A DNA stretch of 64,000 nucleotides from Chamaelirium japonicum (Eukaryota; Streptophyta; Magnoliopsida; Liliales; Melanthiaceae). Below, piece by piece: positions 1-64,000 of the stretch. Position 1 is the first letter of the stretch; each line of letters opens with the position of its first letter. Location of the stretch: NCBI GenBank assembly GCA_947650365.1, contig CANTAL010000028.1, forward strand, positions 744,001 through 808,000, read 5' to 3'. Position numbers and translations under genes: made by a program. The notes beneath the pieces were generated by a model. It did no database searches. It was not told the origin of the DNA and saw nothing but the letters and a program-made list of their open reading frames with translations.

Positions 1-972
1 CTGCAGCGAGCTTTCTTTCGGTCGGCAGCTCGGCTTCGATGGGTAGCACCGCTTCACACCCGTAAGTTAGGCTGAAAGGCGATTCGTTGGTCGAGCGACG
101 TGGAGTGGTACGATAAGCCCATAGCACGCCGTCAAGCTCCTGCTCCCACAGTCTTTTCTTTCCTTCCAACCTTTTCTTGAGGTTGTCTAGGATTACACGG
201 TTCGTAGCTTCAGCTTGCCCGTTGCTTTGAGGGTACCTTGGGGACGAGAACCTTAGGTCGACCCCATATTCAACACAAAAGCTTCTGATCAAGCGATTGT
301 CGAACTGGCGACCATTGTCGGTGATTAGCACTCGGGGCAGCCCAAGCGGCAGAAGATATTCTTCCAAAGGAAGTCCTTTACTTGCTTCTCACCAATTTTA
401 GCTAGCGGGACCGCTTCCACCCATTTGGTGAAGTAGTCCGTAGCTACTAAGATGAATTTCTTCTGCCGGGCTGACACAGGGAAAGGTCCCACAATGTCCA
501 ACCCCGATTGTTGGAAAGGCTAGGGGCTCACCAGAGGGTGTAGTTCTTCTGCGGGCATATGATTCGTCGTGGCGTGCTTCTGGCATTGGATGCACCTCTG
601 GGCGACCTTCAAAGCGTCTTGCTCCAGAGTGGGCCACCAGTACCCTTGCCTTCGTACTTTCGCAGCTAGAGATCGCCCACCAGCGTGGTTTCCCAGCTCG
701 CCAGAGTGGATGCAATTAAGTGCTTCTTCGGTTTCCGGGCTCTCGATGCAACGAAGATTCGGCCCGCCAAAAGATCTTCGAAAAAGGCGATCCCAGCGAA
801 TGAGATAGCGACCAGCGCATTTCTCCACTCGCTGGGCTTCCTCTCTTCCTTCTGGAAGCTTGCCCTTCTGAAGAAAACAAAGAATGGGAGCGATCCACCC
901 GCCGGGTGATACGTCGGCAGAAACTTGGTTAACAGCGGGCTCTATCATTTGGAGCCGAGACTGATTTTGGAC
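1..972 (-). pseudogene. Integrase of the gypsy element, partial
   Basis: The frame of the RNase H continues past the TAG at 973-975. It first shows the HHCC zinc-binding part: a histidine pair around GNHAGG followed by CIQCQ. Next comes a TAG at 520-522, inside the block that precedes the catalytic core. Then LDIVGPFPVSARQKKFI (first catalytic Asp) and DYFTKWVEAVPL follow. Near 341-343 one base appears to be missing and the frame changes; the new frame carries LITDNGRQF (second Asp) and SNGQAEATNR (catalytic Glu) and stays open to the window edge. The D,D,E core is recognisable, but this copy has two stops and one frameshift. The C-terminal domain lies outside the window. Confidence 0.88.
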
Positions 973-3120
973 CTAGATTATAATCTGGCGAGCTTCTGAT
1001 GTTCCCAGCAGGGAGGCGGTGTTTGCCAAGGCATCAGCTCGCCTATTATCGGCTCGCGGAATTTGCTCGAAAGAGATCTTTTCGAACTCCGCGGCCTTGC
1101 CCTTTACTAGATCTACGTAGCCCGCCATTCGTGCATCCCGGGAGGCGTACTCCCCATTGATTTGGAAAATAATTAGCTGGGAATCACTAAAGACTTTCAA
1201 GCGTTTGGCGCCTACCTCTTGAGCGAGCTCCAAACCAGCCAGCAGCGCCTCATATTCCGCCTCATTGTTGGTAGCAGCGAAATCCAGCCGGACTGATTTC
1301 TCCAGAAGTACCGACTGGGCAATCAGTGCGACCCCGATCCCAGCCCCCAAAGCGTTGGAGGATCCATCAACGAATAATTCCCAGCCCGCCACCTCTGAAT
1401 GCTCAGCTGGAGGAAGCTCGCCTTGGTTGTCCAAGAACCTCGCCATCCCAGGGTGTGCCTCAGTTGGCTCATCCTCCTGGTACTGGACTGGCTCTTCTAT
1501 GGGGAAGTCCGCCAAGAAATCGGCGAGAGCCTGCCCTTTGACAGCAACTCGAGGGACATGCTCCAAACCATAGGCGACGAGCTCGGCAGACCATCGATAC
1601 AACCTGTCGGCTACCGAAGCCCTGGAGAGCGCGCTCTTCAGGGGGTGCTCTGTGATGACTTTGACGGTGTGCGCCGAGAAGTAGGGGTGAAGCTTTCTCG
1701 CGGTAAGGACCAAGGCCAATGCGACCTTCTCGATTGGTCGATACCGGAGCTCGGCGGGAAGCATCGTGTGGCTCACAAAGTAGACAGGCCACTCTACCTT
1801 TGCTTCTTCCACTACAAGGACCCCGCTTACTGCACTCTCCGTGACCGCGAGATATACGCCAAGCTCGGCGCCATCTTTTGGTGCCGCTAGGATCGGCGGG
1901 CTCGCCAGATAGTCCTTTATCTTCTGAAAGGTGCGCTCGCATTTTTCATCCCAATAAATGCTCGCTCCTTTTCGCAGCAGCTCGAAAAGAGGTCGGCAAT
2001 TGTCTGAGGATTTGGATATAAACCGATTGAGCGCGGCGATTCGCCCGCTCAATCTCTGGACTTCCTGCCGGGTTCTTGGTGCGGGCATTTCGATAAGTGC
2101 TCGGATTTGCCCAGGGTCGGCCTCGATCCCCCTGTGGGTGACCAGGTACCCGAGGAATTTCCCCGAAGTCACCCCGAATGCGCACTTCGCCGGGTTCAGC
2201 CTCATTTGGTACTTTCTCAGTATTTCGAAGGTTTCGCGGAGGTCGGCGACATGCCCTCCTCGCTCTCGAATCTTTACCAGAAGGTCGTCAACATAAACCT
2301 CGACATTTCTACCGATCTGATTTTTAAACATCTGAGTGACTAACCTTTGGTAGGTCGCTCCGGCGTTCTTAAGTCTGAAAGGCATCACTCGATAGCAGTA
2401 TAGCTTCTGGTAGCCCGCTCCAGAGTAGAAGGCGGTCTTCTCCTGATCCTCCGGGTGGAGGGGTATCTGGTTATACCCTGAGTATCCATCCATGAAAGAT
2501 AGAGCCCGGAACCCGACAACTGCGTTGACCAGTGCGCCTATCCGTGGAAGAGGAAAACCGTCCTTCGGGCATGCCTTATTGAGGTCGGAGAAGTCAATGC
2601 ACACTCTGACCGCTCCGCTCTTCTTGGGCACCGCCACGATATTGGAGATCCACTCGGGGAAGTGCGCCTCGCGTATGAAGCCAGCTCGCTCTAGCTTGTC
2701 TATCTCTGCTGCCACTGTGACGGATTTTGCAGCAGGTATGTGCCGAGCTTTCTGCTTGACCGGCGGGAACTCCTTCACGGTGTGCAGACGATGACAGGCG
2801 ACCTCCGGGTCAATCCCTGGCATGTCCGCGAAGCTCCAAGCGAATACGTCGCGGTATTCCCTGAGCAAGTTGGTTATGGCCAGGACCTCGCCCTCGGTTA
2901 ACGAGGTCCCGAGACTAACAATTCTCGGCCCTTCTTTGCCGCTAATGTCGATCTCTTGAAGTGGTTCGGCAACTGGAAAACTTCCTCTCTTGGGGGTTGT
3001 TAGGCGACCTTCCTCCAACTTAAGATCTACACCGCTTCCACCCGAGGATGGAGTAGGGGACTTAGGCGAGGAGGCCCCCAGCGGGCTCCCCAGGATCTCG
3101 CTCGTATCGGGCGGTAATTG
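973..3120 (-). pseudogene. Reverse transcriptase, RNase H and archaeal-type RNase H
   Basis: One open frame runs from the TAG at 3121 to the TAG at 973. Counting from the leucine codon at 3018, RT spans residues about 85-300: VCIDFSDLNKACPKD (139-153), SFMDGYSGYNQI (174-185) and the catalytic YVDD (242-245). MPFRLKNAGATYQRL (212-226) has Arg where MPFGLKN is usual. The first RNase H (about 385-500, ending GQALADFLADF) has lost its usual first acidic residue. The second RNase H (about 545-670) keeps a full acidic set: FVDGSSN (D551), NNEAEYEAL (E588), SDSQL (D612) and RRADALAN (D662). This doubled RNase H is known from the Tat clade, where the second domain is of archaeal type. The enzymes would copy element RNA into DNA in the cytoplasmic particle. 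Confidence 0.93.
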
Positions 3121-3585
3121 CTAGGAGGGTGCGGGCCTCTTGGCCTCGGCGACCTCCATGTCCATGAGGTGAGGAACATCCTGCTCACACCTGGTTGCGG
3201 TTACCTGATCCCCCCGAATAACTACGATCCCGCTCGTGGTTGGGAATTTGAGGGCCTGATGGTTGGATGAAGATACCGCCTTCATCTGCCTTAGCCAAGG
3301 CCGCCCAAGGATGGCATTAAAGGCGGAATTCCCGTCCACTACCGCGAAGCGGACTTGGCGAGCCTCCGGGCCCGCGGTCACGGTAAGGGTTATCTCTCCT
3401 GCCACTTTGGCGACCTCACCGGTGAATCCGCTGAGGGAGCTCGTCGAGGGAGACAGGTCGGCAAGTCTCAACCCCATTCGTAGGTAGGCCGACAGAAAAA
3501 GGATATCAACGGCGCTCCCCGAATCAACCAGAGCTCGCCTCACCTCGATGTTAGCCATCATCAGGCGTATGACGAGGGGGGTCAT
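3121..3585 (-). pseudogene. Aspartic protease of the gypsy element
   Basis: The frame contains ALVDSGSAVDILF near residues 18-30. DSGS is the active-site signature of retropepsin-like proteases that process Gag-Pol. A second conserved block, FNAILGRPWL, lies near residues 88-97 and is typical of plant Ty3/gypsy proteases. It lies in a different frame from Gag: reaching it needs a +1 step in a run of six C (3576-3581 as G on the plus strand). It ends at TAG 3121-3123, after which the same frame continues without another stop into reverse transcriptase, so protease and RT were one polyprotein. Confidence 0.85.
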
Positions 3586-4795
3586 TGTGGGGCGTGACGA
3601 CCCCAGTCATGTCATCTTCCGAAAACCAGAGGAAATCGCGGGCTTCCACCCTTGGTGCTCGGAGTAAAGTAGGAGTTAGCGAGACGGAAAATACCTTCTG
3701 CGCCCGCTCCATCTCCCTGACTCGTCGGCGGGCTTCGTTACTGGATCTCGGGCCGCTCAGCCGTCCGCTAATGGTGTGGCAGATCGCCGGTCCTCCCGGG
3801 GGAGGCGAAGGTAGGGCGGGCTCCGCGAGTCCTGGGTGATCTCCCTCCCGAGGGGCTCGTTCTGGAATCACCTCGAACCTCCTCGGGGGCGAGATGAATT
3901 GGTTCAAGTGCCCCAAGGCGACCAAATCCTCCAGGTGGTTCTTCAGAGCCCGGCATCTGTTAGTGTGATGCCCAGGGCTTCGATGAAAAGCGCACCGCCG
4001 TGAGTTGTCGGTAGAGCCGGGCTCTCCGATCTGTAGGGGTGGCGGGTACTGGAAGAAAGGCTCATTCCGAATCTGATGGAAGATTTGTCCCGGTGAGTGG
4101 GTCAGCACGGTGAAGTCCCGCTCCCCGGGTCCCGGAGGCAGGCGCCAGTTCGCCGGCCTTCCAGTGACCGCCGCGGGGGCTTCAGCGGGCTATACTGCAG
4201 GAGCTGCGGACGGTCCGGGCAAAGGTACCGTAAGTGGCACCTCCCTCCTCTCCACGGCCTTAACGACAAGAGGTCGCAGAACCGGGGGAGGTCGCTGCTC
4301 CACTGCCTTTCCCTTCCGATCTAGCACCGCATCTTCGAGCTTGATGTGTTGCTGGACCAGGGCGAATAGTTCAACCATTGTGCGAGGGTCCTTGATCACT
4401 AAGGCGTCGTGCAGCTTGCCCCCCTCGGGGAGGGCGCTTCTGAAAGCACTCACCACGGTACGATCCTGGCCTGCCGCGTCTTCCAGAGCGGGGTAGGCGC
4501 TTCGGAATCGCGTTGCGAAGCACCGGAGCGTTTTGCGAGCTCCCATGGCTAAAGTAAACAGAGACTCGATCCTCTTCGCGGGCTGCCTATTGCAGCGATA
4601 CTGCTCCAGGAATAGCCTAGAGAGAGTTGGAAAGTCGGGAATCACGCCGGACGGCAACTTGTGGAACCAATTCAACGCTGATCCGGTCAGACTGCTCGGG
4701 AACGCTCGGCACAAGACGTGGTCCTGGTCTCGGAAAAATAGATGCTTTCTGTAGGCCAAGAGATGGTCAACAGGATCTTGCGACCCGTCGAACAA
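3551..4795 (-). pseudogene. Gag core and zinc-knuckle-like segment
   Basis: This frame resembles the retrotransposon Gag family. FDGSQDPVDHLLAYRK opens the domain, followed by the pattern ...LTGSALNWFHKLP...F..L...F...Y, then a TAG stop at 4190-4192. The same frame continues beyond the stop with EPFFQYPPPL and a histidine/cysteine cluster, CAFHRSPGHHTNRCRALK, at the position of the Gag nucleic-acid-binding motif, and ends at TAA 3551-3553. The start of the segment is a frame continuation, not an initiation codon. The stop splits an otherwise recognisable Gag, so no full product is expected unless the stop is read through. The protease frame overlaps its end by 35 nt. Confidence 0.85.
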
Positions 4796-5622
4796 AACAA
4801 ACTTCGGGGGGGTCCAATGGTGGGAAAACCCCCTTGGTGGACCTCGCTGGTGAAGGGCGAGCTTCCTCCGTGGGCGGCGAGATCCTCCAGTAAATCCACT
4901 GGCGCACTAGATCGCTGCCAATGCCCGGGGAGAAATCCCAAAGGCGGCTGCGCAGGTCCTAGGCGGCCGTGTGCACTCCCTCTAGGGAGGTTCAGATCCA
5001 CCCCACGGCGACCCTCGGGGGCCACCGATCGGCGGCCTCCTGGCTGCTCGCCCGCGGATCCCTTCAGCGTGGCGGTTGGTCTATGGGAGGCCGTCGCCTC
5101 TCGAGGTTCGGAAGGTATAGCCACCGTGGGCTCTTTCCCTCGTCGTCGATGGCGCGGGTCGCGATCCCTCTCTTGAGACCTTGCCTCCGACCCGTCAGAG
5201 TCGACGCTCCGGCTACGGCGGCGAGGGATGGTCGCGCGCGAGGTCGCCTGGTTGCTAGACCGCTGGGTTACAAGCTTCTGTAATCTTGTGAGTGGGGTCT
5301 CCTTCGCTCCACGCACGGCCGTCCTCTCAACCGGGGGTTCCGGGCGGGAAGTTCGCCGCGCTGGTACGGTCGTGGGCAGACGCGACGAGACGGGAGGTCG
5401 CGCGGGGGATGCGGGCCTCGATGGTCCCGATCGCCGGCTCGCCGCCGGGGCCTGACGCAAGCGCGTCAACTCCTCCATCATTGCCCGCTGGGTGGCCAAC
5501 ATCTCCAACAGGAGCTGGTCACTGAGCGGGACAAGGGGCTGGGGAGTCTCAGCGGGGGGTTCGCTGTGCACAGACCCCATACGGGCCCTCGTCCGCCTAC
5601 GTCCCCTTGTCGCCGGAGCCAT
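4687..5622 (-). pseudogene. Gag, N-terminal segment (Tat-like gypsy)
   Basis: This open frame starts at an ATG (5622-5620), about 70 bp after the primer site, and runs 311 codons. The N-terminal part is low complexity and basic, rich in Arg, Pro and Ser (residues about 60-200), as is common upstream of the structured Gag domain in plant Tat elements. The first structured stretch, residues about 20-50, contains LLLEMLATQRAMMEELTRLR, likely a coiled coil. Towards the end the frame is lost: after about residue 270 the expected Gag sequence continues in the next reading frame, the change falling at or just upstream of a run of seven G (4806-4812 on the plus strand). The last about 40 residues of this frame are therefore probably out-of-frame translation. 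It would supply the virus-like-particle protein; here it is broken. Confidence 0.8.
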
Positions 5623-5691
5623 CTTTGGGTTTACGAGAGCCGACGGCGTTCAACCGTGCGGTCGTGGGCGTTCTCGCAGGAACCAGTCGAG

Positions 5692-5709
5692 ATCCCACAG
5701 ACGGCGCCA
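5692..5709 (-). other. Primer-binding site of the gypsy element
   Basis: The minus strand reads TGGCGCCGTCTGTGGGAT two bases after the LTR end. The complement ends in ...GGCGCCA, as expected of a tRNA 3' end. The same sequence follows the LTRs of the second retroelement in this window. I have not assigned the tRNA isoacceptor. Confidence 0.85.
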
Positions 5710-5910
5710 AATGTTTGGGGGATTTTTCACTGGTCCTTGCGAGCCACCTGCAAGACAAAAGAAAAGAGAACGTGAGAACGGTTGGCTCCCTTAGGAGCGC
5801 AGACCCTCCGACGCTCAAATCAGTTCCGGTAGCACAATGGCGAGCTGTTGTATACCAAAGTGGTAGGGAAATGGGATTCGAACCCGTACATTGGAGCCTG
5901 GGGGTGTGCA

Positions 5911-5916
5911 TTTATA
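5911..5916 (-). promoter_or_regulatory. Probable TATA box of the gypsy LTR
   Basis: The minus strand reads CTATAAATGC here, about 200 bp before the 3' end of the LTR. That is a normal place for the U3/R boundary in a plant LTR. This is a motif call only; the transcription start is not mapped. Confidence 0.55.
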
Positions 5917-6228
5917 GACATTGGCGGCCTATGGTGGCCCGACACGTGGAGATTCTTCCGGCGTTTTCTAGACCCCCCACGATCTGGCTCGCGTGGGCCT
6001 TTGACAGTACTTGGCACTCGCACCCCTGACATTCTTTGTCATCGAGCCTGCCAGGCGGTTTTGAGTGGGAGAGCATCTTTCTTGTCGCTGCCAGGTGGCT
6101 ATTCTAGAATGTTCAAGTCTGGGAGGTCTCTGGGAGAAAGCAAAGGCAAGCTCGCCCTACACTGCTCCGCCCCTTCGTCCGTATTTATCAAGAGTCGGAC
6201 CTCGCGGGAGCAACCTCTTCGATAAACA

Positions 6229-6430
6229 GGGGTCTGGGCGAGCTCCTGAGCGAGCATGGGCGAGCTCCTGCGCGAGCTAGACGAGCTCCTGAGCGAACAT
6301 GGGCGAGCTCCTACGCGAGCTAGGCGAGCTCATGCGAGAGCATAGGCGAGCTCCTGAGCGAGCTAGGCGAGCTCATGCGCGAGCTAGGCGAGCTCTTGAG
6401 CGAACTTGGGCGAGCTCCTACGCGAGCCAG
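6229..6430 (-). repeat. About 21-bp tandem repeats in the gypsy U3
   Basis: Roughly nine imperfect units of 20-23 bp, each of the form GGCGAGCTCCTGMGCGAGCW (plus-strand text), run head to tail. Units alternate between endings in CAT and CTAG. The motif GAGCTC is itself a palindrome. Such arrays in U3 may act as repeated promoter elements, but that is not shown here. Confidence 0.85.
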
Positions 6431-6542
6431 GCCTTGGGCGAGCTCCTGTGCCTTGGCCTTGGGCCCCTTCAGCCCAATGTGGATCTCGCTCCACTGTCAA
6501 GATGATTTAGTGAGCACGGGGGCGCGAACTCCTGCGGGGTCT

Positions 6543-6770
6543 GGGAGGGGCGAGCTGCACTCAGATACAAGGTGTCCATTCAGCTCCATGTGGGGGCGAG
6601 CTCCTTGCGGGCTGAGAGGGCGAGCTGCACTCAGATACAAGGTGTCCATCCAGCTCCCTGTGGGGGCGAGCTTCTTGCGGGATGGGGGCGAGCTGCACTC
6701 AGATACAAGGTGTCCATCCAGCTCCCTGTGGGGGCGAGCTTCTTGCGGGCTGGGGGCGAGCTCCTTGCGA
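6543..6770 (-). repeat. 68-70 bp tandem repeats in the gypsy U3
   Basis: Three head-to-tail units begin with CGAGCTGCACTCAGATACAA at about 6551, 6621 and 6689, spaced 70 and 68 bp. Each includes AAGGTGTCCATCCAGCTCCC and a GGGGGCGAGCT segment. They lie upstream of the 21-bp array in transcriptional sense and share its CGAGCT core. Confidence 0.88.
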
Positions 6771-6893
6771 GCTGGAAAGGGGGCACGCTCGGCTTCCGAG
6801 GGTTCCAACTCCTGGACGGGCTCCCTCGAGAACTCTATCTCAGGTGTGTTTGCAATGCTATCCAAGATATGTGGTTTTTGACTACCCCCAACA

Positions 6894-8542
6894 TGATCCA
6901 TTCTAATTCATTCGTACGATTCATTCTAATTCATTCGTACGATCCATTCTAATTCATTCATACGATCTATTCTAATTCATTCATACAATCCATTCTAATT
7001 CTTTCACACGATCCATTCTAATTCATTCATATGATCCATTCTAATTCATTCGTACGATCCATTCTAATTCATATGCACAAAGGTATCCATTCTAATCCAT
7101 TCGTAGGATCCATTCTAATCCATTCGTACGATCCTTTCTAATTCATTCGTACGATCCATTCTAATTCATTCGCTCGAATGTATCCATTCTAATCCATTCG
7201 TACGATCCATTCTAATCCATTCGTACGATCCATTCTAATTCATTCGCATGAATGTAACCATTCTAATTCATTCATACGATCCATTCTAATTCATTCGTAC
7301 GATCCATTCTAATTCATTCGTACGATCCATTCTAATTCATTCGCACGAATGTATCCATTCCAATTCATTCATATGATCCATTCTAATTCATTCATACAAT
7401 CCATTCTAATTCTTTCACACGATCCATTCTAATTCATTCGTACGATCCATTCTAATTTATTCGTACAATCAATTCTAATTCATTCGCACGAATGTATCCA
7501 TTCTAATTCATTCATACGATCCATTCTAATTCATTCGTACGATCCATTCTAATTCCTTCGTACGATCCATTCTAATTCATTCGTACGATCTATTCTAGTT
7601 CATTCGTACGATCCATTCTAATTCATTCGTACGATCCATTCTAATTCATTCGTAAGATCCATTCTAATTCATTCGTACGATCCATTCTAATTCATTCGTA
7701 CGATCCATTCTAATTCATTCGCATGAATGTATCCATTCTAGTTCATTCGTACGATCCATTCTAATTCATTCGTATGATCCATTCTAATCCTTTCGTACGA
7801 TGCATTCTAATTCATTCATACGATCCATTCTAATTCATTCATACAATCCATTCTAATTCTTTCACACGATCCATTCTAATTCATTCGTAGGATCTATTCT
7901 AATTCATTCATACAATCTATTCTATTTCATTCGTACGATCCATTCTTACTCATTCGTATGATCCATTCTAATTCATTCGGACGAATGTATCCATTCTAAT
8001 TTATTTGTACGATCCATTCTAATTCATTCGTACGATCCATTCTAATTCATTTGTACGATCCATTCTTACTCATTCGTATGATCCATTCTAATTCATTCGT
8101 ACGATCCATTCTAATTCATTCGTACGATCGATTCTAATTCATTCGCACTATCCATTCTAATTCATTCGTACGATCCATTCTAATTCATTCGTATGATCCA
8201 TTCTAATTTATTCGTTCAAATATATCCATTTTAATTCATTCCGTACGATCCATTCTAATTCATTCGTACGATCCATTCTAATTCATTCGTACGAATGTAT
8301 CCATTCTAATTCATTCGTACGATCCATTCTAATTCATTCGTACGATCCATTCTAATTCATTCGGACGAATGTATCCATTCTAATTTATTCGTACGATCCA
8401 TTCTAATTCATTCATTTGATCCATTCTAATTCATTCGTACGATCCATTCTAATTCATTCGTCCGATCCATTCTAATTCATTCGCACGAATGTATCCATTC
8501 TAATTCATTCGTACGATTCATTCTAATTTATTCATACGATCC
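6894..8542 (+). repeat. 23/28-bp satellite, uniform plus orientation
   Basis: About 70 head-to-tail copies of the monomer GATCCATTCTAATTCATTCG + TAC. Every few units a 28-bp form appears in which the join reads CGCACGAATGTATCC. All copies run in the same direction, unlike the arrays further right. The block lies between the gypsy LTR end (6893) and the GATCGGTC-type sequence of the second retroelement (from 8543). No gene is seen. Confidence 0.97.
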
Positions 8543-8640
8543 TTTTGACCGGTCAAAAAGTGATCGGTCAAATTTGATCGATCACTTCGACCGATCACTT
8601 TGACCGATCGATCAGACTTGACCGATCAGTCAAATTCAAC
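8543..8640 (+). repeat. Short GATCGGTC-type array before LTR C
   Basis: About 100 bp of GATCGGTCAA / GACCGATC motifs in both orientations, directly following the satellite. It is the same sequence class as the 1.3-kb array at 14131-15407 and stands at the same position relative to its polypurine tract and LTR. Confidence 0.9.
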
Positions 8641-8757
8641 CGATCAGTCTATTTTCAAAACGCTAACACTCGACAAAGCTCCTCTACGTGTGTGACAGGG
8701 GGTCGTTAGCTTTGCACCACGAATCCAAGCCAGCCAAGGTGGCCTCTTAGCTAACTT

Positions 8758-8765
8758 GGAGGGGG
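8758..8765 (+). other. Polypurine tract before LTR C
   Basis: GGAGGGGG followed by TAAC and then the LTR start TGTGGG. The same arrangement on the minus strand precedes LTR B (14010-14017). It shows LTR C has the upstream context of a 3' LTR in plus orientation. Confidence 0.75.
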
Positions 8766-8806
8766 TAACTGTGGGTGCAAATTTTGGTAAGAAATCTGCA
8801 AGCAGC

Positions 8807-9262
8807 GGGACCCACCGGCCCTGCCTGGTGGGCCCCCGAGTACCACAGCAGGACCCACCGGCCCTGCCCAGTGGGCCCCCGGAGAACACAGCGGGACCCA
8901 CCGGCCCTGCCTGGTGGGCCCCCGAGTACCACAGCGGGACCCACCGGCCCTGCCTGGTGGGCCCCCGAGTACCACAGCAGAACCCACCGGCCCTGCCCAG
9001 TGGGCCCCCGGAGACCGCAGCGGGACCCACCGGCCCTGCCTGGTGGGCCCCCGAGTACCACAGCGGGACCCACCGCCCTGCCTGGTGGGCCCCCAAGTAC
9101 CGCAGCGGGACCCACCGGCCCTGCCTGGTGGGCCCCCGAGTACCACAGCAGGACCCACCGGCCCTGCCCAGTGGGCCCCCGGAGACCGCAACGGGACCCA
9201 CCGGCCCTGTCTGGTGGGCCCCTGAAGGCTTTCAAGGGACCCACCGGCCCTTCCTGGAGGAT
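8807..9262 (+). repeat. 43-bp GC-rich minisatellite in LTR C
   Basis: About eleven units of GGGACCCACCGGCCCTGCCT + GGTGGGCCCCCGAGTACCACAGC, with a variant type reading CCCAGTGGGCCCCCGGAGACC. The unit contains CCCACCGG/CCTGGTGGG inverted segments. No stop codon occurs in any frame over most of the array, so long overlapping open frames appear on both strands; these are artefacts of composition. One unit near 9068 lacks two bases. Confidence 0.93.
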
Positions 9263-9318
9263 CCCCAGATACGGCAGCAGAAATCGCCATTTGCCCCGGA
9301 ATTCCTCCCCGGGAATCC

Positions 9319-9326
9319 TATAAATA
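9319..9326 (+). promoter_or_regulatory. TATA box of LTR C
   Basis: TATAAATA in the context CCTATAAATAGCAGAG, just downstream of the minisatellite and 410 bp before the LTR end. The position fits a U3 promoter. It is conserved in LTRs A and B. Confidence 0.75.
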
Positions 9327-9740
9327 GCAGAGTCTTCGAATGTAAAAGGGGAGGGATCGAACTCTCAGTTCTAAAACCAGAGCTCTGGGATTTCCAACTT
9401 CCCATCTTCCACCTCTCTTTGATCTTCTTTCTTTCAAAGAGATCAGAGTGTTTTCGGTGATACTCGGCCTGTCGAGATCACTTCAATATAAGTGTTAGTG
9501 AATTCGGGTTGCTCCCTATAGCACGGAGACGTAGGCTTCGGCTGAACTCCGAGATCACATCTCGTGTCAACAATCTCTCTGATTGCATCTCTCTGTTTAC
9601 ATATCAAAGGCTTCAACTTCAATCAACAGATCCCAACTTCAATCACCAGATAGACCAACGATCTCCGACGTCAACTTCAATTTCAATTGACTGGTGCTGC
9701 GAAGGTCTTCGGGTCGGCATGAAGATTTTCCCCCACAGTT

Positions 9741-9757
9741 TGGCGCCGTCTGTGGGA
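9741..9757 (+). other. Primer-binding site after LTR C
   Basis: TGGCGCCGTCTGTGGGA, three bases after the LTR end. After GTGGGATT the sequence departs from the primer-site context seen beside LTRs A and B (which continues TTCG) and joins internal-region sequence that belongs next to the GATCGGTC array. A rearrangement junction therefore lies inside this site. Confidence 0.85.
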
Positions 9758-10563
9758 TTGCTGCGTTTGACACCAGATCAGTGGATTTTCTGGCCGATCA
9801 AGTGGAGGACGAAGGGCTGCTGCCGATCGCCGATCGGGCGCCACCAGATGGTGTCGGGGAAAAAGAAATCGCCGATCGGCTAAAAATGTACTGGATCGGG
9901 AAGAACACCCCTTGTTTCGACCGATCGCACGAATCCTGACTGGTTGCTAGTGACCGATCGGTCGCTGGCAACCGATCATTGGTCTCGCACCCGAATACCA
10001 TCTGGATCGGAGATGGGCGGGGTCACTATTGTCGTTGCCGGTGAAGGGAGGAGAAAGCTGCAGCGGGCTCGATCGGGTGAATTTCACCGATCGGAGTCGA
10101 GGGTGGCGCAGCGGTGACCGCTCGGTGTAGAGATCATCGATCGGTTGCCAGTTGCCGATCGGATGCCGGGGAGTTGTGGCCGATCGGGGACGAGATCGGG
10201 AGGGGCGGAGCTTCCAGCTCTTCGTGGTCGTCGGAGAAGGAGAGCGTCGGAGAAGGAGAGCATGGGGTACGGTCGTCACGGGGCCTCAACTGCTGCTCAG
10301 TTTTGTGAAGGATGTGAGTGGCTTTAACTGTGGCCGTTGATCATGTTAATGGGCCCGTGATCAATCGCCACGCGGAAGGCTGAGTGATGTTGCATAATAC
10401 CATCAGGTGAAGGCCATGCAAACGTTTCGTGTATACACCACACGTGCTCCCATTCCGGCACGCTATGTTGGTTTGATTTGAATTATTTTTGATCAAGCAC
10501 CATACAACCAAAAGGTATCTCAAATGGATTGAATACTCAGATAGGTCCAAATGGGATTTTGAA

Positions 10564-10735
10564 TTGGGTTGAATGACAACTTGGATTCCAAGTGGGACTT
10601 AGAGTTGGATTGAATGGCAACTTGGGTTCCAAGTGGGACTTAGAGTTGGATTGAATGGCAACTTGGGTTCCAAGTGGAACTTAGAGTTGGATTGAATGGC
10701 AACTTGGGTTCCAAGTGGAACTTAGAGTTGGAGAC
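10564..10735 (-). repeat. 41-bp tandem repeats in internal region B
   Basis: Four units of about 41 bp, for example starting at 10605 and 10646 with TTGGATTGAATGGCAACTTG. Each contains the inverted pair ACTTGG-GTT-CCAAGT, a possible small hairpin. The same array lies at 16220-16391. Confidence 0.88.
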
Positions 10736-11809
10736 TTGGTGCGGTCCCCTGGTTTGATGTTGGGCCCTACTGTAAAAGTGAATCCCAATCGTCGATTGCA
10801 TGCTCTTGAAATGTTGTAATTGAATGACCCTGTCAGCTGTTATAACCCGCCAACAGGTATAAGTGTAATTTCCTAATCGAACTTCAATGTGGTTGCGCTT
10901 CGGAGCTCGTGGGCCTCCATGCTACGTCGAGTGCATGCACGAACAAGGGCAACTCCAGACGAAGGGCTAATCGATGGATTGCCGCTAACTGGTAACGATC
11001 GGGAGATCGGTGATTGATCTTCAAATGTTTTGACTACCCCCTGAACGGTTTGCCTGCAACTGTCAGCTATGTCCTCCAACTTTTCACAGCCGAGCATCAA
11101 TTGTGTTTCAAAATTCTCTGTTGGGAGCCGAGGCTATGACTTAGTACTTTACTGCCAAATACTAGAATTAGGTTTGGACTTTGCCTTCGAATGCGCTGAG
11201 GTTCAGGCCTCAGACTTTGCCCACGAATGGTTGATGAGTCTTTGTCTGTAAGTTTTTGAACATTCAGGCGTTTTGTAATGCCAAAAGTTGTTGGAGGATT
11301 GCTTCTTCTATCTCCTCAATTGACAGGAGTTGGGCTGCAAAGTTCTCTCGACTAATTTTGGAGCATGGAGCACATGTCTTTGTATGTTGATGCTGGCTAT
11401 AGAAGATTGTAGATTCACCCCCTCATCGGTGGTGGACTTCCAGAACGCGTCTTCTTCGAGCATGAGAGCGCGTGATGCTCTCTTATGAGTGTCGAGTGGT
11501 AGAAGTCTTCTGTAATGACTTGGTAAGTTGAGGGATGTTATGCCTCTGGAGTGGCGTTGGCTGAATGCTGCAGAACGCGTTGGACCTTGATCTTCATGTC
11601 GAGATGTGTTGGAGCTGAGAGCTTGGTGCTTTGTTAGGGTGCCGAGAGCAGGTCTCGGATTTTGGACTTGCTGAGTGCTGAGGCGATGGTCGCTTCGGAC
11701 TTTGTCTGCGAGCACCGGAGCTCTCTATCTGAGTTCGTTAGGTGTCAAGACGGTGTAGAGCATCTTGAACTTTTCATTCGAGTGTTGAGGCTTGTCTTCG
11801 GACTTTGCT

Positions 11810-12237
11810 GGTAGCTTGAAATTGAGAGTTGTGCTGCTTCACAACCCGAAACCGTTTAACATTTGTACGTAAAGGGTCGTGTCGCAACACGAGGCCCTAA
11901 ACTTGTTAAACGACCTGGTAGCTTGAAATTGAGAGTTGTGCTGCTTCACAACCCGAAACCGTTTAACATTTGTACGTAAAGGGTCGTGTCGCAACACGAG
12001 GCCCTAAACTTGTTAAACGACCTGGTAGCTTGAAATTGAGAGTTGTGCTGTTTCACAACCCGAAACCGTTTAACATTTGTACGTAAAGGGTCGTGTCGCA
12101 ACACGAGGCCCTAAACTTGTTAAACGACCTGGTAGCTTGAAATTAAGAGTTGTGCTGTTTCACAACCCGAAACCGTTTAACATTTGCACGTAAAGGGTCG
12201 TGTCGCAACACGAGGCCCTAAACTTGTTAAACGACCT
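11810..12237 (-). repeat. Four 107-bp tandem repeats with nested inverted repeats (copy B)
   Basis: Units start at 11810, 11917, 12024 and 12131, exactly 107 bp apart. Each unit contains GTTGTG...CACAAC, an outer pair CGTTTAACA...TGTTAAACG, and an inner CGTGT-CGCA-ACACG. The outer pair encloses the inner one, so a single strand could fold into a branched hairpin. Unit 4 differs at a few positions. Confidence 0.93.
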
Positions 12238-12371
12238 GGTAGCTTGAAGGTTGAGCTGGCTCCACTTTGAATTTGCTTGAAGGTTTGAAACTGAATGTTG
12301 CGCTTTCTCATAACTCAGAATTTGAACGGACAAGTAGACGTTTGAGAGCAATCTTTATTCAGTCATAGAAA

Positions 12372-12482
12372 TTACATCATAAACGGAAATCTATCTCTTT
12401 TTGGCGAGATCAGTCGATAAGATCCTTTGCTTGCGATAGATTCGACGGTGTAGGTTCCTTCCCAGTTGGGAGTTAGTTTGCA
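12372..12482 (-). pseudogene. Integrase C-terminal remnant (copy B)
   Basis: The minus strand encodes KLTPNWEGTYTVESIASKGS followed by YRLIS and a TAA stop shortly after. The pattern KL.P.WEG.Y.V.....GSYRL is the GPY/F-type tail of Ty3/gypsy integrases. Everything upstream of it in pol (gag, protease, RT, RNase H, integrase core) is missing: it lies only about 530 bp from the primer site. This is the main evidence that the element derives from a coding Ty3/gypsy ancestor. Confidence 0.7.
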
Positions 12483-12617
12483 TTCGAGTGCCAAAGCTAT
12501 CTCCTTGGGCTTCGCCAAATGCCGAGGCAGCGAGTGCGCCTCGGACTTTGCATTCGAGTGCCATGGCTGTCTCCTTGGGCTTCGCCAAATGCTGAGGCAG
12601 CAGTGCACCTCGGACTT
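12480..12617 (-). repeat. 70-bp tandem duplication overlapping the integrase remnant (copy B)
   Basis: Two units start at 12480 and 12550 with GCATTCGAGTGCCA and share CTCCTTGGGCTTCGCCAAAT. The duplication extends the integrase-tail frame upstream by repetition. The same occurs at 18136-18273. Confidence 0.85.
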
Positions 12618-13015
12618 TTACCTATCACCTTGTTGTAGTCTTCAAGTGAGCCTTTTCGTTTCGAACCTCACCCCCAATATAGGGATTGGAGGAGAGTCAG
12701 ACTTGAAAGGCTTAGGATATCGATGGGAGATATCGATGATGGATTGTCTAGAAAGAGCGGGTTGTTGGATTGAAGTTGAGCCGCCGACTCATTGAGCGAG
12801 TCTTGGGTCGAAACTGATGTCGTTCTGAGTAACTTCCCTCTGGATGATCCTGATAGAGTCTTCGCCATTCAGTGAAAGCGAAGGAAGCAACCAGATCGCT
12901 CGTATCCAATAGGTTGCCTGCTCAACCGAGGGAGCTAAGAAGTTTGACTTTGAAGATCAGTTGTCTGCTCAATCGATCCGATGTTGTTGTCGAGCACATT
13001 GAGCTTTTTGAACGA

Positions 13016-13033
13016 ATCCCACAGACGGCGCCA
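13016..13033 (-). other. Primer-binding site after LTR B
   Basis: The minus strand reads TGGCGCCGTCTGTGGGAT, continuing TCG. The complement, CGAATCCCACAGACGGCGCC + A, looks like a tRNA from the T loop to the CCA end, so the match to a tRNA may extend to about 21 nt. Confidence 0.88.
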
Positions 13034-13447
13034 AACTGTGGGGGAAAATCTTCGTGCCGACCCGAAGACCTTCGCAGCACCAGTCAATTGAAATTGAAGT
13101 TGACGTCGGAGATCATTGGTCTATCTGGTGATTGAAGTTGCGATCTGTTGATTGAAGTTGAAGCCTTTGATATGTAAACAGAGAGATGCAATCAGAGAGA
13201 TTGTTGACACGAGATGTGATCTTGGAGTTCAGCCGAAGCCTACGTCTCCGTGCTATAGGGAGCAACCCGAATTCACTAACACTTATATTGAAGTGATCTC
13301 GACAGGCCGAGTATCACCGAAAACACTCTGATCTCTTCGAAAGAAAGAAGATCAAAGAGAGGTGGAAGATGGGAAGTTGGAAATCCCAGAGCTCTGGTTT
13401 TAGAACTGAGAGTTCGATCCCTCCCCTTTTACATTCGAAGACTCTGC

Positions 13448-13455
13448 TATTTATA
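13448..13455 (-). promoter_or_regulatory. TATA box of LTR B
   Basis: Minus-strand TATAAATA, the equivalent of 9319-9326 in LTR C. Confidence 0.75.
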
Positions 13456-13512
13456 GGATTCCCGGGGAGGAATTCCGGGGCAAATGGCGGTTTCTGCTGC
13501 CGTATCTGGGGA

Positions 13513-13975
13513 TCCTCCAGGCAGGGCCGGTGGGTCCCTTGAAAGCCTTCAGGGGCCCACCAGGCAGGGCCGGTGGGTCCCGTTGCGGTCTCCGGGGGCC
13601 CACTGGGCAGGGCCGGTGGGTCTTGCTGTGGTACTCGGGGGCCCACCAGGCAGGGCCGGTGGGTCCCGCTGCGGTACTCGGGGGCCCACCAGGCAGGGCC
13701 GGTGGGTCCCGCTGTGGTACTCGGGGGCCCACCAGGCAGGGCCGGTGGGTCCCGCTGCGGTCTCCGGGGGCCCACTGGGCAGGGCCGGTGGGTCCTGCTG
13801 TGGTACTCGGGGGCCCACCAGGCAGGGCCGGTGGGTCCCGCTGTGGTACTCGGGGGCCCACCAGGCAGGGCCGGTGGGTCCCGCTGTGGTCTCCGGGGGC
13901 CCACTGGGCAGGGCCGGTGGGTCCTGCTGTGGTACTCGGGGGCCCACCAGGCAGGGCCGGTGGGTCCCGCTGCTT
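13513..13975 (-). repeat. 43-bp GC-rich minisatellite in LTR B
   Basis: About eleven units of the same 43-bp sequence as in LTR C, on the opposite strand. The order of the two unit types is similar in all three LTRs, so the array was present before the LTRs were copied. Confidence 0.93.
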
Positions 13976-14009
13976 GCAGATTTCTTACCAAAATTTGTAC
14001 CCACAGTTA

Positions 14010-14017
14010 CCCCCTCC
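14010..14017 (-). other. Polypurine tract before LTR B
   Basis: Minus-strand GGAGGGGG followed by TAAC, then the LTR. It primes plus-strand synthesis in LTR elements. It is absent beside LTR A, which is the 5' LTR and touches satellite instead. Confidence 0.75.
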
Positions 14018-14130
14018 AAGTTAGCTAAGAGGCCACCTTGGCTGGCTTGGATTCGTGGTGCAAAGCTAACGACCCCCTGTCACACACGTAGAGGAGCTTT
14101 GTCGAGTGTTAGCGTTTTGAAAATAGACTG

Positions 14131-15407
14131 ATCGGTTGAATTTGACTGATCGGTCAAGTCTGATCGATCGGTCAAGGTGATCGGTCGAAGTGATCGGTCA
14201 AATTTGATCGGTCAATTTTGATCGGTCAAAAGTGATCGGTCAAAAAGTGATCGGTCAAATTTGATCGGTCAAGAGTGATCGGTCAAGAGTGATCGGTCAA
14301 AAGTGATCGGTCAAGAGTGATCGGTCAAAAGTGATCGGTCAAATTTCAACCGGTCAAGGATCGGGTGATCGGTCAAAAGACACGGTTTTTTAACAGATCT
14401 AGTAGAAAATCGACCGATCAGTCGAATTCGACTGATCGGTCAAGTCTGACCGATCGGTCAAAGTGATCGGTCGAAGTGATCTGTCAAATTTGATCGGTCA
14501 ATTTTGATCGGTCAAAAGTGATCGGTCAAAAAGTGATCGGTCAAATTTGATCGGTCAAGAGTGATCGGTCAAGAGTGATCGGTCAAAAGTGATCGGTCAA
14601 GAGTGATCGGTCAAAAGTGATCGGTCAAATTTGATCGGTCAATTTTGATCGGTCAAAAGTGATCGGTCAAAAAGTGATCGGTCAAATTTGATCAGTCAAG
14701 AGTGATCGGTCAAGAGTGATCGGTCAAGAGTGATCGGTCAAAAGTGATCGGTCAAATTTCAACCGGTCAAGGATCGGGTGATCGGTCAAAAGACACGGTT
14801 TTTTGACAGATCTAGTAGAAAATCGACCGATCAGTCGAATTCGACTGATCGGTCAAGTCTGACCGATCGGTCAAAGTGATCGGTCGAAGTGATCGGTCAA
14901 ATTTGATCGGTCGATTTTGATCGGTCAAAAGTGATCGGTCAAAAAGTGATCGGTCAAATTTCAACCGGTCAAGGTTTGGGTGATATGGCAAAAAACCACG
15001 TTTTTTGCCAGATCCAGTAGAAAATTGACCGATCGGCTAAGGTGATCGGTCGAAGTGATCGGTCGAATTTGACCGATCAGTCAAAGTGATCGGTCGAAGT
15101 GATCGGTCAAATTCAGCCGGTCAGAAAATCGGTGATCGGTTGGATATCCACTTTTGGCGCCAGATCCAGTAGGATTTTGCCCGATCTAATGGATGACGAA
15201 GGGGAATTAGGGGATTGAGGTCTGCTGATCGGTCAAATTTGACCGATCGGTCAAATTTGACCGATCGGAGGCACTGATCGGGTGATTTTCACCGATCGGG
15301 TAAAATTCACCGATCGGAAAAAAACAGATCACCGATCGGGTGAAAATCACCGATCGGGAGGTGGTCATTGATCAGAGAAAAACAGCCGGTCGTGATTTGG
15401 TTGATCG
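14131..15407 (-). repeat. GATCGGTC palindromic tandem array in the 3' untranslated part
   Basis: 1.3 kb of units of about 13-15 bp, GATCGGTCAAAAGT, GATCGGTCAAATTT and GATCGGTCAAGAGT, mixed with the perfect palindrome GACCGATCGGTC. A larger module recurs at about 14381, 14791, 14985 and 15150: a run such as CACGGTTTTTT followed by CAGATCTAGTAGAAAATCG or CAGATCCAGTAGG, with about 410 bp between the first two. The version at 15421 (TTTGGCACCAGATCAGTGGA) links the array to the adjacent internal region. No coding potential. Confidence 0.95.
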
Positions 15408-16219
15408 GTGGGATTGCTGCGTTTGGCACCAGATCAGTGGATTTTCTGGCCGATCAAGTGGAGGACGAAGGGCTGCTGCCGATCGCCGATCGGGCGCCAC
15501 CAGATGGTGTCGGGGAAAAAGAAATCGCCGATCGGCTAAAAATGTACTGGATCGGGAAGAACACCCCTTGTTTCGACCGATCGCACGAATCCTGACCGGT
15601 TGCTAGTGACCGATCGGTCGCTGGCAACCGATCATTGGTCTCGCACCCGAATACCATCTGGATCGGAGATGGGCGGGGTCACTGTTGTCGTTGCCGGTGA
15701 AGGGAGGAGAAAGCTGCAGCGGGCTCGATCGGGTGAATTTCACTGATCGGAGTCGAGGGTGGCGCAGCGGTGACCGCTCGGTGTAGAGATCATCGATCGG
15801 TTGCCAGTTGCCGATCGGATGCCGGGGAGTTGTGGCCGATCGGGGACGAGATCGGGAGGGGCGGAGCTTCCAGCTCTTCGTGGTCGTCGGAGAAGGAGAG
15901 CGTCGGAGAAGGAGAGCACGGGGTACGGTCGTCACGGGGCCTCAACTGCTGCTCAGTTTTGTGAAGGATGTGAGTGGCTTTAACTGTGGCCGTTGATCAT
16001 GTTAATAGGCCCGTGATCAATCTCCACGCGGAAGGCTGAGTGATGTTGCATAATACCATCAGGTGAAGGCCATGCAAACGTTTCGTGTATACACCACACG
16101 TGCTCCCAATCCGGCACGCTATGTTGGTTTGATTTGAATTATTTTTGATCAAGCACCATACAACCAAAAGGTATCTCAAATGGATTGAATACTCAGATAG
16201 GTCCAAGTGGGATTTTGAA

Positions 16220-16391
16220 TTGGGTTGAATGACAACTTGGATTCCAAGTGGGACTTAGAGTTGGATTGAATGGCAACTTGGGTTCCAAGTGGGACTTAGA
16301 GTTGGATTGAATGGCAACTTGGGTTCCAAGTGGAACTTAGAGTTGGATTGAATGGCAACTTGGGTTCCAAGTGGAACTTAGAGTTGGAGAC
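16220..16391 (-). repeat. 41-bp tandem repeats in internal region A
   Basis: Copy of the array at 10564-10735, with the same four units and the ACTTGG/CCAAGT inverted pair. Confidence 0.88.
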
Positions 16392-17465
16392 TTGGTGCGG
16401 TCCCCTGGTTTGATGTTGAGCCCTACTGTAAAAGTGAATCCCAATCGTCGATTGCATGCTCTTGAAATGTTGTAATTGAATGACCCTGTCAGCTGTTATA
16501 ACCCGCCAACAGGTATAAGTGTAATTTCCTAATCGAACTTCAATGTGGTTGCGCTTCGGAGCTCGTGGGCCTCCATGCTACGTCGAGTGCATGGACGAAC
16601 AAGGGCAACTCCAGACGAAGGGCTAATCGATCGATTGCCGCTAACTGGTAACGGTCGGGAGATCGGTGATTGATCTTCAAATGTTTTGACTACCCCCTGA
16701 ACGGTTTGCCTGCAACTGTCAGCTATGTCCTCCAACTTTTCACAGCCGAGCATCAATTGTGTTTCAAAATTCTCTGTTGGGAGCCGAGGCTATGACTTAG
16801 TACTTTACTGCCAAATACTAGAATTAGGTTTGGACTTTGCCTTCGAATGCGCTGAGGTTCAGGCCTCAGACTTTGCCCACGAATGGTTGATGAGTCTTTG
16901 TCTGTAAGGTTTTGAACATTCAGGCGTTTTGTAATGCCAAAAGTTGTTGGAGGATTGCTTCTTCTATCTCCTCAATTGACAGGAGTTGGGCTGCAAAGTT
17001 CTCTCGACTAATTTTTGAGCATGGAGCACATGTCTTTGTATGTTGATGCTGGCTATAGAAGATTGTAGATTCACCCCCTCATCGGTGGTGGACTTCCAGA
17101 ACGCGTCTTCTTCGAGCATGAGAGCGCGTGATGCTCTCTTATGAGTGTCGAGTGGTAGAAGTCTTCTGTAATGACTTGGTAAGTTGAGGGATGTTATGCC
17201 TCTGGAGTGGCGTTGGCTGAATGCTGCAGAACGCGTTGGACCTTGATCTTCATATCGAGATATGTTGGAGCTGAGAGCTTGGTGCTTTGTTAGGGTGCCG
17301 AGAGCAGGTCTCGGATTTTGGACTTGCTGAGTGCTGAGGCGATGGTCGCTTCGGACTTTGTCTGCGAGCACCGGAGCTCTCTATCTGAGTTCGTTAGGTG
17401 TCAAGACGGTGTAGAGCATCTTGAACTTTTCATTCGAGGGTTGAGGCTTGTCTTCGGACTTTGCT

Positions 17466-17893
17466 GGTAGCTTGAAATTGAGAGTTGTGCTGCTTCACAA
17501 CCCGAAACCGTTTAACATTTGTACGTAAAGGGTCGTGTCGCAACACGAGGCCCTAAACTTGTTAAACGACTTGGTAGCTTGAAATTGAGAGTTGTGCTGC
17601 TTCACAACCCGAAACCGTTTAACATTTGTACGTAAAGGGTCGTGTCGCAACACGAGGCCCTAAACTTGTTAAACGACCTGGTAGCTTGAAATTGAGAGTT
17701 GTGCTGTTTCACAACCCAAAACCGTTTAACATTTGCACGTAACGGGTCGTGTCACAACACGAGGCCCTAAACTTGTTAAACGACCTGGTAGCTTGAAATT
17801 AAGAGTTGTGCTGTTTCACAACCCGAAACCGTTTAACATTTGCACGTAAAGGGTCGTGTCGCAACACGAGGCCCTAAACTTGTTAAACGACCT
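17466..17893 (-). repeat. Four 107-bp tandem repeats with nested inverted repeats (copy A)
   Basis: Same four-unit array as 11810-12237. The third unit here has private changes (CACAACCCAAAACC, GTAACGGGTC, GTGTCACAACAC), so it has drifted since duplication while the others match. Confidence 0.93.
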
Positions 17894-18027
17894 GGTAGCT
17901 TGAAGGTTGAGCTGGCTCCACTTTGAATTTGCTTGAAGGTTTGAAACTGAATGTTGCGCTGTCTCATAACTCAGAATTTGAACGGACAAGTAGACGTTTG
18001 AGAGCAATCTTTATTCAGTCATAGAAA

Positions 18028-18138
18028 TTACATCATAAACGGAAATCTATCTCTTTTTGGTGAGATCAGTCGATAAGATCCTTTGCTTGCGATAGATTCG
18101 ACGGTGTAGGTTCCTTCCCAGTTGGGAGTTAGTTTGCA
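18028..18138 (-). pseudogene. Integrase C-terminal remnant (copy A)
   Basis: Second copy of the GPY/F-type integrase tail described at 12372-12482, with the same stop and the same missing upstream pol. One Ala-to-Thr codon change is seen near the end. Confidence 0.7.
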
Positions 18139-18273
18139 TTCGAGTGCCAAAGCTATCTCCTTGGGCTTCGCCAAATGCCGAGGCAGCGAGTGCGCCTCGA
18201 ACTTTGCATTCGAGTGCCATGGCTGTCTCCTTGGGCTTCGCCAAATGCTGAGGCAGCAGTGCACCTCGGACTT
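18136..18273 (-). repeat. 70-bp tandem duplication (copy A)
   Basis: Counterpart of 12480-12617, two units overlapping the integrase remnant. Confidence 0.85.
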
Positions 18274-18671
18274 TTACCTATCACCTTGTTGTAGTCTTCA
18301 AGTGAGCCTTTTCGTTTCGAACCTCACCCCCAATATAGGGATTGGAGGAGAGTCAGACTTGAAAGGCTTAGGATATCGATGGGAGATATCGATGATGGAT
18401 TGTCTAGAAAGAGCGGGTTGTTGGATTGAAGTTGAGCCGCCGACTCATTGAGCGAGTCTTGGGTCGAAACTGATGTCGTTCTGAGTAACTTCCCTCTGGA
18501 TGATCCTGATAGAGTCTTCGCCATTCAGTGAAAGCGAAGGAAGCAACCAGATCGCTCGTATCCAATAGGTTGCCTGCTCAACCGAGGGAGCTGAGAAGTT
18601 TGACTTTGAAGATCAGTTGTCTGCTCAACCGATCCGATGTTGTTGTCGAGCACATTGAGCTTTTTGAACGA

Positions 18672-18689
18672 ATCCCACAGACGGCGCCA
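18672..18689 (-). other. Primer-binding site after LTR A
   Basis: Minus-strand TGGCGCCGTCTGTGGGAT, three bases after the end of LTR A, identical to the site after LTR B. Confidence 0.88.
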
Positions 18690-19103
18690 AACTGTGGGGG
18701 AAAATCTTCGTGCCGACCCGAAGACCTTCGCAGCACCAGTCAATTGAAATTGAAGTTAACGTCGGAGATCGTTGGTCTATCTGGTGATTGAAGTTGCGAT
18801 CTGTTGATTGAAGTTGAAGCCTTTGATATGTAAACAGAGAGATGCAATCAGAGAGATTGTTGACACGAGATGTGATCTCGGAGTTCAGCTGAAGCCTACG
18901 TCTCCATGCTATAGGGAGCAACCCGAATTCACTAACACTTATATTGAAGTGATCTCGACAGGCCGAGTATCACCGAAAACACTCTGATCACTTCGAAAGA
19001 AAGAAGATCAAAGAGAGGTGGAAGATGGGAAGTTGGAAATCCCAGAGCTCTGGTTTTAGAACTGAGAGTTCGATCCCTCCCCTTTTACATTCGAAGACTC
19101 TGC

Positions 19104-19111
19104 TATTTATA
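19104..19111 (-). promoter_or_regulatory. TATA box of LTR A
   Basis: Minus-strand TATAAATA, the same position as in LTRs B and C. Confidence 0.75.
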
Positions 19112-19168
19112 GGATTCCCGGGGAGGAATTCCGGGGCAAACGGCGGTTTCTGCTGCCGTATCTGGGGA

Positions 19169-19630
19169 TCCTCCAGGCAGGGCCGGTGGGTCCCTTGAAA
19201 GCCTTCAGGGGCCCACCAGGCAGGGCCGGTGGGTCCCGTTGCGGTCTCCGGGGGCCCACTGGGCAGGGCCGGTGGGTCCTGCTGTGGTACTCGGGGGCCC
19301 ACCAGGCAGGGCCGGTGGGTCCCGCTGCGGTACTCGGGGGCCCACCAGGCAGGGCCGGTGGGTCCCGCTGTGGTACTCGGGGGCCCACCAGGCAGGGCCG
19401 GTGGGTCCCGCTGCGGTCTCCGGGGGCCCACTAGGCAGGGCCGGTGGGTTCTGCTGTGGTACTCGGGGGCCCACCAGGCAGGGCCGGTGGGTCCCGCTGT
19501 GGTACTCGGGGGCCCACCAGGCAGGGCCGGTGGGTCCCGCTGTGGTCTCCGGGGGACCACTGGGCAGGGCCGGTGGGTCCTGCTGTGGTACTCGGGGGCC
19601 CACCAGGCAGGGCCGGTGGGTCCCGCTGCT
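19169..19630 (-). repeat. 43-bp GC-rich minisatellite in LTR A
   Basis: About eleven units, matching LTR B unit for unit with a few private changes (for example GGGGGACCACTGGG near 19553). Confidence 0.93.
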
Positions 19631-19661
19631 TGCAGATTTCTTACCAAAATTTGCACCCACA

Positions 19662-22600
19662 GATCCATTCTAATTCATTCGTAAGATCCATTCTAATTCA
19701 TTCGTACGATCCATTCTAATTCATTCGTACGATCCATTCTAATTCATTCGCACGAATGTATCCATTCTAGTTCATTCGCACGATCTATTCTAATTCATTC
19801 ATACAATCCATTCTAATTCTTTCACACGATCCATTCTAATTCATTCGTAGGATCCATTCTAATTCATTCGTACGATCCATTCTAATTCATTCGCACGAAT
19901 GTATCCATTCTAATTCATTCATACGATCCATTCTACTTCATTCGTACTATCCATTCTAATTCATTCATACAATTCATTCTAATTCATGCGAATGAATTAG
20001 AATGGATCGGACGAATGAATTAGAATGGATCGTACGAATGAATTAGAATGGATCAAATGAATGAATTAGAATGGATCGTACGAATGAACTAGAATGCATC
20101 GTACGAAAGAATTAGAATGGATCGTGTGAATGAAATAGAATGGATCGTAGGAATGAATTAGAACGGATTGTACGAATGGATTTGAATGGATCGTACGAAT
20201 GCATTCTAATTCCTTCGTACGATCCACTCTAATTCCTTCGTACGAACCATTCTATTTCATTCGTATGATCCATTCTAATTCCTTCGTACGATCCATTCTA
20301 ATTCCTTCATATCCATTCTAATTCACTCATACGATCCATTCTAATCCATTCGTACGATCCATTCTAATTCATTCGCATGAATGTAACCATTCTAATTCAT
20401 TCATTTGATCCATTCTAATTCATTCGTACGATCCATTCTAATTCATTCGTACGATCCATTGTAATTCATTCATACAATCCATTTAGATTCATTCGTATAA
20501 ATGTATCCATTCAAATTCATTCGTACAATCCAGTCTAATTCATTAGCACGATCCATGCTAATTCATTCGTTCGATCAATTCTAATTCATTAGCACGATCC
20601 ATTCTAATTCATTCGTACGATCCATTCTAATTCATTCGTACGATCCATTCTTACTCATTCGTATTATCCATTCTAATTCATTCGTACGATCCATTCTAAT
20701 TCATTCGTACGATCGATTCTAATTCATTCGCACTATCCATTCTAATTCATTCGTATGATCCATTCTAATTTATTCGTTCAAATATATCCATTCTAATTCA
20801 TTCGTACGATCCATTCTAATTCATTCGTACGGTCCATTCTAATTCATTCGCACAATCCATTCTATTTCATTCGTACGATCCATTCGTACTCATTCGTATG
20901 ATCCGTTATGGATACATTCGTGCGAATGAATTAGAATGGATCATACGAATGAGTAAGAATGGATCGTATGAATGAAATAGAATGGATTGTGCGAATGAAT
21001 TAGAATGGATCGTACGAATGAATTAGAATGGATCGTGTGAAAGAATTAGAATGGATCGTGCTAATGAATTAGAATGGATCGTATGAATGGATTAGAATGG
21101 ATACATTCGAGCGAATGAATTAGAATGGATCGTACGAATGAATTAGAATGGATCATACGAATGAGTAAGAATGGATCGTACGAATGAATTAGAATGGATC
21201 GTACGAATGAATTAGAATGGATCGTACGAATAAATTAGAATGGATACATTCGTCTGAATGAATTAGAATGGATCATACGAATGAGTAAGAATGGATCGTA
21301 CAAATGAAATAGAATAGATCGTACGAATGAATTAGAATGGAATATACGAATGAATTAGAATGGATCGTACGAATGAATTAGAATGGATCGTATGAATGAA
21401 TTAGAATGGATCGTACGAATGAATTAGAATGGATCGTGCGAATGAATTCGAATGGATCGTACGATCCATTCTAATTCATTCATACAATCCATTCTAATTT
21501 ATTCGCACGAATGTATCCATTCTAATCCATTCGTACGATCCATTCTAATCCATTCGTACGATCCATTCTAATTCATTCGCACAAATGTATCCATTCTAAT
21601 TCATTCGTACGATCCATTCTAATTCATTCGTACGATCCATTCTAATTCATTCGTATGATCCATTCTAATTCATTCGTATGATCCATTCTAATTAATTCGT
21701 ATGATCCATTCTAATTCATTCGTACGATCCATTCTAATTCATTCGTACAATCCATTCTAATTCATTCGTACGATCCATTCTAATTCATTCGTATGATCGA
21801 TTCTAATTAATTCGTATGATCCATTCTAATTCATTCGTACGATCCATTCTAATTCATTCGTACGATCCATTCTAATTCATTCGCACAATCCATTCTATTT
21901 CATTCGTACGATCCATTCTTACTCATTGGTACGATCCATTCTAATTCAATCGCACGAATGTATCCATTCTAATTCATTCGTACGAATCCTTTCTAATTCA
22001 TTCGTACAATCCATTCTATTTCATTCGTACGATCCATTCTTACTCATTCGTATGATCCATTCTAATTCATTCGCACGAATGTATCCATTCTAAATCATTC
22101 GTACGATCCATTCTAATTCATTCGTACGATCCATTCTAAATCATTCGTACAATCCATTCTATTTCATTCGTACGATCAATTCTAATTCATTCTAATTCAT
22201 TCTATTTCATTCGTACGATCCGTTCTAATTCACTCATACGATCCATTCTAATTCATTCATACGATCCATTCTAATTCATTTGCATGAATATATCCATTCT
22301 AATTCATTCGTACGATCCATTCTAATTCCTTCGTACGATCCATTCTAATTCCTTCGTACGATCCATTCCAATTCCTTCGTACGATCCATTCTATTTCATT
22401 CGTATGATCCATTCTAATTCCTTCATACGATCCATTCTAATTCCTTTGTATCCATTCTAATTCACTCATACGATCCATTCTAATTCATTCATACGATCTA
22501 TTCTAATTCATTCATACAATCCATTCGAATTCTTTCACATGATCCATTCTAATTCATTCGTACGATCCATTCTAATTCATTCGCACAATCCATTCTATTT

Positions 22601-25600
22601 CATTCGTACGATCCATTCTTACACATTGGTACAATCCATTCTAATTCATTCGCACGAATGTATCCATTCTAATTCTTTCACACGATCCATTCTAATTCAT
22701 TCGTACGATCCATTCCAAATCATTCGTGCAATCCATTCTATTTCATTCGTACGATCAATTCTAATTCATTAGAATGGATCGTACGAATTAATTAGAATGG
22801 ATCATATTAATGAATTAGAATGGATCGTACGAATGAATTAGAATGGATCGTACGAACGAATTAGAATGGATCGTACGAAGGAATTAGAATGGATCGTACG
22901 AATGAATTAGAATGGATATATTCGTGCAAATGAATTAGAATGGATCGTATGAATGAATTAGAATGGATCGTACGAATGAATTAGAATGGATATATTCGTG
23001 CAAATGAAGTAGAATGGATCGTATGAATGTATTAGAATGGATCGTATGAGTGAATTAGAATGGATCGTACGAATGAATTAGAATGGATCGTACGAATGAA
23101 TTAGAATGGATCGTGTGAAAGAATTAGAATGGATTGTATGAATGAATTAGAATAGATCGTATGAATGAATTAGAATGGATTGTACGAATGAATTAGAATG
23201 GATCGTACAAATGAATTTGAATGGATACATTTGTGCGAATGAATCTAAATGGATTGTATGAATGAATTACAATGGATCGTACGAATGAATTAGAATGGAT
23301 CGTACGAATGAATTAGAATAGCTCATACGAATGAATTAGAATGAATCGTATGAATGAATTAGAATGGTTACATTCGTGCGAATGAATTAGAATAGATCGT
23401 ACGAATGAATTAGAATGGATCGTATGAATGAATTAGAATGGATCGTACGAATGAATTAGATCGTACGAATAAATTAGAATAGATCGTACGAATGAATTAG
23501 AATGGATCGTACGAATGAATTAGAATGGATCCACCGAATGAGTTAGAATGGATCATACGAATGAATTAGAATGGATTGTACGAATGAATTAGAATGGATT
23601 GTGCGAATGAATTAGAATGGATCGTATGAATGAATAAGAATGGATCGTACGAATGAATTAGAATGGATCGTGTGAATGAATTAGCATGAATCGTACGAAT
23701 GTATTAGAATGGATCTTACGAATGAATTAAAATGAATCGTACGATCCATTCTATTTCAATCGTCCGATCCATTCTAATTCATTCGCATGAATGTATCCAT
23801 TCTAATTCATTCGTACAATCCATTCTATTTCATTCGTACGATCCATTCTAATTCATTCGTATGATCCATTCTAATTCATTCGTACGATCCATTCTAATTC
23901 ATTCGTACGATCCACTCTAATTCATTCGCACGATCCATTCTAATTCATTCATACGATCCATTCTAATTCATTCATACGATCCATTCTAATTCATTCCTAC
24001 AATCCATTCTAATTCATTCGCCCGATCCATTCTAATTCATTCATACGATCCATTCTATTCGAATGGATCATGCGATCCATTCGAATTCATTCGCACGATC
24101 CATTCTAATTCATTCATACGATCCATTCTAATTCATTCATACAATGCATTCTAATTCTTTCGCACGATCCATTCTAATTTATTCATACGATCCATTCTAA
24201 TTCATTCGTACGATCCATTCTAATTCACTCATACGATCCATTCTAATACATTCATACGATCTATTCTAATTCATTTGCACGAATATATCCATTCTAATTC
24301 ATTCGTACGATCCATTCTAATTCCTTCGTACGATCCATTCTAATTCATTCGTACGATCTATTCTAATTCATTCGTACGATCCATTCTAATTCATTCGTAC
24401 GATCCATTCTAATTCCTTCGTACGATCCATTCTAATTCATTCGTACGATCCATTCTAATTCATTCATACAATCCATTCTAATTCTTTCACACGATCCATT
24501 CTAATTCATTCGTACGTTCCATTCGTACTATCCGTTCTAATTCACTCATACGATCCATTCTAATTCATTCATACGATCCATTCTAATTCATTTGCACAAA
24601 GGTATCCATTCTAATTCATTCGTAAGATCCATTCTAATTCATTCACACGAATGTATCCATTCGTACGAATGAATTAGAATAGATTGTACGAATGAATTAG
24701 AATGGATCGTACGAATGAATTAGAATGGATCATACGAAGGAATTAGAATGGGTCGTACGAATGAATTAGAATGGATCGTATGAATGAATTAGAATGGATC
24801 GTACGAATGAATTAGAATAGATCGTATGAATGAATTAGAATGGATCGTACGAAGGAATTAGAATGGATCATGCAAATGAATTAGAATGGATCGTATGAAT
24901 GAATTAGAATGGATCGTACGAATGAACTAGAATGGATACATTCGTGCGAATAAATTAGAATGGATCGTACGAATGAATTAGAATGGATCGTACGAATGAA
25001 TTAGAATGGATCGAACGAATGGATTAGAATGGATCATACGAATGAATTAGAATGGATCATGCGAATGAATTAGAATTGATCGAACGAATGAATTAGAATG
25101 GATATATTTGAGCGAATGAATTAGAATAGATCGTAGGAATGAATTAGAATGGATCATACGAATGAATTAGAATGGATCGTACGAACGAATTAGAATGGGT
25201 CGTACGAACGAATTAGAATCGATCATATGAACGAATTAGAATGGATCGTATGAATGAATTAGAATGGATACATTCGAGCGAATGAATTAGAATGGATCGT
25301 ACGAATGAATTAGAATAGATCATAGGAATGAATTAGAATGGATCGTGCAAATAAATTAGAATGGATACATTCGTGCGAATGAATTAGAATGGATCGTGCG
25401 ATTGAATTAGAATGGATCGTACGAATGAATTAGAATGGATATATTTGAACGAATAAATTAGAATGGATCATACGAATGAATTAGAATGGATCATACGAAT
25501 GAATTAGAATGGATAGTGCGAATGAATTAAAATGGATCGTACGAATGAATTAGAATGGATACATTCGTGCGAATGAATTAGAATGGATCATACGAATGAG

Positions 25601-26702
25601 TAAGAATGGATCGTACGAATAAAATAGAATGGATTATACAAATGAATTAGAATGGATACATTCGTGCGAATGAATTAGAATGGATCGTATGTACGAATGA
25701 ATTAGAATGGATACATTCGTGCGAATGAATTAGAATGGATCGTACGAATGAATTAGAATGGATCATGCGAATTAATTAGAATGGATCGTACGAATGAATT
25801 AGAATGGATCGTACGAATGAACTAGAATGGATACATTCGTTCGAATGAATTAGAATGGATCGTACGAATGAATTAGAATGGATCGTATGAATGAATTAGA
25901 ATGGATCTTACGAATGAATTAGAATGGATCGTACGAATAAATTAGAATGGATCGTATGAATGGTTTAGAATGGATACATTCGTGCGAATGAATTAGAATG
26001 GATCGGACGAATGAATTAGAATGGATCGTACGAATGAATTAGAATGGATCGTGTGAAAGAAATAGAATGGATTGTATGAATGAATTAGAATGGATCGTAC
26101 GAAGGAATTAGACTGGATCATACGAATGAATTAGAATGGATCATACGAATGAATTAGAATAGATCATACGAATGAATTAGAATGGATCGTACGAATGAAT
26201 TAGAATGGATCGTGTGAAAGAATTAGAATGGATCGTACGAATGAATTAGAATGGATCGTGCGAATGAATAAGAATGGATCGTACGAATGAATTAGAATGG
26301 ATCGTGCTAATGAATTAGAATTGATCGAACGAATTCATTGTAATTCATTCATACAATCCATTCTAATTCTTTCACACGATCCATTCTAATTCATTCGTAC
26401 GTTCCATTCTCATTTATTCGTATGATCCATTCTAATTAATTCGTATGATCCATTCTAATTCATTTGTACGATCCATTCTAATTCATTCATACAATCCATT
26501 CTAATTCATTCGTACGATCCATTCTAATTCACTCATACGATCCATTCTAATACATTCATACGATCCATTCTAATTCATTTGCACGATTCATTCGTACGAT
26601 CCATTCTATTTCATTCGTACGATCCATTCTTACTCATTCGTATGATCCATTCTAATTCATTCGGACGAATGTATCCATTCTAATTTATTCGTACGATCCA
26701 TT
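19662..26702. repeat. 23/28-bp satellite with repeated orientation switches
   Basis: Same monomer as 6894-8542, but in alternating blocks. Plus (GATCCATTC): 19662-19989, 20201-20907, 21461-22770, 23741-24666, 26334-26702. Minus (GAATGGATC): 19990-20200, 20908-21460, 22771-23740, 24667-26333. Very short flips also occur, for example near 24057-24075. Borders are accurate to a few bases, because many lie in palindromes. Recurrent variant strings, such as TACAATCC followed by a unit with CTTTCACACGATCC, occur in both orientations. No gene is seen; short open frames such as 22539-22772 are satellite translated. Confidence 0.95.
21442..21479. repeat. Palindromic flip point, minus to plus
   Basis: AATGGATCGTACGATCCATT is a perfect 20-bp palindrome centred on CGTACG between 21460 and 21461. 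The arms continue beyond it with one mismatch (GAATTCG versus CTAATTC). Confidence 0.9.
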
Positions 26703-28831
26703 TGTTAGGATTGATGTGTTCTAAGCTTGTAAAACTTTATGTTTTGGTCTAATAAAGATTGATAGTTATTATTATATGAGATGCATATAGGTGCGTAACA
26801 TAGTTACGTGTTCTTTAGGGAACAGAGAGCCATGGTTATATGGTAGTCCACTGAGTTGAAGACTAAGTGGATTGGTCCCGTATAACCTAAATAAGTTCGC
26901 AGCTATGATCAGGTTGGTCGCCTCATCATGATAAGCTGTTGGCGATGACAGTTCATGGGATGTCTTCACCATGGTCATCACTAGGCACAGTGTCTGTGGC
27001 TGAACGGAACTAACACGGTGTACAGATCAGTGAGCAGACACTGGTACACTAAGCCGTGTTTCTGCTTAGGGTAAAACGGTCCTAAACCCTGAGGAGCCAC
27101 GTCTGATGGACTAACCAGTTGCGTGGTGCTTTGGCGCACCAATGTGTGAGGATCCATATGCAGTGATCCAAAACCACGGTGTACTGGGTTACCCGGCTGG
27201 CGTTGCATTAGCGTGTCACTCCTGCAGGTCATCCACACCCCTGAAGGGAGGTGCGTTCCTTGGTGTGACTTACACTGTACCAAACCCAGGCCTGGTGGTC
27301 ATCAGTTTGACTGTTGACCGGGTTCGATTACTCGACGGGGTAATCAGAGGTACGATGTATAGGTCAACCTGGAAGGAACCAAGTCATATGATCATTCGAG
27401 TCTGACGGTAGTCTTCACCGCTCAAAGTGAATCATGGCATCAAATGGAGGGACAGCAGGTTTACCACAACTAAGCGGAGAGCAGGGGTATGATGGAGAAC
27501 ATAGTAAGTCTGGGTGAATTGGAGTGCAGCCTGCGTCGCACTCTGGGTGGCTACGCAGGTTAACTCGAGCTCAGAGGATCGATGGTACACTCGGGTAGTG
27601 TGTCGATCGAGCTTGAGTTGGAAGCCATGAACCCCGGTCCCTGATGGTTCCACCTTATCAACATTATGTACGGTTCTTGAACCATCTCCTCGGAACACCA
27701 TAAGCATGAGGACGAAAGAAGTATACGCTCCGTGTGTGCTTGGCACTAGAGCACGGTAGATGCGTAACTACATACGAGTACTAAGGGTTGAGCCCGAGGC
27801 TAGTACAGAGTCGTATGTAGTAATCCCTAGCCATAAGTGAACTTCGCTGCATAGGTGCGATGCACCGGGTATGTTGCGAGTTGACTAGTTGACTTTGCTA
27901 GAGGCACCCTCTGGTGGCCTCACTTAATAGTAAGTAACTAGTAGATATCACTTAAGTAATGGCCGCTAGGTATCGCACGCTAGAAATGGTCAAAATGAGG
28001 CGTCGGGGCGTTTTGGTAAAAACCTCACTCTGCCGGACCTCACTGTTGGCCGACCCTAGTGGGGGGACACCTCACTAGGGCCGGCCCTATGATGTAGGGA
28101 TAAGAATCCCTCATCTATAGGGCCGGCCATATAGATAGGGATGGGGCGATAAATCGGTTAAGATCGAGCCCTAAAAAGTGGGAAAACGGATAAATACGCG
28201 GAGAGATAAAAAGGAGATAATGGAGAGATAATCGTGGGGGGTCATTATCCCCTTGGATCCTTATCCAAGGGGGTTGGCCGGCCCTATAAAGGGAGCTATG
28301 GGCGCCGGCCCCATGCACTGGGAAAATCCGAACCCCCTCCTCTCTCATCTCTCTAGTTCTCTCCCTTATCTCTCTCCGTTTCCCGCTTGCTACTTCGCCT
28401 TCCTCGCATGGAGTTCTGAAGAAGGAGAAGGGTCATTCTTCGGAGGCACTCAGAGATCCGAGAGCGACGTTCCGTGCATCGTGTGAGATCGGGTGAACAA
28501 GAAGGCAACATCTCCATTCGTACCGTCGGCATCTTCGCGAACGATCTTCCGTCTCCATCGACAAAGAAGACAATTCTCCGCGGTTAAAAGATACGTACGA
28601 AAGGTATGTGTAATCTAACATGTAGATCTAGCGAGCATTATGATTTGCATCCATGCTAGTTAATCATTATGCTAGATTGCCGTTAGGGGTTTTCGATTCT
28701 CGTGCATACACATGCACACATATGTAGATTAGTTTCTATGAAAATTAAATAGTGTAACGTGCACCATGAACGGTCTTTTGACCGCCAAATCGTTTCCGCT
28801 GCGAGCCTCTGACCAGGATTAACTTCCAACA
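26703..28831 (+). repeat. 5' LTR of the copia element
   Basis: 2,129 bp from TGTTAGGATTG to TTCCAACA, bounded by satellite on the left and the primer site on the right. A TATA box at 28285 puts most of its length in U3. Around 28060-28300 it contains repeated GGCCGGCCCTAT motifs. No gene lies inside; open frames such as 27746-27432 on the minus strand have no recognisable domain. Without a second LTR the ends rest on TG...CA and context. Confidence 0.88.
28285..28290 (+). promoter_or_regulatory. TATA box of the copia LTR
   Basis: TATAAA in GGCCGGCCCTATAAAGGGAG, about 550 bp before the LTR end. Predicted transcript start is roughly 28315-28325. Confidence 0.65.
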
Positions 28832-28833
28832 AT

Positions 28834-28845
28834 TGGTATCAGAGC
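28834..28845 (+). other. Primer-binding site of the copia element
   Basis: TGGTATCAGAGC, two bases after the LTR end. This is the classical plant copia primer site, complementary to the 3' end of initiator methionine tRNA. Confidence 0.95.
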
Positions 28846-30579
28846 CGCATTAGTGGTGTGCGTTTTATATTTTTTCATGAAACGAACATGTGTGCGCATG
28901 ATGAATGCGTGAGATCATCGGGGTTCATACGCTTAGATCATGCATATGTATAGATTGTGCTTGTTCTATTAATCATTCTTGCAGGGCGCCGCTATAAAAA
29001 AATCTAGATCTATGCTTTGTGCTTGCTACCCGGGGTCGGACCCCGAGTTAGCAATTGTATGGATTTGCTTTCTGTGTGTGGATATGTAATTGAGCCTTAG
29101 ATTGGGCGAGTGATGGGGGTTGACCATCCTCGGTTTCCCATGGCCTTTTTCTAGGTGTGTTTTCTTTTCTTTCTAGGAAATTGTGTACGACCGAGCACTT
29201 GCTCGTAGCGTACTAGACTTTTTTGGTTACAGATCGAGAAGAAAGATATGCCAAAGGAATCCACCATCGGGAGCGGAAGCGGAACCCTGGAGGATGAAGA
29301 CGATCCGGCAAAGTGTTCGCGAGCGCGACGAAGGAGCCGGACCGAGGAACCTTGCAAAGAAAGCTAGAGGCCTGCGCTGTGCTAATTAGGTTCAGGGGTC
29401 GGACCCTGAACTTAATTCAGTTTTTTAATGGTTGCTTTCTTTATTAGTTCCTTATGCTTCATATCGAACCCCGATGAGATAATGTTATTATCTGTTATTA
29501 GAGGGATGCCTTTCCCCTCCGGTCCAAGCGACTGTTTGAGGATAGGATCCCGCTAGATGACGCCTATTATTTAGTTGACTTTTGATGTTAGTGGGATCCC
29601 ATCACATATGGTTATGCCACCATTAGGAGAGCACCCGACTAGTCGGGTGTGCCTATTTGGCCAGCATCGAAATCAAAGATGAGATGGAGATCCATTGAAC
29701 ATCAATTTTCAAATCTATAAGCGAGGCGCCATGACTAGTGGGAGTCCTTTCCAGTGAGTCTGACTCTAGGATTAGCTCCAGAGCATTAGCGTGATGACCA
29801 GTTTTGCAGAGCATCGATATTCTCGGAATATGTAATGTGACCCTTGAATGGAGAAATCCACTTGAGGCAGGGACTATGATATTCCGAGAATGATTAATGC
29901 TAGGCGAAAGGTTTGAACGCTAGTGGGAGCATGGTGTGACCAGGGTCTAGTATATAGGAGGTCGCTACCTTTGCATTTGCATAAATTCATACTCGCAAAA
30001 TAACCCTCATATATATATAAGGGATGTAATAGAGGACTTTTAGAGAACCTCTGGCCTTCACGGCTAATCACTTCGTACTCGGGTGGAAGGGCATAACTCA
30101 ACAACCCCCTCGGGTGAGAGCTGTGTTTTTTCTATGCCAAGCTACTTAGTGATCTCCTTCGGGATATGGCGGTTACGGTGCCAAGTGTTCAGGCTTTACT
30201 CACCCTCGTGGGGGCCGTTAGAATTCCCGTGCCGTAATTGCCTAAGCTCGTGGGTAAGCATCCTAAGTACGCGTGAGGTATTCGTTGCGAAGACAACGGT
30301 AATCACGTGGTACTGGCCAAAAGATAACCATGGTCCATCAAAGCCCGTAGTTGGCAGATTTGGATAGGGTCAAGGGAAAGACCCGTGTAAGCGGAAGACC
30401 TGCACACTGCCCCCTCGGACAGGTGTAGCCTACTCCGAGATCTTACATACATGGTTAATTAATCCATAGAGATGGCTTCGCTTGAGGGTAGCGTTGTCAT
30501 ATGGATATAATTAGCTTGTTTTAAAAATCCATAAAATAAGTTTTTCATGCATCTCATATTTTCAGTCTTTTATTTTCAG
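28846..30579 (+). other. Untranslated leader of the copia element
   Basis: 1.7 kb without a recognisable gene between primer site and gag. It contains two related palindromes: CGGGGTCGGACCCCG at about 29030-29044, and CAGGGGTCGGACCCTG at about 29391-29406. An unusually long leader is a feature of several large copia families. Confidence 0.7.
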
Positions 30580-31359
30580 ATGACCAAGTTAGACCCCCTG
30601 TCCGCTATCCTAAATGACCACAAACTTACCGGCCCCAACTATGAGGACTGGAAGCGCAACCTGTACCTAGTCTTAAGGATAGGTAAACACATGTCAGCCC
30701 TGAATGACCCTGAGCCAGATTTGCCAGGACCCAATGCCACAGAGGCACAGTTAAAGGCTTTCAATGACTGGAAGGAATCTAATGAGATATGTAAATGCTA
30801 TATTATAGCATCCTTGCAAACAACTCTGCAGAAGCAAGTCGAGGAGATGCCCGACGCTTCTGATATGATGTTGTATCTGAAGGAGATGTTTGAAGGTCAC
30901 AATCGCGTTACGCGATACCTTACCATCAAGAAACTCGTCGGCACTAAGATGTCCAATGGGACGCTGGTTCGGGAACACATGATGAAAATGTTTGGGTTCC
31001 AGAACGAACTAGCTACCATGGACATTGTGCTAGAAGGCGAGGTGATGACAGACATCTTCCTCTCGTCACTGTCTGGAGCCTTTGAAGGCTTTGTCACCAA
31101 CTTTAATTTAAACAAGTTGGCTATGACAAATGCAGAGCTTCTGGGAGCTCTCCAGGCAGCGGAGGATGGCTTCAAGCAGAAGGGCGAAGCACTTCACGTG
31201 CAACGCAGATCCTTCAAGAAGCCTGGTAAACCTCAAGGCAAGAAACATAAAAAGAAACCTAAGTCATTGCCTGTGCAGGACTCTGCTGGGGCCTCTGGGT
31301 CTGGAGAATCGAAGAAACCGGGCACGAAGTGCTTCCGGTGTGGCCAGAAGGGTCATTAG
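30580..31359 (+). pseudogene. Copia Gag, stop in zinc knuckle
   Basis: I chose the ATG at 30580 (MTKLDPLSAILNDHKL) over the in-frame ATG at 30547, because the copia Gag domain begins there; the 11 residues between are hydrophobic and unlike Gag. The 259 residues match the copia-type Gag polyprotein: LTGPNYEDWKRNLYLVL near residues 17-33, the helical core to about 200, then a lysine-rich linker (KKHKKKPKSL) and the zinc knuckle CFRCGQKGH at the end. The knuckle's last cysteine (KKDC) follows a TAG at 31357-31359, where a Trp codon is common in this motif, a one-base change. The frame then continues open into protease. Gag would form the particle and bind element RNA. Confidence 0.9.
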
Positions 31360-32124
31360 AAGAAGGACTGCAAGAAGCCTCAGAATGCTGGAGAAGGTAA
31401 TCTACAACTCTTAGTTGTTGAATCATTTCTTTCAAGTAATAGTTCTTTTGCTAGTTGGATTGTGGATTCAGGATCCACTAACCATGCCTGTAACTCTCTT
31501 CAGGGGTTTCGGGAAAGCAGAAGGTTGCTTGATGGAGAGGTGACCTTGAGCATGGGAACTGAGGCCGTGGCTGCTGCTGAAGCTATTGGAGATGTTACTC
31601 TTAGTTTTTCGAATAATAAGACTTTGACTCTTAGAGATGTCTTTTATGTACCGTCCTTGAGACGTAACTTAATTTCTGTTTCTTCTTTAGTTAATGAAGG
31701 TTATTCAGTTTATTTTGATACTTCTGGTGTGTCTTTTAAACTGAATGGAACTTTTATAATAAGAGGAATGGTTCAGAATCATCTCTATATTGTCAGTCCT
31801 AAATTTGAGAAAGATAACATAATAATTTCAGCATTTAATGTTAATTCATCTAAGCGTAAGAAACCTTCGGAGAATTTAACCCAATTGTGGCACTTACGGC
31901 TTGGGCATATTGCCTTAGGTAGGATCCATAGGTTGGTAAAGGCCGGGCTTCTGGAAACAGATCCAACGGAGATCCTTCCCACCTGTGAATCCTGCCTGGA
32001 AGGCAAGATGACCAAGAGGGCCTTCAAAGGCCAAGGAGTGAGAGCTACTGAGGTATTGGAGTTAATCCATTCAGATGTGTGTGGACCCATGAGCGTCAAG
32101 GCGATAGGATCCATAGGTTGGTAA
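31360..32124 (+). pseudogene. Copia protease, pre-integrase domain and integrase start, truncated
   Basis: Same frame as gag. WIVDSGSTNHACN carries the DSGS active site of the aspartic protease. LWHLRLGHIALGRIHRLVKA, then CESCLEG, forms the HHCC-type GAG-pre-integrase zinc domain. LELIHSDVCGPMSVKA is the start of the integrase core with its first catalytic Asp. After MSVKA the sequence jumps to a duplicated upstream piece and stops at TAA... TGGTAA (32119-32124). The catalytic core beyond the first Asp, RT and RNase H are absent. Confidence 0.9.
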
Positions 32125-32158
32125 AGGCCGGGCTTCTGAAACAGATCCTACGGAGATC
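32105..32158 (+). repeat. 54-bp duplicated filler at the copia/satellite junction
   Basis: TAGGATCCATAGGTTGGTAA onward repeats 31920-31974 almost exactly (one base missing in CTGGAAAC to CTGAAAC, and two substitutions). Satellite resumes immediately after GGAGATC. The pattern is that of a templated insertion during end joining. Confidence 0.92.
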
Positions 32159-35100
32159 ATTCGCACAATCCATTCTAATTCATTCGTACAATCCATTCTA
32201 ATTCATTCGTATGATCCATTCTAACTAATTCGGTGGATCCATTCTAATTCATTCGTACGATCCATTCTAATTCATTCCCACGATCCATTCTAATTTATTC
32301 GTACGATCCATTCTAATTCATTTGTACGATCTATTCTAATTCATTCGCACGAATGTAACCATTCTAATTCATTCATACGATTCATTCTAATTCATTCGTA
32401 TGAGCTATTCTAATTCATTCGTACGATCCATTCTAATTCATTCGTACGATCCATTGTAATTCATTCATACAATCCATTTAGATTCATTCGCACAAATGTA
32501 TCCATTCAAATTCCTTCGTACGATCCAGTCTAATTCATTCGTACGATCCATTCTAATTCATTCGCACGAATATATCCATTCTAATTCTTTCGTACGATGC
32601 ATTCTAATTCATTCGTACGATCCATTCTAATTCATTCATTTGATCCATTCTAATTCATTCGTGCGATCCATTCTAATTCATTCGTCCGATCCATTCTAAT
32701 TCATTCGCACGAATGTATCCATTTTAATTCATTCGTACGATCCATTCTAATTCATTTGTACGATCCATTCTAATTCATTCGTAAGATCCATTCTAATTCA
32801 TTCGTACGATCCATTCTAATTCATTCGTACGATCCATTCTAATTCATTCGCACGAATGTATCCATTCTAGTTCATTCGTACGATCCATTCTAATTCATTC
32901 GTACGATCCATTCTAATTCATTCGCACGATCCATTCTAATTCATTCGTACGATCAATTCTAATTCATTCGCATGAATGTATCCATTCTAATTCATTCGTA
33001 CGATCCTGAATTAGAATGGATCGTACGAATGAATGGATCGTGCGAATGAATTAGAATGGAATATACGAATGAATTAGATTGGATCATACGAATTAATTAG
33101 AATGGATCATACGAATGAATTAGAATGGATCGTACGAATGAATTAGAATGGATCGTACGAATGAATTAGAATGGATCGTGCGAATGAATTAGAATGGATC
33201 GTACGAATGAATTAGAATGGATACATTTGTGCGAATGAATTAGAATGGATCGTACGAATGAATTAGAATGGATCGTATGAATGAATTAGAATGGATCGTA
33301 CGAATGAATTAGAATGGATCGTGCGCATGAATTAGAATGGATCGTACGAATGAATTAGAATGGATCGTGTGAATAAATTAGAATGGATCGTGCGAATGAA
33401 TTAGAATGGATCGTACGAATGAATTAGAATGGATACATTCGTGCGAATGAATTAGAATGGATCGGACGAATGAATTAGAATGGATCGTACGAATGAATAA
33501 GAATGGATCGTACGAATGAAATATAATAGATCATACGAATGAATTAGAATGGATCGTTCGAAGGAATTAGAATGGATCCTACGAATGAATTAGAATGGAT
33601 ATATTCGTGCAAATGAATTAGAATGGATCGTATGAATGTATTAGAATGGATCGTATGAGTGAATTAGAATTGATCGTACGAATGAATTAGAATGGATCGT
33701 ATGAATGAATTAGAATGGATATATTCGTGTGAATGAATTAGAATGGATCGTATGAATGAATTAGAATAGATTTTGTGAATGAATTAGAACTGATCGTACG
33801 AATGAATTAGAATGGATACATTCGTGCGAATGAATTAGAATGGATTGTATGAATGAATTAGAATGGATCCTATGAATGAATTAGAATGGATCGTACGAAT
33901 GAATTAGAATGGATACATTCGTGCGAATGAATTAGAATTGATCGTACGAATGAATTAGAATGGATCGTGCGAATGAATTAGAATGGATCGTAAGAATGAA
34001 TTAGAATGGATACATTCGTGCGAATGAATTAGAATGGATACATTCGTGCGAAAGAATTAGAATAGATCGTATGAATGAATTAGAATGGATTGTATGAATG
34101 AATTAGAATGGATCATATGAATGAATTAGAATGGATCGTGAGAATGAATTAGAATGGATTGTATGAATGAATTAGAATGGATCATACGAATGAATTAGAA
34201 TGGATCGTATGAAAGAATTAGAATGGATCATACGAATGAATTAGAATGGATCAAAAGAATGAATTAGAATGGTTACATTCATGCGAATGAATTAGAATGG
34301 ATCGTACGAATGGATTAGAATGGATCGTACGAATGGATTAGAATGGATACATTCGAGCGTACGATCCATTCTAATTCATTCGTCCGATCCATTCTAATTC
34401 ATTCGCACGAATGTATCCATTCTAATTCATTCGTACGATCCATTCTAATTCATTCGTACGATCCATTCTAATTCATTCGTAAAATCCATTCTAATTCATT
34501 CGTACGATCCATTCTAATTAATTCGTACGATCCATTCTAATTCATTCGCATGAATGTATCCATTCTAGTTCATTCGTACGATCCATTCTAATCCATTCTA
34601 ATCCATTCTATTTCATTCATACTATCCATTCTTACTCATTCGTATAATCCATTCTAATTCATTCGCACGAATGTATCCATTCTAATTCATTCGTACGATC
34701 CATTCTAATCCATTCGTACGATCCATTCTAATTCATTCGCATGAATGTAACCATTCTAATTAATTCATTTGATCCATTCTAATTCATTCGTACAATCCAT
34801 TCTAATTCATTCGTCCGATCCATTCAAATTCATTCGCACGAATGTATCCATTCTAAACCATTCATACGATCCATCCTAATTTATTCGTACGATCCATTCT
34901 AATTCATTCGTAAGATCCATTCTAATTCATTCGTACGATCCATTCTAATTCATTCGTACGATCCATTCTAAATCATTCGCACGAATGTATCCATTCTAGT
35001 TCATTCGTATGATCCATTCTAATTCATTCGTACGATCCATTCTAATTCATTCGCACGATCCATTCTAATTCATTTGTACGATCCATTCTAATTTATTCGT

Positions 35101-38100
35101 GCGAATGAATTAGAATGGATATATTCGTGCGAATGAATTAGAATGGATCGTACCAATGAGTAAGAATGGATCGTACGAATGAAATAGAATGGATTGTGCG
35201 AATGAATTAGAATGGATCGTACGAATGAATTAGAATGGATCGTGTGAAAGAATTAGAATGGATAGTATGAATGAATTAGAATAGATCCTATGAATGAATT
35301 AGAATGGATCGTATGAGTGAATTAGAATGGATACGAAGGAATTAGAATGGATCGTACGAAGGAATTAGAATGGATCATACGAATGAAATAGAATGGATCG
35401 TACGAAGGAATTAGAATGGATCGTACGAAGGAATTAGAATGGATCGTACGAATGAATTAGAATGGATATATTCGTGCAAATGAATTAGAATGGATCGTAT
35501 GAATGAATTAGAATGGATCATTCGTATGATCTATTCTAACTCATTCGGTGGATCCATTCTAATTCATTCGTACGATCCATTCTAATTCATTCCCACGATC
35601 CATTCTAATTTATTCGTACGATCCATTCTAATTCATTCGTACGATCTATTCTAATTCATTCGCACGAATGTAACCATTCTAATTCATTCATACGATCCAT
35701 TCTATTTCATTCGTACGATCCATTCTAATTCACTCATACGATCCATTCTAATACATTCATACGATCCATTCTAATTCATTTGCACGAATATATCCATTCT
35801 AATTCATTCGTACGATCCATTCTAATTCATTCGTAAGATCCATTCTAATTCATTCGTACGATCCATTCTAATTCATTCGTACGATCCATTCTAATTCCTT
35901 TATACGAATGAATTAGAATGGATACATTTGTGCGAATGAATTAGAATGGATCGTATGAATGAATTAGAATGGATCGTATGAATGAATTAGAATGGATCGT
36001 ACGAATGAATTAGAATGGATCGTACGAATGAATTACAATGGATCGTACGAATAAATTAGAATGGATACATTCGTCCGAATGAATTAGAATGGATCATACA
36101 AATGAGTAAGAATGGATCGTACGAATGAAATAGAATAGATTGTACGAATGAATTAGAATGGATCCTACGAATGAATTAGAATGGATCGTGTGAAAGAACT
36201 AGAATGGATTGTATGAATGAATTAGAATGAATTCGTACGATCCATTCGAATTCATTCGCACGATCCATTCTAATTCATTCATACGATCCATTCTAATTCA
36301 TTCATACAATCCATTCTAATTCTTTCACACGATCCATTCTAATCCATTCGTCTAATCCATTCTAATTCATTCGTACAATCTATTCTAATACATTCGTACG
36401 ATCCATTCTTACTCATTCGTATGATCCATTCTAATTCATTCGGACGAATGTATCCATTCTAATTTATTCGTTCGATCCATTCTAATTCATTCGTACGATC
36501 CATTCTAACTCATTCGTACGATCCATTCTAATTCATTCGTCAGATCCTTTCTAATTCATTCGCACGAATGTATCCATTCTAATTCATTCGTACGATCCAT
36601 TCTAATTCATTCGTATGATCCATTCTAATTCATTCGTAAGATCCATTCTAATTTATTCGTACGATCCATTCTAATTCATTCGTACGATCCATTCTAATTC
36701 ATTCGCACGAATGTATCCATTCTAGTTCATTCGTACGATCCATTCTAATTCATTCGTACGATCCATCGTACGATCCATTGTAATTCATTCATACAATCCA
36801 TTTAGATTCATTCGCACAAATGTATCCATTAGAATGGATCGTACGTACGATCCATTCTAATTCATTCGTACGAAGGAATTAGAATGGATCGTACGAATGA
36901 ATTAGAATGGATCGTACGAATGAATTAGAATGGATCGTACGAAGGAATTAGAATGGATCGCACGAATGAATTAGAATGGATCGTAAGATTGAATTAGAAT
37001 GGATCATATGAATGAGTAAGAATGGATCGTATGAATGAATTAGATTGGATCGTACGATCCATTCTAATTCATTAGCATGGATCGTGCTAATGAATTAGAA
37101 TGGAATATACGAATGAATTAGAATGGATCGTAGAATGGATCATACGAATGAATTAGAATGGATCGTGCGAATGAATTAGAATGGATCGTACGAATGAATT
37201 AGAATGGATCGTACGAATGAACTTGAATGGATACATTCGTGCGAATGAAGTAGAATGGATCGTACGAAAGAATTAGAATGGATCCTACGAATGAATCATA
37301 CGAATGAATTAGAATGGATCGTGTGAAAGAATTAGAATGGATTGTATGAATGAATTAGAATAGATGGTATGAATGAATTAGAATGGATCGTAAGAATGAA
37401 TTAGAATGGATCGTACGAATGAACTAGAATGGATACATTCGTGATCGTACGAATGAATTAGAATGGATATATTCGTGCAAATGAATTAGAATGGATCGTA
37501 TGAATGTATTAGAATGGATCGTATGAGTGAATTAGAATGGATCGTACGAATGAATTAGAATGGATCATATTAATGAATTAGAATGGATCGTACGATTGAA
37601 TTAGAATGGATACATTCGTGCGAATAAATTAGAATGGATTGTATGAATGAATTAGAATGGATCGTACGAATGAATTAGAATGGATCGTACGAATGAATTA
37701 GAATAGATTGCGCGAATGAATTAGAATGGATCGTACGAATGAATTAGAATGGATCGTACGAAGGAATTAGAATGGATCGTACGAATGAATTAGAATGGAT
37801 CGTACGTTCTAATTCATTCATACAATCCATTCTAATTCTTTGACACGATCCATTCTAATTCATTCGTACGATCCATTCTAATTCATTCGTGCAATCCATT
37901 CTAATTCTTTCACACGATCCATTCTAATTCATTCGTACGATCCATTCTAATTCATTCGCACGATCCATTCTAATTCATTCATAGGATCCATTCTAATTCA
38001 TTCATACGATCTATTCTAATTCTTTCGCACGAATGTATCCATTCTAATTCATTCGCACGAATGTATCCATTCTAATTCATTCGTATGATCCATTCTAATT

Positions 38101-41100
38101 TATTCGTACGATCCATTCTAATTCCTTCGTACGATCCATTCTAATTCCTTCGTACAATCTATTCTATTCCATTCTAATTCATTAGCACGATCCATTCGAA
38201 TTCATTCACACGATCCATTCTAATTCATTCGTACGATCCATTCTAATTCATTCATACGATCCATTCTAATTCATTCGTACGATCCATTCTAATTCATTCG
38301 TATATTCCATTCTAATTCATTCGTACGATCTATTCTATTTCATTCGTACGATCCATTCTTACTCATTCGTATGATCCATTCTAATTCATTCGGACGAATG
38401 TATCCATTCTAATTTATTCGTACGATCCATTCTAATTCATTCGTACGATCCATTCTAATTCATTCGTACGATCCATTCTTACTCATTCGTATGATCCATT
38501 CTAATTCATTCGTACGATCCATTCTAATTCATTCACACAATCTATTCTAATTCATTCGTACGATCCATTCTAATTCATTCGTACGATCGTACGAATGAAT
38601 TAGAATGGATCGTACGGAATGAATTAGAATGGATTGTATGAATGAATTAGAATGGATACATTCGTGCGAATGAATTAGAATGGATCATACGAATGAGTAA
38701 GAATGGATCGTACGAATGAAATAGAATGGATTGTACGAATGAATTAGAATGGATCGTACAAATGAATTAGAATGGACCGTACGAATGAATTAGAATGGAT
38801 CATACAAATGAGTAAGAATAGATCGTACAAATGAAATAGAATGGATTGTACGAATGAATTAGAATGGATCGTACGAATGAATTAGAATGGATCGGGTGAA
38901 AGAATTAGAATGCATTGTATGAATGAATTAGAATGGATCGTATGAATGAATTAGAATGGATCGTGCGAATGAATTCGAATGGATCGCATGATCCATTCGA
39001 ATAGAATGGATCGTATGAATGAATTAGAATGGATCGGGCGAATGAATTAGAATGGATTGTAGGAATGAATTAGAATGGATCGTATGAATGAATTAGAATA
39101 AATCGTATGAATGAATTAGAATGGATCGTGCGAATGAATTAGAATGGATCGTACAAATGAATTAGAATGGATCATACGAATGAATTAGAATGGATTGTAC
39201 GAATGAATTAGAATGGATTGTGCGAATGAATTAGAATGGATCGTATGAATGAATAAGAATGGATCGTACGAATGAATTAGAATGGATCGTGCGAATGAAT
39301 TAGCATGAATCGTACGAATGTATTAGAATGGATCGTACGAATGAATTAGAATGGATCGTACGAATGAATTAGAATGGATCTTACGAATGAATTAGAATGG
39401 ATCGTATGAATGCACGATCAATGCTAATTCATTCGTTCGATCAATTCTAATTCATTAGCACGATCCATTCTAATTCATTCGTACGATCCATTCTAATTCA
39501 TTCGCACGATCCATTCTAATTCATTCGTACGATCCATTCTAATTCATTCGCACGATCCATTCTAATTCATTCGTACGATCCATTCTAATTCATTCACACG
39601 ATCCTTTCTAATTCATTCGTACAATCCATTCTAATTCATTCGTACGATCTATTCTAATTCATTCGTATGATCCATTCTAATTCATTCGTACGATCCATTC
39701 TAATTCCTTCGTACGATCCATTCTAATTCATTCATACAATCCATTCTAATTCTTTCACACGATCCATTCTAATTCATTCGTACGATCCATTCTAATTCAT
39801 TCGTGCAATCCATTCAATTTCATTCGTACGATCCATTCTAATTCATTCACACGAATGAATCCATTCGTACGAATGAATTAGAATAGATTGTACGAATGAA
39901 TTAGAATGGATCGTACGAATGAATTAGAATGGATCGTATGAATGAATTAGAATGGATCGTACGAATGAATTAGAATGGATCGTGCAAATGAATTAGAATG
40001 GATCGTACGAATGAATTAGAATGGATCGTACGAATGAACTAGAATGGATACATTCGTGCGAATGAATTAGAATGGATCTTACAAATGAATTAGAATGGAT
40101 CGTACGAATGAATTAGAATGGATCGTACGAATGAATTAGATTGGATCATACGAATGAGTAAGAATGGATCGTACGAATGAAATAGAATGGATTGTACGAA
40201 TGAATTAGAATGGATCGTACGAATGAATTAGAATGGATCGTGTGAAAGAATTAGAATGGATTGTATGAATGAATTAGAATGGATCATATGAATGAATTAG
40301 AATGGATCGTGCGAATGAATTAGAATGGATCGTACGAATGAATTAGAATGAATCGTACGAATAAATTAGAATGGATACATTCGTGCGAATGAATTAGAAT
40401 TGATACATTCGTGCGAAAGAATTAGAATAGATCGTATGAATGAATTAGAATGGATCCTATGAATGAATTAGAATGGATCGTGCGAATGAATTAGAATGGA
40501 TCGTACGAATGAATTAGAATGGATCGTGCTAATGAATTAGAATTGATCGAACGAATGAATTAGCATGGATCGTGCTAATGAATTAGAATGGAACGTACGA
40601 ATAAATTAGAATGGATCGTGTGGGATACATTCGTGCGAATGAATTAGAGTTGATCGTACGAATAAATTAGAATGGATCGTGCGAATGAATTAGAATGGAT
40701 CATACGAATGAATTAGAATGGATCGTACGAATGAACTAGAATGGATACATTCGTGCGAATGAATTAGAATCGATCGTACGAATGAATTAGAATGGATCGT
40801 ACGAATGAATTAGAATGGATCGTACGAATGAATTAGAATGGATCGTACGAATGAATTCGAATGGATCTTATGAATGAATTAGAATGGATCGTACGAATAA
40901 ATTAGAATGGATCGTATGAATGGTTTAGAATGGATACATTCATGCGAATGAATTAGAATGGATCGGACGAATGAATTAGAATGGATCGTACGAATGAATT
41001 AGAATGGATCAAATGAATGAATTAGAATGGTTACATTCATGCGAATGAATTAGAATGGATCGTACGAATGGATTAGAATGGATCGTATGAATGGATTAGA

Positions 41101-44100
41101 ATGGATACATTCATGCGAATGAATTAGAATGGATCATACGAATGAGTAAGAATGGATCGTACGAATGAAATAGAATGGATTGTACGAATGAATTAGAATG
41201 GATCGTGCGAATGAATTTGAATGGATCGTACGAATGAATTAGAATGGATCGTGTAATGAATTAGAATTGATCGTATGAATGAAATAGAATGGATTGTACG
41301 AATGATTTAGAATGGATCGTACGAATGAATTAGAATGGATCGTACGAATGATTTTGAATGGATACATTCGTGCGAATGAATTAGAATGGATCATACGAAT
41401 GAGTAAGAATGGATCGTACGAATGAAATAGAATGGATTGTACGAATGAATTAGAATGGATTCGTACGAATGAATTAGAATGGATACATTCGTGCGAATGA
41501 ATTAGAATGGATCGTACCAATGAGTAAGAATGGATCGTACGAATGAAATAGAATGGATTGTGCGAATGAATTAGAATGGATCGTACGAATGAATTAGAAT
41601 GGATCGTACGAATGAATTAGAATGGATCATACGAATTAATTAGAATGGATCATACGAATGAATTAGAATGGATCGTACGAATGAATTAGAATGGATCGTA
41701 CGAATGAATTATAATGGATCGTGCGAATGAATTAGAATGGTTTGTACGAATGAATTAGAATGGATACATTTGTGCGAATGAATTAGAATGGATCGTACGA
41801 ATGAATTAGAATGGATATACGAATGGATTAGAATGGATACATGAATGTATTAGAATGGATCGTATGAGTGAATTAGAATGGATCATACGAATTAATAAGA
41901 ATGGATCATACGAATGAATTAGAATGGATCGTACGAATGAATTAGAATGGATCGTACGAATGAATTAGAATGGATACATTCGTGCGAATGAATTAGAATG
42001 GATTGTGCGAATGAATAAGAACAGATCGTGCGAATGAATTAGAATGGATCGTACGAATGAATTAGAATGGATCGTGCGAATGAATTAGAATGGATCGTAC
42101 GAATGAATTAGAATGGATCGTGTGAAAGAATTAGAATGGATCGTACGAATGAATTAGAATGGATCGTGCGAATGAATTAGAATGGATCGTACGAATGAAT
42201 TAGAATGGATACATTCGTGCGAATGAATTAGAATAGATCGTACGAATGAATTAGAATGGATCGTACGAATGAATTAGAATCGATCGTACGAATGAATTAG
42301 AATGGATCGTACGAAGGAATTAGAATGGATCGTACGAATGAATTAGAATAGATATATTCGTGCAAATGAATTAGAATGGATTGTATGAATGTATTAGAAT
42401 GGGTCGTATGAGTGAATTAGAATGGATCGTACGAATGAATTAGAATTGATCGTATGAATGAATTAGAACTGATCATACGAATGAATTAGAATGGATCGTA
42501 CGAATGAATTAGAATGGATACATTTGTGCGAATGAATTAGAATGGATCGTACGAATGAATTAGAATGGATCGTATGAATGAATTAGAATGGATACATTCG
42601 TACGAATGAATTAGAATGGATCGTGCGAATCCATTAGACTGGATCGTGCGAATGAATAAGAATGGATCATACGAATGAATTAGAATGGATCGTACGAATG
42701 AATTAGAATGGATACATTCGTGCGAATGAATTAGAATGGATCGTACCAATGAGTAAGAATGGATCGTACGAATGAATAGAATGGAATGAATTAGAATGGA
42801 TCGTGCGAATGAATTAGAATGGATCGTACGAAGGAATTAGAATGGATCGTGCGAATGAATTAGAATGGATCGTACGAATGAATTAGAATGGATCGTACCA
42901 ATGAGTAAGAATGGATCGTACGAATGAATTAGAATGGATCGTATGAATGAATTAGAATGGATCGTACGAATGAATTAGAATGGATCGTGCGAATGAATTA
43001 GAATGGATCGTACGAATGAATTAGAATGGATCGTACGAATGAACTAGAATGGATACATTCGTGCGAATGAATTATAATGGATCGTACTAATGAATTAGAA
43101 TGGATACATTCGTGCGAATGAATTAGAATGGATTGTGCGAATGAATAAGAACAGATCGTGCGAATGAATTAGAATGGATCGTACGAATGAATTAGAATGG
43201 ATCGTACGAATGAATTAGAATGGATCGTACGAATGAATTAGAATGGATACATTCGTGCGAATGAATTAGAATGGATCGGACGAATGAATTAGAATGGATC
43301 GTACGAATGAATTAGAATGGATCAAATGAATGAATTAGAATGGTTACATTCATGCGAATGAATTAGAATGGATCGTACGAATGGATTAGAATGGATCGTA
43401 CGAATGGATTAGAATGAATACATTCGAGCGAATGAATTAGAATGGATCGTACGAATGAATTAGAATGGATCGTACGAATGGATTAGAATGGATCCTACGA
43501 ATGGATTAGAATGGATACCTTTTTGATCGGACGAATGAATTAGAATGGATCGTACGAATAAATTAGAATGGATCGTACGAATGAATTAGAATGGATTGTA
43601 TGAATGAATTAGAATGGATCGTACGAAGGAATTAGAATGGATCATATGAAGGAATTAGAATGGATCGTACGAATGAACTAGAATGGATCGTATGAATGAA
43701 TTAGAATGGATCGTACGAATAAATTAGAATGGATACATTCGTCCGAATGAATTAGAATGGATCATACGAATGAGTAAGAATGGATCGTACGAATGAAATA
43801 GAATAGATTGTACGAATGAATTAGAATGGATCCTACGAATGAATTAGAATAGATCGTGTGAAAGAATTAGAATGGATTGTACGAATGAATTAGAATGGAT
43901 CGTGCGAATGAATTAGAATGGATCGTACGAATGAATTAGAATGGATACATTTGTGCGAATGAATTAGAATGGATCGTACGAATGAATTAGAATGGATCGT
44001 ATGAATGAATTAGAATGGATCGTACGAATGAATTACAATGGATCGTGCGAATGAATTAGAATGGATCGTATGAATGAATTAGAATGGATCGTGTGATAGA

Positions 44101-44128
44101 ATTAGAATGGATCGTACGAATGAATTAG
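32159..44128. repeat. 23/28-bp satellite with repeated orientation switches
   Basis: Plus blocks: 32159-33006, 34360-35100, 35519-35900, 36231-36829, 36845-36870, 37055-37075, 37806-38586, 39413-39868. Minus blocks: 33007-34359, 35101-35518, 35901-36230, 36830-36844, 36871-37054, 37076-37805, 38587-39412, 39869-44128. The last is the longest unbroken block (4.3 kb). The 28-bp form with GAATGTATCC / GGATACATTC is frequent throughout. I see no gene; open frames at 41239-41520 and 42537-42749 are translated satellite. Confidence 0.95.
38562..38611. repeat. Perfect 50-bp palindrome at a flip point
   Basis: Two 25-base arms meet between 38586 and 38587 at CGTACGA|TCGTACG. The arms are one full monomer each, in opposite directions. 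The same palindrome recurs at 48183-48232 and 51099-51148. Confidence 0.95.
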
Positions 44129-44763
44129 GAGTCCGTCCACTCAGGCTCCGAGTCCAAGCCTGCCACCTCCAGCGCTTTTCGCCGCAGCTCCGTCTGGGCG
44201 TTCGAAGGCGCGGGCCTCGTGCTCTTGGCCTTCTTCTTCCCGCGGGCCTCCATCTCCGGCGTCAGCACTGCTACACGGAGAGGGACGGTCAGATCGCCGG
44301 GGAAGTTGCCCATTAAAATCTGAGCCATCCCGGATTCGACTTCCGCCATGGTTAGCGGGAGGTCGACGTTAGGGTCGTCGGGCTCGACCATTTGAATCTT
44401 GTGGCGAACAATGGGAAGTGGGGCAAGTGGCTGACCTGGGCCGGCGTCCGGGCGAGGAGGTGGTAGAGGCGCGGAGTCCGCTTCCTGGCGTAGCATCTCG
44501 ATCGTGTCGGGGTCGTTGAGGCGGATGGGCGAAGCCCGCCTCCGGACCGTCTTCTTGCGGGGGTTGCCTCCCGAACTCCCCGCCCCCTTGCTGGCCCCTT
44601 TAGAGGGAGGAGGGACGTTCTGCATCGGCGGAATAGCATCGATCTCCTCCTCTTTCTTCTTCCGGACGATCTTCTGCTTCAGTAGAATAACGCCAGTCTT
44701 CCCGTCCTTCAGCTGGAAGGCGAAGTCGGGAGCAGTGATCTTCTCCGGAGTCCGCCCCCCGAG
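44125..44763 (-). pseudogene. Unrecognised open frame, 212 codons, gene fragment
   Basis: The whole island is open in this minus-strand frame. It has no start of its own at the 5' edge (it opens LGGRTPEKITAPDFAFQL) and its TAA stop is supplied by the satellite base sequence TCCTAATTC. An internal Met lies at 44625. Visible features are a lysine/glutamate-rich stretch (KIVRKKKEEE), a proline-rich middle (PLPPPRPDAGPGQPLAPLP), an acidic segment (VEPDDPNVDLPL) and a basic patch (GKKKAKSTRP). There are no catalytic motifs and no membrane segment. Codon-like GC bias and absence of stops over 639 bp suggest real coding ancestry, perhaps an exon or a retroelement gag-like N-terminus. I do not recognise a family. 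Confidence 0.5.
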
Positions 44764-44767
44764 GTAG
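44129..44767 (-). other. GC-rich non-satellite island
   Basis: 639 bp of GC-rich sequence with sharp borders inside minus-orientation satellite. The satellite phase is kept: TGAATTAG stands at 44121-44128 and again at 44768-44775, so the island looks like an insertion with an 8-bp direct repeat. No terminal inverted repeats are visible. GGAGTCCGTCC at the left end (44128-44138) is echoed by GGAGTCCGCCC near the right end (44747-44757). The island carries one long open frame, listed separately. Confidence 0.9.
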
Positions 44768-47039
44768 TGAATTAGAATGGATCGTACGAAGGAATTAGAA
44801 TGGATCGTACGAAGGAATTAGAATGGATCGTACGAATAAATTAGAATGGATATATTCGTGCAAATGAATTAGAATGGATCGTATGAATGAATTAGAATGG
44901 ATCGTATGAGTGAATTAGAACGGATAGTACGAATGAAGTAGAATGGATCATATGAATGAATTAGAATGGATACATTCGTGCGAATGAATTAGAATGGATC
45001 GTATGAATGAATTATAATAGATAGTGCGAATGAATTAGAATGGATCGTACGAATGAATTAGAATGGATACATTCGTGCGAATAAATTAGAATGGATTGTA
45101 TGAATGAATTAGAATGGATCGTACGAATGAATTAGAATGGATCGTACGAATGAATTAGAATAGATTGCGCGAATGAATTAGAATGGATCGTACGAATGAA
45201 TTAGAATGGTTCGTACGAATGATTTAGAATGGATCGTACGAATGAATTAGAATGGATCGTACGAATGAATTAGAATGGATCGTACGAAGGAATTAGAATG
45301 GATCGTACGAATGAATTAAAATGGATCGTACGATTGAATTAGAATGGATCATACGAATGAGTAAGAATGGATCGTATGAATGAATTAGATTGGATCGTAC
45401 GATCCATTCTAATTCATTAGCATGGATCGTGCTAATGAATTAGAATGGAATATACGAATGAATTAGAATAGATCGTAGAATGGATCGTACGAATGAATTA
45501 GAATGAATTAGAATGGATCGTACGAATGAATTAGAATAGATCATAGGAATGAATTAGAATGGATCGTGCAAATGAATTAGAATGGATACATTCGTGCGAA
45601 TGAATTAGAATGGATCGTGCGAATGAATTAGAATGGATCGGACGAATGAATTAGAATGGATATATTTGAACGAATAAATTAGAATGGATCATATGAATGA
45701 ATTAGAAAGGATCGTACGAATGAATTAGAATGGATAGTGCGAATGAATTAGAATCGATCGTACGAATGAATTAGAATGGATCGTACGAATGAATTAGAAT
45801 GGATCATACGAATGAGTAAAAATGGATCGTACGAATGAATTAGAATGGATCGTACGAATAAAGTAGAATGGATACATTCGTGCGAATGAATTAGAATGGA
45901 TCGTGCGAATCCATTAGACTGGATCGTGCGAATGAATAAGAATGGATCATACGAATGAATTAGAATGGATCGTACGAATTAATTAGAATGGATACATTCG
46001 TGCGAATGAATTAGAATGGATTGTATGAATGAATTAGAATGGATCGTACGAATGAATTAGAATGGATCATACGAATTAATTAGAATGGATCATACGAATG
46101 AATTAGAATGGATCGTACGAATGAATTAGAATGGATCGTACGAATGAACTAGAATGGATCGTACGAATGAACTAGAATGGATACATTCGTGCGTATGAAT
46201 TAGAATGGATCGTACGAATGAATTAGAATGGATCGTACGAATGAATTAGAATGGATCTTACGAATGAATTAGAATGGATCGTACGAATGAATTAGAATGG
46301 TTACATTCAAGCGAATGAATTAGAATAAATCATACGAATGGATTAGAATGGGTCGTACGAATGGATTAGAATGGATACATTCGTGCGAATGAATTAGAAT
46401 GGATTGTATGAATGAATTAGAATGGATCGTACGAATGAATTAGAATGGATCGTATGAGTGAATTAGAATGGATACGAAGGAATTAGAATGGATCGTACGA
46501 AGGAATTAGAATGGATCATACGAATGAAATAGAATGGATCATACGAAGGAATTAGAATGGATCGTACGAAGGAATTAGAATGGATCGTACGAAGGAATTA
46601 GAATGGATCGTACGAATGAATTAGAATGGATATATTCGTGCAAATGAATTAGAATGGATCGTATGAATGAATTAGAATGGATCGTATGAGTGAATTAGAA
46701 CGGATAGTACGAATGAAGTAGAATGGATCGTATGAATGAATTAGAATGGATACATTCGTGCGAATGAATTAGGATGGATCGTACGAATGAATTAGAATGG
46801 ATCCTATGAATGAATTAGAATGGATCGTGCGAATGAATTAGAATGGATCGTACGAATGAATTAGAATGGATCGTGCTAATGAATTAGAATTGATCGAAAG
46901 AATGAATTAGAATGGATACATTCGTGCGAATGAATTAGAATGGATCGGACGAATGAATTAGAATGGATCGTACAAATGAGTAAGAATGGATCGTACGAAT
47001 GAAATAGAATAGATCGTACAAATGAATTAGAATGGATCG

Positions 47040-49960
47040 TACGAAGGAATTAGAATGGATCGTACGAATGAATTAGAATGGATATATTCGTGCAAATGAA
47101 TTAGAATGGATCGTATGAATGTATTAGAATGGATCATATGAGTGAATTAGAATGGATCGTACGAATGAATTACAATGGATTGTATGAATGAATTAGAATG
47201 GATACATTCGTGTGAATGAATTAGAATGGATCGTATGAATAAATTAGAATAGATTTTGTGAATGAATTAGAACTGATCGTACGAATGAATTAGAATGGAT
47301 ACATTCGTGCGAATGAATTAGAATGGATTGTATGAATGAATTAGAATGGATCCTATGAATGAATTAGAATGGATCGTACGAATGAATTAGAATGGATACA
47401 TTCGTGCGAATGAATTAGAATTGACCGTACGAATGAATTAGAATGGATCGTGCGAATGAATTAGAATGGATCGTACGAATGAATTAGAATGGATACATTC
47501 GTGCGAATGAATTAGAATGGATACATTCGTGCGAAAGAATTAGAATAGATCGTATGAATGAATTAGAATGGATCCTATGAATGGATTAGAATGGATCGTG
47601 CGAATGAATTAGAATGGATCGTACGAATGAATTAGAATGGATCGTGCTAATGAATTAGAATTGATCGAACGCATGAATTAGCATGGATCGTGCTAATGAA
47701 TTAGAATGGAACGTACGAATCAATTAGAATGGATCGTGTGAAAGAATTAGAATGGATTGTATGAATGAATTAGAATGAATTCGTACGATCCATTCGAATT
47801 CATTCGCACGATCCATTCTAATTCATTCATACGATCCATTCTAATTCATTCATACAATCCATTCTAATTCTTTCACACGATCCATTCTAATTCATTCGTA
47901 GGATCCATTCTAATTCATTCGTACAATCTATTCTATTTCATTCGTACGATCCATTCTTACTCATTCGTATGATCCATTCTAATTCATTCGGACGAATGTA
48001 TCCATTCTAATTTATTCGTATGATCCATTCTAATTCATTCGTACGATCCATTCTAATTCATTCGTACGATCCATTCTTACTCATTCGTATGATCCATTCC
48101 AATTCATTCGTGCGATCCATTCTAATTCATTCGTACGATCCATTCTAATTCATTCGCACAATCTATTCTAATTCATTCGTATGATCCATTCTAATTCATT
48201 CGTACGATCGTACGAATGAATTAGAATGGATCGTACGGAATGAATTAGAATGGATTGTATGAGTGAATTAGAATGGATACATTCGTGCGAATGAATTAGA
48301 ATGGATCATACGAATGAGTAAGAATGGATCGTACGAATGAAATAGAATGGATTGTACGAATGAATTAGAATGGATTGTACAAATGAATTAGAATGGATCG
48401 TACGAATGAATTAGAATAGATCATACGAATAAGTAAGAATGGATCGTACAAATGAAATAGAATGGATTGTACGAATGAATTAGAATGGATCGTACGAATG
48501 AATTAGAATGGATCGTGTGAAAGAATTAGAATGCATTGTATGAATGAATTAGAATGGATCGCATGCATGAATTAGAATGGATCGTGCGAATGAATACGAA
48601 TGGATCGCTTGATCCATTCGAATAGAATGGATCGTATGAATGAATTAGAATGGATCGGGCGAATGAATTAGAATGGATTGTAGGAATGAATTAGAATGGA
48701 TCGTATGAATGAATTAGAATGGATCGTAGGAATGAATTAGAATGGATCGTGCGAATGAATTAGAATGGATCGTACGAATGAATTAGAATGGATTGTACGA
48801 ATGAATTAGAATGGATCATACAAATGAATTAGAATGGATCATACGAATGAGTAAGAATGGATCGTACGAATGAAATAGAATGGATTGTACGAATGAATTA
48901 GAATGGATACATTCATGCGAATGAATTACAATGGATTGGATGATTGAATTAGAATGGATCGTACGATTCATTCAAATTCATTCGTACGATCCATTCTAAT
49001 ACAATCGTACGATTCATGCTAATTCATTCGCACAATCCATTCTAATTCATTCGTACGATCCATTCTTATTCATTCATACGATACATTCTAATTCATTCGC
49101 ACAATCCATTCTAAATCATTCGTACAATCCATTCTAATTCATTCGTATGATCCATTCTAACTCATTCGGTGGATCCATTCTAATTCATTCGTACGATCCA
49201 TTCTTATTCATTCCCATGATCCATTCTAATTTATTTGTACGATCCATTCTAATTCATTCGTACGATCTATTCTAATTCATTCGCACGAATGTAACCATTC
49301 TAATTCATTCATACGATTCATTCTAATTCATTCGTATGAGCTATTCTAATTCATTCGTACGATCCATTCTAATTCATTCGTACGATCCATTTTAATTCAT
49401 TCATACAATCCATTTAGATTCATTCGCACAAATGTATCCATTCAAATTCATTCGTACGATCCAGTCTAATTCATTCGTACGATCCATTCTAATTCCTTTG
49501 TACGATCCATTCTAATTCATTCGTACGATCTATTCTAATTAATTCGTATGATCCATTCTAATTCATTCGTACGATCCATTCTAATTCCTTCGTATGATCC
49601 ATTCTAATTCATTCGTACGATCCATTCTAATTCATTCGTACAATCTATTCTAATTCATTCGTAAGAATGGATACATTCGTGTGAATGAATTAGAATGGAT
49701 CGTACGAATGAGTAAGAATGGATCGTACGAATGAAATAGAATGGATTGCACGAATGAATTAGAATGGATCGTACGAATGAATTAGAATGGATTGTGTGAA
49801 AGAATTAGAATGGATTGTATGAATGAATTAGAATGGATCGTACGAATGAATTAGAATGGATCGTACGAAGGAATTAGAATGGATCGCACGAATGAATTAG
49901 AATGGATCGTACGAATGAATTTGAATAGATCGTACGCATGAATTAGAATGGATCGTACGA
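47040..49960. repeat. Higher-order satellite unit, copy 1
   Basis: About 2.92 kb including three orientation flips. Landmarks are TAGATTTTGTG (47250), TCGTACGATCCATTCGAATT (47781), the 50-bp palindrome (48208), GTACGATTCATTCAAATTC (48961) and GTAAGAATGGATACATTC (49661). All recur in the same order in copy 2. The outer limits are approximate. Confidence 0.85.
48183..48232. repeat. Perfect 50-bp palindrome at a flip point (second copy)
   Basis: Centre between 48207 and 48208, arms of 25 bases identical to those at 38562-38611. Confidence 0.95.
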
Positions 49961-52900
49961 ATGAATTAGAATGGATCGTACGAATGAATTAGAATGGATA
50001 TATTCGTGCAAATGAATTAGAATGGATCGTATGAATGTATTAGAATGGATCGTATGAGTGAATTAGAATGGATCGTACGAATGAATTAGAATGGATCGTA
50101 TGAATGAATTAGAATGGATACATTCGTGTGAATGAATTAGAATGGATCGTATGAATGAATTAGAATAGATTTTGTGAATGAATTAGAACTGATCGTACGA
50201 ATGAATTAGAATGCATACATTCGTGCGAATGAATTAGAATGGATTGTATGAATGAATTAGAATGGATCCTATGAATGAATTAGAATGGATCGTACGAATG
50301 AATTAGAATGGATACATTCGTGCGAATGAATTAGAATTGACCGTACGAATGAATTAGAATGGATCGTGCGAATGAATTAGAATGGATCGTACGAATGAAT
50401 TAGAATGGATACATTCGTGCGAATGAATTAGAATGGATACATTCGTGCGAAAGAATTAGAATAGATCGTATGAATGAATTAGAATGGATCCTATGAATGA
50501 ATTAGAATGGATCGTGCGAATGAATTAGAATGGATCGTACGAATGAATTAGAATGGATCGTGCTAATGAATTAGAATTGATCGAACGCATGAATTAGCAT
50601 GGATCGTGCTAATGAATTAGAATGGAACGTACGAATCAATTAGAACGGATCGTGTGAAAGAATTAGAATGGATTGTATGAATGAATTAGAATGAATTCGT
50701 ACGATCCATTCGAATTCATTCGCACGATCCATTCTAATTCATTCATATGATCCATTCTAATTCATTCATACAATCCATTCTAATTCTTTCACACGATCCA
50801 TTCTAATTCATTCGTAGGATCCATTCTAATTCATTCGTACAATCTATTCTATTTCATTCGTACGATCCATTCTTACTCATTCGTATGATCCATTCTAATT
50901 CATTCGGACGAATGTATCCATTCTAATTTATTCGTATGATCCAATCTAATTCATTCGTACGATCCATTCTAATTCATTCGTACGATCCATTCTTACTCAT
51001 TCGTATGATCCATTCTAATTCATTCGTACGATCCATTCTAATTCATTCGTACGATCCATTCTAATTCATTCGCACAATCTATTCTAATTCATTCGTACGA
51101 TCCATTCTAATTCATTCGTACGATCGTACGAATGAATTAGAATGGATCATACGGAATGAATTAGAATGGATTGTATGAGTGAATTAGAATGGATACATTC
51201 GTGGGAATGAATTAGAATGGATCATACGAATGAGTAAGAATGGATCGTACGAATGAAATAGAATGGATTTGATCGTACGAATGAATTAGAATGGATCATA
51301 CGGAATGAATTAGAATGGATTGTATGAGTGAATTAGAATGGATACATTCGTGCGAATGAATTAGAATGGATCATACGAATGAGTAAGAATGGATCGTACG
51401 AATGAAATAGAATGTATTGTACGAATGAATTAGAATGGATTGTACAAATGAATTAGAATGGATCGTACGAATGAATTAGAATAGATCATACGAATGAGTA
51501 AGAATGGATCGTACAAATGAAATAGAATGGATTGTACGAATGAATTAGAATGGATCGTACGAATGAATTAGAATGGATCGTGTGAAAGAATTAGAATGCA
51601 TTGTATGAATGATTTAGAATGGATCGTATGAATGAATTAGAATGGATCGTGCGAATGAATTCGAATGGACCGCATCATCCATTCGAATAGAATGGATCGT
51701 ATGAATGAATTAGAATGGATCGGGCGAATGAATTAGAATGGATTGTAGGAATGAATTAGAATGGATCGTATGAATGAATTAGAATGGATCGTATGAATGA
51801 ATTAGAATGGATCGTGCGAATGAATTAGAATGGATCATACGAATGAATAAGAATGGATTGTACGAATGAATTAGAATGGATCATACAAATGAATTAGAAT
51901 GGATCATACGAATGAGTAAGAATGGATCGTACGAATGAAATAGAATGGATTGTACGAATGAATTAGAATGGATACATTCATACGAATGAATTAGAATGGA
52001 TTGGATGATTGAATTAGAATGGATCGTACGATTCATTCAAATTCATTCGTACGATCCATTCTAATACAATCGTACGATTCATGCTAATTCATTCGCACAA
52101 TCCATTCTAATTCATTCGTACGATCCATTCTTATTCATTCATACGATCCATTCTAATTCATTCGCACAATCCATTCTAATTCATTCGTACAATCCATTCT
52201 AATTCATTCGTATGATCCATTCTAACTCATTCGGTGGATCCATTCTAATTCATTCGTACGATCCATTCTAATTCATTCCCACGATCCATTCTAATTTATT
52301 TGTACGATCCATTCTAATTCATTCGTACGATCTATTCTAATTCATTCGCACGAATGTAACCATTCTAATTCATTCATACGATTCATTCTAATTCATTCGT
52401 ATGAGCTATTCTAATTCATTCGTACGATCCATTCTAATTCATTCGTACGATCCATTTTAATTCATTCATACAATCCATTTAGATTCATTCGCACAAATGT
52501 ATCCATTCAAATTCATTCGTACGATCCAGTCTAATTCATTCGTACGATCCATTCTAATTCCTTCGTACGATCCATTCTAATTCATTCGTACGATCTATTC
52601 TAATTAATTCGTACGATCCATTCTAATTCATTCGTACGATCCATTCTAATTCCTTCGTATGATCCATTCTAACTCATTCGTATGATCCATTCTAATTCAT
52701 TCGTACAATCTATTCTAATTCATTCGTAAGAATGGATACATTCGTGTGAATGAATTAGAATGGATCGTACGAATGAGTAAGAATGGATCGTACGAATGAA
52801 ATAGAATGGATTGCACGAATGAATTAGAATGGATCGTACGAATGAATTAGAATGGATTGTGTGAAAGAATTAGAATGGATTGTATGAATGAATTAGAATG

Positions 52901-53030
52901 GATCGTACGAATGAATTAGAATGGATAGTACGAAGGAATTAGAATGGATCGTACGAATGAATTAGAATGGATCGTACAAATGAATTTGAATAGATCGTAC
53001 GAATGAATTAGAATGGATCGTACGAAGGAA
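49961..53030. repeat. Higher-order satellite unit, copy 2
   Basis: Same landmarks as copy 1 at 50166, 50697, 51124, 52026 and 52726. The offset is 2,916 bp for the early ones and 3,065 bp for the late ones. The 149-bp difference is a local duplication of the GATCATACGGAATGAATT segment (51142 and about 51291). A partial third copy follows to about 53270 (TAGATTTTGTG at 53231). Confidence 0.85.
51099..51148. repeat. Perfect 50-bp palindrome at a flip point (third copy)
   Basis: Centre between 51123 and 51124. The base order outside the arms (CATACGGAATG) matches the copy at 48207 except for one change, consistent with duplication in the higher-order unit. Confidence 0.95.
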
Positions 53031-56000
53031 TTAGAATGGATCGTACGAATGAATTAGAATGGATATATTCGAGCAAATGAATTAGAATGGATCGTATGAA
53101 TGTATTAGAATGGATCGTATGAGTGAATTAGAATGGATCGTACGAATGAATTAGAATGGATCGTATGAATGAATTAGAATGGATACATTCTTGTGAATGA
53201 ATTAGAATGGATCGTATGAATGAATTAGAATAGATTTTGTGAATGAATTAGAACTGATCGTACGAATGAATTATAATGGATACATTCGTCCGAATGAATT
53301 AGAATGGATTGTATGAATGAATTAGAATGGATCATACGAATGAACTAGAATGGATACATTCGTGCGAATGAATTACAATGGATCGTACGAATGAATTAGA
53401 ATGGATCGTACGAATGAATTAGAATGAATCTTATGAATGAATTAGAATGGATCGTACGAATGAATTAGAATGGATCGTACGAATGAATTAGAATGGATAC
53501 ATTCGTGCGAATGAATTAGAATGGATCGGACGAATGAATTAGAATGGATCGTACGAATGAATTAGAATGGATCGTACGAATGAATTAGAATGGATCGTAT
53601 GAATAAATTAGAATGGATACATTCGTCCGAATGAATTAGAATGGATCATATGAATGAGTAAGAATGGATCGTACGAATGAAATTGAATAGATTGTACGAA
53701 TGAATTAGAATGATCCTACGAATGAATTAGAATGGATTGTGTGAAAGAATTAGAATGAATTGTATGAATGAATTAGAATGGATCGTATGAATGAATTAGA
53801 ATGGATCGTGCGAATGAATTCGAATGGATCGTACGAATTCATTCTAATTCATTCATACAATCCATTCTAATTCTTTCACACGATCCATTCTAATTCATTC
53901 GTACGTTCCATTCTAATTCATTAGCACGATCCATGCTAATTCATTCGTTCGATCAATTCTAATTCATTAGCACGATCCATTCTAATTCATTCGTACGATC
54001 CATTCTAATTCACTCGCACGATCCATTCTAATTCATTCGTAGGATCCATTCTAATTCATTCATACAATCCATTCTAATTCATTCGCACGAATGTATCCAT
54101 TCTAATTCATTCATACGATCAGTTCTAATTCATTCACAAAATCTATTCTAATTCATTCATACGATCCATTCTAATTCATTCACACGAATGTATCCATTCT
54201 AATTCATTTATACGATCCATTCTAATTCATTCGTACGATCCATTCTAATTCACTCATACGATCCATTCTAATACATTCATACGATCCATTCTAATTCATT
54301 TGCACAAATATATCCATTCTAATTCATTCGTACGATCCATTCTAATTCCTTCGTACGATCCATTCTAATTCATTCGTACGATCTATTCTATTTCATTCGT
54401 ACGATCCATTCTTACTCATTCGTACGATCCATTCTAATTCATTCGTCCGATCTATTCTAATTCATTCGCACGAATGTATCCATTCTAATTCATTCGTTCG
54501 ATCAATTCTAATTCGTTAGCACGATCCATTCTAATTCATTCGTACGATCCATTCTAATTCATTCGCACGATCCATTCTAATTCATTCATAGGATCCATTC
54601 TAATTCATTCATACAATCTATTCTAATTCTTTCGCACGAATGTATCCATTCTAATTCATTCGCACGAATGTATCCTTTCTAATTCATTCGTACGATCCAT
54701 TCTAATTCATTCGTACGATCCATTCTAATTCATTCGTACGATCCATTCAAATTCATTCGTACGATCCATTCTAATTCATTCGTACGATCCATTCTAATTC
54801 ATTCATACAATCTATTCTAATTCATTCAAACAATCCATTCTAATTCTTTCACACGATCCATTCTAATTCATTCGTATGATCCATTCTAATTCATTCGCAC
54901 AATCCATTTTATTTCATTCGTACGATCCATTCTTACTCATTCGTATGATCCAGTCAAATTCATTCGCACGAATGTATCCATAATGGATCATACGAATGAG
55001 TAAGAATGGATCGTATGAATGAAATAGAATGGACGGTGCGAATGAATTAGAATGGATTGTACGATTGAATTAGAATGGATCATAAGAATGAGTAAGAATG
55101 GATCGTATGAATGAATTAGAATGGATCGTATGAATGAATTAGAATGGATCATACGAATGAGTAAGAATGGATACATTCGTGCGAATGAATTAGAATGGAT
55201 CAGACGAATGAATTAGAATGGATCATTCTAATTCATTCGTACGATCCATTCTAATTCATTCGTACGATCCATTCTTACTCATTCGTATGATCCATTCTAA
55301 TTCATTCGTACGATCCATTCTAATTCATTCGTACGATTGATTCTAATTCATTCGCACTATCCATTCTAATTCATTCGTATGATCCATTCTTATTTATTTG
55401 TTCAAATATATCCATTCTAATTCATTCGTACGATCCATTCTAATTCATTCGCACGATCCATTCTAATTCATTCGCACGAATATATCCATTCTAATTCATT
55501 TGCACGATCCATTCTAATTCATTCCTATGATCTATTCTAATTCATTCGTACGATCCATTCTAATTCATTCTAATTCATTCGTACTATCCATTCTAATTCC
55601 TTCGTACGATCCATTCTAATTCATTCGTACGATCTATTCTAATTCATTTGTACGATCCATTCTAATTCATTCGTACGATCCATTCTAATTCCTTCGTACG
55701 ATCCATTCTAATTCATTCGTACGATCCATTCTAATTCATTCGTACAATCTATTCTAATTCATTCGTACGAATGGATACATTCGTGTGAATGAATTAGAAT
55801 GGATCGTACGAATGAGTAAGAATGGATCGTACGAATGAAATAGAATGGATTGCACGAATGAATTAGAATGGATCGTACGAATGAATTAGAATGGATCGTA
55901 CGAAGGAATTAGAGTGGATCGTACAAATGACTTAGAATGGATCGTACGAATGAATTAGAATAGATCGTATGAATGAATTAGAATGGATCGTTCGAAGGAA

Positions 56001-59000
56001 TTAGAATGGATCGTACGAATGAATTAGAATGGATCATGCTAATGAATTGGAATTGATCGAACGAATGAATTAGCATGGATCGTGCTAATGAATTAGAATG
56101 GAACGTACGACTGACTTAGAATGGATCGTGTGAAAGAATTAGAATGGATTGTATGAATTAATTAAAATGAATTCGTACGATCCATTCGAATTCATTCGCA
56201 CGATCCAATCTAATTCATTCATACGATCCATTCTAATTCATTCATACAATCCATTCTAATTCTTTCACACGATCCATTCTAATTCATTCGTAGGATCCAT
56301 TCTAATTCATTCGTACAATCTATTCTATTTCATTCGTACGATCCATTCTTACTCATTCGTATGATCCATTCTAATTCATTCGGACGAATGTATCCATTCT
56401 AATTTATTCGTACGATCCATTCTAATTCATTCGTACGATCCATTCTAATTCATTCGTACGATCTATTCTAATTCATTCGTACGATCCATTCTAATTTCAT
56501 TCGTACGATCCATTCTAATTCATTCGCTCGAATGTATCCATTCTAATCCATTCGTACGATCCATTCTAATCCATTCGTACGATCCATTCTAATTCATTCG
56601 CATGAATGTAACCATTATAATTCATTCATTTGATCCATTCTAATTCATTCGTACGATCCATTCTAATTCATTCGTCCGATCCATTCTAATTCATTCGCAC
56701 GAATGTATCCATTCTAATTCATTCGTACGATCCATTCTAATTCATTCATACGATCCATTCTAATTCATTCGTAAGATCCATTCTAATTCATTCGTACGAT
56801 CCATTCTAATTCATTCGTACGATCCATTCTAATTCATTCGCACGAATGTATCCATTCTAGTTCATTCGTACGATCCATTCTAATTCATTTGTACGATCCA
56901 TTCTAATTCATTCGCACGATCCATTCTAATTCATTCGTACGATCAATTCTAATTCATTCGCACGAATGTATCCAGTCTAACTCATTCGTACGATCCTGAA
57001 TTTGAATGGATCGTACGAATGAGTTAGAATGGATACCTTTGTGCATATGAATTAGAATGGATCGTACGAATGAATTAGAATGGATCATATTAATGAATTA
57101 GAATGGATCGTACGAATGAATTAGAATGGATCGTACGAATGAATTAGAATGGATCTTACGAATGGATTAGAATGGATACATTCGTGCGAATGAATTAGAA
57201 TGGATCGGACGAATGAATTAGAATGGATCGTACGAATGAATTAGAATGGATCAAATGAATGAATTAGAATGGTTACATTCATGCGAATGAATTAGAATGG
57301 ATCGTACGAATGGATTAGAATGGATCGTACGAATGGATTAGAATGGATGCATTCGAGCGAATGAATTAGAATGAATCGTACGAATGAAATTAGAATGGAT
57401 CGTACGAATGAATTAGAATAGATCGTACGAATGAATTAGAATGGATCGTACGAATGAATTAGAATGGATCGTGTGAAAGAATTAGAATGGATCGTACGAA
57501 TGAATTAGAATGGATCGTGCGAATGAATTAGAATGGATCGTACGAATGAATTAGAATGGATCGTGCTAATGAATTAGAATTGATCGAACGAATGAATTAG
57601 CATGGATCGTGCTAATGAATTAGAATGGAACGTACGAATGAATTAGAATGGATCATGTGAATGAATTAGAATGGATTGTTTGAATGAATTAAAATGAATT
57701 CGTACGATCCATTCGAATTCATTCGCACGATCCATTCTAATTCATTCATACGATCCATTCTAATTCATTCATACAACCCATTCTAATTCTTTCACACGAT
57801 CCATTCTAATTCATTCGTAGGATCAATTCTAATTCATTCGGACAATCTATTCTATTTCATTCGTACGATCTATTCTTACTCATTCGTATGATCCATTCTA
57901 ATTCATTCGGACGAATGTATCCATTCTAATTTATTTGTACGATCCATTCTAATTCATTCGTACGATCCATTCTAATTCATTCGTACGATCCATTCTTACT
58001 CATTCGTATGATCCATTCTTATTCATTCGTACGATCCATTTTAATTCATTCGTACGATCGATTCTAATTCATTCGCACTATCCATTCTAATTCAATCGTA
58101 CGATCCATTCTAATTCATTCGTATGATCCATTCTAATTTATTCGTTCAAATATATCCATTCTAATTCATTCGCACAAATGTATCCATTCTAATTCATTCG
58201 TACGATCCATTCTAATTTATTCGCACGATCCATTCTAATTCATTCGTACGATCCATTCTAATTCATTCGTACGATCCATTCTAATTCATTCGTAGGATCC
58301 ATTCTAATTAATTCGTATTATCCATTCTAATTCATTCGTACGATCCATTCTAATTCATTCGCACGAATGTATCCATTCTAATTAATTCGTACGATCCATT
58401 CTAATTCATTCGTATGATTTATTCTTATTCATTCGCACGATCCAGTCTAATTGATTCGCAATGAAATAGAATGGATTGTGCGAATGAATTAGAATGGATC
58501 ATACGAATTAATTAGAATGGATCATACGAATGAATTAGAATTGATCGTACGAATGAATTAGAATGGATCGTACGAATGAACTAGAATGGATCGTACGAAT
58601 GAACTTGAATGGATACATTCGTGCGAATGAATTAGAATGGATCGTACGAATGAATTAGAATGGATCGTACGAATGAATTAGAATGGATCTTACGAATGAA
58701 TTAGAATGGATCGTACGAATGAATTAGAATGGATCGTACGAATGAATTAGAATGGATACATTCGTGCGAATGAATTAGAATGGATCGTGCGAATGAATTA
58801 GAATGGATATATTTGAACGAATAAATTAGAATGGATCGTACGAATGAATTAGAATGGATATATTTGAACGAATAAATTAGAATGGATCATACGAATGAAT
58901 TAGAATGGATCGTACGAATGAATTAGAATGGATTGTGCGAATGAATTAGAATCGATCGTACGAATGAATTAGAATGGATCGTACGAATGAATTAGAATGG

Positions 59001-62000
59001 ATCATACGAATGAGTAAGAATGGATCGTACGATTGAATTAGAATGGATCGTACGAATGAATTAGAATGGATCGTACGAATAAATTAGAATGGATCGTACA
59101 AATTAACTAGAATGGATACATTCGTGCGAATGAATTAGAATGGATCGTACGAATGAATTAGAATCGATCGTACGAATGAATTAGAATGGATCGTATGAAT
59201 GAATTAGAATGGATCATACGAATGAGTAAGAATGGATCGTACGATTGAATTAGAATGGATTGTGCGAATGAATTAGAATGGATCGTACGAATGAATTAGA
59301 ATGGATCGTACAAATGAACTAGAATGGATACATTCGTGCGAATGAATTAGAATGGATCGTACGAATGAATTAGAATGGATCGTACGAATGAATTAGAATG
59401 GATCTTACGAATGAATTAGAATGGATCGTACGAATGAATTAGAATGGATCGTATGAATTAATTAGAATGGATACATTCGTGCGAATGAATTAGAATGGAT
59501 CGGACGAATGAATTAGAATGGATCGTACGAATGAATTAGAATGGTTCGTACGAATGAATTAGAATGGATCGTACGAATAAATTAGAATGGATACATTCGT
59601 CCGAATGAATTAGAATGGATCATACGAATGAGTAAGAATGGATCGTACGAATGAAATAGAAAAGATTGTACGAATGAATTAGAATGGATCCTACGAATGA
59701 ATTAGAATGGATCGTGTGAAAGAATTAGAATGGATTGTATGAATGAATTAGAATGGATCGTATGAATGAATTAGAATGGATCGTGCGAATGAATTCGAAT
59801 GGATCGTACGAATTTATTCTAATTCATTCATACAATCCATTCTAATTCTTTCACACGATCCATTCTAATTCATTCGTACGTTCCATTCTAATTCATTAGC
59901 ATTATCCATGCTAATTCATTCGTTCGATCAATTCTAATTCATTAGCACGATCCATTCTAATTCATTCGTATGATCCATTCTAATTCATTCGCACGATCCA
60001 TTCTAATTCATTCATAGGATCCATTCTAATTCATTCATACAATCCATTCTAATTCATTCGCACGAATGTATCCATTCTAATTCATTCGTACGATCTGTTC
60101 TAATTCATTCACAAAATCTATTCTAATTCATTCATACGATCCATTCTAATTCATTCACACGAATGTATCCATTCTAATTCATACATACGATCCATTCTAA
60201 TTCATTCGTACGATCCATTCTAATTCACTCATACGATCCATTCTAATACATTCATACAATCCATTCTAATTCATTTGCACGAATATATCCATTCTAATTC
60301 ATTCGTACGATCCATTCTAATTCCTTCGTACGATCCATTCTAATTCATTCGTACGATCAATTCTATTTCATTCGTACGATCCATTCTTACTCATTCGTAC
60401 GATCAATTCTAATTCATTCGTCCAATCCATTCTAATTCATTCGCACGAATGTAACCTTTCTAATTCATTCGTTCGATCAATTTTAATTCATTAGCACGAT
60501 CCATTCTAATTCATTCGTACGATCCTTTCTAATTCATTCGTATGATCCATTCTAATTAATTCGTATGATCCATTCTAATTCATTCGTACGATCCATTCTA
60601 ATTCATTCATACAATCTATTCTAATTCATTCGTACGATCCATTCTAATTCACTGATACGACCCATTCTAATACATTCATACGATCCATTCTAATTCATTT
60701 GCACGAATATATCCATTCTAATTCATTCATACGATCCATTCTAATTCATTCATACGATCCATTCTAATTCATTCATACGATCTATTCTAATTCACTCATA
60801 CGATCCATTCTAATACATTCATACGATCCATTCTAATTCATTTGCACGAATATATCCATTCTAATTCATTCGTACGAACCATTCTAATTCCTTCGTACGA
60901 TCCATTCTAATTCATTCGTACGATCTATTCTATTTCATTCGTACGATCCATTCTTACTCATTCGTACGATCCATTCTAATTCATTCGTCCGATCCATTCT
61001 AATTCATTCGCACGAATGTATCCAATCTAATTCATTTGCACGATCCATTCTAATTCATTCCTATGATCTATTCTAATTCATTCGAACGATCCATTCTAAT
61101 TCATTCTAATTCATTTGTACGATCCATTCTACGATCCATTCTAATTCATTCATACGATCCATTCTAATTCATATGCACAAAGGTATCCATTCTAATCCAT
61201 TCGTAGGATCCATTCTAATCCATTCGTACGATACATTCTAATTCATTCGTACGATCCATTCTAATTTATTCGCACGAATGTATCCATTCTAATTTATTCG
61301 TACGATCCATTCTAATTCATTCGCACAATCTATTCTAATTCAATCATACGATCCATTCTAATTCATTCGCACGAATGTATCCATTCTAATTCATTCATAC
61401 GATCCATTCTACTTCATTCGTACTATCCGTTCTAATATTCCACTCATACGATCCATTCTAATTCATTCATACGATCCATTCTAATTCATTTGCACAAAGG
61501 TATCCATTCTAATTCATTCGTACGATCCATTCGAATTCATTCGCACGATCCATTCTAATTCATTCGTATGATCCATTCTAATTCATTCGTACGATCCATT
61601 CTAATTCATTCGCACGATCCATTCTAATTCATTCGTACAATCTATTCTATTTCATTCGTACGATCCATTCTTACTCATTCGTATGATCCATTCTAATTCA
61701 TTCGGACGAATGTATCCATTCTAATTTATTCGTACAATCCATTCTAATTCATTCGTACGATCCATTCTAATTCATTCGTACGATCCATACTAATTCATTC
61801 GTCCGATCCATTCTAATTCATTCACTCGATCCATTCTAATTCATTCGTACGATCCATTCTAATTCATTCATACAATCCATTCTAATTCATTCGTATGATC
61901 CATTCTAATTCACTCATACGATCCATTCTAATACATTCATATGATCCATTCTAATTCATTTGCACGAATATATCCATTCTAATTCATTCGTACGATCCAT

Positions 62001-64000
62001 TCTAATTCCTTCGGACGATCCATTCTAATTCATTCGTACGATCTATTCTAATTCATTCGTACGATCCATTCTAATTCATTCGTACGATCCATTCTAATTC
62101 CTTCGTACGATCCATTCTAATTCATTCGTACGATCCATTCTAATTCATTCGTACAATCTATTCGAATTCATTCGTACGAATGGATACATTCGTGTGAATG
62201 AATTAGAATGGATCGTACGAATGAGTAAGAATGGATCGTACGAATGAAATAGAATGGATTGCACGAATGAATTAGAATGGATCGTACGAATGAATTAGAA
62301 TGGATCGTGTGAAAGAATTAGAATGGATTGTATGAATGAATTAGAATGGATCGTACGAAGGAATTAGAATGGATCGTACGAATGAATTAGAATAGATCGT
62401 ACGAATGAATTAGAATAGATCGTACGAATGAATTAGAATGGATCGTACGAATGAATTAGAATGGATCGTGTGAAAAAATTAGAATGGATCGTACGAATGA
62501 ATTAGAATGGATCGTGCGAATGAATTAGAATAGATTGCGCGAATGAATTAGAATGGATCGTGCGAATGAATTAGAATGGATCGTATGAATGAATTAGAAT
62601 GGATCGTACGAATGAATTAGAATAGATTGCGCGAATGAATTAGAATGGATCGTACGAATGAATTAGAATGGATCGTACGAATAAATTAGAATGGATCGTA
62701 CGAATAAATTAGAATGAATTAGAATGGATCGTACGAATAAATTAGAATGGATACATTTGTCCGAATGAATTAGAATGGATCATACGAATGAGTAAGAATG
62801 GATCGTATGAATGAAATAGAATAGATTGTATGAATGAATTAGAATGGATTCGTACGAATGAATTAGAATGGATACATTCGTGCGAATGAATTAGAATGGA
62901 TCATACCAATGAGTAAGAATGGATCGTACGAATGAAATAGAATGGATTGTGCGAATGAATTAGAATGCATCGTACGAATGAATTAGAATGGATCGTGTGA
63001 AAGAATTAGAATGGATTGTATGAATGAATTAGAATAGATCGTATGAATGAATTAGAATGGATCGCACGAATGTATCCATTCTAATTCATTCGTACGAATC
63101 CATTCTAATTCATTCGTACAATCCATTCTATTTCATTCGTACGATCCATTCTTACTCATTCGTATGATCCATTCTAATTCATTCGCACGAATGTATCCAT
63201 TCTAAATCATTCGTACGATCCATTCTAATTCATTCGTACGATCCATTCTAAATCATTCGTACAATCCATTCTATTTCATTCGTACGATCAATTCTAATTC
63301 ATTAGCACGATCCATTCTAATTCATTCGTACGATCAATTCAAATTCATTCACACGATCCATTCTAATTCATTCGTACAATCCATTCTATTTCATTCGTAT
63401 GATCCATTCTTACTCATTCGTATGATCCATTCTAATTCATTCGCACGAATGTATCCATTCTAATCCATTCGTACGATCCATTCTAATCCATTCGTACGAT
63501 CCATTCTAATTCATTCGCATGAATGTAACCATTCTAATTCATTCATTTGATCCATTCTAATTCATTCGTACGATCCATTCTAATTCATTCATCCGATCCA
63601 TTCTAATTCATTCTCACGAATGTATCCATTCTAATTCATTCGTACGATCAGTTCTAATTCATTCACAAAATCTATTCTAATTCATTCATACGATCCATTC
63701 TAATTTATTCACACGAATGTATCCATTCTAATTCATTCATACGATCCATTCTAATTCATTCGTACGATCCATTCTAATTCACTCATACGATCCATTCTAA
63801 TACATTCATACGATCCATTCTAAATCATTTGCATGAATATATCCATTCTAATTCATTCGTACGATCCATTCTAATTCATTCGTACGATCTATTCTATTTC
63901 ATTCGTACGATCCATTCTTACTCATTCGTACGATCCATTCTAATTCATTCGTCCGATCCATTCTAATTCATTCGCACGAATGTATCCATTCTAATTCATT

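What the first reader, a model, noticed from the sequence alone, without database searches (positions are those of the whole stretch)
19662..64000. Satellite that flips orientation about 45 times at its own palindromic core
A simple 23/28-bp satellite normally runs head to tail for long distances, as it does at 6894-8542. Here blocks of 20 bp to 4.3 kb alternate in direction. Most flips are seamless: they occur at CGTACG, GATC, GAATTC or TTCGTACGAA, which are palindromic parts of the monomer, so no filler is needed. The monomer thus offers inverted microhomology every 23 bp. I infer template switching or fold-back recombination during replication as the cause; assembly error is the alternative.
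Basis: partly seen in the sequence, partly recalled or inferred. Interest (0 to 1): 0.75.

Follow-up and report, generated by a model that had tools for sequence, protein, structure and literature searches.

The report
Two-way plant holocentromere satellite array
This looks like the known 23/28-base centromere satellite of the holocentric lily relative Chionographis japonica, whose repeats are already known to run in alternating directions; the added detail is that the direction changes often sit on a short palindrome in the repeat and that many are copies of one another.

Summary
In detail: 42 flips between 45 blocks (21 to 4,278 bp) in 38,246 satellite bases of 19662-64000. The satellite fits Chio1/Chio2 (23 and 28 bp) of the holocentric plant Chionographis japonica, whose frequently alternating orientation and 8-bp dyad are already published.

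After collapsing copies, 6 of 23 distinct seams carry the full 8-bp overlap on the monomer's palindrome TCGTACGA (one in a decayed form), against 17 of 2000 random joins; 15 of 23 share 2 bp or more, against 386 of 2000. Eight of 23 share only 0-1 bp. Between 12 (strict) and 19 of 42 flips look like inherited copies; one 98.65%-identical tandem duplication carries four flips per copy. Arms beside a flip are no more alike than arms of different flips, so young fold-back is not seen; old fold-back cannot be excluded. Recurrent seams in diverged copies, without mirror arms, argue against assembly error. The sister species' satellite has the same 9-mer yet one orientation, so the palindrome alone does not suffice.

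Best reading: rare microhomology-guided joins, then copying and orientation-blind shuffling.

The parts
19662..26702 (.). Chio1/Chio2-type array, part 1: 9 blocks of alternating orientation, 8 flips
   Evidence: segmentation
32157..44128 (.). Chio1/Chio2-type array, part 2: 14 blocks, 13 flips, including the longest single-orientation block 39851-44128
44768..64000 (.). Chio1/Chio2-type array, part 3: 22 blocks, 21 flips, runs to the window end
6895..8545 (+). short array of the same satellite in one orientation; shares long exact runs with plus and minus blocks of the main array at similar rates
26703..32156 (+). Copia-type retroelement sequence (gag, Pol_BBD, pre-integrase domains in the two ORFs scanned) interrupting the array
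44129..44767 (.). 639-bp non-satellite insert between two minus blocks
47022..50125 (.). copy 1 of a tandem segmental duplication carrying flips 47777, 48205, 48958, 49663
   Evidence: 98.65% identity over 3104 aligned bases with one 149-bp indel
49938..53190 (.). copy 2 of the same duplication carrying flips 50693, 51121, 52023, 52728
36230..36251 (.). example of junction family A (minus to plus, seam GAATTC-like); other members at 26332, 47777, 50693, 53836, 56169, 57696, 59815
   Evidence: core of five (36229, 47777, 50693, 53836, 59815) strict, the other three placed by the shared unusual seam
55761..55772 (.). example of junction family C (plus to minus); other members at 24660, 39850, 49663, 52728, 62177
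   Evidence: core of four strict, 24660 and 39850 placed by shared seam and flanks
48205..48209 (.). junction family B (plus to minus) with 4-bp GATC overlap; also at 38584 and 51121
21456..21464 (.). flip seam with the full 8-bp TCGTACGA overlap; others at 23736, 36865, 37049, 45394, 48958, 52023, and a decayed form at 35899
37050..37070 (+). 21-bp mini-block bounded by two flips, copied at 45395-45415

Best explanation
The array is probably part of a holocentromere unit built of Chio1 (23 bp) and Chio2 (28 bp) satellite. Now and then two oppositely directed stretches are joined, often by annealing at short inverted microhomology and most strikingly at the 8-bp palindrome TCGTACGA that occurs once per monomer (break repair or replication template switching; the pathway is inferred). 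Once present, flips are inherited: segments carrying them are duplicated, or converted onto other places, in either direction. Exchange between plus and minus blocks spreads sequence variants regardless of orientation and distance. Shown here: flips in the sequence, seam microhomology, copied flips, orientation-blind sharing, no young mirror arms among the flips tested. Inferred: the repair pathway, the shuffling mechanism, the centromere role of this stretch.
For: 42 flips. On 23 distinct seams: 8-bp overlap 6/23 against 17/2000 random joins (binomial p 3e-8) and overlap of 2 bp or more 15/23 against 386/2000 (p 2e-6); significant at all three tolerances tried, weakest for 2 bp or more at tolerance 3.0 (17/23 against 668/2000, p 8e-5). 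With the strict count of 30 junctions: 6/30 (p 2e-7) and 20/30 (p 2e-8). Copied flips: 98.65%-identical tandem duplication with four flips per copy; junction pairs above the 99.9% null threshold are 11 of 210 and 7 of 210 against 0.21 expected each. Exact shared runs of 60 bp or more occur at 1.7-3.5 (direct, all bins) and 2.0-4.5 (inverted, bins from 100 bp) per million opportunities up to 45 kb; the inverted bins under 100 bp had none, with few opportunities. Plus and minus monomer pools differ by at most 0.032 in base frequency at any position. Identity as Chio: 23- and 28-bp monomers, 5-bp difference, TTCGTACGA, alternating orientation.
Against: 8 of 23 distinct seams share only 0-1 bp, so much of the joining needs no palindrome. 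Seams on one axis may share old ancestry: 21456 and 23734 look by eye like precursors of family A, which would lower the independent 8-bp seams to about 5 of 21 (still p 8e-7 by the same null). D1 and D2 are two ends of one event. The flat sharing pattern may record old mixing rather than continuing exchange, since the separate array at 6895-8545 shows it too. The sister genus has the same 9-mer but stable orientation. All seams come from one 44-kb stretch.
Confidence: 0.62

Rival explanations
1. Fold-back replication: the nascent strand folds at TCGTACGA pairs in neighbouring monomers (8-bp stem, 15-nt loop) and copies itself backwards, making a mirror-image arm at each flip; the arms have since diverged.
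For: Seams sit on the palindrome. One of three pure-block strands folded shows 8-bp-stem, 15-nt-loop hairpins in its best structure (21600-21737) and the other two show similar stems. Family B (38584) has the most similar arms in the 120-bp test (0.975; 2.9% of cross pairs reach it), and that test gave self above cross at p 0.043. One 131-bp inverted match (53882-54012 with 57524-57654) is centred on flip 55768, but with arms about 1.8 kb out on either side; random shifts give as many in 26% of trials.
Against: With 200-, 300- and 400-bp arms self equals cross (p 0.50, 0.64, 0.82) and 0 of 33, 0 of 29 and 0 of 20 flips exceed the 95th percentile of cross pairs. Of 75 inverted exact matches of 100 bp or more inside the array, only one has arms under 500 bp apart, and its axis is 54 bp from flip 56996.
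Confidence: 0.2
2. Plain inversions by homologous recombination or end joining between array segments, with the palindrome playing no special part.
For: 8 of 23 seams share 0-1 bp; sharing is blind to orientation and distance; the sister satellite with the same 9-mer is reported as consistently oriented.
Against: Excess of 8-bp and of 2-bp-or-more overlaps over random joins of the same sequences.
Confidence: 0.13
3. Assembly or read artefact (chimeric or hairpin reads, wrong joins among repeats).
For: A short repetitive array is hard to assemble, and no reads could be examined.
Against: The same seams recur in separate copies that have diverged from each other. Hairpin-read artefacts would give near-identical arms, which none of the flips tested shows. 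The published assembly, if this is it, is hifiasm on HiFi reads, and its authors report mixed orientation.
Confidence: 0.05

Closest known systems
Chio1/Chio2 holocentromere satellite of Chionographis japonica (Kuo et al. 2023, PMC10264360)
   Same: 23- and 28-bp monomers differing by 5 bp, the 9-mer TTCGTACGA (named in PMC12722358), dyad symmetries, intermingled monomers, mixed forward and reverse blocks
   Different: The sections and passages I read do not analyse flip junctions, shared seams or arm similarity; CENH3 binding of this stretch was not tested here
Chama satellite of Chamaelirium luteum (PMC12722358)
   Same: Same 9-mer TTCGTACGA in a centromere satellite of the sister genus
   Different: 60-bp monomer; [quoted passage not shown]
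Origin-dependent inverted-repeat amplification (ODIRA) in yeast (PMC10766183)
   Same: Inverted junctions fall at short inverted repeats of 2-14 bp, longer repeats being used more often
   Different: ODIRA makes inverted triplications at interrupted repeats, mostly 40-80 bp in span or spacing; mirror-image arms are not seen here and no origin is known

Membership tests
Chio1/Chio2 satellite | 23-bp and 28-bp monomers differing by a 5-bp insertion/deletion | tested here: met
   23-mer consensus and array periods of 97, 120 and 143 bp (23s plus one 28); 136 insertion-bearing sites beside 1,327 ATCCATTC sites
Chio1/Chio2 satellite | one substitution between the two monomers besides the 5-bp difference | not tested
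   28-bp copies often read GCACG where 23-bp copies read GTACG, but this was not counted
Chio1/Chio2 satellite | contains TTCGTACGA | tested here: met
   consensus contains it; the 9-mer is named in PMC12722358
Chio1/Chio2 satellite | mixture of forward and reverse blocks | tested here: met
   42 flips; reported in PMC10264360 section 8
Chio1/Chio2 satellite | full published consensus (Fig. 3b) | not testable with these tools
   figure letters are not held; a search for monomer pieces in paper text found 0 papers
Chio1/Chio2 satellite | bound by CENH3 | not testable with these tools
   needs ChIP data mapped to this stretch
Fold-back inverted duplication | arms beside the junction are copies of each other | tested here: not met
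   (37 flips at 200 bp; 33, 29, 20 flips with offset allowed); power is good only up to about 2-3% divergence per arm
ODIRA | junctions at short inverted repeats | tested here: inconclusive
   15 of 23 distinct seams share 2 bp or more against 19% expected, 8 do not
ODIRA | replication origin within the amplified inverted segment | not testable with these tools
   no origin data

The most novel reading that the evidence does not exclude
The conserved 8-9-bp palindrome of this holocentromere satellite is a genuine recombination or template-switch site that keeps creating orientation flips, so that plus and minus blocks form one freely mixing pool; the same property could help the satellite spread to its hundred or so centromere units.
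Probability: 0.25. Interest if true: 0.65.

Novelty: already known. Interest (0 to 1): 0.4.

Why it matters
The alternating orientation and the dyad are in print, but the authors leave open whether the 8-bp sequence matters for centromere identity and how the units spread (PMC10264360 sections 8 and 14; PMC12722358 section 12). Base-level flip seams give a direct, countable test: if flips genome-wide concentrate on TCGTACGA, the motif acts in rearrangement. It would also show that a centromere array can evolve without regard to orientation, unlike the array reported in the sister genus.

Tried and rejected
A first k-mer method for seam overlap was dropped because stray k-mers inflated overlaps, in random joins too; the profile method replaced it. 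Nearest unflipped relatives of each arm (21 of the 22 junctions listed were scanned, 37049 skipped) gave 0.91-1.0 except two arms (0.79, 0.69), but random interior windows give a mean of 0.969, so nothing is concluded. A near-mirror structure at 35980-36538 around flip 36229 was within the range of cross pairs (9% reach it). Two 2,362-bp blocks (45416-47777, 59816-62177) are only 90% alike, so their equal length is probably chance. Whether adjacent flips pair up as simple in-place inversion would predict was looked at by eye only and not pursued. No RNA family reached its gathering score and no tRNA was found in the window. The window's own genome could not be searched.

Full report
Observation. 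A two-orientation Viterbi segmentation with the 23-mer GATCCATTCTAATTCATTCGTAC (consensus) finds 45 satellite blocks and 42 direct flips in 19662-64000. Plus blocks hold 16,352 bases and minus blocks 21,894; lengths run from 21 to 4,278 bp with mean 850. That is 1.10 flips per kb of satellite. Non-satellite DNA interrupts at 26703-32156 (Copia-type gag and Pol_BBD domains) and 44129-44767.

Identity. Full-text search led to Kuo et al. 2023 (PMC10264360; outline with abstract, sections 8, 14, 19, 23, 29 and passages read). [quoted passage not shown] A 2025 paper (PMC12722358; passages and section 12 read) says the Chio monomer contains TTCGTACGA and speaks of 'the frequently alternating orientation' of Chio arrays. 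The window's monomer contains TTCGTACGA and has a 28-bp form with a 5-bp insertion. The published consensus itself is in a figure and could not be compared, so the species (or a close relative) is a strong inference. NCBI lists the species as Chamaelirium japonicum. The gross observation is therefore already known.

Seams. For each flip a position-specific profile of both orientations gave the interval in which the junction could lie, that is, the microhomology. Raw overlaps over 42 flips: 8 bp in 8, 5 in 1, 4 in 6, 3 in 9, 2 in 6, 1 in 4, 0 in 8. A one- or two-base filler was preferred in 9 of 42, eight of them family A and the ninth 34347. After collapsing copies to 23 distinct junctions, overlap was 8 bp in 6 (five TCGTACGA and one decayed TTATACGA), against 17 of 2000 random joins of real array pieces (binomial p 3e-8); 2 bp or more in 15 of 23, against 386 of 2000 (p 2e-6). 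At tolerance 0.5 the counts were 5/23 and 14/23, at 3.0 6/23 and 17/23, with p between 9e-8 and 8e-5. Eight of 23 had 0-1 bp. The two flips of the 21-bp mini-block (D1, D2) count as two but are one event.

Collapsing combined a strict test with judgement by eye. Strictly (above the 99.9% quantile of synthetic junctions that share the TCGTACGA seam) there are 30 groups of 42, 15 of each direction; on those 30 the tests give 6/30 (p 2e-7) and 20/30 (p 2e-8). Seven further merges rest on a shared unusual seam, with flank support of differing strength: 56169 and 57696 into A (null fraction 0.003 each), 26332 into A (0.062), 39850 into C (0.004), 24660 into C (0.043), 20907 with 54981 (0.025), and 33006 with 56996 (0.49, so that test gives no support there; they share the seam and a left flank whose match ends 34 bp before both flips).

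Inheritance. The best-supported case is 47022-50125 against 49938-53190: 98.65% identity over 3,104 aligned bases with one 149-bp indel, four flips in each copy. Families A (8 flips), C (6), B (3), D1, D2, E, F and G (2 each) account for 27 of 42 flips; 15 are single. So 19 flips are extra copies by this grouping, 12 by the strict one. Copies exist in both directions. By eye, 21456 has the perfect TCGTACGA seam with a flank like family A's, and 23734 differs from A by about one base at the seam, so A may descend from such a seam; if so the independent 8-bp seams number about 5 of 21 (p 8e-7). One search gives these two no support as members of A (best partners 0.894 and 0.938, both with 52023).

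Fold-back. Mirror copying predicts similar arms. Without offset, 37 flips with 200-bp arms average 0.829, against 0.840 for 648 cross pairs. Allowing offset, 120-bp arms of 38 flips gave 0.926 against 0.920 (p 0.043), a test with no power at 2% divergence against its 99% quantile, while 200, 300 and 400 bp gave p 0.50, 0.64 and 0.82, and 0 of 33, 0 of 29 and 0 of 20 flips were above the 95th percentile. Simulated fold-backs at that percentile are found in 98-100% of cases at 1% divergence per arm, 47, 87 and 100% at 2%, and 7% or less at 5%. Of 75 inverted exact matches of 100 bp or more within the array, one is centred within 2 bp of a flip (55768, arms about 1.8 kb out on each side); random shifts give at least one in 26% of trials. 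Young fold-backs are excluded for the flips tested, old ones are not. Single strands of three pure blocks fold at z -1.3 to -2.7, and windows over three flips at z -10.5 to -12.3, as opposite blocks must.

Mixing. Exact shared runs of 60 bp or more, per million possible pairs, are 1.7-3.5 direct and, from 100 bp on, 2.0-4.5 inverted, without a clear decline to 45 kb. Runs of 100 bp or more show a direct excess at 1.6-3.2 kb, where the tandem duplication falls. Monomer base frequencies of plus and minus pools differ by at most 0.032. The separate array at 6895-8545 fits the same pool (3.93 direct, 3.68 inverted), so this may be old mixing.

Artefact. Hairpin or chimeric reads give near-identical arms and unrelated seams; here seams recur in diverged copies and no tested flip has such arms. 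Reads were not available, so this is strong but indirect. Section 23 of the 2023 paper says the assembly is hifiasm on HiFi reads.

Mechanism. Microhomology-guided joining of oppositely oriented monomers, favoured at TCGTACGA, followed by duplication or conversion and shuffling, fits best. Yeast work (PMC10766183, abstract and section 20 read) shows inverted junctions at 2-14-bp inverted repeats with longer ones preferred; but there the product is an inverted triplication. The sister genus' Chama satellite has the same 9-mer and is reported as consistently oriented, so something besides the palindrome (monomer length, replication stress, array history: guesses) matters. The authors themselves suggest that the 9-mer may form hairpins that cause breaks and ectopic repair; the seam count here bears on that idea.

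In print or not. The listed rows of searches (the lists of 28 and 37 were cut at 20 of 97 and 25 of 153) show no title on Chio flip junctions; supplements could not be read, and most subscription journals are not held. PMC7004042 (passages) was not relevant to flips. Other papers in those lists were seen as listings only.

Noticed in passing
9771-13997 and 15427-19653: Direct duplication of non-satellite DNA, 99.1% identical over 4,227 bases, ending beside the main array; an inverted third piece at 8600-9759 matches 13015-14175 at 98.9%, near the small array.
   Followed up: partly
26703-32156: Copia-type sequence inside the array that starts with TGTTAGG and shows gag, Pol_BBD and pre-integrase domains in the two ORFs scanned, then abuts satellite directly; it looks truncated.
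   Followed up: partly
44129-44767: 639-bp non-satellite insert between two minus blocks; the 166-aa ORF 44125-44625 has no Pfam match at the 0.001 cut-off.
   Followed up: partly
973-5622: Retroelement ORFs on the minus strand: reverse transcriptase and RNase H matches (973-3018) and Retrotrans_gag (4190-4795); 'Gypsy-like' is my recalled label.
   Followed up: no
14148-15358: A 14-18-bp GATCGGTCAAA minisatellite, mostly one direction: 44 ATCGGTCA against 6 TGACCGAT sites in 14100-15400.
   Followed up: partly
6895-8545 and 19662-64000: The most variable monomer positions are 21 (T to C 23%) and CpG sites (position 20 G to A 20%, 23 C to T 12%, 1 G to A 11%), as methylated CpG decay would give, while most of ATCCATTC is 98-99% constant.
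   Followed up: no
53836-57696: Two family-A junctions in opposite direction (53836, 57696) lie almost symmetrically about flip 55768, with a 131-bp exact inverted match centred on it; random shifts give such centring in 26% of trials.
   Followed up: partly
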